From contig NC_092568.1 in the NCBI RefSeq assembly GCF_037975245.1, positions 33,576,501-33,640,500 of the forward strand: a stretch of DNA of 64,000 nt, given 5' to 3'. The stretch is from Apostichopus japonicus. Lineage: Eukaryota; Echinodermata; Holothuroidea; Aspidochirotida; Stichopodidae. Position numbers and translations under genes: made by a program. Of the stretch, positions 1-64,000 are shown piece by piece. The notes under the pieces are model-generated. The model saw only the letters and a program-made list of their open reading frames with translations. It was not told where the DNA came from and made no database searches. How positions within the stretch are numbered: the stretch's first letter is position 1; each line of letters begins with the position of its first letter.

Positions 1-457
1 ATAACGCTGAAAACCCCACTTGCCATTTATATAAATGTTGGAAACTTTCCCTGATATGTATGATAAATTAATGCCCTAAAATGCTGGATTACAAATCCAA
101 ATCCATGTTGACAATGTTACTGAAAGTTCCAATTTTTTTCGATAGAGTAAGTTATCACCCAAGTAAGTATATCAGAGAATACAACCCTTCCAGAAATTCC
201 AACATATCGAAAACGTTTCGTATCATCGTACGTACTGAGATTTGATAAAGTTATTTTAAACTGATTCATATAGCGTCACCCACCACCTTCTTGGGCTGGT
301 AACGTTCCTCCCGTCGTTTTTAATATCATAATCATATTTCGACAAGAAGCGTAGGGACTGTGTTGTGGTTTGTGGTGACCTCCTAAAGCATTTTCCCAGA
401 CTTAAAACATTTTACAATTTTAGTGCTCGGAATATTTTGAAACAATCAGTGACGTGT

Positions 458-920
458 ACAGGATTTCAATGGGAAGAGCGGGCAGGGAGGTGGGGGGGGG
501 GGGGTTCACCCCGATTGATTCAGTACGGTAATGGAGCCAAACCTTTATGGATTAAGGGCCAGAACCGAAACAAGAATTTTACGAAGGTAGGATGTGGTCC
601 TGTGATAATTGAAACCGACTTGCCATGTAGGGGCTCTGGCCAACCTCCCTTCCCCGCCCCCGGGGAATAAATCAAACTTGCACATTCTCATGCATTTTTA
701 GACCATAAATGAAGTCTTCAACTGGCTCTAAATTCAACTTTTTAGTAAAAAACTATATTGATTTGTTTCCTGTAAGGTTGAATAGGTTTGGTTTAATTCT
801 CCCCTGGCTGTATGTAAAACCTCCCCCGACTGAAGCATTTCCCACGACTGACGATAGGAGTTGAGGGACGTGGTCCCCTGCCCCCTCCCGCTTGAGGGTC
901 GGAGCATCCAGAAAGGACTT
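458..920 (+). repeat. Dispersed G-rich repeat, copy 1
   Basis: The start (tacaggatttcaa followed by a G-run) and the end (aattctcccc, then a gactg motif, then a cacgactga block before a GC-rich stretch) match 55311-55545 in the same order. The middle has diverged or differs in length. No terminal inverted repeats or target duplications were found, so the class is unknown. Confidence 0.35.
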
Positions 921-2239
921 TTGCAAAACTAATGATAAGAAAAAAAGAAATAAAACCCAGCAATTTTAGGTCCCTTATAGGCAATTCGCATTGACCTTTA
1001 CCTAAAAAACATGATAAAGATGTTGTGACAATGAAAATGTAAGGCTGCTAATGTTGTAACACTAATGCAACACAGATGCCCGTTGCATGAAGGGAGACTA
1101 ACATTACAATCAAAGCCAGTTGTTGTAAGTTACATAAATGTCTCTTTCACAAAGCGTACCCATTATCGAATCAAGTGTCCCTTAACATCAATAGATACGA
1201 AGCAAAGTAACGGTCACACCAGTAACCGACTTAAGTTTCGATTCCAAACATCGGGGTATGAATATTAACATTCCCCTGGTGGTTTGGAATAATAATAATA
1301 ATAATTTAAAAAAAAAATCACAATATATCCATAACCAGTGAAAGCTTTCTGAAATTGGCGATTGCCATTTTAGGTTGCATTTCTGTACTATAGGCCTATA
1401 CTCAGGTTCGACGTTATGTAACTATATATAGGTCACTGTACTATGTTATGTGTAGCTTTGCGCTGCGGCTCGGAAGTAATATGATTCAAGTTAATCTGTT
1501 AACAATGTCAGAGTACAAACTGCGCATAAGAGAGAAACGCGTCGTATACAACATGAATCTGAAATATCTGACACTTGTGAACGAAATATCAAAGATTTTA
1601 ACGACTTCCTCAATGAAAGAAGGCTTACGATCATGTGAACTCTTGAACTGCATAGCCTATGCGCTATTTCGGTTAGAATTAGCAAACTGATCATATAATT
1701 TATTCTGACTTCATTAGTCAGTAGTGTGCAACCTCAAGATTCTAGGCACGTGCTGCAAGCATGGCGTTCAAAAGAACACAAGGTTTATTTTGACAGTTCA
1801 TCACGTATATATATATACACACGATCACGGATGCGATGACCGTGCTTTGGTTTTGGTTTTAACGAGTTTGGTTAGAATAATAATAAACGTAGAGAGCTCC
1901 TAACATTTAACCTGTGTGTGTGAACAGTGAAGCAGTCTAATGTGAAACTACGTTTCAAAAATATATTTATTACGTCTATATGATTTATTTATGTAAAACA
2001 AATAATGATAACACAAACCTAACAATTAATTTACACCTAAATTCCCCATATGGCTTCCCCTCAGCATATATATAGGTTACGGCTACTATCAGAATGACCT
2101 AACGTACTTTTATATCTTCAATTAACAGTGTAAAACAATTAATAAAGCAGAGCTTATAGGTAGCGGAAAGTCCTAGTTTTTCTCTACAAACTAATTGTAC
2201 CGAATAATATTTTATATCCTCTAATTTTCCTCATTTTTT

Positions 2240-2480
2240 TTGGGGGGGGGGGGGGGGGGAGGTGGGAGTGTAAATTTCTAAAACATGAGATCTCAATATT
2301 AAAAATGTTTAGATGCAACTTACAAGGCCTTGTAGATGCCATTTCCGGTGAATCTGGGAGGCATTTCTGGTAAAACTTTCTTGCTACGCTATATGCGCCA
2401 AACGACGGTGGCGCTCTGCTTAGATAGTGTCATGGCGGTGCCTTATGGGGAACGGCCCACCACTAAATATATCTTAAAAC
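2240..2480 (-). mobile_element. Degraded hAT-type MITE fragment
   Basis: From about 2309 to 2450 this matches the inner part of the elements at 26825-27135 and 60590-60892. Shared parts are the gatgcaacttacaaggcc block, the ctgggaggcattt block, and the imperfect palindrome around ggtggcgct followed by cttagatagt. The G-run at 2240-2259 stands where intact copies have their G-run. Terminal repeats are gone. Confidence 0.55.
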
Positions 2481-4533
2481 AGGCCCTGACATATACGCAC
2501 ATTAAAGCTGAACTATGTAAGAATTGGACGATACATAATGTTTCTCGATGTTCCTCAACTGCCCCCCCTCCTCCCTTGAAATGCTACCTAGGCTACGGCC
2601 CTGAAGTATCTTTATTTTACAGGTGTTTATGTTTCCGATAAATTGAATGGGCCCATGTACCCATTGGTGCTTTTTAAATGTACTTATGATAACATAAGTG
2701 AGCATGTTTTAGACACCTGTGTAACAAGATCATTTTATTCTTGTGTGCAAAGTTTAACAATGTTTCTGTCTTTGGATTAACGTTCAATTTTTACGCCCTA
2801 AATGTACCCCCTGATGTTAAATAGACAAATCTTTCTTAATTTTAGCCTAATCACTGGTCGGATGTGTACTGTTGTTAAATTTCAGGGACCAACCAGAAGC
2901 CAATAATATGATTTCTGGCCCGCCGGGGCTGCGCCCGTAGACACAATCAGGGGGCCTAAGACAGGTGTCTGGACTCCGCCCTATAGTATAAGGCTTTGCG
3001 CCAAGGTGTTATCGGTGTGCACCCTGCAGTTATATCCATGTTTGGTAATTTATGCCCCCTCCCCCAACCCACTTTTCAATTGGGATTGACGCCACTGAGT
3101 GGCGCAAATATCGTGAGTACTAGTTCAAATACGGCAGCGCCTTGCCTGGGTAAAACTTATAGTTGAAGCCGAATGTCACCCGGGCTTCAATGAGATGCTT
3201 AGTTTCATCGCCTTGACTATAAGCCTTCACTTCTGTGAGCCCCCGTCTGTTACGAACTATGAAATTATAGTTGCGTTCCTTCTATAGATAATCTGAGTTA
3301 TAGGAAAGATTAAGCTGAAACACACGCACACCTATACGCACACACACATCAATCATCAACAATAAATAATAGGATAGGCTATATACACTGTCTGTCTGTA
3401 GGTTGTGTAGGGGGATATATAGCATTCAAACGGCTTGCGGGGAGAATAAAAGAACAGCCAAGCATAGGTTTTCAAAATTGTTTATCGGAATGCAAACGTA
3501 TATATAACGCCGCGATGAATAAGAGGCACTCAATGTATAGGAGCTGACACTGATGTGTAAACTAAAATGGTTACACTAACTAGATACTCAAGTGTGACGT
3601 GTTTCTCTGTCTTTTCGAACATTATTATCTGTAATTCAGTAAGTTTAAAACAAAAACACGTTTCAATTGACCTAATCAAGAAGAAAAGAATTTCAAGATT
3701 GAAAAATTAATTCACTTTTTTTGTTACGACTGGAATAGGACTAAACATGTCAAGTTGATGGTAAAGCTTTGATAGTGATACCAATTAAGTACAACCCGTG
3801 GCACTATCAGCGTCTTATTGGTTTTACAAACGTGGGTGAGGGCATGCGGGGATGCGGATGGGAAAAGTGATGGTGACATCGGTGTCTTTTTCAGTTTGCT
3901 GCAACTTAAATTTACAAGACAACTGTTACAACGTATCAAGAAAAGGTTTCTATCATGTATTATCATACACTACCGAGAACGAACGAATTATATTTGTTTG
4001 GAAGAAACTCCCTGTAAAGCGGAGATGGAGAGGAGGGATTTACGAAGGAAATTGTAGAAGTTGTTTGGCAACAGTACTTCTTTTAACTTACCGTACATTA
4101 AAAACAGAGCAGTTTGAATTAAGTTCGCCACAATCTGATTGTATCATACATAGGGACCGCCAGCTGGAGGCATGACCTCCATGTAATTTTTAAAGTAGGC
4201 GTCAATTTCAGCATAACTGAATAATTGGTTTCTCGCCACCCCCGCCCTACCCCACCCCCCATTACCATCTCGCATCTCAAACTACTGAACCAAATTTACT
4301 TGCGAAATTATCTAGTGACAAACTCCATTCACTATTCCCCATAATTGTCAAGTGGGAGTTAAACGCCGTAGTTACGTCACAATAATTAAAGGAGACCCCC
4401 CCCCCCACACCCGTGTCCGACTAACTACAGACTCGTGAATGGAAGAGCTATCCAGTAGGTTAATTGCTTGTTTACTTTTTACGTATATTATGTTCCTAAA
4501 TTCCTAACCTTACGTTGAAGTCACTATACAAAC

Positions 4534-4906
4534 CAGTGGCGTAGGAAGCTACTTTTGAGTGGGGGGGGGGGGGGGCTGAAGACTGATGGCCGGCCTGGGG
4601 GAGGGGTCTAAGGGGAGGGGGTGTCCCCCTCCCCTTTGGAATTTTTTGCATTTCCAGGTGGCCTCAGATGCAATTTAGTCCAATATAGCACACTTCAACA
4701 CCCACTCCATTTTGTAAACTTAATTTTGTATTTTCACCTGGCCTTAGATGCAATTTGGTGCTCCAAATGAGATTTTTTTCTCATTTGGAAATGAAAAAGG
4801 GGTTTTCTGACTTGCGGAGCGGGGGGGCGGAATGATACTTCCGCCCCTCCACATTTTTCACTGGGGGGGCTGGCGCCCCCCAGCCCCCCCGGTTCCTACG
4901 CCCTTG
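4534..4906 (+). mobile_element. hAT-type non-autonomous element with perfect 8-bp TSD
   Basis: The element begins CAGTGGCGTAGGAAGC and ends GGTTCCTACGCCCTTG, an imperfect terminal inverted repeat. It is flanked on both sides by the exact octamer ATACAAAC (4526-4533 and 4907-4914). An 8-bp duplication with CAG-starting ends is the hallmark of the hAT superfamily. A 15-base G-run lies just inside the left end and C-runs lie inside the right end. At 373 bp it has no transposase. Confidence 0.85.
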
Positions 4907-5284
4907 ATACAAACGTCTGTAGTGAAATTTTGCTTGTCTACCTCATTGATATATTTTTTTTAGTTAGGACCTGAATATTATATATTGATTTCTCAGTAAT
5001 ACCATCCGCGGGGACTAATGTTATCAACATTTTCAGTCAGGTGCATCAAGATTGTGTAACCATACATACAAACACACTACGCCTACCATAACGCAAAAAG
5101 CTTGTAGAACTTGACCTTCAAACATGACTTTGATATTAAAAGAACGAAAATTCAACGAAGTCAGCTTGTATACTGTAATAAGCCGCCCCTTGACCCCCCC
5201 CCCCCCCTCCTCCATCCTATATCTACGAATTATCCAGGTTAACCAAGAACGATTTTAATAAAAAAATTATCATTACTGAACTGG

Positions 5285-5630
<346 letters not shown>

Positions 5631-5667
5631 TGTATACCGTAGATAAGTTGACTTAATATGTACCTAC

Positions 5668-6017
5668 CGAAACTGTCTCCAATGGTAGCCTCTTCCCCGC
5701 GGTGTTTGCTCCAGAATAGGTCGCATTCTCTCCAGGCCCTCCCGAGCCTCTCTCTCCATCTGCTCACGGTCACTATCTGGATGAGTCAGCAGCTCGTTAT
5801 GGTAACTGTACAGGTAAGGCTCATACCAAACCTGCACATTTTCTACGAAACTCATGCATTTCACAAACACAGTGGAGCGAGACCTTGGAATGGACCAGAG
5901 GAACACCCTTCTTGGACCATCCCGACCAGCCCCTGGTAGGTGGTGGTCTTGGGCGGTAGAGCGGGTATCGACAAGGTTACCTGCAGTATGGGGAGTTAAT
6001 TGCACATCGGATGACAT
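5668..6017 (-). CDS. First coding exon of a sulfotransferase-like P-loop protein (partial gene)
   Basis: An ATG at 6017 in a good context (caccATG) opens 116 codons plus 2 nt. The exon ends at a consensus donor (TTTCG|GTAGGTAC) in phase 2. Around residues 40-58 is a hydrophobic strand followed by WSIPRSRSTVF, which fits the 5'-phosphosulfate-binding loop of PAPS-dependent sulfotransferases (PxRSxST type). It is followed by the usual helix and a VWYEPY segment, as in eukaryotic sulfotransferase-family proteins often mislabelled as aminotransferase-like. The N-terminal 38 residues look like a disordered lead. The rest of the catalytic domain, including the 3'-phosphate-binding region, must lie in later exons; none was recognised between 1 and 5667. 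Family assignment comes from the motif only. Confidence 0.7.
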
Positions 6018-8040
6018 GGTGAGCGTCTCGGTCTATAGAATGTAACGTTCGGAATGGTGAAACGATCTGCCTGCCATGCACCTAGTGATGTGAGTTGAAT
6101 TATTGTAACGTATGCGAGAAGATGACGCACAAACCACACGGGACCCATGCGGTTTGTCTTGGTTAATCAAAACAATCCACTTTCTTTTAATTAAAAACTT
6201 CTTTTCCCGAGTTGTCGCGGTACGAATCTGGTTTAGCGGTTTACCGCCTCCATGACAGACATAACAACTGCGGTGCTGTTGTGAATATGTATACGTAGAC
6301 TGTTGTATGTCAAACTTAATCGCTATAGTTCAATTGATAACAAAAACCTTTTCTTCAAATCTCCAGATTGGTGAATGTCGTGCCCGGATAAACAACACTT
6401 TATGACATTCTTCAAATTGTACTCCGATCGTCTGCGCTTTTCTCTCTGTCTCCACCTCCTCCTCTCTCTCTCTGCCAGTTGGCGTCGCTGTATCAACACT
6501 AATTGGTTTGATTGTTTTGCAAGTTACAGCTATCATCGTGTGGATGCAATGAAACTTTGGCATAGTTACCTACAATTTCTAAACGACACCGTTGAATTAC
6601 TCACCTAACTTTCTTTATTCGTAATCTGATCCTGTGAACGGTATTTACCGCTCGGATGATCGGCAGCAATTATTCTCTCCTTTCTCATTGGTCAATGTTA
6701 TTTCTCCCGATGACGTTTCCGTTCCTGATGACTGCACACCACGTGTCCAACCTTTGTTGATACAAATCCGTTTTGAAGGCCTCAAGCACAACCGGGAGCT
6801 CTCTGGCACGATTTACTATACAAAATCATGGCATACACTAACTTGTATCTCGTGAAACTCACTTGACGTCACGCGATCGCCATGACTACCAGTCTCCGGC
6901 GATCATCACAGTCTCAGATGTATAACGGGACTGGGGCTTGAGATTAGATCAAGTTGTTTGGTTTTGGAGCACAGTCACTGCCTTGGGTGACCTTCCCTAA
7001 AATGTATCATGTAACAATGTATACATCTTGACAGGAGCCATAAACAGACATCACTATTGCAGATCAATATGCTAGGAAGTCAAATAATGGTCACCCATGT
7101 TCAAATTGTAATTTTTAGAATGTTTAAATGGGGGTGGGGGCGGGGAGTATGTGACTGGGCCCCACAATGTTTTCATTTTCCTCCCCCTAAATGACCTCGG
7201 GCATAGGGCCTTACCTCGACCTCCCCCTCCCGTTACCTTGTCAGACCTTTCTCAGTCTAGATATTGTATTTTCTCAAATACTTTCGATTACTATCATGTA
7301 CTGCCATTTGTAAATCTTTGACGTCATTTCGTATACTTACATATACACCAAAAATCAGCTCATACTGCCTCAATCGAACAAACAAAATAAACAAACTCTA
7401 AGGCTATCGACATTCGACCATCAAGAGAGCTCGTATATGTGGTTATCACGTGACAATGATCACATTCTTCCACGCAATACATATTGGTCACATTCATAGA
7501 TTGTACCTATACAGGCCTCACAGCATGACAATATATTAGTATCTCTGCTGACATTTAAATGAGGATACAAGGTTTGATATATATAAATAGATGTATGAAT
7601 CAACTGTTATGGAGTTTTGCACTCTATAACATATAGGATACTTTTTATTGAGAACACACACACACACATACATACATACACGCACACACACACACAAAGC
7701 TGTACCTATATATCTAGCGAGAAATTAAATCATGTCAATTTGTTGAAAACTCTTCCTTGATACATTAAAGATGTTGTAGATTGGTAAAGCCGTTTTAAAC
7801 GAATGTGTCTTGTTCCTATAAGCAAGTGTGATACGCATCCTACTGCTCCAAGTTGGGACATTTTTGTCTACACTGTACTTTCATAACCCGCTTCAAAGCA
7901 CTTGTATTGTCAGTATGAGCAGTATGAATATCTTGCTCCTATCAGAGAAAGGTTAGGAACTGTTCATACTGTCAAAGCGAGTGCTCTGAAGCATGATATG
8001 GGAGGACAGTTTAGAGAGGTAATAGCATTAGTAAATGGCC
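6018..8040. other. Intergenic region, no gene seen
   Basis: This lies upstream of the sulfotransferase-like exon. A tctatag acceptor-like site about 15 bp before its ATG could join a 5' UTR exon. The rest holds a CT-rich patch (6420-6480), a G-rich patch near 7130-7150, and a CA/CATA microsatellite (7655-7697). No coding similarity was recognised. Confidence 0.45.
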
Positions 8041-8047
8041 CAACTAG

Positions 8048-8542
8048 TATGGCAGGCCATCAGTCTCAAATCGTCAGGTGATTGCACGTGATGTATCTTC
8101 ACAGGTCAATCATCACCGAAATCGGGATTTGGAATATGTTAATGAGCTAAATCGATGATATGTCGATTTAAATAGGTATATGTCAATTTGAGTTGCTAGA
8201 AACTGGTATAAGTCCACGGAAATTGACTTCTACCGATTTAATTCGTCATATCATTGATTTAAACTGGTATATGTCGATTTAAATTGACATATACCGATTT
8301 ATTTTACTTATCATCGATTTAAATTGGTATATGTCGATTTAAATCGATGATATGTCGAATTAAACTGATATATGTCGATTTATATCGATGATATGTAGAA
8401 TTAAACTAGTATATGTCGATTTAAATCGGTAGAAGTCAATTTAAGCTGCTGGAAACTGGTATAAGTCGAAGGAAATTGGTATATGTCGATTTAAATCGGT
8501 ATAAGTCGATCTCCCACGATTTGAGACTGATGGCCCGCCATA
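8048..8542. mobile_element. Foldback-like element with internal TTTAAA palindromic repeats
   Basis: The left end (tatggcaggccatcagtctc and on to aaatcgt) reappears inverted at the right end (8516-8542), giving terminal inverted repeats of about 27 bp with few mismatches. The flanks are caactag (8041-8047) and caactgg (8543-8549), a likely target-site duplication. The interior is built of about 20-bp imperfect repeats (tatatgtcgatttaaatcgg type) that are themselves palindromic around TTTAAA, so the whole element can fold back. It has no coding content. The superfamily is uncertain. Confidence 0.7.
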
Positions 8543-9104
8543 CAACTGGCTGCCTACTGTGCAAGCTGTTTGCATATTATCACCTGCTCTTCCCATTTCT
8601 CTGCTGCCGAGCACGTGTTCCTTGCAACTGTCAAGGGAGGGAGCAAACCCGAAAGAACAGCGTTAAGTTTTCAGCGTTTTAAAGGATGACGTAAACTTTC
8701 TAAGACGGGGGCCATCGACTTTGCCAAAGTCTTGAGATGCAAATTCCTAACATTAGCTTGTCGGCCTCTTAGCAAAGATTAGGTGTAGTATATGTTTACT
8801 TTATCATGGGACCCGTGATACTCAACCGACGTAACATCATGCATGATCATACGATTACAGTCTAGATGTAATAAGACGTTAATGGATCGTGGACAGTTAA
8901 GTCGTTTGATTGTCGTGTCCAGGCTCTATCGTGGGGGACTATATCTACGAATATTCCTATACAGTAAGAGCTTGACGCTGTTCTGTGCGGTATTACTCAC
9001 TCCCTCTGTAAATACGTACCAACTGCAACAGCAGAGAGCATGCATTCGAGTTAGGCAAAAAGTCGACTGCAGAGAGTGAAAAGAAACTTCGGATTAAACA
9101 TTTC
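8543..9104. other. No gene or repeat recognised
   Basis: Spacer between the foldback element and the 1.1-kb hAT-type element. Short open frames exist, but they have no recognisable domain, codon pattern or splice context. Confidence 0.4.
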
Positions 9105-9112
9105 AGTCTCGG

Positions 9113-10196
9113 CAGGCGCGGCGGAACGGAAAAATTATTGGGGGGCTAATGTGTGGAGACTATCTAAGCGGAGCGCCACCATCGGTTGGCGCGGAGCGTA
9201 CAAGAAAATTTTGGGTTTGTCCAAAGCCCCAGATGGCCGGAAACGGCACTTCCCGAGTGTTTTATGCTGCGAATACCTAGCCCTAAAATATGGGTCTCAA
9301 GCCTGCAATTTCTCAGATTGCACGTAAAAAAGTAAAAACATTGTAATATGTATATTCGATGGTGTTTTAAGAGAGTAGCTATTACTCGCAGTGTATTCGC
9401 AAAGACGTTTTTGAGTGTAGTAAGGGCAGTGGCGGAGCTAGGGGTATTGGTCAGGGGGGCAGGAATGGTCTGTCGGGGCGCTTTCGACACTATCTAAGCG
9501 GAGCGCCACCACAGGTTGGCGCGGAGCGTACAGAAAATTTTTGAGTAAAGATTCTCCCTAGATTGCAGGAAATGACCCTTTCCGGGCCTTGTTAATTTGC
9601 AGATAAACGGAGAATAAATAGGTTTCGTCGCCATTTTGTCGGAAAATTACACCAACAGAATATGACAAATGTCAATAGGTATATGAGAGCGCAATAAAAT
9701 AGTCAATAATCGCGAATAAGTGAAAAGTAGTGAAAAGCTGAAAAGGGCGCCAGCAGTCCATTTGAGTCCGTCGGGGGGGGGGGGCATCCGCCCCCTGACT
9801 GTATATATGGACGCTCCGCCACTACGTAAGGGGATGTTGGAGAACTGGCTGAAATGAGGCAAGTCATTGGCCCAAGACGAAGTTGTGTTACGCTTACGGT
9901 ACTCACACTCACTGCTTCCACTTTTCACGGGGCGTGAAGACGCGGTTGGGGTGACAATGTGGTCTATAGCCAGGGGACGGGCCGAGGGTCCCTCAGCAAT
10001 TACTTAAATTATTACACCTATATAGTATATGTGTGCATCGGACAGATCGACAAGTATGCATTTAAAAATGGGCAGATGCACGTTTCGGAGCCTTGGTAAA
10101 TATTGGGGGGGGGGGCTTATCATGCATTTGCCCCCTCAACTTTTTCATTGGGGGCTGAGCCCCCCAAGCCCCCCCCCCCCGGTTCCGCCGCCACTG
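9113..10196 (+). mobile_element. 1.1-kb hAT-type element with perfect 8-bp TSD
   Basis: The left end CAGGCGCGGCGGAAC pairs with the right end GTTCCGCCGCCACTG. The octamer AGTCTCGG occurs on both sides (9105-9112 and 10197-10204). Inside the left end lies a G-run and the shared core ctaagcggagcgccacca. Near the right end are a G-run and long C-runs. A second hAT-type element (9427-9824) is inserted within it. No transposase domain was recognised. Confidence 0.85.
9427..9824 (+). mobile_element. Nested hAT-type element
   Basis: It starts CAGTGGCGGAGCTAG and ends GCTCCGCCACTA. The flanks are agtaaggg (9419-9426) and cgtaaggg (9825-9832), an 8-bp duplication with one mismatch. It lies inside the 9113-10196 element, so it inserted later. 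It carries the same core palindrome as its host (ctaagcggagcgccaccaca, then ggttggcgcggagcg) and a G-run/C-rich pair near the right end. Confidence 0.8.
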
Positions 10197-10268
10197 AGTC
10201 TCGGCAAGGTCTGTCCAGGTTTGTTCCATTGTCCGTAATGGAACTCGCTGAAATACTGGAGATCGATT

Positions 10269-10554
10269 CAGGCGCGTAGCCAGGAATTTGCCAAGGGAGG
10301 GGCAAACCTTTAGGCAAACTATCAGAACCGTATATATGGCTCTGCAAACTATCTAAGCGTAGCGCCACCATATGTTGGCGCGAAGCGTTCAGGAAAAATT
10401 TGGCCGAAAATGCCTCCCAGATCGCTGGAAATGGCACTTCCCAGGCCTAAACATTTTCTATTTTGAAATTACTAGCAATATCATAAACATACAAAAAAAT
10501 ATGCTCGGGGGGGGGGGGGCGGTCGCCCCTTCGCCCCCCTTGGCTACGCGCCTG
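10269..10554 (+). mobile_element. hAT-type MITE with perfect 14-bp ends and perfect TSD
   Basis: The ends CAGGCGCGTAGCCA and TGGCTACGCGCCTG are exact inverted repeats. The octamer GATCGATT flanks both sides (10261-10268 and 10555-10562). At 286 bp it has no coding capacity. It contains the core agcgtagcgccaccatatg, then ttggcgcgaagcg, and ends with a G-run and a C-rich block. It is the best-preserved copy here. Confidence 0.9.
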
Positions 10555-10585
10555 GATCGATTCCTTGCAGTCTGGTCCCCGTCTG

Positions 10586-10849
10586 TTGTTTACATTCATG
10601 CCAGTCAATCTTACGCTTGTTTACATTCTAGTCTCTCTTTTGTTTGTGTACATTCTAGTCTCTCTTTTGTTTGTGTACATTCTAGTCTCTCTTTTGTTTG
10701 TGTACATTCTAGTCTGTCTTTTGTCAGCATGGTACTTTCAAATGACAAACTAGAATGTAAACAAAAGTGAGACTAGGATGTAAAGAAACAAAAGACAGAC
10801 TGGAATCAATGTAAACAAACAAAAGACAGACTAGAATGTAAACAAACAC
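10586..10849. repeat. Inverted array of 27-bp repeats
   Basis: Four head-to-tail copies of a 27-mer (tacattctagtctctctttt plus gtttgtg) occupy 10620-10724. Four diverged copies in the opposite orientation (agactagaatgtaaacaaac type) occupy 10746-10849, with a spacer of about 20 bp. The two arms could form a long cruciform. Because 27 is a multiple of three, the left arm gives an artefactual open frame with a nine-residue period. Confidence 0.85.
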
Positions 10850-10870
10850 AATTGAATAAACAAAGTACTA

Positions 10871-12517
10871 TTAAAACCAGATTGGAATTTGTATCCATTT
10901 ATTTCAATGAATTTTGTTCACAATTTTGCATAGTATCAATTAAACAATAGGCTCATTTAGACAATTACATAAATCTAGTGAAGGAAACAATAGTGCGGTT
11001 CAACTAAACTTGAAAGCATAATATGCAAAGGTTACAAAGATATTTACATTTCTTTGATAAAACGGTTGTTTTTCTACGTCTCTCGCCACTAAAGCTACTA
11101 TTTCATTTTTTTTTTACTCGCAACGGAGTTTACAATAGTGTCATTCACACAAATTCTGTAATGTCTTATAAAAACATGACTTAATATACAAAATGTAAAA
11201 ACATAAATGCATGGTACCAAAATATTCACATTTTAAAATTTCTTTATAACCAAAATATACAAAATATTTACAAAATATAAAATGCATAGTAAATAATTCT
11301 GTACAAATAAATAAATAAATAAATATATAAAATAATTAATCATTCAAAATATCAACTGAATACACCCTTTCTTTGGAATAGCAATCTGGCTAACCTTGTA
11401 CTGAACTATGATAATTTTGTAATTTAAGTACTGTACTTATGCAATAATATCATGTTAATTAATTATTCCATTAAAAGTGACCTTTGTTTGTAACTAGGGT
11501 CTGTATCCCCCAAAAAATTACAAATTTTGTAGAATTCTATGGTCTTACATATTTATGTTCAAACAAGAATGTAGTTTTGATGACATTCATTAATCTGTTA
11601 CCCTTTTCCAAATTTTTACTCCTTAACATAAATATACTAACTGCATTTATCATAAAATCAATAAAATTATATGACTTGAGATTAATATTAAACCATAAAT
11701 AAATATATTTGTCATTTCAAACTGAAATGAAGATCGTCTCATGTAAAGTTGTTTACACAACTTAATTTTTTTGTACATTCACAAAATACCAGTAATGACT
11801 TAATTAATTACTTATCATTGTTTACCATAAATTGTAACCTTGAATAGATTTTTGCAATGTCTTTGATAACCGTAGCTTTGAAAGATGGATTTCATATAAA
11901 ATTCAACAAAGAAGGAAGAAATATATTTTTTGTTTTATTTTTTCTTATTTTTGTAAAAAATCAGAAAGTTGTTTTACACTTTTTAAAATTGTGACAAAAG
12001 TATGAGGGCCTGAAGTTTTGACTCGAGCAGGATCTTCTTCAGAGGCTGAATGACAAGTTACAAAAAGTTTAAAATTGTTACATTCACAAATACCAGCAAT
12101 GCCTAATTAATTTAACTCAATCATTATTTACCATAAATTGTAACCTTGAATAGCTTATTGCAATGTCTTAGATAATAGATTTTTTTCACATAAATATGAA
12201 CAATAGACAAAGGCAAATATTTTGCGTTTCTTTTGTTCAAATATTGCTTGCATATTCCTTACTTGTTCAAAAGTTTAAAAAATACAAAGTTAGTCTCTTC
12301 AAATACAAGGTAGGAATGGAATAACCATTTTTTTTCAATTTTTTTTTTCTTCTTGTTCAAATATTTCTGGTCTAGTCACCAAGTTCTTATATACTTTTTG
12401 AAACTATAAAAAAAAAATCTACTAAATATTACTATTATTATTATTAATTATTATTACAGTGGGCTATTGCACATTATATGAATATTTCATAGATACTTCA
12501 ACTGAGGTGAAAACTTT
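10871..12517. other. AT-rich intergenic DNA downstream of gene A
   Basis: No gene seen. It is very AT-rich with many A/T runs. It holds a diverged direct duplication (11775-11871 and 12080-12178). Between the copies, at about 12007-12050, is a cctgaag...gaggctgaat block that looks like a fragment of a dispersed element. Part of it could be 3' UTR of gene A if the poly(A) signal at 12518 is bypassed. Confidence 0.45.
11775..12178 (+). repeat. Diverged direct duplication of about 95 bp
   Basis: acattcacaaaataccag...accataaattgtaacc...gcaatgtctttgataa at 11775-11871 recurs with substitutions at 12080-12178, about 305 bp further on. Confidence 0.7.
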
Positions 12518-12523
12518 TTTATT
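12518..12523 (-). promoter_or_regulatory. Poly(A) signal of gene A
   Basis: AATAAA on the minus strand begins about 62 nt after the TAG stop of gene A. It is the first canonical hexamer downstream and implies a very short 3' UTR. Cleavage is not confirmed. Confidence 0.6.
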
Positions 12524-12584
12524 GTGGAAGAACTAGTTCATCAAGGTAAAGAGAGGAAGACACACAGAGAAGGGGAAAACAATG

Positions 12585-12970
12585 CTAACCTGTGCAAGTT
12601 TCCCCCGTGTAAGTACCCATGACAAGTTTGCTTGCTCTCCTCTGGAGAAGCATGGCGCCCTCCGATACCACGACGACCCTCCCGCCCTCCTCTGGAGTCA
12701 CCGAATCGAGGAGAAGGTACTTGCGGTTGAGTATCAGAGAACACGAAGAGCATGGAAGTACCAGAGTTGTTATTTTCTTCAGGGACTTCTTTGTAAGTAA
12801 CTTCTGATCGCAAGCTGGACAGAACTTGGGTAGCTTTGAGACTCGAACCGTCACTTCGCCGCTGGAACTATTCGTAGCGATCGGCTTGACGTAGACTTGG
12901 AATGTGGAGCTGCAAGCTGCCTGCTGAATCATACTTTTGGTCTTTTTCTCTTCCGGACAGATGCTGCATC
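12585..12970 (-). CDS. Gene A exon 13: NTR/C345C-like C-terminal module
   Basis: The acceptor is ttgctag|GATGC (phase 1) and the stop is TAG at 12585-12587. The 128 residues hold CSIC at the start, a beta-like segment TFQVYVKP, CPAC in the middle, and LPCSSC followed by a basic residue and KYLLL. That spacing matches netrin-type modules (the G-x-YL strand after the central cysteines). The partner exon is gene B 41969-42339, about one third identical by eye. A weak donor-like CACAG|GTTAGC overlaps the stop. Confidence 0.85.
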
Positions 12971-15900
12971 CTAGCAACGAAAGAAAAGAAGGCAAAATTT
13001 ACTGATTGGATGAGAGATATGAGGAACAGTGGAATAATACAGAGTAAATGGAACAACATTCAAATAGTCTAGCTCGCTATGTCAGAAGGTCTTGGCCATT
13101 TTTCTCATGCTTGAAATACTTTAAGTAGACAAGGCATTAAAAACACATAGCATTGTAACACTGAATACCACAAACCAACAATACATTTTGCACCTGTCCA
13201 TTAATATGGAAGGGAGAAGAGGTAATCTGCCCGATCTCCACGACCAGCGGCGCTAGAATGTTTTTCCAAACAAACTATTGTACGACTGCAATCTCCGACT
13301 GCTGATGTTTCTGGGACTTCTACAATATTTCCATTATCTATCCCCTCTCTCAAATTGCTCATTAAAAACTCATGACAGGGCAAAACCATTGTGCTGATAT
13401 TACAACGGAACGACTTTATCTAGTTTTTTTCTAATCTTTCGGATTTACGAAGGGAGAAGAGGTAATCTGCCCGATCTCCACGACCAGCGGCGCTAGAATG
13501 TTTTTCCAAACAAACTATAGGACGACTGCTGATGTTTCCGGGACTTCTACAATATTTCCATTATCTATCCCCTCTCTCAAATTGCTCATTAAAAACTCAT
13601 GACAGGGCAAAACCATTGTGCTGATATTACAACGGAACGACTTTATCTAGTTTTTTTCTAATCTTTCGGATTTACGAAGGGAGAAGAGGTAATCTGCCCG
13701 ATCTCCACGACCAGCGGCGCTAGAATGTTTTTCCAAACAAACTATAGGACGACTGCTGATGTTTCCGGGACTTCTACAATATTTCCATTATCTATCCCCT
13801 CTCTCAAATTGCTCATTAAAAACTCATGACAGGGCAAAACCATTGTGCTGATATTACAACGGAACGACTTTATCTAGTTTTTTTCTAATCTTTCGGATTT
13901 ACGAAGATGTTCAGACTATTATTGAATCTTTTCAATTGTTTTTTTGGTTTGTTTATCTAGTGATTCATCCATCATATGTAACCTTTGCAACTTAACTAAC
14001 ACATCTTATTAACTTTCTGTACGGATAATAGAAAAAAACAAAATTTGAATACAAAATTGAATACTTACTGTCGCTTGTTGATGTTGTGGTTTCGACATCC
14101 TGACAACCGCCATGACTGAGGCTGAACGTTTGTCCAGGATCCGGACAGCATTCGTCCAGGTCTAGGGTTCCGTCCTCCAGGTCGCGCACAGTGCCCCCAC
14201 AACAAATACTGGTTTCACTGTTGTAAGCTGACCTCTTACAACAACTGTTTTCCCCATTTGTGATTTTCCTTGGCTTGTCCATGCAGCAGATCTTCCTTGA
14301 TTTGTCTATGACCTTCTGGTTGCAACACTCGTGGGTACTCGCCTCGTAGGTGACCCCTCCGCAGGTTGGCAACAACACGTTGTCCCTGCAAACGTGCGTA
14401 GAGCTGCTGAAAATGACCCCGGAACAACAGACTTCGTCGGCATCCAGCAGTCGCACGCCACACCACCTGGGATCGTCTCTGATATTGGTGAACTGCAATC
14501 CATCGCAACTTCCGTTTCCGACGTAGAGCAACCCCGAGCAGCAGGTACCCCCGGGTTGGTCGGACACTGAAGAATCACAAGTGGCGTTCAGATGTTCTCT
14601 TCCTAGTACAAACTCATCGTTCAGGCAGGTGCCCATCTCTGGGCCCATCAGGGTTGTCCCACAACAACGGTGACCCGGGATGGAATCGTGCAGTGTCTTG
14701 GATTTGCAGCAAGTCTTTGACGGGTCGTTGATATCGTATGAAGCAGTCCCACAGCAAGTCTCCCCATCTACGGATTTGGTTATCCTGAAAAAGTAGTGAT
14801 GAAAAAGTTGATAAACATTTCTGTAAACACATTTTTTGAGATGCTGAATATCATTGCTTGTTTCCTTTATTAGAAATTTTAAAAAAAAGATAAAAATAAA
14901 AAGCAAATTCCGATTCCCTTTTTATACCGGCTTTCATGGGGTGAATGGATTTTGCACACATCATGGCTGGTTTGTATTCACTTGAATCCTGCCTGACAAT
15001 GCCACAACAATACAGGGCTTTATATCATTTTTGCAAGTAAAACGTAGGTCAAGTTGCCATGTCTCGGGATCACGTTTTGAAGCAATACATTTCTTTCTTG
15101 TTCACATTTCTAACAAGAGCAATAATTCATCTCAAGTTCCGAAGAGAATGGGGGAGGACGATGGGTTGGGACGGCAGGATGCGGTTAATGTTTGATCCCA
15201 AAAGGACTTGCAACAAGACCAAAATATATCAAAACCTCGCTATCTACATTTCAAATTGCTGAACCCTCCGTTGAATCAAATCTCTCTCCCTCTTCGGCCT
15301 CCCATCTATAAAGCCCTTCCCCAAAACTGAAGATTTATTAAACTTACTTCACGTTTTCACAACACAGTTCTGTGTCAGGATCAAAGACCCCCGAACCGCA
15401 GCATGAACCCTCTGTTTTGTTGAACAGGACGCCATTGCACACCATCTGGTCTTGAGAGTATGCGATACGGCCTTGGCATTCCTTTGGCAGGCCACCAGTG
15501 ACATGGAGTACCCCTTCACAACACACATGGTCGTTCGATGCATTGTCAAACATGAAATTTCCGCAACAGGATGGATCTGGATGGGATGAAATGCCAAAGC
15601 AAAAATATTATAATCAACTGACCAAAGCTATGGGGGGGGGTGAGAAAGGGGGAAGGGGAGTTGTTTTGTGATAAATGTCAAAGAAGAAACAATACATCTG
15701 CTTCATAATCCATTATAATCGACTGACCAAAGTTATAGGGGAGGTGGGTAAAGGAGGTGGTTTGTGATGTATGTGTGGAAAGTATTAACCAATATTCAGT
15801 AACAGTAAACAGTCTTGCCAATGAAGCATGGATTTTCATGGGGTTCATTAGAGGAGGGGTAGGGGGAGGGGGTACTTCTGAATCTCTCCTCCCCCACCGA

Positions 15901-18111
15901 CACCTCTCTAACGTTAGCATTGTACTACCTCATGTTATCTGAAGTATTTTTCTTACCCGGGACATTTTTAAGTTACTTTCATTTGCATTACGTTATAAAC
16001 GCCTCTTTATTCACCAGCACGATTGTCTATAAGTAGTATAAGCAACAAAACTTGATAACATTTGCCATATTTGCTTAATGATAATAAGGTGGAAGAAACC
16101 CCTTAAAATTGTCCGGACCCTTTCTGTAGCGACACAGTAAATACACCGCTATGACCTTTGCTATTTTTTTATTATTATTTCATATCACTTCCAATTTTTT
16201 GGGTGTCTGGGTGTGGGATGATATGATTAATGGTTTCAGTCAGTGTATGCACAGCGTGTGCTCAAACTATAACGATAATATCTGTAAAATAATGTCTGTA
16301 AAATTATGTAGTTATGAAAGATTACATATGGAACCGTATATTTTAGAGCATCACTTTTCAGAGCCTTGCCCCTTTTCCTCATTTTTTGTGTGTACATTTT
16401 TAAAGTGAAACTTGATATAAATACACACCTTGTATGCCTCCTACACACCAGAGTTGGCCGTTGCAACAGATGTGCTCGTCTCTGTCATACCTAGAATAGC
16501 CACCATCTTTGAAATAGCACACCGATTGATTCTCGGCAAATTCCTCTTTTGAAACCACCATGAGATTTTCGTCGTCACATACGTGTGTCCTCGTGTCGAA
16601 CATGTTGCCATGACATCTGGTAATAATGAAAAAAAAGGAGAAAGAAAGAAAGATTAAAGATTATATCTAGATGTTAGAATAAGATATCATCACAAAATCC
16701 AAGAAAAATTTCACAATATTCACCTCTTTTCAAATCAAACATGGTATGAATTCCTCCTGTAGATGCCAAAAATTCTACTGTCAATTTCTGAAATCAAGTC
16801 CAATCGACTTTGCTTCTGTCACAGAAACTTTTAGACCACTATCTGTAGTGTTTACGACCACTGACAAAACCTGTGGTAATATTTACAAATTCCAAGAGTA
16901 GGGTCATCATTTCAAGAAGCTAACACATCCATGGTTATTAACTCAGTATAACCTGCAGGTACTTCAAGGAAAGGGGGAAAGCCGAAAGGAAATTTTGAAT
17001 CCAATTTTTTTTTTTCTTGATTTCAGCCAAATTTTCAGCAATATTTCCTATATCACCATGCATTAAAATCAATAATGGCATCTGGTACATATTCTTTCTT
17101 TAACTCCCCCCCTTGTTTTTTTGTTATAACATCATATAGGTTTAAGGATAGTGAACATGGGAGGGGGAGGGGGGGATTCAAACAAGTCAAAGGGTAAAAA
17201 AAGGTTATTCATAACAGTCCATTAAATAGTGTGATAAAATAATGTATTAGGCCACATTCTATTATTAAAGCATGTAACACACATAGATTAATACTGAAAA
17301 CAGATGAAAGTACATTCTGAAAACAATATGTTCTACTCACGAGTCCGATACAGCTGTTGGAATGTCTACAACATTGTTAGTGGATGGATTACATGACTGG
17401 AAATCTTCAAGGAAGACATCCCCTCCGCAGCACTGTCTCTCACCTCCACAGGCTGACTTCAGATCATACAAGTTTCCATAGCAACAAATCTGTCTCGAGA
17501 GGTCAAACAATTGATTGCCATATTCTGTGAAGCAAAGACCATCATTTGGGTTTCTCGGAATCAGATTGTCTCTGCGGTCGCAAAACTGTTTGGAATGAGA
17601 ATAAGACGGAAATTCAGTTTACACAGCTTGATAGAATCACTTGATACAAGGGTGGGATTGGGGGGGGTGGGGGGAAGAGGGTGCATATACGTTACAACAC
17701 TAAAAAACAGCAACGATGTCATTTAAAATGTTATCGCAGACCCTCCCTCTTTGAACAATCCCTCCCCTCCCACATTATTGTTGCATAGATTTTTACCACA
17801 ATAAATCAAAGTACTAGTGACTATTGTTTTTTAACTTTTTCTGTCAAACAGGTGCATGAACAAAGAATGCATCTATAGTTGTTATGCAGTTACATATACA
17901 AGTGATGTTTAATACATTGAAATCCTGTAACTTACACAACAATTATTGATTAAATTTAAAAAATAGCCCGGCTACTCTTTCCATAGCAGATATATTACAG
18001 ATACGCCCCGGGACAAATTTGCATACAAGAGTCTGGGCTGAAGTTAGTCTGCTCTAATGTTTCCATGTACCCTCTTTGTCATTTTCTGGAACAAAGTTAT
18101 CAACCACAATG

Positions 18112-18170
<59 letters not shown>

Positions 18171-21100
18171 CAGCTGGGCCCTGGTCAGTCTAGTAGGCAT
18201 CTGTCCTTTTTTTCAAAGTTCTGCTCTTAACTGAAATTGGGAACTTACAAATTCCTCAGTATTGAAGGCTTGCGTCCCGCAAATGGCATTATCCCCATCT
18301 CGGCCTTTGATGATCGTGTCCGGGCCAAAGATTTTTTTTTTGCAGAATTCGTTGGCTTCCAGGACCAGTCCTGCGCACAGTCGGTCTGATCCGACTTTAA
18401 TGTCCAGTACTTTCACGGCTGTGTTGGCAAAGAAACGATAGATTTAAAAGAATAAAAAAAAGAATAGCAAAAAAAAAAAAAAAAAAATGGAAAGAAAAAC
18501 ATGACCCAGCCTAGTTTGATCAAAACGATAATGAAGAAAATTTGCAAATATTAAATGATAAGCTATTTTAGTTACAGAATACTTGGTGGGTCTTGCTGCG
18601 ACTGTATATTACCCCACAGTACCTTTATACCTATAACTCAAGGGATCGATATAAATGGTAGGATATGAATGCTCTTTATAATAAGGTCACAGGAGCAAGA
18701 GTACTCGCTCATAAACAGAGTGAAAGTCACAAATAAATCGACCCCCTGACCTCTCTTCTCATCATCATGCTTAACTTGAAATTAAACAGAGTTTTTTACT
18801 GATTGTATTCATCATCATAATCACTGTTACGTACCTCGGGACCAGTCCTCCCGTGTGTACACGTAACAGGTCTGGACTGTGGGATCGTGGACCAACGTGT
18901 CACAACATTCCATCGCAGGGGATGTCTTTCTCTGGATCTGGTCGGAACAGCACAACTCTGTCTGATCGTCAAAGAGCTCTACAAAGGAAAACGATTTTTT
19001 ATTTTCATTGGACATTCTGGAGAGAGTGAATTGCAAGAAGGAGAGAAACGACAAAAATAACGGAAGAAAGACCAGAATGTTTCTCATATCGTCCGACTGT
19101 AGAGGGCTGTCCGAAAATTTCTTGTAAAAAGCGGTTTAGATGTTAATAAAGGAGTGAGATAGAAAAAAAAGAAGAAGTATGAAACGATTCCTAGATGCTC
19201 CTTGAACTAACAATGCATACACCATTCATAATACATCCTATCATAGAATGCAGGGAGAGAAAGGTGGGGGGGGAAGGGGGTCATTCCTTCTTTTGGAACA
19301 TCTCAGTCATTATAGCCTTGACACAGGTGCACTTTATTCTCAAGAATAGCTTGAACTAAAACCTTGCACAGAGCTTTCTTTTTCTCTGGCATAACAGGGG
19401 CAGTTTTGATGGGTGGAAAGAATTGCTATGTTAACTAAAATATACAATGGACTACCTGAATGCTATCAAATATATAGCAGAATTGTTGCCTCTCCTCCTT
19501 CCCACCCCCTGCCCTCCACACTCCTACAATTCCTCACCTACCAACACCTCATCCCCCAATCACCACATCTTCTATTAAAAGCAAAAAAAGGACACATATC
19601 AAGAAGAAGAAGAAATAAAAGAGTTTTGTAATCAGTGATCATATAACAGCACAGCAAAGGAGAATAAAAAAATAAATAAATAAAAAAAACCAAAAAGCAA
19701 ACAATGTATGACTGACTAACCAGTTCCACAACATTGTGTTCTGGATGTTTCTGTGATTGTGTGAAGCTTTCCTTGGCACAGTCTCTTCTGTGAGTTTAAG
19801 AAAGCAGTGGTGCCTGCACATTCGGTGATGCCCGGTATCTCAGGTATTCCAGGGTTCAATTTCCCACCGCAACATGAAGTCGTCTCCCTGTTGTACGGCA
19901 AAGAGCCACAGAAGGCTCCGGATGCTGGAGTGAAATAGAATCAAAATGGAAACATTCTTAATCAATACTCTAGAGGCAAGTAAAGAGAGGCTGCACAATC
20001 AAATAAGGCAGAAAGTGTCTGCTTTGCTATACATATATAACTCTGCCTTTCTCTTCTTTATACCTACGGAGTACGGAACACAGCCGAATGGTGCCAAGTT
20101 CACGACAATATACACTGCAATGACTGCACTACCCCATCGTGCTCCCCATTAGGCAATTGACATGTCATTAACCTTGCAAGTATATTAGCACAAATGTAGT
20201 AGTAGGTCATCCAGTTCTTGTACAGAATGCAGGCTACTAGACCATCTAACCCCCCTCACACTTCACACTTCACTTCACACTTCACTTGCACACTTCACTC
20301 TACTCTCCCTCCACCCCCACCCAATTCCTCCTGGCTCATGCAAGTACGTGTTGTCTTAAGGTATTTATGGACCCTTTAATAAAAGTTTTGTTTCTTTCAC
20401 AAAAATTTTCTCTCTTCCTTATTTGACATCAAGAGAGTGAAACTACCTGCTAGTATCCGTGCTGGAGTTTTATCTTGAGGCTTTCGATGGAAAGCTTTTA
20501 ATGTAATCAAATCGAAATATATATTACTTTTCGAGAGGAAACATTTACTTGGTAACAGAAGAGCCATTTGCTTCAAATAGGCGCCTGAACAAATTTTGAT
20601 GCAAATGTGGGTTCGTCTGACCCTTTCAAGAAATGAAATGGAATGATCGAAGGCTCCCGTACAGCACTGGGGGTAATATTAACACGATAGAACAAGGATA
20701 TATATATACAAGATGCTGGAACCAATACCAACATCTGTTTATGACAAATCATGGTTTTGATGTTCCATGAGACATTGAAGAGTTTCAAAAATGGCGTTAC
20801 AGAGCCACCCATCGGGCCACCAAATCGGCTTCTCCCACAAACACATGCGGCAACTTGGTGTTCAGTGTAAAATGACTGTTTCGCAGGCTGATATTATATT
20901 ATTATTATTATTGTTATTGTTATTATTATTATTACTAACCAGAGCCTACTTCTTGACACAAGGTATTGAAAGTTTCCCACCAGCAACACACCGAATAGAA
21001 AGGATTGATGGCAGAACTTCCACATATCTCGGTTTTGCCATCTTCAATTGGTTGCAGATTCCAATGTCCATTCGATGATCGAATTTCAATGTGTGTCCTT

Positions 21101-21460
21101 GTGTCGTAGGGCTGAATAGAAGGGTGTTGTCCACATACCATACTTTCTTCTTGTGCATAAAGTTCCTGATGGAAATATAAACAAACTATGTTGTGGTTAT
21201 ACTGATAGATTTTCCCAGAAATGGGAGGGGGAACTGGGAAGGGAGGGTTGGGGAAGAGGGCTGTTTTTTTTCATGCAACTTAGTGCTTATAAATATGCAA
21301 TATTAAACTTGTGGATTAGTTGGCCACTGGTATTAAAGTGTTGCATACACAAAATGGTAAGTTGTTACTTTGTACTTTAGTTTGAGATGAACAACAAATG
21401 TGATATTGAACTGGTTCAAACATCAAGGCCATTTCTGTATATGTTTATTTTAATTATGCA

Positions 21461-21505
<45 letters not shown>

Positions 21506-24500
21506 CTTGCTTTGTTTTGTTAACAGATGTAATTCAACTGCATCCTTCCAGCTTGTTCACTTGTCTTAGTTTGTATGAACTAAGGCCTTGACACCAAGGC
21601 CAACAAATTCCAAAGAAAAATAGAAAATGGTACACAATATTCATAGATGTATGATATCAAATGGAAAATGAAACCAAATTCCTTTGTAAAAATGAATCAT
21701 ACATACATTGAAGCAGCATAGGTGAGTGTCTTCTGAATACGGTGAACCAGCGCAGCAGTGAAGACCTCTGGGTTGGTCCGCATCGTTGGTGATCTCTCTA
21801 CAGCATTCCTCTGCACTGAGAGGTAAAGTCCCATTGTTTGTCTTGCAGCAGAATTCAGAGGAAGAATCATAGCTCTGGTCCAAGCAGCATGCATCCCCTG
21901 TAAACAATCAACGACGAAAAAAAAAGTCCAAAGAAATGAATGTTTTTTCAAATGTCCTTCTAGATTTAGAACTGCAGTTTGATAGGTAGCTGCAGTTATA
22001 TTTCCTCCTCCCAAGCGCAATTCAAGTTTGACTTTTAGTATATAAGATTCTGGGCCTTGCATAGGGCTGCTCAGTATATAAGGTACCCCCCCACCCATTC
22101 TGGGCCATACATAGGACTGCTCTGTATATAAGATAACCGCCCCCCCAATTCTGGGCCATGCATAGGGCTGCTCGGTAAATAAGGTACCCCCCTATTCTGG
22201 GCCATACATAGGACTGCTCTGTATATAAGATAACCCCTTCCCCCATTCCCATGCAATGGGCTGCGCAGTGTATATAAGGTACCCCCCAAGTTGAAAACTA
22301 ATATCTGTCAGTTTAGTATATAATTAATGGAAGGATATGGTCAGAGGAAACTTCCAGACACGACGTAATACTAAATATTTATGAGAACCCCAGCAATAGA
22401 TTTAAGCTGTAGGTAAGACGCTAGATATCAATTATTTGCTTTCACATACTCTGAATGACATGAAAACCAATCTAATTTGCATTGATGAATATTCATAGCA
22501 TCACAAATCACACCTACCGTCTGCCTTTGGAAAGACGTTGCCCATACATTCCATATCTGTACTCGAATTGTAAGGTCGACCACTCTGGGAACATTTCATG
22601 TCACTGTCTACATCCAACAGTACCTCTCCACAGGGACTGGATTTTGTACGATCGTACATGACATCGTTATCTGTGATAAACATTGCGTCCAGAAAGTATA
22701 TTATCGCATAATGTAGAGCTAATTACTATTCCTCTCTCTGACAAAGATGATTTCAATATTTTTTTTCTACAACATTTTTCCAACTCTCTTACCAAGACAT
22801 CAACTTAAGGTTACATACATATATAACATTTTTGAAATCTTATCTCAACAAATGCCGTAATGAGAGATATTGGCAAAGCTGTAGCACACACATATGTAAT
22901 GTATGAACGATGGATCGTAGACGGAAATGTCTTTTATTGCTTCAAACGAGCATAAATTTAATTGTGACATAAAATATAGGTTTTTATTTGACCAGTTTTA
23001 AAAGAAAGGAGTACTGGACAGCCATGGCTGGAGTGCCCATCTAGACTGGCATAGTGGTGGATATGGCAAAATACTGTACAGTACTTAGTGGGTATGGTGC
23101 TAACCCACTCAGTACTGCCTGTCTTTACCACTACCCTGTTCCCTGTATGGTCCCGAACTTTATTACAGGGAGACGTTTAGGGGAGAGAACCACCAGCATT
23201 TTATAACTATGAGCGATGCAGGAAGAGGATACCGACTATAATGTCACTAATACACAAGCACAACCTCCTATTTGCACAGTAACAGAGTAAATCAATGGGG
23301 ACTTTTCCATTGAGTTTATAACTGTATGTGACAGAAATCACACACTATACAGCCAATTCACTTGTCGGCGTGAAATCAGACTTGATTTAGTCGATTTTAA
23401 GAACTAATAATTAACAAATATTATATTGTTTTTATCACTTTATGTTATATCTTGAGCAAAAAGGAAAAAGTTAAATCCCCCCCCCAAAAAAAACTATTTC
23501 TTGAAAAGTTTGACAACAAATGTAACTTCCTAAAGCTCGCAAACAGTGATGTCCAGATCTAACAAAAACTACATTCTCTTACAAAGGCTCTCTAGTGGAT
23601 CAGCAGTTTGCTAACAGTTTTATTTTATTTTGAAAAACTACTTACGGCATCCATATCGATGGTCTAGATGGTTGACTACCTTTCCCTTACAGCATAGGTC
23701 GGTCCCCGTATCGAACCATAGTTCGCTGCTCGTTGCATCATCATGGCACCTCTGCTCATTTGCATCTCCTGAGAATAAGAACACACATATATATTTGTTT
23801 TTTACTACAGTACATAATTGAAGCACCTAAAATGATTATGAAAAGAGGGCCTTAATTTTCACCCTTACAGGACACATTTTTCTGGCAGTTGACTATTTTT
23901 AATGCAAAACTACATTAAATTCGGATTGCTTTGTAAACTTAGATTCCCCCCCCCCCTCTTTCTTCACCACCCAATATGCAAAATGATAAATTGGTACTGT
24001 ATGGTCCTTCATAACATGAGCAGATATTGAAATAATACAAAAATAGTTGTGGTAGACAGGCCTATATGATCCACCTAATGGGGGATTTTTTTTTGGCTGC
24101 AATTTAAGCTGGTGTTTTATTCACCAATCCTACACATCTCTGCTACTGTATAGTGTACTGTAGGTTGTTCTTTGTTATTTTGCTTCCCTTTTGGGACACC
24201 AAACTTGCTGTTCAAAACAAACAAAACGTAAAGAACTAGTCCCATTCGGGGAACCAGAAAACACCCTTAAAAATTTCCAATACTTTTATAATTCGCTTCC
24301 CTTCCCCCGACCCATCCCTCGCCCTCCCCAGTCTACACTGTTCAAATTAAAGAGTCTTAAATGTCAGATTTATAACGAGATTAACCAGGAATTCTGAAGG
24401 CAATGAATAATTCACAATAAATATATCATTTTTGGGTAACTTTGATGCAAAGGTATTATCTTGCTGACTGGGAAGTGACAGTTACTGGATATACTGTGGT

Positions 24501-27500
24501 ACAACTGTACATGTACATATTGTGAGAAGTCTTAAATCAAGTCCCTCCACGATTCTATCCATTAATCTATTTTTGCCTCACTAAATTACTATAATCAATG
24601 CACTCTGATCACTATGTTTGAAGTTTCTGTTAATACTGTAACTTTTAAAAGCTAGTTACTTCACAATATGCCGCTTCGCCCTTGATCCTGTACATACGTA
24701 GCTACTGGGCAGAGCACATATATATACTATGCATAGCACACTAAGGTCTGCATCTTAAAGTTTTTAAATGGCTGAGTAACTAAATGAATTTCAGTGTACA
24801 GTAATACCACAAAAGGCACAATCAGGGGAGGGGGAAAAAAATGATCACTAATTACTTTTCTACTAAGAGGAAGTCAGCAATTCATGATAATTATATAAAC
24901 ATAAGTAATATTTATATAGCGCATAATCAGCAAAGCTGCTCAAAGCACTTTACAAATGTAAAACCTAAAAACAAATAGTAACAAAAACCAAAATATTAAA
25001 TATATAGAATGAATAAACCAAAAAAATGTAAAAGCAATAATATAAAAAACACCCGTACTAAACGATACTACAAAAAATAAGAAATTAAATTAAAAAATTA
25101 AAAAAACAAACGCAAAAGTCCAAAACAAGTTCAGAAGTAAGTAAATAGTAAAATAGATTATATCGTAGTCAATGTTTAAATATGAATAAGTATGAGAAAC
25201 TATAGTACAGTAAGACGATTATTGTAAAAGCCTAAAACAGAGTAACAGAAAGTAAACAGAGTAATAAACACCCAATACTAAACGATAATAAATAGAACAC
25301 TAAACGTAGTCAAAATAAATAAATAAAAAATTAATTAATTAATTAATAAGTATATAGTTCCAAACGTAGTATGATCAATTATTAAATATGATTTGCACAG
25401 TTATGATTTTATTTAATGATCTCTTACTATATAAAATTTTAGAAATGATTGATAAAAAAATCTGTGGGTCATCTTTGATGTGTTTGTGCAGTAAAAATCA
25501 TGAACTGGTTGCAATCATTTAATCATATTTATAAAGGCATTTAAAAGCACAGCTAGGCCTAATTTAAAAGAGTAATATAACCGGCTATGATCTACTTCAA
25601 GATACATAAAGATCTAGCTAAATATATCTAAACCCTGTTTTATTTGCAAACATAAAATAAACACATTAAATTGGAACAGTGGGCTACTGTTCATGGTGGT
25701 ACTGTACTTGCACTTGCAGAAATCAGTGCATTAAAAGAATAAATTCTTGATCAATATATATATGGTTTGAATCCTAGAAATGGTCAGAGTAATAGCTGTT
25801 GAAAAGGTTAGTAAATAAACATTCCTATATACATATATATACATGCTGATCACATATTTAATTGATGTATAACATTGCTTAGCTTCTTAAATCCTAGAGC
25901 AGTTTTGAGTAACTTGACAGGTTCCAACTTAGCAAACCACAATGTACTAATATAACAGATCCTGCCTATATCTGCTCTATCTCTCCTCTCTTGTTGAAAG
26001 GAAATATAAGAAAATTCTGTCAGCTTTAGCTGCGGTTGCTTAATTGTATGACATCTAGTTAAGCAACAGTTTTTTGATAAGTACTATGTAAAGTATGTCT
26101 TATTACTAATTAACTATATAAGATTGGCCAAAAAGAAATGTCAAGTTTATTATTACTGCACATTGGTTTCAAAGATAATTTACAATGAAAATGATTAGTA
26201 GATTGAAGCGTGAAAATTTTAACCAATTAATTAAACAACAACCTTTCCTACTGTACCATATACATTATACAGTAGCTAGCTTATTATAAAAGATGTGAAA
26301 TAAAAACATAGCTCAAATGGCCCTAATGACATTTGATATTGCCGGTTCTCAATCAGAGCAAAAATTTGAGAAGTTGCTATGAAATAATTCAAGCTTAGAA
26401 GAGATCAGACCCTCAATAATGCATGAACTCACCAAAAACGGATGAAAAGGATATTATTACTGTGGCCAGTAGGGTTTTTGAGCACATATTGCAACAATGT
26501 ATAATTTGTAAAGTTCACTGGAAAGTTGGTTACAGTATATATATGGCAGGAACATATAAAGCTAGTCTCAAAGCTATGGTAGGTCCTTATCCTTTCAAGG
26601 CAAGTGATTGAATGAGCTTGTTGCATACAAAAAGCAGAAGTAGGGGATTTTGGTTCCTTAAACTCCCATCCTGGTATTGTGCCATCATTGGAATTTCCCC
26701 ACTTAGACCTAGGCTACACTATAATGAATCCTGAAATTTACTGGGAAATAATATTTTAGTGGTTGCTTTGAATCTCATGATTTCTCTGATTTTACACAGG
26801 AAACGACCCCTTGGACCTTCAAAGCAGGCGCGTAGTCAAGGGGGGGGGGCGAAGGGGGCAGCCACCCCCCCTTGAGCCTATTTTTTAATTTTTTTTTAAT
26901 GTTTTTATGATATCGCTAGTAATTTCAAAAGAGAAAATGCTAAGATGCAACTTACAAGGCCTGGGAAGTGCCATTTCCAGCGATCTGGGAGGCATTTTCA
27001 GCCAAAATTTTCTTGTACGCTTCGCGCCAACCATGGTGGCGCTACGCTTAGATAGTATGCAATGCCGTATTTACGGCTCTGAAAATTTTTCTACATTTTC
27101 GCCCCTCCCTTGGCAAATTCCTGGCTACGCGCCTGCTCCAAAGGAATCTAACTTGGGGCCAATTATATAGCCCAAAAACTTTGGCATGCCATTTTTCAAC
27201 ATAGGTAATTATGAGGAACAATTTTAGCAACTACAGAATTAACTGTAGCTAATGGTTGCCCTTGAAAGAGTTTTTAGTATTCTAACTTATTCCTTTAGTT
27301 ATGCAAACTTTTTAACACGCATTCTCTACCGTATTATTAGGCCTGGGCAAGTACTAAATAGAATCAGTAAAAGGGCACACCTGCAACTAACATTAGGGCA
27401 TAACGATTGCCTAACACAGTAAAAGTAACAGTTAGTTTAAGGTTAGTTAAAGTTGAAGGTGACGTGGAAGAGCAACACGTTTCTTTGCATGAAACGGACC

Positions 27501-28334
27501 AAAACCTAAAGATTAAGCGAATAGAAAGGATCCTAGCTTACCCTGGATCAACTTAACTTATATTACATACCCTTGTAAGACGGTCTTGCAATGATTGGAC
27601 AAAATTAGTGACTGGATTTCATCGTAAACATTCGCCTGACCTAACAGCAGTAGCACTTGCCACAAAGTGTGCAGTAGTTCTGGATTTGTGCAATACAGAG
27701 TACTGACGTCAAGCTACTTCGCAATCACAGGTTACGCTGTTTGCACCTCGTTCATTGTACATTGATAAGTGGAATTTCCCTATTGCGCAAGAGGCCTCGA
27801 GAAGGCTACCCTTTCCCTCCTCAATGCCAAAACGCTACTCTATGCCATTGCAAACACACCATACGTACACAAAAGATAATCAAAGAAAGTAAAACGTAGT
27901 GCGTTAAAATAATGTTCATCCTTTGATGAACAAGCGTTTGTCAAAGTACATTTTACAAGAAACATTATTTACAAAATTCAAAAACCAGATATTTGTACTA
28001 TCTTAAAGACAATATATTTTGATATGAAAGAGATCAGGCCGTAGATAATGTATGGACTCACCAAAATCTATTACAAGCAATAATAATAATAACACTTTCA
28101 CTATATGGCCTCTTGCTGCAGTCTTGAAACAACTCTTTGACAGGTGGAGATTCATTCGTAAAGTTATCTTGAGTTTTTTGTTTAAAAATGTTGGCCAAAA
28201 TATTTATATCCTTACTCGTCCCCTTCAATTTCAGTTATGAATTATTATCGAAGTTCGTGAAAGGAGCACTTCCCTTAATAGGAACTTCCCATGCAGGTAA
28301 TAAAGGTCCCTTATTACCTGAATGGGAAGTTCCC

Positions 28335-28426
<92 letters not shown>

Positions 28427-29359
28427 ATGTATATATTACCAGTTTCGAATTAGCGCCCATAGCCTATAGTGGTTAGGGTGTCCGCATATAAAGCGGGAGG
28501 CCCGGGCTCGAACCCCGGTGGAGGCTGGAAGTTTTTTCACTGTTCTTGATTTTCCAACTCATTACGATTTCAATTAAAAAATTAAATTAAAGAAAATTCA
28601 TTTCTAATGAAGACCGAAGATATATATAACGCTGATATATACATATACAAAGTTGACCAATCAACTTAATCAGTTAACAAAGTGCTATAGTTTCATTTTT
28701 GTTTAACAATTGCAACAAGATTTCTCACATTGTTATATGTATCGTAAATTTACTGTATGTCGTAGATGCTGGTGAAATATTAGACAAGACACCCCATATG
28801 ATGACTTAGATTCGAGTTTACACAGGAGGGAACGTTTTGTTTGGTTTTGGTTTATCATTATATCATTACATTAAAGGGAACTTGTTTTTGTATACTTTGA
28901 TTATTAAATCAAAATATTTTTATTTTATTGTTGTTATTAATTATTCGCAACGATGTTATACCACAAAATAATGCGAAATATCATTTGGTTAGAAATAAGA
29001 TTCCAGTAAGAATCCGATAGTCTTTTCAGAGAATCCTTTTGTTCTGTTTTTTTCTTCCCCCTTTCTTTTTCTTTTCAATTATAACTAAAACAATCAAATA
29101 AACCTTTCATCACATTTTTTTTCTGACTGGTTTGTTGCCCAGGCGGTATACTTTGAATTATATACTAGACACTATATCATTTCACATGGATAACAGTATA
29201 GACATATATGTCTTCAAATACTGATCAAAATTAAAATTGAAATAAAGAAAGAAAACCATTTAACTAATTAATTAATTAATCAATGGAGATAATCTTACCT
29301 GATGTAATATAAAAACACACGGTTAACCAAATTGTTAATCCTTTCACTAATGATATCAT
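12585..29359 (-). CDS. Gene A: secreted galaxin-repeat protein with C-terminal NTR-like module (13 exons)
   Basis: Coding exons in order: 29359-29299, 23768-23646, 22670-22518, 21897-21707, 21165-20940, 19924-19721, 18978-18835, 18418-18249, 17585-17341, 16616-16429, 15576-15348, 14784-14069 and 12970-12585. All junctions are GT-AG, intron phases run 1,1,1,0,1,1,1,0,2,1,2,1, and the total is 3036 nt (1011 residues). Residues 1-20 are a signal peptide. Residues about 21-883 are an array of galaxin-type repeats (CCG, about 5 residues, YD/FD, then T.xCC.G), with about 28 CC dipeptides and several N-glycosylation sequons. Residues about 884-1011 resemble an NTR/C345C domain. No membrane span follows the signal, so the product should be secreted and heavily disulphide-bonded. 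Galaxins are coral skeletal matrix proteins, and a squid galaxin is antimicrobial. The function here is unknown. Its tandem paralogue is gene B. Confidence 0.88.
13211..13904. repeat. Three-copy tandem repeat (240 + 227 + 227 bp) in intron 12 of gene A
   Basis: The copies are 13211-13450, 13451-13677 and 13678-13904. Copies 2 and 3 look almost identical, while copy 1 has 13 extra bases and a few substitutions. The near identity implies recent duplication. A short cysteine-containing frame in copy 1 on the minus strand is broken by the 13-bp difference in the others, so it is not treated as an exon. Confidence 0.95.
14069..14784 (-). CDS. Gene A exon 12: large galaxin-repeat exon
   Basis: The acceptor is tttttcag|GATAACC (phase 2) and the donor is GCGACA|GTAAGT (phase 1). 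It spans 716 nt with ten CC dipeptides, including the classic ETCCGTASYD, SKTCCKSKTLHD and HRCCGTTL units. Two N-glycosylation sequons (NAT, NGS) are present. It ends with a Thr/Ser-rich linker into the NTR-like module. The partner is gene B exon 42727-43412. Confidence 0.93.
15348..15576 (-). CDS. Gene A exon 11: galaxin repeats
   Basis: The acceptor is catccag|ATCC (phase 1) and the donor is GTGAA|GTAAGT (phase 2). At 229 nt it is exactly the length of its partner in gene B (43766-43994). It holds four CC pairs, with GSCCGSGVFDPDTELCCEN as the clearest repeat, plus sequons NAS and NKT. Confidence 0.93.
15607..15778 (+). repeat. Diverged direct duplication in intron 10 of gene A
   Basis: ttataatcaactgaccaaag followed by a G-rich stretch and tttgtgat (15607-15676) recurs at 15712-15778 with substitutions. 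A third G-rich patch follows at 15850-15872. Confidence 0.6.
16429..16616 (-). CDS. Gene A exon 10: galaxin repeats
   Basis: The acceptor is ttaccag|ATGTC (phase 2) and the donor is ATACAAG|GTGTGT (phase 1, a weak but usable donor). It spans 188 nt. It encodes a NMFDTRTHVCDD unit, a long acidic/polar spacer with sequon NQS, and DEHICCNGQLW. The partner is gene B exon 44225-44433. Confidence 0.88.
17341..17585 (-). CDS. Gene A exon 9: galaxin repeats
   Basis: No in-frame ATG, so it is easily missed. The acceptor is ccaaacag|TTTTGC (phase 0) and the donor is GGACTC|GTGAGT (phase 2). It spans 245 nt. It encodes about 81 residues with QLFDLSRQICCYGNLYD and ERQCCGGDVF, fitting the repeat pattern and the partner exon 44737-44969 of gene B. 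Confidence 0.88.
18115..18170. repeat. Poly(T) tract of 56 bases in intron 8 of gene A
   Basis: An uninterrupted T run lies 79 bp downstream (in gene A's sense) of exon 8. On the minus strand it is poly(A), as at the 3' end of a retroposed sequence, but no element body was recognised beside it. Confidence 0.95.
18249..18418 (-). CDS. Gene A exon 8 (separated by an intron absent from gene B)
   Basis: The acceptor is aacacag|CCGTG (phase 1) and the donor is GAATTT|GTAAGT (phase 0). It spans 170 nt and encodes about 56 residues with single cysteines (RLCAG, EFCKK, AICGT) and no CC pair. Gene B has the matching region fused with exon 7 in one exon (45254-45477), so the preceding intron is specific to gene A. 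Confidence 0.85.
18835..18978 (-). CDS. Gene A exon 7: galaxin repeat
   Basis: The acceptor is ctttgtag|AGCTC (phase 1) and the donor is CCCGAG|GTACGT (phase 1). It spans 144 nt. It encodes ELFDDQTELCCSDQIQ and MECCDTLVHDPTVQTC, two repeat units. Exon 6 ends in CCGT, so the joined sequence restores the canonical CCGTE-LFDDQTELCC repeat, which supports the junction. Confidence 0.92.
19721..19924 (-). CDS. Gene A exon 6: galaxin repeats
   Basis: The acceptor is cactccag|CATCC (phase 1) and the donor is GAACTG|GTTAGT (phase 1). It spans 204 nt. It encodes PYNRETTSCCGGKL and a Gly/Pro/Ile segment (PGIPEIPGITEC) that recurs nearly unchanged in gene B exon 46342-46542 (EGVPEIPGIQEC). Confidence 0.92.
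20940..21165 (-). CDS. Gene A exon 5: galaxin repeats
   Basis: The acceptor is ttccatcag|GAACTT (phase 0) and the donor is GGCTCTG|GTTAGT (phase 1). It spans 226 nt. It encodes PYDTRTHIEIRSS and EICGSSAINPFYSVCCWW. The partner is gene B exon 46750-46939. A TAA trinucleotide run (20892-20936) lies directly after the donor. Confidence 0.88.
21707..21897 (-). CDS. Gene A exon 4: five CC pairs
   Basis: The acceptor is tgtttacag|GGGATGC (phase 1) and the donor is TTCAAT|GTATGT (phase 0). It spans 191 nt. It encodes ACCLDQSYDSSSEFCCK, then ECCRE, HCCAG and LCCFN, the densest CC spacing in the gene. The partner is gene B exon 47517-47764. Confidence 0.92.
22036..22290. repeat. Minisatellite of about 50 bp in intron 3 of gene A
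   Basis: About five imperfect copies of a unit of the form tatataaggtacccccc...ctgggccatacataggactgctctg. The units alternate between two variants (ggtacc and gataac), suggesting a two-unit higher-order period of about 100 bp. Confidence 0.9.
22518..22670 (-). CDS. Gene A exon 3
   Basis: The acceptor is ttatcacag|ATAACG (phase 1) and the donor is GCAGACG|GTAGGT (phase 1). It spans 153 nt. It has single rather than paired cysteines (SPCGE, MKCSQ, MECMG) in a recognisable repeat framework (RPYNSSTDMEC), so it appears to be a degenerate galaxin unit. The partner is gene B exon 48100-48213. Confidence 0.88.
23646..23768 (-). CDS. Gene A exon 2: start of mature protein
   Basis: The acceptor is attctcag|GAGATG (phase 1) and the donor is GGATGCC|GTAAGT (phase 1). 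At 123 nt it is exactly as long as gene B exon 2 (49105-49227). It encodes ELWFDTGTDLCCKGKV, the first repeat. The aligned paralogue has ELCCQGKVFD. Confidence 0.92.
24905..24960 (+). repeat. Fragment resembling a dispersed invertebrate repeat
   Basis: taatatttatatagcgcata...ctcaaagcactttacaaatg looks like a motif commonly dispersed in animal genomes. I recognise the style but cannot name the family. It is followed by 450 bp of low-complexity A-rich DNA. Confidence 0.3.
26825..27135 (-). mobile_element. hAT-type MITE with near-perfect TSD
   Basis: The ends are CAGGCGCGTAG and CTACGCGCCTG. The flanks are cttcaaag (26817-26824) and ctccaaag (27136-27143), an 8-bp duplication with one mismatch. 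The inner sequence is the reverse complement of the 10269-10554 copy, with the same core palindrome and the G-run/C-run pair. It sits in intron 1 of gene A. Confidence 0.88.
28281..28333. repeat. Hairpin with 23-bp arms
   Basis: ggaacttcccatgcaggtaa (plus taa) at 28281-28303 is the inverse of 28311-28333 with one mismatch, around a 7-base loop. It ends 4 bp before the (TA)n tract. Confidence 0.9.
28338..28424. repeat. (TA)n microsatellite
   Basis: A TA run of about 87 bp between the hairpin and the SINE. Confidence 0.95.
28451..28576 (+). mobile_element. Full-length tRNA-derived SINE
   Basis: The A-box-like tagtggttagggtg (28467-28480) and the B-box ggctcgaaccc (28505-28515) sit at tRNA spacing. 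The T-arm ccggg/cccgg pairs, and ccgc/gcgg form an anticodon-type stem around a 7-base loop atataaa. The A-box half looks closest to tRNA-Glu/Asp. The 5' acceptor strand does not pair, so it is a SINE head, not a working tRNA. A tail of about 55 bp is shared with the copies at 5443-5525 and 41690-41775. Confidence 0.8.
29299..29359 (-). CDS. Gene A exon 1: signal peptide
   Basis: ATG at 29359, 20 codons plus 1 nt, donor CATCAG|GTAAGA (phase 1). The peptide has Lys at position 6 followed by a hydrophobic core (LTIWLTVCFYI), a typical secretion signal. The phase matches exon 2 and the layout matches gene B exon 1. Confidence 0.85.
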
Positions 29360-29432
29360 TTTGTCCGTATAGTATATATCTTGACTAGAGTGTTGTTCGA
29401 TTAAAAGTGAAAATCTTACCCGAAATCGGTTC

Positions 29433-29438
29433 CTTATA
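29433..29438 (-). promoter_or_regulatory. TATA box of gene A
   Basis: TATAAG within ttTATAAGga on the minus strand. An initiator-like ttCActt has its A at 29408, 30 bp downstream, giving a predicted 5' UTR of about 49 nt before the ATG at 29359. Gene B has the same layout. Confidence 0.5.
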
Positions 29439-30025
29439 AATCCTCGGTCTCCATGTTTTCATTTTCGAAAATGTTAGTAAAGATCACCTGTACCAGTGTG
29501 ACAAACCGATCTGCTAATTTTATCGACCGGTAATTGTTTTTGATGACGTTTGTTGATTATACAAAAAATCACCGTATAGCAAAAAGGTCTTGTTTCACTC
29601 TATATAGTATGTGTAAGTAGAAGAGTTAAACGGATCATACGTAGATTTACTTGCATCACTTTCGTTTTGTAATTAAAGAGCGGACATCCGGGTCTGATAC
29701 TTGCGTTGCTCTTTGAGTTGAGTCAATACAGTTGTAAAGTATACGCGAAGTTAGTCGAAGAGCGAAACTTGCTGATAAGATACGGATGGATGAAGGGGAG
29801 TTGGCGATTTATCTCCTGTGGAGGATGGTTCTTGCGAAAATGACTTGTCGATTGTTACTAGAATAAGCAATACTCGTGTAAAAAACCCCAAAAAACTTTC
29901 TGTTTCTGTTTAATAAGAGAACGGCTGGTCATTTTGGGGCTATATTTATCTTGTGGACATTTGATAATGTATCCATTTCATGTTTCAAACTCTGCCAAAT
30001 TCATCATATGGAACACCATACAACG

Positions 30026-30029
<4 letters not shown>

Positions 30030-30071
<42 letters not shown>

Positions 30072-30229
30072 GTGTGTGTTTATATATTATATGTATATAT
30101 ATATGTATATATTTATGTATATCCTATAGATACATATATACATATTTAAATATATACATATATACATATACATGTATACATATGTACATTTATACATACA
30201 TACACACATACACCCATACATGTATTCAG

Positions 30230-30290
<61 letters not shown>

Positions 30291-30310
30291 CATATATACA
30301 TGTGTAAAGA
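30030..30310. repeat. TA / TATG / TACA microsatellite cluster
   Basis: Two pure TA runs (about 30030-30069 and 30236-30278) are joined by variant tetranucleotides (tatg, taca). It explains the Ile-Tyr-rich open frames here. Confidence 0.95.
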
Positions 30311-30517
30311 TATATTTAGAGTATAAATAAGGTGTACATTAATAGCCTAAAACGCTAGTTTTTGCTAATAAGTACATTTTATAGGGTTTAAAAAAGGAGG
30401 GGAGGGCGGGGCCGGGAGGGCGGGGGTAGGTACACCCCTAGTAGTGGTCCACTACTTTCCAGGCTTAATGAGAGTCTCATCAATATGATTAAACCGTTTT
30501 GTACGCGACCAATGCCC

Positions 30518-30683
30518 TCCGAGTCCGAGTCCACAGAACCGAGTACGAGCCGAGTCCACTAGGTCCGAGTCTGAGCCAAGTCCGAGTCCAATGTACTCCG
30601 AGTTAAGAGAACCCGAGTCCGAGTCGAACCCAGAGTCCGATCCGAGTCGAAGTCCAGAGAACTCAACTCCGAGCCGAGTCTGT
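30518..30683. repeat. Degenerate GAGTCC minisatellite
   Basis: About 165 bp built of ccgagtc/gagtcc hexamers with frequent cgaacc and cacagaacc interruptions. On the minus strand it reads as a Gly/Ser/Asp-rich frame, which I treat as an artefact. Confidence 0.85.
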
Positions 30684-32148
30684 CCAATACTCAAAGTAAT
30701 ATAATTCTTGTTCAATTAGAGGGATGACATGTTAGGGAATGCATAGAGGTTATCAGGTTGGCACCAAATCATTACCGGTAGCTAACGTTTTTAATTTATA
30801 ATTAATTGTATTAGTAAATATATTAACATGAGCATGCGGCGCAACCGCCTTTTATGTGATAAAGAGGAATTGAAATATCAAGTGATCCATGGGAGTTATG
30901 GTGTTACACTTTGCAAGTTTTGTAAAAAAATTGAAGAATATTCTGTCTGCCGGCGAAGTGCAGAGGGCAGCTGTTACCCCTGATGTTGTTTTGGTGGGGG
31001 GGGGGGGCAGAGCTACAGCTCATGCCAGAAGTATACGTGGTTTCATCCCTGGACTATACATATAGGACAGTATAATTACATGTTCAGCTAAATTGTAAAG
31101 GGTATAATAATCCATTGGTGACAAGGATGCTTACAATCCGGCTTTCCAGTTCCGTTCTTTTTTTCTCAGAGTGTTGCCACCGTAGTTATATATCTCTCGT
31201 ATTGAGTCCTGTTCTTAATACGATTGACCTATACATGTGTTGTTCGTACGTACTGGTAGAAAGCTTTAAAGCGGAAAAAATAACGCCATTTTCACTTTCT
31301 CTTCGAGACTAAAAAGACAACCACAGGTGACCCAATTTGGCTAATCATTTATTCACGGTCATCACGCGGTGATTGAAACTAATTAAAAAACAATGTCAAC
31401 CTTGGTGTTGTGCCTCTTTTAATGATATGTGTCAATTTGTTGCTGTGGGGGGTGGGGGGCGCATCTGAGTACCGTGTTTGGGGATGGATCTGAGGAAATA
31501 TTGGCAAAATGCGTTTTCTGCCCCGCGGCAAGAAAAGCATTCCAATACCACAATACCAGTTAATACGTATTGCAAATTTGTTTAGGATCAGCGTGGAGAG
31601 GCGTTATGTGGGAATGCAGGTTATTAATAATAAATTTAATTGACCAATAAAATAGAGGGAACAACTTTCCCAGTGTCCCTCCATTAAGGGTTCCAAATCT
31701 AAAAAGAATGGTGGTAAGGGGGGGGGGGGGGAATGACATGGAATTAATTTTTGTCCTCGAAGAATGTAGAGGGCATGTATCCATGTCGGAGTTACACGTT
31801 ACATGCATTTGGCTGGACCAAACGTCAGCGAATTACTAACCGTTTAATCCAATGCTATAACATTGAAGTTATTGTATGATGGTCTTACGCTTTGTTTGTT
31901 TCATTTGCGTATCTTGTATGCTAAATGAGTTGTGTAAACAAGAATGCAAGTGGACATTTGTCCTTCCTTGTGCAACAATAGAGTGTTAAGTAGCAGAGTC
32001 TTTATAGGATAAAATTACCAAATTGGGAGTAATAAAAACAAAAAACAAATCACGTCTACCCTTTTAAGGTTTCACCGTTCTAAACTTAAAGCGTGATACT
32101 GAAACATCTTAAAATATGCTATCCCATGTCCCAACGACCCCTTCATCA

Positions 32149-32236
32149 TCTCCTCCTCTCCCCTCCTCTCCCATCCTCTCCCCTCCTCTTCTCCCCTCCT
32201 CTCCCCTCCTCTCCTCTCCCCTCCCCTCCTCTCCCC
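32149..32236. repeat. CT-rich (cctctcc)n tract
   Basis: A homopyrimidine-rich run of ctcctctcccc units on the plus strand, able to form triplex DNA. Confidence 0.9.
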
Positions 32237-33870
32237 TGATGCTCTTTATCAGTGAAGAAGTCTTGTAACACCACTGTTCCAGTGTCAGTTTCGAACTCAT
32301 TAAAGCTCATGAAAACATACGTTGCTGTACCAAAATTATACCTAAAATTAAAGATAACGCGACTGGAAGTACAATAACAAAAAAACTTCAGTCTCGTTCA
32401 ATTACCCCTTCTCGTCTGAAGTTTTCCTTCACTTTATAAGCGTTCGTTCAAGTTCAAAGAGTCTATTATTTCGTTCATTGTGAATCTGCTAGACAATCAC
32501 TTTACATGCCGGGGGGGGGGGGTGGGGTTGGGGGTGGGGAGGGGTGAGTGGTACGGTCTATACATAAGGTATGGCGACTTGTGAAGCTGCCGCGCGATAT
32601 GCCCTGCCATCGATGCCATCCAGACGTGCCTTTCAAGTCTTCCATTTTTGCCAACGAGCACATTTGATACCGGCCTTAGCGATACATCATCATTTCTGTT
32701 AACAGCAGTTCAGTGACATCTATACTTTCGGTACAACAACGTATATTTAAAGTACAGCGACATATATTTTTAGAACAACGACGTATAATTCAAGTATACA
32801 GCGACGTTTAGTAGTATTTTAGGGGGCAAACGACATTTATCGTGACCCCTTTTTGCGTTCGATACATTATTTTCTGTAAACAACTATAATATAGCTATTA
32901 TCTCTATATAGGACACCTGTATACCACACGCCTACGCTGCAAAATATACTAACAATTTCTCAAGGATGTGTCGGGGGCGAGGATATGTTAGTAATGATGT
33001 TTGTTACATGGTGTTTGACAGGCTTACATTTACCTGGAATCAGGCGTCCTTAAGTCACGTGTAATGTCAAGAAGAAGAGAATTTACTTCGGCAAACCAAA
33101 TATATATATATAAGTTTGTATTATATGGTATTTAGCATATGAATATGCAAATACGTGTATCGTTCCCGGATTAGAGTTTCAAGCTCAGTGCTATATATAT
33201 TACGTATATAGCAGAGCGTACTAATGCAGTTACTGTATAGTGATGACATGGGCACTTGCAACTTGTAATTAATCGTAATTCGAAGGTCCTCAACGATAAC
33301 GTTGCAACCATATTTCCATATTTTTTCAGCAGAATCATGATCGAAATTTGACAAAAACTTCGATTACAGGGTTGGCAAGGGAAAACATATAAAGTGATAT
33401 GTGCGGGCCGCTAAATTGAATTGAACAGAGGCCTATACCGCTAGATTCTCGTTTGTCAGAAACAGCTCTATACTGAGAGGGTTGTATATCCCGTTCATAT
33501 GGATATTTCAGGTTACATTGAGGGATATAAACTTATACATGTAAATATTTACGGTGCTTGATCAGGCGAGACACATATACAAAAGCTATACACAAAAGTA
33601 GGAATTATGTCATTGTTGTGTACGAGGTAAATCTTTCTATGGTGCAATAGTCTGCAGCATTATCATGCTTGGTAAAGGTTACAACTTAAAAGTTTTCCAT
33701 CAACTTTTCGTTGGCGGTATATGACGTCGTTTGTCTTTGAGCTGAAGGAAATAAAGGTGAGGGGCAGGGGAGGGGGTTGGGGAGTTCATAAAGGTTCCTA
33801 GCATTGCAGCTTCCCTCGTCAGCTGGTCTCCGGATTGTTTCTCTGATTGCTTTAACTTCATCTGTTTGAT

Positions 33871-33899
33871 CAGGGAGTTGTTTCCATAACAACTCCCTG
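33871..33899. repeat. Perfect 12-bp inverted repeat
   Basis: cagggagttgtt (33871-33882) and aacaactccctg (33888-33899) are exact inverse copies around tccat. It lies in a 74-codon minus-strand open frame (33686-33910) whose first half looks protein-like but is unrecognised. Confidence 0.8.
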
Positions 33900-36538
33900 G
33901 TTTGATTCAACCGTTGAAGTACAATACGTCGTTTTCATTTGCGCAATGATGCACGCAGCTTGAGAGTGGTTCCCATCACGGTTCAAAGCTCCACTGTTTA
34001 TGTTAGATTTCCTGGGTTATAGGGGAATTTAAAATGACGCAATGGGCAATAACAAATTTCCCTTGCACACCTTTATTATGATTCGTAATTAATGGACTCA
34101 GTCATCATGTCGAAATTGCAATTCCTATTAGTTCCCAAAGTCCGCACACTACCTTTTATGGCTTTTGGAATGCACTAACTGAATACAACCTGTAGTAGCA
34201 ATACCCATGTTTTAGGTATCTGTTGATCAATATATCGATGGAATTTGTTTGGAAAATTTCCTTAGAAATATATCTCCGATAGCACTGGCGCAAGTTTCGA
34301 TAACTAATTTATGGTGTATAGTCCAGCTAATTAAAAAGGGTGGATTGCAAATACAATCCTTTGTTTTTAATACAAAAGTACAATAACAAAGATCTAGAAA
34401 GAATAATAAAGGGACATTCTTTCATCTTTCTTGCTAACCCCATGTACACAAAGTACCGTGCTCATTAGCACAACTACAACCTTGCGTTTAGAGCTACTTA
34501 TAAAAGCCTTACATACCTCAGAATGCATCATTCCACACCCCAGACCCCACTTCGTGGGATTCCCGACCAATGACCCCAAGGCAGCACCCCATACGTCATA
34601 AATATCCTTCATTCGCCTGTGGCCTCCCATTATGCATTCAGGCCCTTACCTACATAATTATTTATGAAAAAAGAAGAAAGAAAAGAGTGAGTTATGTAGA
34701 ACGGAGTATAAAGCAAACATCCCTGAAATAACAGTACATCGACAATAGTCCCTCTAACGACTCGTGCATGCGGAACTTAGTATATGCGCATGTGTAGTAT
34801 CTATTTGCGAGATCGAAAGTATCCACATGACTGTTGTGGTAATTTGATATGAATGGAAGTCCCCTATGTACAGTGGCGAACCTATTTATATCGTATTACA
34901 CATTCCGCGTCATCCGACTGGTATTGAAGCTCATGCATATGCATGCATTCAATAAAACACTGACCCCGGATAGCGGATCCAGCGGATTTTGGTTCTTCGT
35001 CTGAGTGAACCGCCATCGAATTTGTTCATTTGTGGCCTCGAAATTATAGAAAGTCAAATAAAGGTCAAACAATGCTTATAATTTGTGTTGATAACAAACC
35101 TTTTAAAACCACCGTTAATTCATCCCCGTCTCCTGCTCTTTTTGAGAGAGATATACTGTCTCAGGAAACCCGATTACCAGTTCTGGAAATAATCTTTGAG
35201 GCTTCAGAACCACCAAGAAATCTCTTGTCAGATATCTTAGCAATTTTTTACCCGCATAAATTGGGAGGGGGGGGGGGAGAGAGAGTGGGTATTTTTGAGC
35301 TTTATACCAGCTAAAACCAAAGATATCTGTTCGACAACTATAGTTCCACCTGTATAAGTGCCGCGGTGTGCTCTCCACAGTGTCACAAGTATAAGTAACG
35401 ATGACAAATTAAACATACCAAACTTCCACCTCCACATCCACCCTCACAACCCACCCCACCCCCTCCCACACCCCCACACACACCACTTAAATCTATGTAA
35501 TATATCCGTCTGTCCATCTGTGTCTTTATTTAATTTTGTTTTTTTATTTCGTTGAAGGTCACCTCTGCTAGGATCGGAAACGGCCAGACCCTCTTAAATT
35601 GTGCATATTTGAACATGTTTTTCCCCTCTTTAAACTAATATATTTAATTCGATAAACCCACGTCCACCACATAAAATAAATAGACATATCCACGATTTCC
35701 TGATCCTTGTGGTTCGGTTCGCAGTCAATGTATTTATAGAGTATCATGTAGTGACGTCACTACTAAATTTATAACGTCATTTTTGTGATGTATTTTAAAA
35801 AATTTAAAAATTCAGGAGGGCCAAAAAAAAAATAAAAAAAAATACGTGGTCCATGATCTATACAAAATCAAGGCCATGCACGTCCTACTGATGTAAGACT
35901 TAGCAAAGCTATATGTAAGTCCCACGTAATCATGCAAAGAAAAACTTCCTGTAATGTCCTTAATTGGAGACGAATCCAGTACGGTAATCTTTCACTAGTT
36001 GGGATGTAAGTTTGCCTTATTTTAGCAACACCGTGCATATTATATAGTTACCTCTAGTTTGATAGGCTTCCACACAACGAAAAAATATATATAGGCCTAT
36101 AATAAAAATAAAAAAAATAAAAAAATTAAAAACATTCTTTAAAAGATCTTAGTAGAACCGCTCGGTTTCTCCTAATCAAAATCCAATTCTATACAATATT
36201 TTATCATCTCTGTTTCAACTTCTGGTCAATATATAAGTTCGCCAGGGTAGGGTAGGGTCGGCGAGGGTGGGGTGGGGGGGGGGTGAGGGGACTTGGGAGG
36301 GGGTAGTACATTCCCTTCCTTGGATGATAGAGCCTTATGATGGATAACATATCACGTTTCATATCACACAGCTCACAGAAGATCGCTCATCCGTTTAATT
36401 AACAACCAATGATCACGGATATGAAGTGTCTTCACTTGACGCAACACCGCCATCATTTAGTTTACTAGTTCCATTCAAAGTTCTGTTTCTTCCATATATA
36501 AGTCCTGTTTCCAGATTACTGTATATTAGCTGTTTGGT

Positions 36539-36540
<2 letters not shown>

Positions 36541-36592
<52 letters not shown>
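36541..36592. repeat. (TA)n microsatellite
   Basis: A TA run of about 52 bp followed by gtgtgtg. Confidence 0.95.
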
Positions 36593-36595
<3 letters not shown>

Positions 36596-37298
36596 TGTGT
36601 GGTAAAGGAACCGGCAGACGAGAAAATAGACGAAAAGGCAGTTAAATGTAAAACGAAATGTAATAGAACTGTCCTTGTTATTACATGAAATTATACAATA
36701 AAAACACAACGTACCGGTACTTACAACTTAAGTTAACGCGCGCAGAGGTACCTCCTTTTGGTAGGGTCCGGCCGCTTCGTACGAGACTGATGATGTTAAT
36801 GCGTTTTCCACAGGTAAGTATTTATAAAAGTTCAGGTTAGCAGGTTATTAATTCTGAGTTGATTACGATATGGACGTCGGTGCCGGGGCAGAGTTACAGG
36901 AAACGGAAAAGGGTTTTTACAAGATAAAAATCCAGGCAGGTTCACATGTTACGGCAAGAAGATATAACTCAAACAGCAGCAGCCGAGGATCTGAGAGGCT
37001 GCGTCACGGGAAAGAGAACCAGACCCACGTGGAACTGTTCGTTATATTATGGGGAGTTCAGCCGACCGTATACCTCACCTTGGTTTTCAGCATGGCGTAG
37101 CTTGACAATAAAGGACTCGGTAAAAAAAAACACGGTATACAGACAAAAGCAAATTGACTATGCATAACAATATTTATATATATTCTGTATATTTAATTGT
37201 GTGTGCTTATATTAGGTGTTTATGCAAGCTAATTGTTTGTTTAAGTGTGCTTGCTTAGTGCATGTTTGGCACAGATAGGATTGTAGGTCTATCATGAT

Positions 37299-37527
37299 CT
37301 ACTATTACGGGGCTGGCTCACAAAACAAGGTTTCAGTATAGCATTTCAATGAATCTCCCCAACCGTTGTGTATATATCTATACGTTGTATTTGCCACACT
37401 GTATTTATATCGTTGTTGCCACTATCTACTATTACAGGGGTGGTTCACCAAACAAGGTTTTAGTAGCATTTCAATGAATCTCCCGAACCGTCGTGTATAT
37501 ATCTACACGTTGTTTGCCACACTCTAT
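37299..37527 (+). repeat. Tandem duplication, period 126 bp
   Basis: tctactattacggggctggc at 37299 recurs at 37425 with small deletions and substitutions. Both copies run through caatgaatctccc and ttgccacact. The second copy ends where the SINE at 37528 starts. Confidence 0.85.
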
Positions 37528-37779
37528 AGAGTGTTAGCTCAGTGGTTAACGCCGGTGCCTTTCAATCATAAGGTCCCGAGTTAGAGTCACTCCAAGATTA
37601 ATGTATGTCCTGCAGTTACAGAGTTGCTGACAATTGACAATTCATAATCATGGACGTTAAATATGAATGTAAGAGACTGACTTCGGTCAGCTTGCGGCTT
37701 TGATAAGCCAATGATGGCTTCTTCGCGAGTTGCTGCTTGCAGGAGGATCTAAAACACATACATACATACATACATACAT
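37528..37779 (+). mobile_element. Second tRNA-derived SINE type
   Basis: The A-box-like tagctcagtggttaacgcc (from 37535) and a degenerate B-box (gagttagagtcac, 37578-37590) form a tRNA-like head. About 160 bp of body follows, with a small inverted repeat (gataagccaatgatggctt). It ends in a (CATA)n tail of about 25 bp, a typical SINE ending. The body is unrelated to the SINE at 28451-28576. Confidence 0.7.
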
Positions 37780-38332
37780 TATGAATACGGTATGCAGTCA
37801 CAATATTGCATGATGGGACAAACCCCACGAAGATTTAGCGAACATGGTGCAGATTTCACATGAAACTTACAGACTTTGTTCCGCTTACGCAACTCTTTGC
37901 TTGCATCGTTAAGAATTTTTAGCTTATTGTATCGCAAGGAACCGGATCATAACATTTGGTCCAGCCTGGGTTGTATACCAACCATTGAGTCATCAATCAA
38001 ATATGGTAAAGTTATTGGTCCTTTGTAACCATTGGCACCGGTTGTATGCAATATTTCAATCGGGCGGGATTTATGGGCGCGATATTTCACACTAGAAACC
38101 TCGTTCCCACACAGCACGTTAATTTTCTAGCTATGGCCTGATAACACATGAAAACTAGTCACTGAAATAAAAAACTTTTTAATAGTCACTTTCGCGGACC
38201 CACCATGTAGCGTTACTATCAACATTGATACACAACATTAAACTTTTGAGTCTGCTGGTGGGAGAGGGTGGGTGGGGTGGGGAGGTTCACTTGGCTGCTT
38301 AAAGACAACTTGATTTGGCTAATGTAAACAGT

Positions 38333-38985
38333 CAAGGGCGGCGGAAGCACTTTTAATCTGGGGGGCACCGACATCAAAGGGCACATTGCAGAAATTCGAT
38401 TGGACTGATGCAGCCTTATATTTAGTTTCCTTTATAACTCTTATTGTCTTATCTTATTTGCGTATACACATCACTCCATCAACGCCCCCACCCCCCCCCC
38501 CCTCAAGGAAAATATACATACTAGCACTGCAATATCCAATGTGCAAACTGGGAAAAAAGGAACAAGTTTTCTTTTGAGACAAAATGAGGTGTAATCATGC
38601 TAGTTGCTAATGTAGGAATCCTCCGAGTTAGAGTTTATTTCTCGTTAATATCTTAACCATTTTTTTCCATTCGAAATAGCTAGAGTTTGACCCACAGAAA
38701 TTCATTAAAAGTCATGGGCGTAGCCAGGATTTGCAAAGTTGTATGCACGACTATCTGAGTGGAGCGCCACCATCGGTTGGCGCGGAGCGTACAAGAAATT
38801 TGTTGGTTTTACAAACCCCTCAGATGGCCGGAAACGGCCCTTCCCGAGTGTTCATTCTGGTTCCCTGGCCTCTTGCTAACTTGAGACACCCCAATTTTTA
38901 TGTAGAAAAAGGGCACATTTTTAACCTGAGGAAAGTGGGGGGGGGCACGTGCCCCCTGTGCCCCCCCCCGGTTCCGCCGCCCTTG
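38333..38985 (+). mobile_element. 653-bp hAT-type element with perfect TSD
   Basis: The left end CAAGGGCGGCGGAAGC pairs with the right end GGTTCCGCCGCCCTTG. The octamer TAAACAGT occurs on both sides (38325-38332 and 38986-38993). A second left end (CATGGGCGTAGCCAGG at 38714) followed by the shared core (ctgagtggagcgccaccatc) suggests a partial element nested inside. A C-run lies at 38485-38500 and a G-run plus C-runs lie near the right end. Confidence 0.85.
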
Positions 38986-38993
38986 TAAACAGT

Positions 38994-41689
38994 ACAAAGT
39001 AAAACCAGGAAACAATGGTTTTCTTCAATCTGTGTAATATTTCAATATATAAAGAAAATGCTTTGAAAGAGAATAATTAGTCAAAATAAACCTAAAAGAA
39101 AAAGATTGTGAAATGTGATAAAAAATGTCATTAGCAAAATAGTTTATGTAAATAAAGCATATAAAGTTAAATATCAATTAAGTTGGTAATCAAATCCATA
39201 GGATATGATCAAAAATAAATTCTGTATCAAAGATATGATAAATTCTTTTTTAGAATGCCAAAGGTGAACTAATCCAAATCGAACATTTAAAAAAATAAAC
39301 TGTGAACAAACGGAAAGGATGCCAATCACAAGGGTCAGTAAAATTCACGGAAAGAGAATAATTATTAATCTTTATATAAATTTATACAAAACTCTTTTAT
39401 TTTGAATTATTATTAATGTTATTACATTTTCCTTATTCATGTAAGTTATGAAAGAACTACACTTTTTCCCGTTTCAGTATTTTAAAACTCCCATAAAATT
39501 AGCATCTTTATGATACAAAGATATGTGACTCCATTATATGAAAGACCCATTACCTGAATAGCAATGCAATTTTTTTACAGCAATTTTGACCTTCTAAGCT
39601 ACACTGCATCTTTTGCAAAGATCGAGTGACATTTTCAAGAGCAATTTCAAAATGATGACAACAAATGAACAAAGAATAATGATAATAGTAGTAAATAGTA
39701 GTAGTAAATAGAAGTAACAGTAGTAGTAAGTAGGAATAATGATAATAATAATAATAATCATAATAATAATAATGATAATAATAATAATAAAAAATAATAG
39801 TAATAATAATAAAAATAATAGTAATAATAATAAAAATAATAATAATGTTACTCTTATAACAAGAGTTACTAATGTGAGCCATTTCTGACTGTTTCTTTTG
39901 AATATTGTTTTATAAAAACATTTCTTGTTTGATGACAAATGAAGACTCATTTATCTTAAAGTTATAGTAATGAAACATAAGCATTTGAAATTAAACAACA
40001 ACAAATTAATAAATAAATAAATATATTTATATAATATTTAAAATGAAAGAGAAAGATTAAATATATAATAATAAAATGGCTATATAATATATATATATAT
40101 ATATTCAGTGATACAAAATAATATTTTTGCCTGCATTTTTCTCCTTTGCATTGCGGTCACATAAAACACAACATTGGCAAACCTTTATTTCCACCGATGG
40201 ATTTACTTTTGAAATTGAAAAACGTTCTCCAATTTTGTCAGACATATTGCCTGACTTAGAATTGATATGTCACATTTGTTTGGTTTTTGTTCTAGTGGTG
40301 ACATATATAAGTATGTATGTTGCTGCTTGATGCAGACATACAATGAAAGTGTGACATTTCACCTTGCATATTGCTTTCATGAAACATTGAATACAAATAG
40401 CCGTAGAGGTGGAAGTAAAATGATAAAAAAAACAAAAACAAACCTCCTAATGAGAGGAACATAACATATTGTTTGTAGATTTAAAAACAAATCCTAGTTG
40501 CAAATCAGAAATAGACAAATACCCACCCCCTCCACTCCCCAAAATTGTCTGGACTACGATAACTTAAGTAAGTTATCATAGTAGCCTCCAAATATACATA
40601 TACGCCACTTTAAAGGCTTGCCAAAATCAATGAAAACTTTGCACTGATAAGAAAATTGTAATATGATTTGAACAATTGCACTGTTAAGGATAATATAAGT
40701 TATCTTGCCTCTCTGACTACTGCATAGACTCCTTATAGGTAATAAAATAGCTTTGCATTCATTTGGTTTGGGCACTGTTTTTTTGTGATTCACATTTCAT
40801 ACAGTAATATAGTTTTTTGTTTTGGTTAAAATATATATTATATTACAATTGTTCTTATATAAATATTCAATAATTCATGAAAGACCTCTTGAGTATTGAT
40901 AACTTGTAAACAAATAGGCACTCACACTCCATACCATATACATTTTTTTCCATTGGGGGGGGGGGAGAGGGGGCTTCTCAATGAATAGTGTAGTTAGTGG
41001 CAGAAAATATACTTATGAATGTAATTATGCATGTATGTATGTATGAATGTGTATATGTATGTGTGTGTATATACATACACATGCAAAAAGAAATTTGATT
41101 TATATATATATATATATATGTAATATTTAGTAGAGAATATCACCAATTCTTCTATGATCAAATGGCAAGGAAGAAATTATAATTGCCTGAAAAAAACATG
41201 AGCAGTGCTAATAGATGTGGGCAAAGCTAACAGATTAATTTACAACCCCGGCCCTCCCCCCTCCCCATATCTAAAGAATTAAGTACAAAACCACTACATA
41301 GCAGCACATGATACAACCGAGCCAAATCGCATCTTACAGATAGCGAAACCAGAAAAACAATAGTTGCCATTGTTATTGCATACAACATACACATCATTCC
41401 TCATGCTCTCGATAACTTCTTGCAATGTGATAAAGCAACAACGGACTTGTAATGAGGAACTAGAAATATTGCCAGGAAGGGCGAATGCTACAAACGGCTA
41501 GTTTCAATGTCCTCATGATGAGGAGTTTCATTTCCATGACATATTTCAGCACAAACAATATTAATTGCACGATCTCTTCTCTCATTGTTTGTCTCTAGCT
41601 TTTGAGGTAATGTTTCCCTTTTCTTTTGGCTATTTGCGTATGTTCAGATATCGGACAAAGTTAAAGTCGAAAATTTATATATATATATA
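38994..41689. other. Intergenic region upstream of the SINE near gene B: no gene seen
   Basis: AT-rich DNA with an AAT/AGT trinucleotide block (39678-39845), short TA runs (40087-40103, 41101-41120), a G-run at 40957-40968 and a TATG/TGTA patch (41025-41080). No exon-like sequence was recognised. Confidence 0.5.
39678..39845. repeat. Trinucleotide microsatellite (AAT/AGT)n
   Basis: About 165 bp of agtagtaa then aataataat units. It gives artefactual Tyr- or Ile/Leu-rich frames on the minus strand. Confidence 0.9.
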
Positions 41690-41775
41690 GCGGGAGGCCC
41701 GGGTTCGAAACCCGGTGGAGGCTGGAAGTTTTATCACTGTTCTTGATTTTCCAACTCATTACGATTTTCAATTAT
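41690..41775 (+). mobile_element. 5'-truncated tRNA-derived SINE next to a TA tract
   Basis: It begins gcgggaggcccgggttcgaa directly after a short TA run and carries the shared tail to gattttcaatt, followed by another A/T-rich run. The 5' breakpoint is the same as in the copy at 5443-5525. It lies about 195 bp downstream of the gene B stop codon. Confidence 0.8.
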
Positions 41776-41968
41776 ATAAATAAATATATATATACATATA
41801 TTTTTTGTTCTGTTTTGTGTGTGACTGCAAAGTCTTAAAATGTTAAATAACTAATATTACTGAAAAATGCGAGAGATACACCGTTCAAGAAGGGATTAAG
41901 CAACCCCTCGCCCCTCCCCTCCACACCCATCTGTGGAAACCTCTTCTAATGTATAGTGTAGAGGCAAC

Positions 41969-42339
41969 TCACTGTTCAAAGACATTTCTTACTATCTTCC
42001 CATTTTTCGGTGGCAACAGAACATCGTTACTTTGCAAATGGAATTGTCCATTTTCTTGGAGCATGCCGGAAGTGAGGAGAACATATTTTCCTTGCCTTTG
42101 AAAGGTCTCGCAGTTACAGCCCTCGGGTAGCACCATCGTCTTTATCTTCCGTAACTGTTTCTTGCTGAGGACGGCCGGGCAGTCAGGGCAATCTCGAAAC
42201 AGAGGAGTCACTTTGACTCCAATTGTATTCTGGTCAGATAACGGGCGCGTGATTCTGATGTTAAAATGGTGCTGAGACTGGCCGGCTAACTCTTCGACTG
42301 CTCTCTTCGACAGAATGGTATCTTGGCATAGTGAACATT
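41969..42339 (-). CDS. Gene B exon 12: NTR/C345C-like C-terminal module
   Basis: The acceptor is ctccacag|AATGTTC (phase 1) and the stop is TGA at 41969-41971. It encodes CSLC, a beta-like HFNIRITRPL segment, CPDCP, a conserved KKQLRKIKTMVLP stretch (KKSLKKITTLVLP in gene A), then CNC and GKYVLLTSG. The spacing fits a netrin-type module. A strong donor-like ACA|GTGAGT overlaps the stop codon. Confidence 0.85.
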
Positions 42340-45300
42340 CTGTGGAGAGATATGCAAAAATGAGAAGGAAAATATCACGTCTGCATCTGAAATGGACCAT
42401 TGTTGATGTCAAGCTTTCCAGAGTGATTCCCAAGCTTTGATGCCCAACACCCAGCATCTTTCATGGGACTAAGCCCCGATCCATCAGACCGCCACACGTC
42501 AGAATCCGTGCAAAGAATGATCTATGAAAGCTAGCTAGAACTATGGACTTGATATTTAGATAAAACTGATTAATTGACCTATGTGAGCGAGCTCCAAAAA
42601 ATATTGTATGTAAATTTAACGGAGTCCATAAACAATCCAGTGACCCGCCGAAACTGTTCTCTTACCCTAAAGTGGGTCGCACTTCATTATTTTACAGAAC
42701 ACATGAGATTTGAAGGATGTCTTTACCTTCTGTCTCTGGTTGGACTTGTCCATCCTGACACTGCATGGTTTGAAGGTCAAAGTACTGACCATCTCTGCAA
42801 CAACCCTTTGCGTCCCGGGCTTCGCGGATGTCCGCCACTTGCTTGATTCTCTCGCCACAACAGACAGCTGTGAGATTGTTGTAAGCCGTGGAACCGCAGC
42901 AGCTGTTTTCATTTTCCTGAGTCAGGTTCTGGACTCTGCCATTGCAGCAGACTTGTCGGCCATCCTCGATGACCGTGTCATCGCAGCAGATGTGAGTCAA
43001 CGGGTTGTAAAGTTCATCTCCGCATGCCACGCTGGAGTAGAGTTTCTTCTCTTCAATTCCTTCGCTGAGGTGGTCATCTGCCCGAGCTTCACGGGTTCCA
43101 GGGTGGTGTCTGGCAAACCGAAACCCTTCGCATGCTCCAAATTCTCCAGAGTACAAGATACCTCCGCAACAGGTACCCAGTTGGTTGTCAAAGTCGGTGG
43201 CGTCGCAAGTCCTACTGAGTAGTGCCCCGCTCACCTGGTAGTGTTCATCGAGGCAGCGATTCTCCGGGAATTGCTCAACCAGCGAAGACCCGCAGCATCC
43301 TTGGCCGGGTACCATCTCATGGAGGGTACCTTGGCAGCATATCTGGTCAGTACTACCGCCATGATACTTTGTGGTACCGCAACAAACTTCGCCTTGGTCT
43401 TCCTTTGGCAGGCTAATATGCAAAAAGTAAATTGGGACAAAAAAAGAGATAGTTTTCACAACAGCTCAGGGGAACATTTCAATTCTGAAAAACAGACGAG
43501 AACAAACATTTTTATGGTATCTCTTAGGCTGCAGGTGTACAAGGTGAGGTGAGGAAAGGGCATGGTTGTGGGGGAGAAAAAAATTGGGACTTCTTTAAGA
43601 GAAATGGGTCAAGAGGAGGGAATTATAAACCTGGGACCTTTACTACCTAAAAGGAACTTGTTCTAGCATTTTCCCTCTCGTATGTCTCGTCACCGAGAAC
43701 CCTTGACGAAAAATATTTTCACCCTCCTGCCTCCATTTCTATGTTTTTTTTTAAATTGGGCTTACCGGACACCATCGCAACACAAGTGAGTGCTGTCATC
43801 GAAAATGCCGTCACCGCAGCATTCGCCATCTGCTCTCAGGTAAATGGTATCGCCGCACAACTGTTCGTCAGCTGCCACTGCTACTTGGCCAATGCAAGTT
43901 TTGGCTACTCCTCCTGTGAAATGCCAGATGCCCTCGCAGCAAACAGCTTCTCTAGCGTTTGAATCGAACACTCTTCCACGACAACACTGTGGATCTACAA
44001 ATGAAAAAAATGGAAATTTATAACTTTCCTCTCTCTACATATTTTGTGTGTGAGTGGATGGGACAAGGTCATCCTGGAAAATTTGCAACATTAATAACAC
44101 AGACTATTTCAGAAAATGAGAAAGAGAAAGGTCACGTTTCTAAAGGGTCGGTTGAGCTGCACCATCTGTTGAAGTATAATAACCCTAGCTATGATAAAAA
44201 TGGGGGCAGCATTTCAAAACTTACCTTCCATCCCTGCTATGGAATATACATGGTCGTCACAGCATTTATGTGTGCTGTCGCTGATGGGTTTCCCTTGGCA
44301 GCAAGTTTGGCCAAAGGCGCTGAGCTGATTATTCTCCTGACACATCTCGACAGTAAGCTCTGTGATGGTTTTACTGTAAACATGGTCTTTAATACAGACT
44401 TCCGTGACTGTGTTATAGAGGGACAAACCGCATCTGAAACATCAATAAAAAATTTAAAAAATGATAACGTTGGTAAAGGGGATCTTCCAGTGGCAGATAT
44501 ATTCGGACATTTGTAAGACGAAAAACAAAAGAAGAAAAGACACAAACAGAAAGATCTCACAAAGCTGATTGAAAAACCTTATTTCAATATTTTTGTTTTT
44601 ACTACCTTTTAGACAAACAAACCTTATCTATAAATAACAAAAAAGTTCTGAGCAGCATGATTTTGTACTTGCAATGTCACTTGTAGAAATAGCAACAAGA
44701 TCGATTCAAAAAAACAGTTGAAAGTTATTAACAAACCTCTCAGCAAATTCCGAAGGTATTGGGAAAACACGATCCTGAAAGCAGCTTTGTTCCTCTGGGT
44801 GGTGAACAGCATGGCCACAGCAATGTCTTTCCAATCCCCAAGGGTTAGATCTTTCGTGCACACGTATGTTACTGCAGCATATCTCGGTCCGAGTGTCGTA
44901 GACTTTCCTTGCACCTTCGCAGTATTCGTGGTGTGGTTTCTTCACTACCAGGGCGCCACCTTTGCATATCTATAGGGGGGAAAATAAAGATAAAAGAATG
45001 AAGATTAAAAAACTAGATTAAACAAGTCAGATAATGTATCTTTATACTTTCAAATGTTTAGTACATGCAACAGAAGTTACCAAAACAATATGGAGAAAAA
45101 AAAAGAAAAAAAAATGAAGTGTGGCAGAACTAGGAACAACAATTTGTGTTTTTTTTTTTTCATTTTGCAAACTGCTTGGTATGTTTATAACTTGAACTAA
45201 GACTTGTTCATGGATACAACTTGTGGAGAAAAAAAGTCTAAACTGATACTTACATAGGTATCACTGTTGTAAGTAAGAATTCTCTCGATCGTAAATGGCC

Positions 45301-48300
45301 AGTTATCACTTCGCAGCGAGCAGTACGAATCTTCGAGCACGTCCCTATGGACAATTTTACCTTCGACGCAAAAATCCCTGCTCGGCAAGATGGCGGTACC
45401 GCAGCAAATGTCATCCGGACCCTTCCTCTTAAGGTTCTCCCCACCACAGCAGATTCTCTCATCAGTATTTATAATCTCTGGAATAAAGATAAGACAAATC
45501 AAATAATGGAAGAGAATAAAGACAACATACATTTTTAAGGACATCATTAAAGACACAGGCGGGATAAAAAACCCCAAAAAACAAAGAAATCCCCAACACA
45601 GTTTAACACATCCTTTTTGTGCGATGACTTGATAAAAAAACTACAATTAAGAATGGAAAATGTTGTAGAGATTGATCCTTTTTGAGGTGCCACTGTTAGG
45701 TGAGGTTCAATATCCCTCTGTGGAACATTATTACTTTAATGACAGACAAACATTCTTCCTGCCTTAAAAGAACCTTGTTTTGACAACTTCTTGATTTCAG
45801 ATGATCACAAGGTCAATTATAATCCAAAAGCTTGGAGTTTGTAATCCCAACCAAACATTTACTTACTGGGTTATTCTTCGACGACTGTTGGTGGGCAAAT
45901 ACAGATATGTCTTGTAACCTAAAAGTTTAACATTTTACCATTTAATAGCCACTGGCTAAAAAATAAAGGGACAGTGTTTCTAACATCTCGTGGCTTAAAG
46001 CGAATTCTGACTGGCATTTTCCTGAATCAGTTTTACTGTACAGGCCTTTTAGAGCAGAACAAATACTAATTGCTGATAAAAAATAAGCAGTAATACAAGG
46101 AATATGTTAGGTATGGAAAATTATGACTATTGTTTTGCCTTTAATACCATGAGTTAAAGATCTTTAATGTCTACCGGCAGAAAATTGAAATTCCCATCCC
46201 CATTTTTTTTCTTTTGTCTACTGGCAAAATCAAACGGCAGAATCCACTGCCATATGTAGCCGGTAGATATCCCTGCATTTCAACACCTCTTTTCCTTTTT
46301 GCTTTCTTTTTTTTAGTAATGTCCAGAGAGATCGGTCTTACCGTTCCCGCAACAAGCATCGGAGGGATGTTTATCTCTAACTTGACCATTCTGGCAGGAT
46401 ATTTTGTCTGAGGTCCAGTAACTCTGCTGACCGCTGCATTCTTGGATGCCTGGGATCTCTGGTACTCCTTCTGTGATTACTCCTCTGCAACAGCTGGCAT
46501 TGTGTCGACTGTAAGGCATGTGATTGCAGCAGGCACCATCAGCTGCCGAAGGGAATAAGTCAATAATTTGATCATCCGAAAATGTTACGAGGCGAGGACG
46601 CCATTTTATAGAACACTGTTTCTTTAAAATAGAAATATCATGGAAATTTCTGAACGCTTTAACAGATGTGCAATGATTTTAGTTCCTTGCCATTTTTTTT
46701 TAACCATCTGATCTACTTTGACGAAAGAAACAAAAGAACTTCTGATTACCTGACCCGACATCGTGAACTTGTCCATAACAGCAAACTTCTCGGTTGGGGT
46801 TTAGTGTCTTTGAACCACAAACGCTGTTTCGTCCCAGTTCGATTGCCTCCTTTCCGACCCCATGGACCCAGACGTGAGTCGTGATATCGTACAAAACGTC
46901 GCCACGACACCTCAGATTCGATTCCTTAGCGATGACTCCCTAAAAAATTGACAGAAAACAGGATTCTATTTACCAGTTCAGTTTAGAGTACATTGAACGC
47001 TACAGCTAACGAGTCTATTAGCCAATCAAGGATTATTCTACAGATCATAACATTATAACTACAAATTATACTGATAATATATAATAATTTAGAAAATTAG
47101 ACAAACATTTAACAAAAACACAAAGTGAAAGGCTGTTTTCTTATTGTAGGCCCATTTACTTCAGATTCCAAACACTAAGATAATACATAGAATTTAAGGG
47201 GAGAGAAAGCCTACTAAATCCCTTTTGGGAACTACTTGCCCCCTTGCTCATGGAAACGGTTACTTCATACCAATTTTCACAAACATTTTCTCTCACCTCC
47301 TCTCTCAACCCTCCCTCTATATTCTCTTCTGATTTTGACCATAAAATGAAAAAAGATGAATTGAATACTCCTTCCACATTTAAAACTTCCTCACAAGCTG
47401 GTTAAGATAGGAATCTCTGTCTGAGTCAGTAAGGACAATGTTTGGGCACTCTGAAATTTCCCAGATCAATTTCTACATTAACCAGTTTAACAAGAACATT
47501 AAGAAAAGTTCCTCACCGAGTCACAGCACATTTCGTTATTTACATGATAGAGTTCGATGTTTCCGTCGGACAGGCGACAGGTACCGTAAAGCCAAGCATC
47601 TTCTTGTTCCGGTACCTGGTGGACTACTCCATTCACACAAATTTCAGTAAGTGTGTTGTATACTGCATGCCTTCCGCAGCAGTTGCCGACACCATGTATC
47701 ACCTGACCGTAACAGCATGTGTCAGTGGTGGGGTCAATGTAATCTTCTCCACAACACTGCAAGCCTAAATAGAATCCAAAACCAAATTAGAATGAACACA
47801 ACCACTGAAACAGGATTTTTGTAAAATTGCTATTTTTATCTTTGTCATGTGATCCCATTTGTCTCTCCTATTTATAAAGATTTACTACAGAATTCAAAAA
47901 GTGATCAAATTCTGTAAAAACCAAAAAGACAAAGTACATCTCGTTTACATTCTTCTAGACTATATTAAATAGTGAAAATGATGAGAAATCGTTTAAAGTG
48001 CATTTGTCACACTGTAATATATGCATCCTCTACCCATACAATACCAACCCCTCCCCCCCACACCCCCCACACACCCTTATCAATGTAGAAACAACTTACT
48101 GTCACTTCTTGGGAAAGGGTGATCATTGCAGCACTCCGTTTCTATCCGTTTGTGGATCCTATTGTTACAGACTATGTCTTCATTTACCGAGATCAGAAAC
48201 TGGCCAGATGGCACTGAAAGGGAAAAAATAAAAATACATCAAAACGTTGGTTACTATATGACCAAACTAGTGATACATAACTGTTATAGATGAAAACTAC

Positions 48301-51300
48301 CTCAAAGGGACATACAGTTTCTGTTGTTGCTGTTTCTATTGTTGTTGTTGTTGTTTTTATTTATTTATTTTGTTTAGAATCTCTCTTGACACTATTTCAA
48401 CCAGTAAGAACAGAGGATGAAGAGAATGCTAAGGGAAAGAACAGAAAAAGACACCAAGCAAATATAATTCATTCATTTACAATTACACAAGCATCATTTC
48501 TAACAAAACTCTCTTTTCCTATCAATTAAAGATGATGACAAAAGCTGGGAGACCGCAGTAACAATAAAGTAAAAAGAAAACGGTGAGGCAGTCCATTTTT
48601 TTCAATGTAAAATTAAAATGTAAAATTGTCATACTATTTTGTCAAAGTTTCACATTTCAGACCACTTTAAAATATCTTAACATGTTCCTTTCATTCATTG
48701 AATCTTATTGTTCATTGTAAAGATCCTTTAAAAAGGAAGCAAACTGTCTGTCTCTATATGTTCATTTCATTATTGGACTTAATAAAATAATAATATGATA
48801 TTTGGAATGATGATCAACAAAGTTGTCACTAATTAATGTAATATTAACATGCAAAATACAATATCTCAACTAAGACTAGCTTCATATGACATGGTAAACA
48901 CACAATAATTGATTTGTCAAATAACTTGACGGAATGAATGAAAATAACATTTTGATTGACAATTGACTTCTGTGCACTTTTAGACACTAAAAAATCCATA
49001 CATGCCGAATCATTTAAGATGACCCGGTGAATACTTATCAAATATATACATAAGCCAATGCCAGATTCATCACATATCAGAGGTAATTTATGAGGAAATC
49101 TTACCTTCCACACAAGCATATTCTTCATTGGAGTTATCAAAGACTTTTCCTTGACAACAGAGTTCTCGCCATCCGGTCTTGTACTCTTTGTCGTTCCAAT
49201 AGTCATAACAATTATCATTCCCGTAACCTACAATAAAAAGATGGAGAATACATGTGTAACGCACAATGAATTACGCTGTGAAAAAGTAACGAAATTCTGC
49301 TGGTGAATGCAATCCATGCATAATTGTTGCTTACATGGAGGAGGGTGTGGGAGGGGGGGAGGGGAGGGGCAAGGGATGAGACATGATTGAAAATGGGTAC
49401 TTGAAGTAATATAATATATAATATAATATGGGAATGAAGTAATATATGCTCAAGATTTGTCCAGTACTTTGTTTTTAAAAACAAACTATTGTTTTCCTTT
49501 CCTTACAAGGAGCATGATGCCCATATTGAACACCAGAGCATTGAATGGCTTAGGATCTCACCAACATTTGTAGCTTTGTTGATCATTTGCAACTACTAAC
49601 TATTAATTGTTAGTCATTAATAGTTGACGCGAAGCGTACAAGAAAATTTCGGCAAAAAATGCTTCCCAGATCGCTGGAAATGGCACTTCCCAGGCATTGT
49701 AAATTGCATCTAAGCATTTTCTATTTTGAAATTACTAGCAATATCATAAAAAACATACAAAAAAAATATGCTCAAGGGGGGGTGGTCGCCCCCTTTGCCC
49801 CCCCCCCTGGCTATGCGCTTGACCCTATTAGCATTTCATGGTTTTACTACACAATACTGAATGCTACCTAACTGAATGTATCTCACTTTCTAGATACATG
49901 TGTAAATACAATACGGTCATGTATTCATACTGCCAACAATATGGAACAATTTGTAGCATAAGTACAGTAATGTTAGTATATGAAATTGTGAGTTCACCTA
50001 AGGTAGTGACTGTATTATACTAGTTTGACACTGCAATTACAATTTCATATTCATATAAGTTATATTGATTACAGTAGATGTATTGAGACATTGTGAACTT
50101 TAAAAAGTTCCTTTTGCTTGCAATAATAAGAAGGGAACAGTTAGTCTATAAAAATAAGCCTAAGATTTTTATATGGTGAATTAAAAAATGTTATCCCCCC
50201 ACCCCCAAAAAATAAAGTACTCATATTCAGTTTATAAATTGCTGTATTCAGACAACAAGACTGGGTAGTTTGATTCCATAAAGCAGTAGGCCTAGGCTCA
50301 GATTGTGGTATTTGGTACCACCTATGTAAGTACTCTGAACTTCTTGGTTTGCCATGGTTTGAGGAACTATCATACATCAAACTCAACTTCTACACTGCTA
50401 CCCAGTAACACTAACAGCCTAGTCTGGGCCTCGCCTATGGTGCAAACTCCCAAAAATACTCTCTTCTAAAGGACAGACGGATGAGCATAAGTTTGGCAAT
50501 GGCAGTTTGACGATTTAATGTGTAAGTTAAGTACTAACTTACATATGCTTTACCTGTAAGCTGTAGGCAAATTGGTTACGCCTATGCTTTTGTTGCCTAA
50601 TAAGTAATAGGCATATTCCAGCTTTGTCTAACTCTAAGTTACGAACGAGCACAGTGCGGACCGATAACTAAGCCTAGGGCCTAGGCCGGTAGTTCGGCTG
50701 TGGTTGTTTTTCTTCCTTTTCTTAGCTTTCAACCATAGTCACCAACATGCGAGCTGAACGTAATGTCTTTTTCTTACTCTCCCCTCACGACATACTTTTA
50801 GGTTACAGTTAAGTTACCACGACTAAACATAACTCGGCTAGATTTTCTGCAATGTTCCGCCAGTTAATATTTTCATGGAAGTACACTGCCATGGCGTTTA
50901 CAGTAGTATTCATGAAGTTCCAACTTCCGAGTGTTCGGGAACAATGGTTGACCTTGCTCTACGCAAACATGCGTCTTCGTTGTTTCATAGTTCTATATGC
51001 TAACGCATCCCTGTGTGCCTTGATTGCGAAATTTTTGAGGTCAATTGTCACTATTATCTTGGTGACCTAAACAGACAAAGCTATTATCAAGTTTCACTAT
51101 ATGCTGATAAACATCATATATTGCGTACCTGGTCGACCGTCAAGTTGCTTCACTACATTCTAAAGCAGCGCTTTCAAAATTTTCTTCATTGAGACCACCC
51201 CCCCCCCCCTCTTAGCCATCCAGCTAAGCTGCGACCACCTTCCAGAAATATTTTTGTGATGGCTGTCCTGGGGGAGGAGGGCTAAGTGTCCCCCCCCCTT

Positions 51301-53639
51301 GTGATTTTTTTGCTGATATAAGTGGCTAATTAGATGCAAAATGGTGCTACCATATGCATCATTTTATGTATATTAAAGTGCATGTTTTCTTTGTAGGAAA
51401 AGTAGCCTAAAGTTAATAAATTACATTTGATGAAATAAAAATTTCCGAAATGATAATCAATCAATATCATATCAATTTTTTTTAAATAAAGCAATTACCC
51501 ACAATGTCGAGATAACAAATAACTTTTGACAAATAAAGGACATAAGATACAGTTTGTAATGTAAACATCGATAAATATAACCGGAAATGTAGCTATTGTT
51601 TAACAAACATGATATAAAAAAATTGTTGGCTGATCGCGGCGAAAATTGCCCCCCCCCCCTTCACTTTGGGAACCTCTGTACTAAAGGAAGTTGTAAAAGT
51701 GAGGAAGTGCAAGTGTTTGCCGCCCACGCCTTATTTCCGACATACTGTGTATTAACATTAATTGTCTTCGGATTAGGCTATATCCCTAGGAACAATCACT
51801 GATCCAATAAATACAAAACACCGATAAGCTTAAGTCGAACTCTGTGTACAAAGTATGGAACGGTTTCAAGCAAGTTTTCAAGCACCAGAATGTGCCCTTA
51901 ATTTTTTTTGAACCTATATAATCAGTCTTCCCGCACAAACAGTAATTTAAATGACAGACAAATTCCCGGCATGAAGTGTTGAACAATTATTGAACTCTCA
52001 AGAACGGTCATTTTGATCGTTAAGGCCTGGTACAAACTGCCTATATAATTACAGGCGTGAAAATTTCTAGTTTCACAACTCACCAAATGTAATAGTACTG
52101 AGATATATTGTCGTGCTGCAACTATAGTTTACTATGTACGGTATGTTAAAGATAGAATGTTGCACTAATGTGATGTACCAAATCCATGCATGACACTTGT
52201 AACATGCATATGCATATCCCGATTGTGCTATAGTTTTTTTCTAAAAAAAAAAAAGGTCTTAATGCATAAGAGTTTCAGAAAGACTATATATCAAGTTTAC
52301 ACGATCTAGATGCGTAATTTTCAACTGGGAATCAGCGATGAACCTTCAGGCATAGCTCACCAGATGAATGATAAGAATATAAGATCATACAGTGTACACC
52401 ACTAAAGGGAGTTATAGCTATACCGAATGAGGCAAGGTGGTAATATACCAGTGCCTGTAGTGTATATTTGACGTCGTTTCACCGGGACGGATTTATCGAC
52501 GACGCAATGCTTGGTCTATAATTCCGAGAAAAAAAAATCGACTTCTATATGGATATATCCGAGAATGCAACATTAAAAGTCGATCAATACTTGTACAATT
52601 CTTATTATGATGTTTAGAGAGGGCCTCTGAATCTTTGCCTATACCTCAAACTATAATATGCCGAAAGACAGTACTTTTGCATCGACGTATATCAGTCGAT
52701 CGCCGGTTTTCCCAGCTTGGCTCAAACCAATTTTTGCCGTATATATAATTGAATTTCAAAAGATATGTTCTCGTTCATTCATGTTTTGAACGGAAACTTG
52801 ACTTTGACCTCAGTTCCATCGAAAAATTGACAATCATACTAGTAATTTTCGAGTAATATGCACTTTTGAAATAGAATGTAGGGACGTGTAGCTAAATAAA
52901 CCGAAACAATATTTAGATTGAGTTGTTTGTCACAATTAATGATATAAAGGTTATTTTGTAGGCTTATCCCCTCTGTAAGAGACTAAGTTAGTATGATAGG
53001 ATGATATATCATCCAATGTATCCCTATATATAGATTGATAGTATCTATAGATTGACTGTATTGGTGTAAAGGATGTATATAAAAGCAACAAAAAAAGTCT
53101 AAGTTTGAAAATAATTGAAAGCCAAGCAATAAAACCATCACGGCTGGTCAAATATTAAGATACAGTTGTTTTACCCAATTAAAATTTTAGTCATGTTCGA
53201 TCAAGTTTATGAAAACGTATTCAATGCTGTGAAAACTGTGTCTGATATACTTTATGGTCATACATCTATTTTCTGATCCAAATGGGGTAAAAAGAACACC
53301 TTGAACTATTGCTAAGTATATACAATATAACTATATAGGTCTCCCATATTTACTCTAAGTTGGAAAGAGTTAACTTCAGATGCAATGCCAACTATAATCC
53401 TTATAGAATACATTATGATGCTAATATTTTGTTAAATTTTTATATATATATTAGTGAGAAATGACAAACATTTCTCGGTCTTAATACTTCTTTACTTTTC
53501 TCTTCGATCGTATAAAATGTTTGAAAAAAAAAAAAAAAAACTATAGCAAGATTGAAAGAAATAGTAAATCCTTACCTTCTACTCTTCCGTGATTTAAAAA
53601 GTAACCCAGAAGGGTAAGCGCTGCTAAAAGTTTATTCAT
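41969..53639 (-). CDS. Gene B: secreted galaxin-repeat protein with C-terminal NTR-like module (12 exons)
   Basis: Coding exons in order: 53639-53576, 49227-49105, 48213-48100, 47764-47517, 46939-46750, 46542-46342, 45477-45254, 44969-44737, 44433-44225, 43994-43766, 43412-42727 and 42339-41969. Intron phases run 1,1,1,0,1,1,0,2,1,2,1, and the total is 2892 nt (963 residues). A 21-residue signal segment is followed by an array of galaxin-type repeats with about 29 CC dipeptides, then about 123 residues of an NTR/C345C-like module. There is no later membrane span, so the product is predicted to be secreted. The exon order, phases and module order match gene A, so the two are tandem duplicates. 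The divergence is large (only short blocks identical), so the duplication is old. Expression and function cannot be read from the sequence. No canonical AATAAA was seen within 250 bp after the stop. Confidence 0.88.
42727..43412 (-). CDS. Gene B exon 11: large galaxin-repeat exon
   Basis: The acceptor is catattag|CCTGCC (phase 2) and the donor is ACAGAAG|GTAAAG (phase 1). It spans 686 nt with nine CC pairs, such as EVCCGTTKYHGGSTDQICC and NSCCGSTAYNNLTAVCCGE. A charged linker of about 30 residues (TREARADD...EEKK) interrupts the array and could be a protease-sensitive hinge. Gene A lacks this linker. Confidence 0.93.
43766..43994 (-). CDS. Gene B exon 10: galaxin repeats
   Basis: The acceptor is tttgtag|ATCC (phase 1) and the donor is GTCCG|GTAAGC (phase 2). 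It is 229 nt, the same length as its partner in gene A. It includes GECCGDGIFDDSTHLCCDG, a near-ideal repeat, and AVCCEGIWHFTGGVAKTC (VCCEGVLHVTGGLPKEC in gene A). Confidence 0.93.
44225..44433 (-). CDS. Gene B exon 9: galaxin repeats
   Basis: The acceptor is tgtttcag|ATGCGG (phase 2) and the donor is ATGGAAG|GTAAGT (phase 1). It spans 209 nt. It encodes SLYNTVTEVCIKD, FGQTCCQGKPISD and THKCCDDHVY. The partner is gene A exon 10. Confidence 0.92.
44737..44969 (-). CDS. Gene B exon 8: galaxin repeats
   Basis: The acceptor is ccctatag|ATATGC (phase 0) and the donor is GAGAG|GTTTGT (phase 2, a weak donor). It spans 233 nt. It encodes KVYDTRTEICCSN and LERHCCGHAVHHPEEQSC. The partner is gene A exon 9 (17341-17585), with the same phases. 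Confidence 0.88.
45254..45477 (-). CDS. Gene B exon 7 (equals gene A exons 7 and 8)
   Basis: The acceptor is attccag|AGATT (phase 1) and the donor is ACCTAT|GTAAGT (phase 0). It spans 224 nt. It encodes ERICCGGENL, DDICCGTAILPSRDFC and a tail with a single Cys (SYCSLRSD). It spans the region that gene A splits by an additional intron, and is about 30 codons shorter. Confidence 0.9.
46342..46542 (-). CDS. Gene B exon 6: galaxin repeats
   Basis: The acceptor is ttcggcag|CTGATG (phase 1) and the donor is GGAACG|GTAAGA (phase 1). It spans 201 nt. It encodes MPYSRHNASCCRG, EGVPEIPGIQEC and DACCGN. The partner is gene A exon 6 (204 nt). Confidence 0.92.
46750..46939 (-). CDS. Gene B exon 5: galaxin repeats with an RGD tripeptide
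   Basis: The acceptor is tttttag|GGAGTC (phase 0) and the donor is GGTCAG|GTAATC (phase 1). It spans 190 nt. It encodes LRCRGDVLYDITTHV and SVCGSKTLNPNREVCCYG. The RGD is not present at the matching place in gene A exon 5. Confidence 0.9.
47517..47764 (-). CDS. Gene B exon 4: galaxin repeats
   Basis: The acceptor is ctatttag|GCTTGC (phase 1) and the donor is GACTCG|GTGAGG (phase 0). It spans 248 nt. It encodes QCCGEDYIDPTTDTCCYG and NCCGRHAVYNTLTEIC, two textbook repeats. The partner is gene A exon 4. Confidence 0.93.
48100..48213 (-). CDS. Gene B exon 3
   Basis: The acceptor is cctttcag|TGCCATC (phase 1) and the donor is GTGACA|GTAAGT (phase 1). It spans 114 nt and has no in-frame ATG. It encodes about 38 residues with VCNNR and ECCND. 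It is shorter and more diverged than its gene A partner (153 nt). Confidence 0.85.
49105..49227 (-). CDS. Gene B exon 2: start of mature protein
   Basis: The acceptor is ttattgtag|GTTACG (phase 1) and the donor is GTGGAAG|GTAAGA (phase 1). At 123 nt it is identical in length to gene A exon 2. It encodes CYDYWNDKEYKTGW, then RELCCQGKVFDNSNEEYAC. Confidence 0.9.
49624..49821 (+). mobile_element. 5'-truncated hAT-type MITE in intron 1 of gene B
   Basis: It matches the right two thirds of the 10269-10554 element (gcgaagcgtacaagaaaatt, cttcccagatcgctggaaat) and ends CTGGCTATGCGCTTG after a G-rich and C-rich pair. The left end and its duplication are missing. Confidence 0.75.
49822..53575. other. 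Intron 1 of gene B (bulk)
   Basis: No internal exon was recognised. It carries the hAT-type element 51166-51678, a poly(A)-like run at 53523-53540 near the exon 1 donor, and ordinary AT-rich sequence. Confidence 0.6.
51166..51678 (+). mobile_element. hAT-type element of a second subfamily
   Basis: The left end CAGCGCTTTCAAAA and the right end TTTGGGAACCTCTG form the classic hAT-type imperfect inverted repeat (CAGnGnTTnCnAAA). The flanks ttctaaag (51158-51165) and tactaaag (51679-51686) are an 8-bp duplication with one mismatch. C-runs lie inside both ends (51187-51201 and 51649-51660). No transposase. Confidence 0.82.
53576..53639 (-). CDS. Gene B exon 1: signal peptide
   Basis: ATG at 53639, 21 codons plus 1 nt, donor AGAAG|GTAAGG (phase 1). 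The peptide has an N-terminal Lys then LLAALTLLGYFL, a typical signal core. The frame continues into exon 2. Confidence 0.87.
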
Positions 53640-53696
53640 TGTTGTCTCTCACTTTGCGTATTCTAAGTTTACTGGGTCTGCTCAAACCAGACGGTC

Positions 53697-53704
53697 TTTT
53701 TATA
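53697..53704 (-). promoter_or_regulatory. TATA box of gene B
   Basis: TATAAAAA on the minus strand. An initiator-like cccAgt has its A at about 53673, 31 bp downstream, implying a 5' UTR of about 34 nt. The arrangement parallels gene A. Confidence 0.55.
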
Positions 53705-55310
53705 AACAAAATCAGCTTGATTTGCCGCCATTGTTAATTCAACGTCGTTGGTTGGATCCCCTATTTTTAGAACGGGGAAATACCCTTCAAACCATGCGAT
53801 AAACCTCAAGGTATGTACTTTGGACCTCGCGCTGGATGTATACGGACTGTGTACAAGTTTAAAAATATGCATACAATTAACTGATCAGTTGCATGAATGG
53901 ATTGCGTAACGCGTCCGGTATGAAAGCTCGATTGAGCTAAACTGAAAGTTGTACATTATAATGACGTTAGTTTGACAACAAAAATAACATCGAAAATTTT
54001 GGAGAGTCATTATTTTAAGTATAATTATACTATATCAGGGGACTGTTTTAGAAACAGATTTTGATTGGTTCAAAGATTCAAGGTATTACTTTTCGGTAAC
54101 AAGGTATGATTATAAGTCATGCGTAGTATTTATGGCACAATATATGGATGCTATATATTGCAAAATGACAAGCATTTCAATCCGGTAAATTGGTAAACAG
54201 AAGGAAAGCAAAAACAATAACTTAATAGTTTTGAGTTTGATCTAATAATTACGTAAAACTGGAAAGATTTTTTTTTTTATCTGAAAACTTTTTAAGTCGT
54301 GGCATGCAGGGCTTGACTTGAAGAACAAGAGGGAGGGGGGGGGGGGAAGTTTGACATTTGCCTTGCTTTCAAAAGGGCACACCGGGCAAACGAAAGGAAA
54401 CAAGGCTTTTAATACAAAATAGAACACAAACACACATTCCGGATTCGTGACAGAAAACCGGAACGGATCATGGAATCGCTTGTTATACGAGAAAATAACG
54501 TCTAAATGACTACGTTTTCCGCAGCTGTTTTCTGGCGCTGACATCCGGTACCTATCATAGTTTCCGGTAATTTTGAGCCCTCATAAAGATAATAATGAGG
54601 TCACCTACACCTGCAAAAAAGGGGGAGAAAAGGGAGAAGGGGAGAAGGGGGAGAAGGGGTGGATGAATAGATAGGAATACCGATGTATTGTTTCACGCCA
54701 CTGTATCACACTCATTCCGGCCATGACGTCATACATTAAGAACCGTAATCGTAACAAGTTTTTAAGTTGGTATATAAGCTAATGATATCATTGGCGTAGT
54801 TCTCGAAACGGGAGGTGAAAATATCGGTAGAAACCGAAATTGCTATACCGAAAACGCGGTGTAAAATAATACATTGAATGGTAAAACGTAATTACATGCA
54901 CGTCCATGAAACGTGCTTCACTTTTCACTGTATATGCCTATAAGTTGCGTTCGTATAGCTATGATTTTTACACTGATTTGCAAATAACAAGGGGTAGAAA
55001 TCAGATCGGTCGATTTGGATGGGAAACCAAAAAAAAAAAAACCCCATCTATACTTGTTAATCCATCCATGGTGTGTCAGAGAAAAGAAAAAAAATGTGAC
55101 CAACTTTGCTATGATTTCACAATATTGGATAATTACATTTACAAGAACCTTATGTAGTGATGATAATGCTATAGCATATATACACGTGTGAAATGGACGT
55201 ATACATAATGTATCCATGGTAACACAAGGGGTTTGTCAGTCCGTTACGCCTCCTCCTTCAAAACCTATTTGTTCCCATCTTTAGGCTAACTATCGTAAAA
55301 CTAGAGCCCA

Positions 55311-55545
55311 GTACAGGATTTCAAAGGTGGATGGTGGTGGTGGTGGGTGGGGGGGGGGGGGTGGACGGGAGCTTAATTCCCTAAACAAATTTAGGTAAGG
55401 CCTTTACGGAAGGACGTCCTCTGAACCGGGGAGTGGTGCAATTCTCCCCAGACTGAATGTAAATACAAAATCCGCCTACTGACCGTTCTACCCACTACGA
55501 CTGAGGATGGAGGTGGGGCATGCCCCTCACCCTGCTTTGATGGCA
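55311..55545 (+). repeat. Dispersed G-rich repeat, copy 2
   Basis: It starts tacaggatttcaa followed by ggtgg repeats and a G-run, and ends aattctccccagactgaatg then ctacgactgagg and ggggcatgcccc. These landmarks recur in order at 458-920. Confidence 0.35.
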
Positions 55546-58217
55546 ACATTTCATCATAAAATGTCGATAACCCGTTTTCGTATTAAGTTGGTGTTATTAA
55601 GTTTGACACCACGTTGCACGTTATACATGGCTCATTATCATGATGTAAATAACTTAGGCTACCTGCAATAGCCGTTCTCTTCCCGGGGAAACGTCACTGA
55701 GCCAATGGTACACAACTTCATACCTTTGGCACACAAGATATTGGGTTGGTAGGAAGGAGGAAGAAATTGCGACTACCATGGGGAGGGGGGAGTAGGGAGG
55801 GTATGGGGGAGGGGCGAAATGTAAGGTGGAAAGAAAGGTAACGTACCAATGAAGTAAATTATTCCATTCTTTAGATTACAAGGTTTATCGTTATGAATTT
55901 ACATCCCTATACCGATCCGTTTAGTATGTACAGGTAATGAAATGTGGGTTTTTGGAGGGGGTGAGGAAGGGGTAGTGGAAGAGGGTCGTGAGAATGAAAT
56001 ATACAATGCCTAAAGTTGGTTATTTGGCGGATGTGAACCTTTCGTTGTCAATATTGAGTAATAAGTGTATATGACGTCACAGGACCTGAGCTATGCGGTC
56101 TACTACTACTAGTCAAACAATACAAGTTGTATTGTTTGTGTATTCACACTATAAATAGTTCACATAGGAATCCCCAATACTGCGCTATATGCATGGTATA
56201 GCTGCTGCCACATCTATAAAAAATAAAATAACAAGTTTCTTTCATTACTCAGGTCTTTATTTTTAACCTTTCTAAAAGAACAATTTCGAAAATTCAAATG
56301 CAAAACAACGTGGATCACTTGGCATGTCCGTGACTCTAACGAAAAATGGACAAAGACTCCGGTATTTTTAGTGTTCAAATTTAAAATCAGGTCAGCTGTT
56401 TCAAATATAGGCCTATATTATTGCATCATTTAATATTAATTCGGTTCATCCTCTATACATATATAGTTAGAGAGGCAGGTACGGCGGAGGGGGTAGGCTA
56501 CAATCCCGTGGCCCGAGGTCAAGAAGGAGACCGGCAATATATAGGATATAAAGAATACCGTGTTCTCTTTTCATAATATAAAGGAGGGGAGACGGGTGCA
56601 TGCAAAAAGGCATAATATCTACCCGGTGTCCCTGTATTTATATTACAAAAAGGAACACAGACAGCTAACTTTAGCGACCCCATCTTATATGCGGACGCGA
56701 ATATAATGTGTGATATTGAAGGTGTATAGGTTCATTCTGGTATAGCTTGTTGAAAACTCTCTACGTCCTTTTATGTATAGTTTCATGTTTCGTAAAAAAT
56801 CAGAGCAAAGTAGTTATGATAAATTAAAGACCATGAGAGTCTCGGCATATATATATATATCCTCCTATATGTATTGCAAATGGGTATATCGAGGTCTCAA
56901 CGAGTTTACCATATAGGCCTACACGCAGTGTGAATATTCAAACAAATTTCGCGAACTGTTATAGTCTAGGCATGTGCATGCATTTAGGGGTAGCTATACA
57001 TCCGAAGGAGAAACACACAGTTCCATAAAAGTTCCATTACAATGAAGAACGCATTTTATTCCTATATAATGTTTGAAAATCAAGAGTATCAATATACGCT
57101 GTTATTGGTGAGTATAAAACGTATTGCGCAAGTACCAACATATAGTCATTGTACACTAAGAAATGAATGCCCCCAGGGTACGTTTGTTAATAACGGAACA
57201 AATTTAACAATCATCGTGTATATTTAACGTGTTTTCCCCATTTATATATAAATAGTTAGTTTATGCTTACCGCTTTCTTGCCATAAAGTAACGAAATTAA
57301 AACACGGTTTGTTTTGTCATTCCCCCCCCCCCCCTATTATAACGAGTATTGACTTTATTACACCATTACCTTTGATTAATCCAACAAATAGGGGCTAAAC
57401 GAGAAATAAAATTTACGATGACATTTGGTCACGCATTTTTAATAGGAAGTTTTGAACTCAATATATATTTGGTATTAACGGAAGCCTTGAATTATAAATG
57501 TTACTCAATTAATAAGGGCAAACATTTATTTCTTTGTAAAGGGAAGCGCATCAATTTGTAATGCAGGCTATATCAATATCGTTTCTGAAGAAATGCTTTT
57601 GGAATATCGATTGTGTTGTATGTGCCTTTCTAAAGAAATGATGGGATCATTCTATAAAGTGCACTCAGTGTAATGCCAGTTTGTATCACAGTGCAAAGAA
57701 TAAATGTTACGTACATTCTATATATAACTGTACTAGCTTGAAAACGTGCGTCGAGGATCAGAGTGGACCCGGCATGGGGACAATAACGCAACTTTTCAAG
57801 TCTTTATTCTTCCTTAATTATATTTTAAAATAAGAATAACGTATTATAATCCCATGTCTCCCAATGTTCCCCTAATCGACCCATTGGGGGCAAGGCGGGG
57901 CTGTAGACCCCGAGCCCTCTGACCCCGCCCCCACCTCGTTATATATGTTGATGCACAATTATTTAATGAAGAGTATTAGCTTGATTAGTCACGTTTCGTT
58001 TCAAATCATAACTTTATATCAACCTTATAAGTTGTCAATTTGACCAATTATAGCTTGTTTTTAAATAACTATAATTAATAGAGATGATATAGAAGGTATC
58101 TGGGCGACTGAATGGTGGATAGTAATTCAAGTACAGCAGATATCTTAGTCTCGTCTGGTAAAAGTACTCGGTATCTTTAGAAGGCTGCAAACAAAACTGA
58201 AAAACCTACTTTAAAAT

Positions 58218-58290
58218 CCCCCAGCCCCTTCCCCGTCCCCCGTCCCCCATCCCCCGTCCCCCGTCCCCCGTCCCCCGTTCCCCGTCCCCT
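58218..58290. repeat. (CCCCGTC)n C-rich minisatellite
   Basis: About ten imperfect cccccgt units. The minus strand has evenly spaced G-tracts suited to a G-quadruplex. Confidence 0.9.
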
Positions 58291-59416
58291 CTTAAGCTGT
58301 AGTGTGAGCACTACCCCTGAAGTCTTGCCATTCATAAACGTAGCAAATATAGCAATGATGTTGTAAAATCTGATGTTGGTTATACTTTGGCAGCTTCAGA
58401 TGTCTCAGTCTAGGCTAAGTATGTCTTTCCCGTTACATGCTTATAGAATCATGCGCCGTACACCCCAATACCTCACCCCCTCCCATCACCTCCATGACAG
58501 CCATATCCCGGAAATTGTAGTTCCGATCCATTTTCGGCAGTCATCAAGACCAATACAAATGACATGTGTCTTAGAACTGATTATGGCACACTTAACGCTA
58601 AATCAGCTCACATTGAACAACGACTGCGGTGCTGGCTAGGTGAATGTCAGATCGGACCTTATCGGGACAATTATAATCACCGGGCCCCAAAATCGGGAGG
58701 TCTTTGTTCATTGTATAAGCTACAGCACAAATCCTTGCAGGGTATACTAAACTGCACAATGTTGGTTAGCTCGCGATTAACCAATAGCAATAAATGTGAC
58801 GTAAGCAATTGCAGCTTAATTCAATGTCGAAAACGAAATACGTTCAACTCCTCGTATTTCGTAATGACTTAGATCAAAGTTGTATTTACTATTCCGAACC
58901 AAAGTCCAACAAAAGCCATTGAAACGTATCGAAGGGTAAATATTTATGGCATTGGGGGTTCCTGGATGACAGTTGAAAGCAATTGCTTGTTACAGTATGA
59001 GTATAGGTGACGGAGAACCGCATGGTAGGGTTTACCAACTTGCACATGGAACATGTCACCAATTAGGGACCGCGTGGTTAAAGTTTCATGTTATTGATAC
59101 CTTTCAGTTAATTCACCCTTCCGTTTCCACATGTTTATAAAATTACGCAACTGTTCTTCCCATGAGCTTTTCGTTTTTTTCACTCAAGTTTAACTAGATA
59201 TATGTTTGTAGGCATATCCTGCAATTCTTCTCATCGACGAACTATGTGGAAGATTTGGTCCGCATTCAAAACTGTGCCATTAACTGGTGGAAATCTGTTT
59301 TACCTCCATGGTCTAAGCACGTGATGATATCAACTTCAGCTCAGATTTGTGCATGCAAATTAGCCAATACGCACAGTTATACAAATTAATATATACATAC
59401 AAATGCACACATATAC

Positions 59417-59418
<2 letters not shown>

Positions 59419-59480
<62 letters not shown>
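59419..59480. repeat. (TA)n microsatellite
   Basis: A TA run of about 62 bp preceded by acatac repeats. No SINE tail abuts it, unlike the tracts at 5288-5630 and near 41690. Confidence 0.95.
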
Positions 59481-59486
<6 letters not shown>

Positions 59487-60589
59487 AAGATTCAATTGTT
59501 CACTTCCTGCTGCAAGAGTGCTCAGTACGTAGATTATATTATAGTATACCTATACTGTTATTTACAGCATAGATTTACTTTAAGGTGGCTGTTAAAAATC
59601 ACATATCATCAATACAAATAATCAGCCCCCCTCCCCCCTTCGCACACTACTGTCGATATTATTCAACACACTTACATGCTCATCTACACCTGAACTATAG
59701 AAGCCGAAGCTTATATCCTCTTCATACAGTATATATATCTACTTAAGGTAACAAGGTATACTTCAATTATCACAACTGCATATAGGTTTCAGAATTTGAT
59801 AATTTTCACACCAGATGCATGTGATTTATTGGCATCCATACACACATCCGAAAATACCAATCTTCTTCATAGTTGACCATAAACCTGCAGTCGGACGCTT
59901 ACAATATTTTATTTTTTTATTTTTTATAAATACCAAATAATTCACACAAAAAGATCTTAATTTTAACAATTCAGCGAGAGCTGTAAATATAGCGACAGAG
60001 TGAAGACAGTGTGTAACACACTACATGTTAATCATTGTATATGACTTGAAGTCATAACCAAATCTTGTCCAGAAAAGGACATCAATTGAATTTAATTTGA
60101 TGATTACATTTGTAAAGTGTGACCTGTTCTAGGTATTCATGACGAGTAGAAAGAGGGGGAAAATGTGGGCTGCATCGAAAGGGGAACACTGTTTAGTGAC
60201 AGCCCCTCAACTTTCCACGGTACAATTATTGTGGCAGTAAAGTAACACATTTATACGACCGTGTATTTAATTGAATGGTCTTTAAGGCGTAAAATAACCC
60301 GACGCCCTTCAGTATTTAACAACTGTTTCAATGTAAAAGGACATTTCATGACATATGTGTGAACTTGTCGTTCTATTCATTATTATTTGTTTAATTCATA
60401 ATTATAACGTGATTTTATATCATAATTCTAACATTCTAAATAATTCCGTGCAAAGGTGCTAACGGTTTTATATTTAATATTCCCCTTCGCAGAAGGGAAT
60501 CTCAGAAATCAGGATCACGGTGCGCTATATTTATTCGTTTCCGAAGGAACTCGTGATACTATATCGCCGTCATACCGCCGTGCATCATC

Positions 60590-60892
60590 TAGGCGCGTAG
60601 CCAAGGAGGGGGGGGGGGCGAAGGGGGCGACCGCCCCCTTCCTTGAGCATATATTTTTGTATGTTTTTATGAAATCGCTAGTAATTCAAGCTTAGATGCA
60701 ACTTACAAGGCCTGGGAAGTGCCATTTCCAGCGATCTGGGAGGCAATATCAGCCAAAATTTTCGTGTACGCTTCGGGCCAACTTATGGTGGCGCTACGCT
60801 TAGATAGTTTTCAATGCCGAATCTACGGCTCTGATAGTTTGCCTACAGGTACAGTTCGCCCCTCCCTTGGCAAATTTCTCGCTACGCGCCTG
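60590..60892 (-). mobile_element. hAT-type MITE with near-perfect TSD
   Basis: The ends are TAGGCGCGTAGCCA (first base mutated from C) and CGCTACGCGCCTG. The flanks gcatcatc (60582-60589) and gcatgatc (60893-60900) are an 8-bp duplication with one mismatch. It has the same orientation and core as the 26825-27135 copy. Confidence 0.85.
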
Positions 60893-60900
60893 GCATGATC

Positions 60901-63900
60901 TCATGTGAAATAATTGAAAGTAATAGCCTATCAATTGGAATGATCACATTAATTGTATCTCCAAGAAAAGTTATACAAAGACATTGTTATTATTACACGT
61001 CTTCCTTGTATCCTACCTCATAAGGGTTTGAGTCACCTTAAAGGCATTGAAAACTCGCGCGCAAACAAATGTCTGATGCCGGTAATCTGACCTAGTTTCG
61101 AATGAGGTGTAACAGAAGTGTTAGACACCACCATCGATCCCAGAAAATACACACACAGCTTGCTACCGTCGGTAATTAGACACTAGTGTACAGTCAACAC
61201 ATGCAGCTAAGGTCAATACCCCACAACACAGTGTACATAGCAGCGATGGACATCTCAGGTCCAGATAAAAGATAACTAGGTATCACGTTTCATTACTGTC
61301 AGCATTTTGTAGCGACACGTAAAAAACTTCACTTGCAAGCAACGGAAAGTAAACTTTTGAAGAGGGCGGCACGCGGTTTGGGAAGAGTCTTCAATGCCTT
61401 TAAGTTATAACGCACTTACCTTAGCTCTCTTATTATACAATATTTATTTGGGGGCATCAGTTGGTGCTCTGAGATTCAATCTTTATTCATTTTAGAGACA
61501 GAGAGAGAACAAATATAATCATTCGTCTAATGTGACATAAACAACACCGTTTTCATCATTCAGATGTATACCGTTATTGTCATGAAGTGGTGTTATATTC
61601 CTCCTTTAGGTTCCTATCAAACTCCTGCAAGGTATTTTTACCATTTGCACCTTTGACCTTCAAATTTCCCCCTCGTTTATTCCACGTTGTCCTAATAGAG
61701 AAATACATTAGAAATTACTCGGTCCATTTCCAGGCGTCTAGTTAACTGAGGAGCCCGTATGTTCAGACAAAGAAAAACATAACCAAAAGTTAGGACCACG
61801 TGTTGCTTTCTTTCTGACTCATGATTGGTTCATCCATTGATATATTTGATGAATATTCATGATGTTCCGAAATAGGAATTATTGAACCAATCAATGGTCA
61901 GATGCTCCATCACGTGTGACCCGAAGCTTTCCAACTTATCAGCAGTTTTATAGCTAAAGACAAATTAGTTCTGGAAAAGGAGTCATCTAGTACTCACGAT
62001 CATTATAATATGGCCAAATAATTTATACATATTTATAATTTCCAATCAGTATCTTTGAAATAATTATTGAAGTTTTAATTGTCAAGGAGAGAATAAATCA
62101 TCTTTTGATTTGAGCGGAGCTTCTTAGAGCTAGGATTCCAAAATAGCCTATACCAAAATATTTCCCCCGGGGGCAACGATAGTACCAACTCTATACCGAT
62201 CTACAGGCGATATTCGCCACAACACTTATTTACCAATTTAAGTATCCTCTCTCTGTCTATGAAATTTATCACTATCAAAAGATGGTATATTTTTATTTTT
62301 CATTGAAGATACGGCTCAATTCCCAACTTTCTTTTTCATTTTCGCCGTGTAATATACACCTGTTTATACTCGTTTCCGAAGCATTCTCTCTACATAAGTG
62401 TCGTCCCACAATTAATCGTTTCATTGACTTACACATTAACCTCGTCACTTTCAAGACCTGCCAAAGCATAGATAGAAGTTTTCAACGGACATATCCAACC
62501 CACCACATGATAGCTGAGATCTTGGCCTGTCAAGGCAATTGCAAATTTCCATATCATGAATGTTTAAAGTTTGAGCTAGAAGAGGAGCAAGTTTAGCATA
62601 CTGAACCCCAACTCTTCCATCTGCTCGCTTGGAGTAATATCAACATTTAACCAGAAAAATTAAAACTTGATTTATATCACCTTCAGTCCCCCTTATCTTC
62701 ACACCATTTGTTTCTTACATTATGCTCATTCATACAACGGCAGAAAATCAGTGACGGTAACTGATAATATGCATTACTTTAGGTCAATGTAGCTGTTTCT
62801 TTCCTACAATGGTTAACCTATCGATCGGATGTACACTACTCTAAATTGTGGTATACGGTACCTATGTGCTCTCTAATACCTCATATATGAAAGCTTTACC
62901 ATTTCTCAGCACAACATTCGCTAAACTGGGCCAATGCTATAAGGTATGCTCTTCCCTGCGTAAAATTCAGTGCCGAAATTCTGTATATCTCTTCAAGAAA
63001 ATCTTTACCACTCTTAACTACTTGATAACTATGTATAATTTTGCATGCGGCTTTCTTATTATTTCTCTCTCTTTTCTCTCTCTTTCTTGTTGCTTTTATT
63101 GTCATATATATTTGAGTGTTTCTGCCATACTGATGTCGATAGGGGGCTTATGTATATATGTACATTCACCTGCAGCTTCTCGTGCGTTCCTCCCACTGAT
63201 CTGTACACTAGTTAGTGTACAGATCAGTGGTTCCTCCTAAGCAAGATTCCTATGTTGTAATAATTGATTATTCTTTGCAATAACGGTTTTGACTTAAATT
63301 AATGTGTTATAGTAAAGCAAACTCAATATGATTTTATGAAATTTCGATCAAGGGGACTTCATGGGTTTTGAGAGTAGACCAAGTTGGTTGGTTTCTCGAG
63401 CCCATACAATCTCTATCTTGGGTAACTTTTTTTAATTTTTTTTTAAAGTAAAGTGGTTAGTTTAAGGTTGAACCTGCCTGAATTTTTTTGATGGTAAAAC
63501 TTGGTGATCTATAGGCTATGTAATATTTGTAAGCAAGACATGTTAAGGCTTAGTTTCTTATTCTCACCGCAACGTAACTGGTTTGAACTAATATCTACGT
63601 TAGACTTCGATCACCGTATAGAAACTTTGACTTTGGAGCGGTTTTTAAAATTTTTTTATTAGATGCCATTGGCACCCCATGGATGTGGTTCATTTTACCC
63701 AGAAATCATTGCCCCTTTTCTCGATTCCCATGTAAAGTGTTTTTTCTTATGTAAAAACCTATGTCAAAATACGGTATTTAATTACTATTACTAGCAAGCA
63801 TGTTACTCGGACATATAGGCCTATGACACTATATGAAGATGCATGTATACTCCTTTAACTGAACAACATGGTTATTATAGATCAGACAGAAATCAGAGCC

Positions 63901-64000
63901 CGTTACCAAGAAAAGCATGTGACCAACGCTATTGTCTTAGCAAAATTCATTCCATAAAGTAAATATTCATATAGCAAGGGATATTCCTGTGGCAGAAGTT
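60901..64000. other. Right flank: no gene seen
   Basis: AT-rich DNA with no recognised exon, element or microsatellite apart from the 38-bp palindrome at 63193-63230 and a CT-rich patch at 63060-63090. Two open frames of 104 and 130 codons on the plus strand lack recognisable domains. Confidence 0.45.
63193..63230. repeat. 38-bp palindrome
   Basis: CCACTGATCTGTACACTA (63193-63210) and its exact inverse (63213-63230) are separated by only two bases. Confidence 0.9.

Follow-up and report, generated by a model that had tools for sequence, protein, structure and literature searches.

The 64,000-nt stretch of DNA analysed here (the window) carries on its minus strand two tandem paralogues, A and B, which quite likely encode secreted proteins of 105-108 kDa that combine a galaxin scaffold with a basic NTR tail and act as structural or adaptor proteins of the extracellular matrix or cuticle. 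Both multi-exon genes rebuild to open reading frames, as the original prediction of two full genes on one strand had held. The coding region of gene A (41969..53639) comprises 12 exons (53639-53576, 49227-49105, 48213-48100, 47764-47517, 46939-46750, 46542-46342, 45477-45254, 44969-44737, 44433-44225, 43994-43766, 43412-42727 and 42339-41969) encoding 963 aa, with the frame open across 11 GT-AG junctions, and that of gene B (12585..26487) comprises 13 exons (26487-26433 as candidate first exon, 23768-23646, 22670-22518, 21897-21707, 21165-20940, 19924-19721, 18978-18835, 18418-18249, 17585-17341, 16616-16429, 15576-15348, 14784-14069 and 12970-12585), with the frame open across 12 GT-AG junctions. 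The predicted length of 963 residues was recovered for A; B has 1009 aa with the candidate first exon instead of the 1011 given before. These final models replace automatic predictions; they were lengthened by inspection of the DNA and by comparing A with B.

To judge by their sequences, A and B are tandem animal genes of ancient duplication. The proteins are full-length paralogues (blastp, 2.6e-116), and of the 88 cysteines in A, 80 are aligned with a cysteine in B. Each of the 11 A introns has a B counterpart of the same phase, and 10 of them lie at the same alignment column, although the shared positions are in part a product of the modelling itself because the comparison of A with B guided the B model. 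Tandem paralogy, the agreement of the intron phases and the two exon pairs of identical length (123 and 229 nt), all claimed earlier, were thus recovered. Gene B has one extra intron, and the A exon 45477-45254 corresponds to the two B exons 18978-18835 and 18418-18249; with 12 exons facing 13, a strict one-to-one pairing of exons, as originally proposed, therefore does not hold. A third galaxin copy was not found in the window by tblastn with both proteins (E up to 10), which outside the exons of A and B returned only two weak matches, at 15290-15174 (E 3.7, within a B intron) and at 34555-34620 on the plus strand (E 2.6).

At both N-termini a hydrophobic-looking stretch follows an ATG that is preceded by an in-frame stop. 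Exon 1 of gene A (53576..53639, minus strand) encodes the putative signal peptide MNKLLAALTLLGYFLNHGRVE, with the stop 4 codons upstream and a TATAAA at 53704. The candidate exon 1 of gene B (26433..26487, minus strand) encodes the putative signal peptide MCSKTLLATVIISFSSVF, with the stop 10 codons upstream and a TATATA at 26543, and a candidate alternative exon 1 (MNLHLSKSCFKTAARGHIVKVLLLLLLVIDF, 28062..28155, minus strand), related to the former and of the same phase, has its stop 17 codons upstream and a TATAAA at 28208. The TATA box of A and an AATAAA polyadenylation-type signal 3' of gene B (12518..12523, minus strand) coincide with the outer limits of the region as originally delimited. 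The best 19-residue N-terminal hydropathy is 1.47 in B and a low 0.82 in A; signal peptides are plausible in both. Past the N-terminus the highest 19-residue values are 1.22 (B) and 0.96 (A), which were judged insufficient for a membrane-spanning segment. Both proteins are probably secreted.

The galaxin-type repeats announced for both genes were detected by several measures. The array of gene A spans exons 2-11 (42727..49227, minus strand) and that of gene B exons 2-12 (14069..23768, minus strand). Searched as whole proteins, both match the Pfam family Galaxin_repeat (PF24748) far above its curated cut-off of 28 bits, A with E=2.6e-75 and 251.1 bits in 8 stretches (best at residues 171-297) and B with E=1.8e-67 and 225.7 bits in 9 stretches (best at residues 220-355), so that the HMM check suggested for these repeats came out positive. 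Single exon ORFs, picked for their CC pairs, matched the same family in eight of eight cases, seven of them above the curated cut-off. A contains 29 CC pairs and B 28, more than any of the 10000 shuffles made for each (mean 7.3 and maximum 19 for A; mean 8.4 and maximum 21 for B). A weak Pfam match of gene A to IGFL (15.6 bits, cut-off 25) was discarded. When the longest galaxin exon of A was used to scan IMG/VR, a single locus came up, in which a 51-residue match within a 328-aa ORF, with the short stretch EFGACEGF in common, was dismissed as chance.

The C-terminal tails are basic and 30% identical to each other. The tail of gene B (12588..12968, minus strand; pI 9.3) has six NTR cysteines and a CPAC pair; that of gene A (41972..42337, minus strand; pI 9.0) is NTR-like and has no NTR cysteines 3 and 6, so that the predicted proteins have diverged in this respect. 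We compared both with eight typed vertebrate NTR-type domains, among them SFRP1, SFRP2, PCOLCE, C3, C5 and TIMP1, using 400 shuffles per comparison. The B tail reached z of at least 3.7 against five of the eight, with SFRP1 (6.5), PCOLCE (5.6) and SFRP2 (5.3) foremost and not one of the 400 shuffles attaining any of these three scores; similarity was weak to C5 (2.0), C3 (1.6) and TIMP1 (0.0). The A tail stood out against SFRP1 only (z 3.7, reached by 4 of 400 shuffles), with a z of 1.7 for TIMP1. As a control, 25 galaxin windows gave z of at most 2.6 against five NTR domains, on which the B tail scored 3.9-6.3. When an NTR profile was run over all 1697 ORFs of at least 25 aa in the window, the last exon of B ranked first (E=0.0011; next E 1.3), and with B included in the profile the A tail ranked second at a non-significant E of 0.5. 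In hhalign the joint A and B tail obtained a probability of only 25.6%, with a score of 26.5 that exceeded all 200 column shuffles (maximum 23.5).

Other searches did not pick up the similarity. The NTR/C345C check by HMM that had been suggested turned out negative: Pfam NTR (PF01759) had no match to either tail with E allowed up to 10, a range in which the filters remove most hits beyond roughly 0.1, while the same model found seven of the eight typed domains and the eighth, TIMP1, matched PF00965. Neither phmmer nor a two-sequence profile gave an NTR match for either tail in the PDB, where the best profile matches, sr312 (E 0.07) and RPB9 chains (E 0.18-0.2), were taken as chance; zinc-ribbon-like Pfam matches of the B tail (best E 0.057) lay below their cut-offs. 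The AlphaFold model of the B tail, a helix followed by strands, is of low confidence (pLDDT 51.7), and its comparison with known folds placed no NTR among the 50 matches listed by VIA-align or the 50 listed by Foldseek. Taken over both genes, the predicted NTR-like end is supported by sequence in B and applies to A mainly through homology to B.

PCOLCE, netrin-1 and the SFRPs carry an NTR domain at the C-terminus, to which the NTR tail of B and the NTR-like tail of A correspond, and their six-cysteine pattern is common to gene B; N-terminally they have CUB, laminin/EGF or frizzled domains, whereas A and B have galaxin repeats. Usherin shares the many paired cysteines and has laminin and fibronectin modules, of which none was found in A or B (Pfam, E up to 0.1). 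It has been named as similar to galaxin (PMC4878875, PMC6824150). The excerpts on coral galaxin and Amgalaxin-like proteins from Galaxea and Acropora describe a signal peptide, putative in A and B, and tandem di-cysteine repeats, with galaxin and Amgalaxin-like 2 being acidic, as are the arrays here (PMC2726143). These excerpts give 338, 582 and 660 aa for three Acropora proteins and mention no NTR, in contrast to the longer proteins with basic NTR-like tails encoded here. Even in corals, galaxin is described as having no known function (PMC4878875). Galaxin-related proteins are known already across animals: galaxins or galaxin-like proteins are named from squid (EsGal1), Riftia, mussel, sea urchin and fish, in descriptions that mention no NTR tail and through which alone they were compared with A and B. 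No fusion of galaxin with NTR, netrin or C345C was described in the portions of the literature searched, which is consistent with an architecture so far undescribed in the literature.

Could the proteins instead belong to a calcified skeleton, released by skeleton-forming cells and occluded in the mineral like coral galaxin? They belong to the same repeat family, are rich in cysteine (9.3 and 9.7% in A and B), and their array pI values of 4.87 (A) and 4.61 (B) approach the 4.52 and 4.53 noted for two mature coral galaxins (PMC2726143). However, an RXRR endoprotease motif, given as the mark of scleractinian galaxin sensu stricto (PMC6824150), is absent from both, as is RX(K/R)R, placing A and B outside that group; galaxin-like proteins also occur in non-calcifying animals (PMC4878875), and Galaxea galaxin is stated not to bind calcium (PMC2726143). 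A biomineral role appears unlikely. We give similarly little credence to a defence role in epithelia or haemocytes, in which the proteins would hold bacteria in check. Such a role is suggested by the antimicrobial activity of squid EsGal1 (reviewed in PMC5216023) and by a galaxin that appears among the regulated genes of mussel haemocytes in a Vibrio challenge (PMC6697025), but the sequences of A and B contain no defence-specific feature that we could find, and anchoring accounts for an architecture with a basic NTR-like tail no less well.

Two further alternatives concern the tail. That the C-terminal exon encodes an unrelated basic, cysteine-containing domain is rather improbable in view of the pairwise z of B, the galaxin-window control, the six-cysteine pattern and the profile ranking, on which the assignment of the B tail rests. 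Still less probable is a reading in which the NTR does the work, regulating Wnt/BMP signalling or proteases outside the cell with the galaxin array as its carrier: SFRP1 was the best pairwise match of both tails, but no frizzled-type domain was found in either protein (Pfam, E up to 0.1), A is without two of the six NTR cysteines and the similarity to TIMP1 is low.

The ORFs scanned elsewhere in the window added no recognisable neighbours. None of 27 ORFs outside the coding exons, taken from the 111 stop-to-stop ORFs that are 80 aa or longer, matched Pfam at a curated cut-off, and one ORF opposite gene A and one covering its last exon had no Pfam match above cut-off. ARAGORN found no tRNA genes, and the single Rfam tRNA match sits in a dispersed repeat.

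In PCOLCE, netrins and SFRPs the NTR tail binds matrix components, namely heparan-sulphate proteoglycans, collagen or growth factors. In the matrix reading that we prefer, the putative signal peptide, the long acidic di-cysteine array and the basic NTR domain would act in concert: the galaxin repeats would form a stiff extracellular scaffold rich in disulfides, the tail would dock this scaffold to ligands of the same kinds, and A and B would then probably serve the extracellular matrix or cuticle as structural or adaptor proteins. The paralogues may have diverged in expression, with B having two candidate promoters and two signal-peptide exons. More tentatively, the pair may found an old, undescribed matrix family of NTR-targeted galaxin scaffolds. 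One paralogue would have kept all the NTR cysteines, the other would have lost two that pair in a single bond, and B would alternate between its signal-peptide exons by means of duplicated promoters. Such a family would link galaxins with the netrin, PCOLCE and SFRP matrix and signalling proteins. As the ligands of NTR domains are known, a natural galaxin-NTR fusion would offer a testable handle on what galaxin arrays attach to, and would agree with a picture of galaxins as matrix proteins of general use, taken over by corals for their skeletons.

Two long, cysteine-rich genes lie in the same direction on the minus strand of the window, gene A upstream and gene B downstream, separated by a gap of 15.5 kb. 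We modeled both by a simple splice-and-coding search that was followed by completion from a reading of the DNA and from the comparison of A with B. Gene A (53639-41969, minus strand) comprises 12 exons and encodes 963 aa, and gene B (26487-12585, minus strand) comprises 13 exons and encodes 1009 aa, each with an open frame and GT-AG introns. The rebuilt A protein thus has exactly the 963 aa of the original prediction, whereas the 1011 aa proposed for the other protein became 1009 aa in the final model of B. Judged from the sequence, the tandem arrangement of A and B as two galaxin-related genes is real, and each encodes a protein with an acidic array of galaxin-type di-cysteine repeats and a C-terminal netrin-like (NTR) tail that is encoded by the last exon. 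This tail, which the original prediction had assigned to both genes, appears well supported in B and is assigned to A through its homology to B.

The galaxin-type CC repeats that had been predicted for both proteins were borne out by Pfam matches and by an excess of CC pairs over shuffled sequences. All eight tested exon ORFs, which had been picked for their CC pairs, matched Galaxin_repeat (PF24748), seven of them above the curated cut-off. For the whole proteins, the Galaxin_repeat E-values were 2.6e-75 for A (8 stretches) and 1.8e-67 for B (9 stretches). A contains 29 CC pairs and B 28, while the maxima reached in 10000 shuffles per protein were 19 and 21, respectively. The endoprotease motif RXRR, which marks galaxin sensu stricto, was found in neither the A nor the B protein.

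The similarity between the two proteins extends over almost their whole length, and blastp gave E=2.6e-116 with 28.7% identity across 1048 columns. A MAFFT alignment contains 301 identities among 912 aligned positions and places 80 of A's 88 cysteines opposite cysteines of B. The duplication would be an old one, because the identity between A and B is only 29%. A has 11 introns, and ten of them coincide with an intron of B in both column and phase; the counterpart of the remaining one is located 11 columns off with equal phase. This agreement is partly non-independent, as the comparison of A with B helped to build the B model, while the splice sites themselves were taken from the DNA. The predicted agreement in intron phase therefore holds for 11/11 A introns, and the exons of equal length (123 and 229 nt) are present in both genes. 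The predicted one-to-one pairing applies to most exons but not to all, since B has one intron more than A (13 versus 12 exons), which is in phase 1. The A exon at 45477-45254 is the counterpart of two B exons (18978-18835 and 18418-18249), and B is approximately 30 residues longer in this region; this difference is an intron gain or loss together with a change in repeat length.

In gene A, a TATAAA motif is located 65 nt ahead of the ATG. For gene B there are two candidate first exons on the minus strand, both of which encode a putative signal peptide. The ATG of the one at 26487-26433 is preceded by TATATA at a distance of 56 nt, and that of the one at 28155-28062 by TATAAA at a distance of 53 nt. 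With the upper first exon (28155-28062), the B protein would have, by arithmetic, 1022 aa. Both candidates end at TTTTG/gtgagt in equal phase and have 33 of 39 bases in common across the donor, and the local score of their flanks was 48, compared with a maximum of 31 in 1000 shuffles. When the minus strand was scanned with this donor flank, the best place after the query itself was the other candidate first exon. The related donor flanks, the equal phase and the presence of a TATA-like box of its own at each candidate suggest that the promoter and signal-peptide exon of B were duplicated.

The highest hydropathy over 19 residues was 0.82 at the N-terminus of A and 1.47 at that of B; past the N-terminus, the highest values were 0.96 and 1.22, respectively. 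The signal peptides are putative, by reading of the sequence and not from a predictor, and with an N-terminal hydropathy of 0.82 this concerns A in particular.

Several repeats were observed in the window. The last intron of B harbors a tandem array at 13296-13906 with a 227-bp unit, 2.7 copies and 99% matches. Members of a dispersed family with ~79-86% identity are located in both orientations at 26826-27135, 60591-60892, 10269-10554 and 49620-49821, and related pieces occur near 9158-9601 and 38749-38852. An Rfam tRNA match at 28453-28526 sits in a repeat with copies near 5414-5629 and 41673-41801, and because this match lies within a repeat present in three copies in the window, the repeat is probably a tRNA-derived SINE.

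The array and the tail also differ in charge, with an acidic pI for the array (4.87 in A, 4.61 in B) and a basic pI for the tail (9.02 in A, 9.30 in B). Galaxin-related proteins are known from sponges, polychaetes, molluscs and sea urchins (PMC6824150), a squid galaxin is antimicrobial (PMC5216023), and the function of coral galaxin remains unknown (PMC4878875), according to the portions of these papers covered. In the covered portions of the open-licence literature, a galaxin-NTR fusion is described in none of PMC2726143, PMC6824150, PMC4890752, PMC5216023, PMC2175520, PMC7853314, PMC6697025, PMC4878875, PMC6771007 and PMC9100110; the mention of C345C in the part of PMC7853314 covered belongs to a figure legend in a section on agrin-like proteins. 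We infer that the A and B proteins may serve as scaffolds in the matrix, with the NTR part as their anchor. As galaxin-related paralogues, the two genes are ordinary, and the tail is their unusual part.
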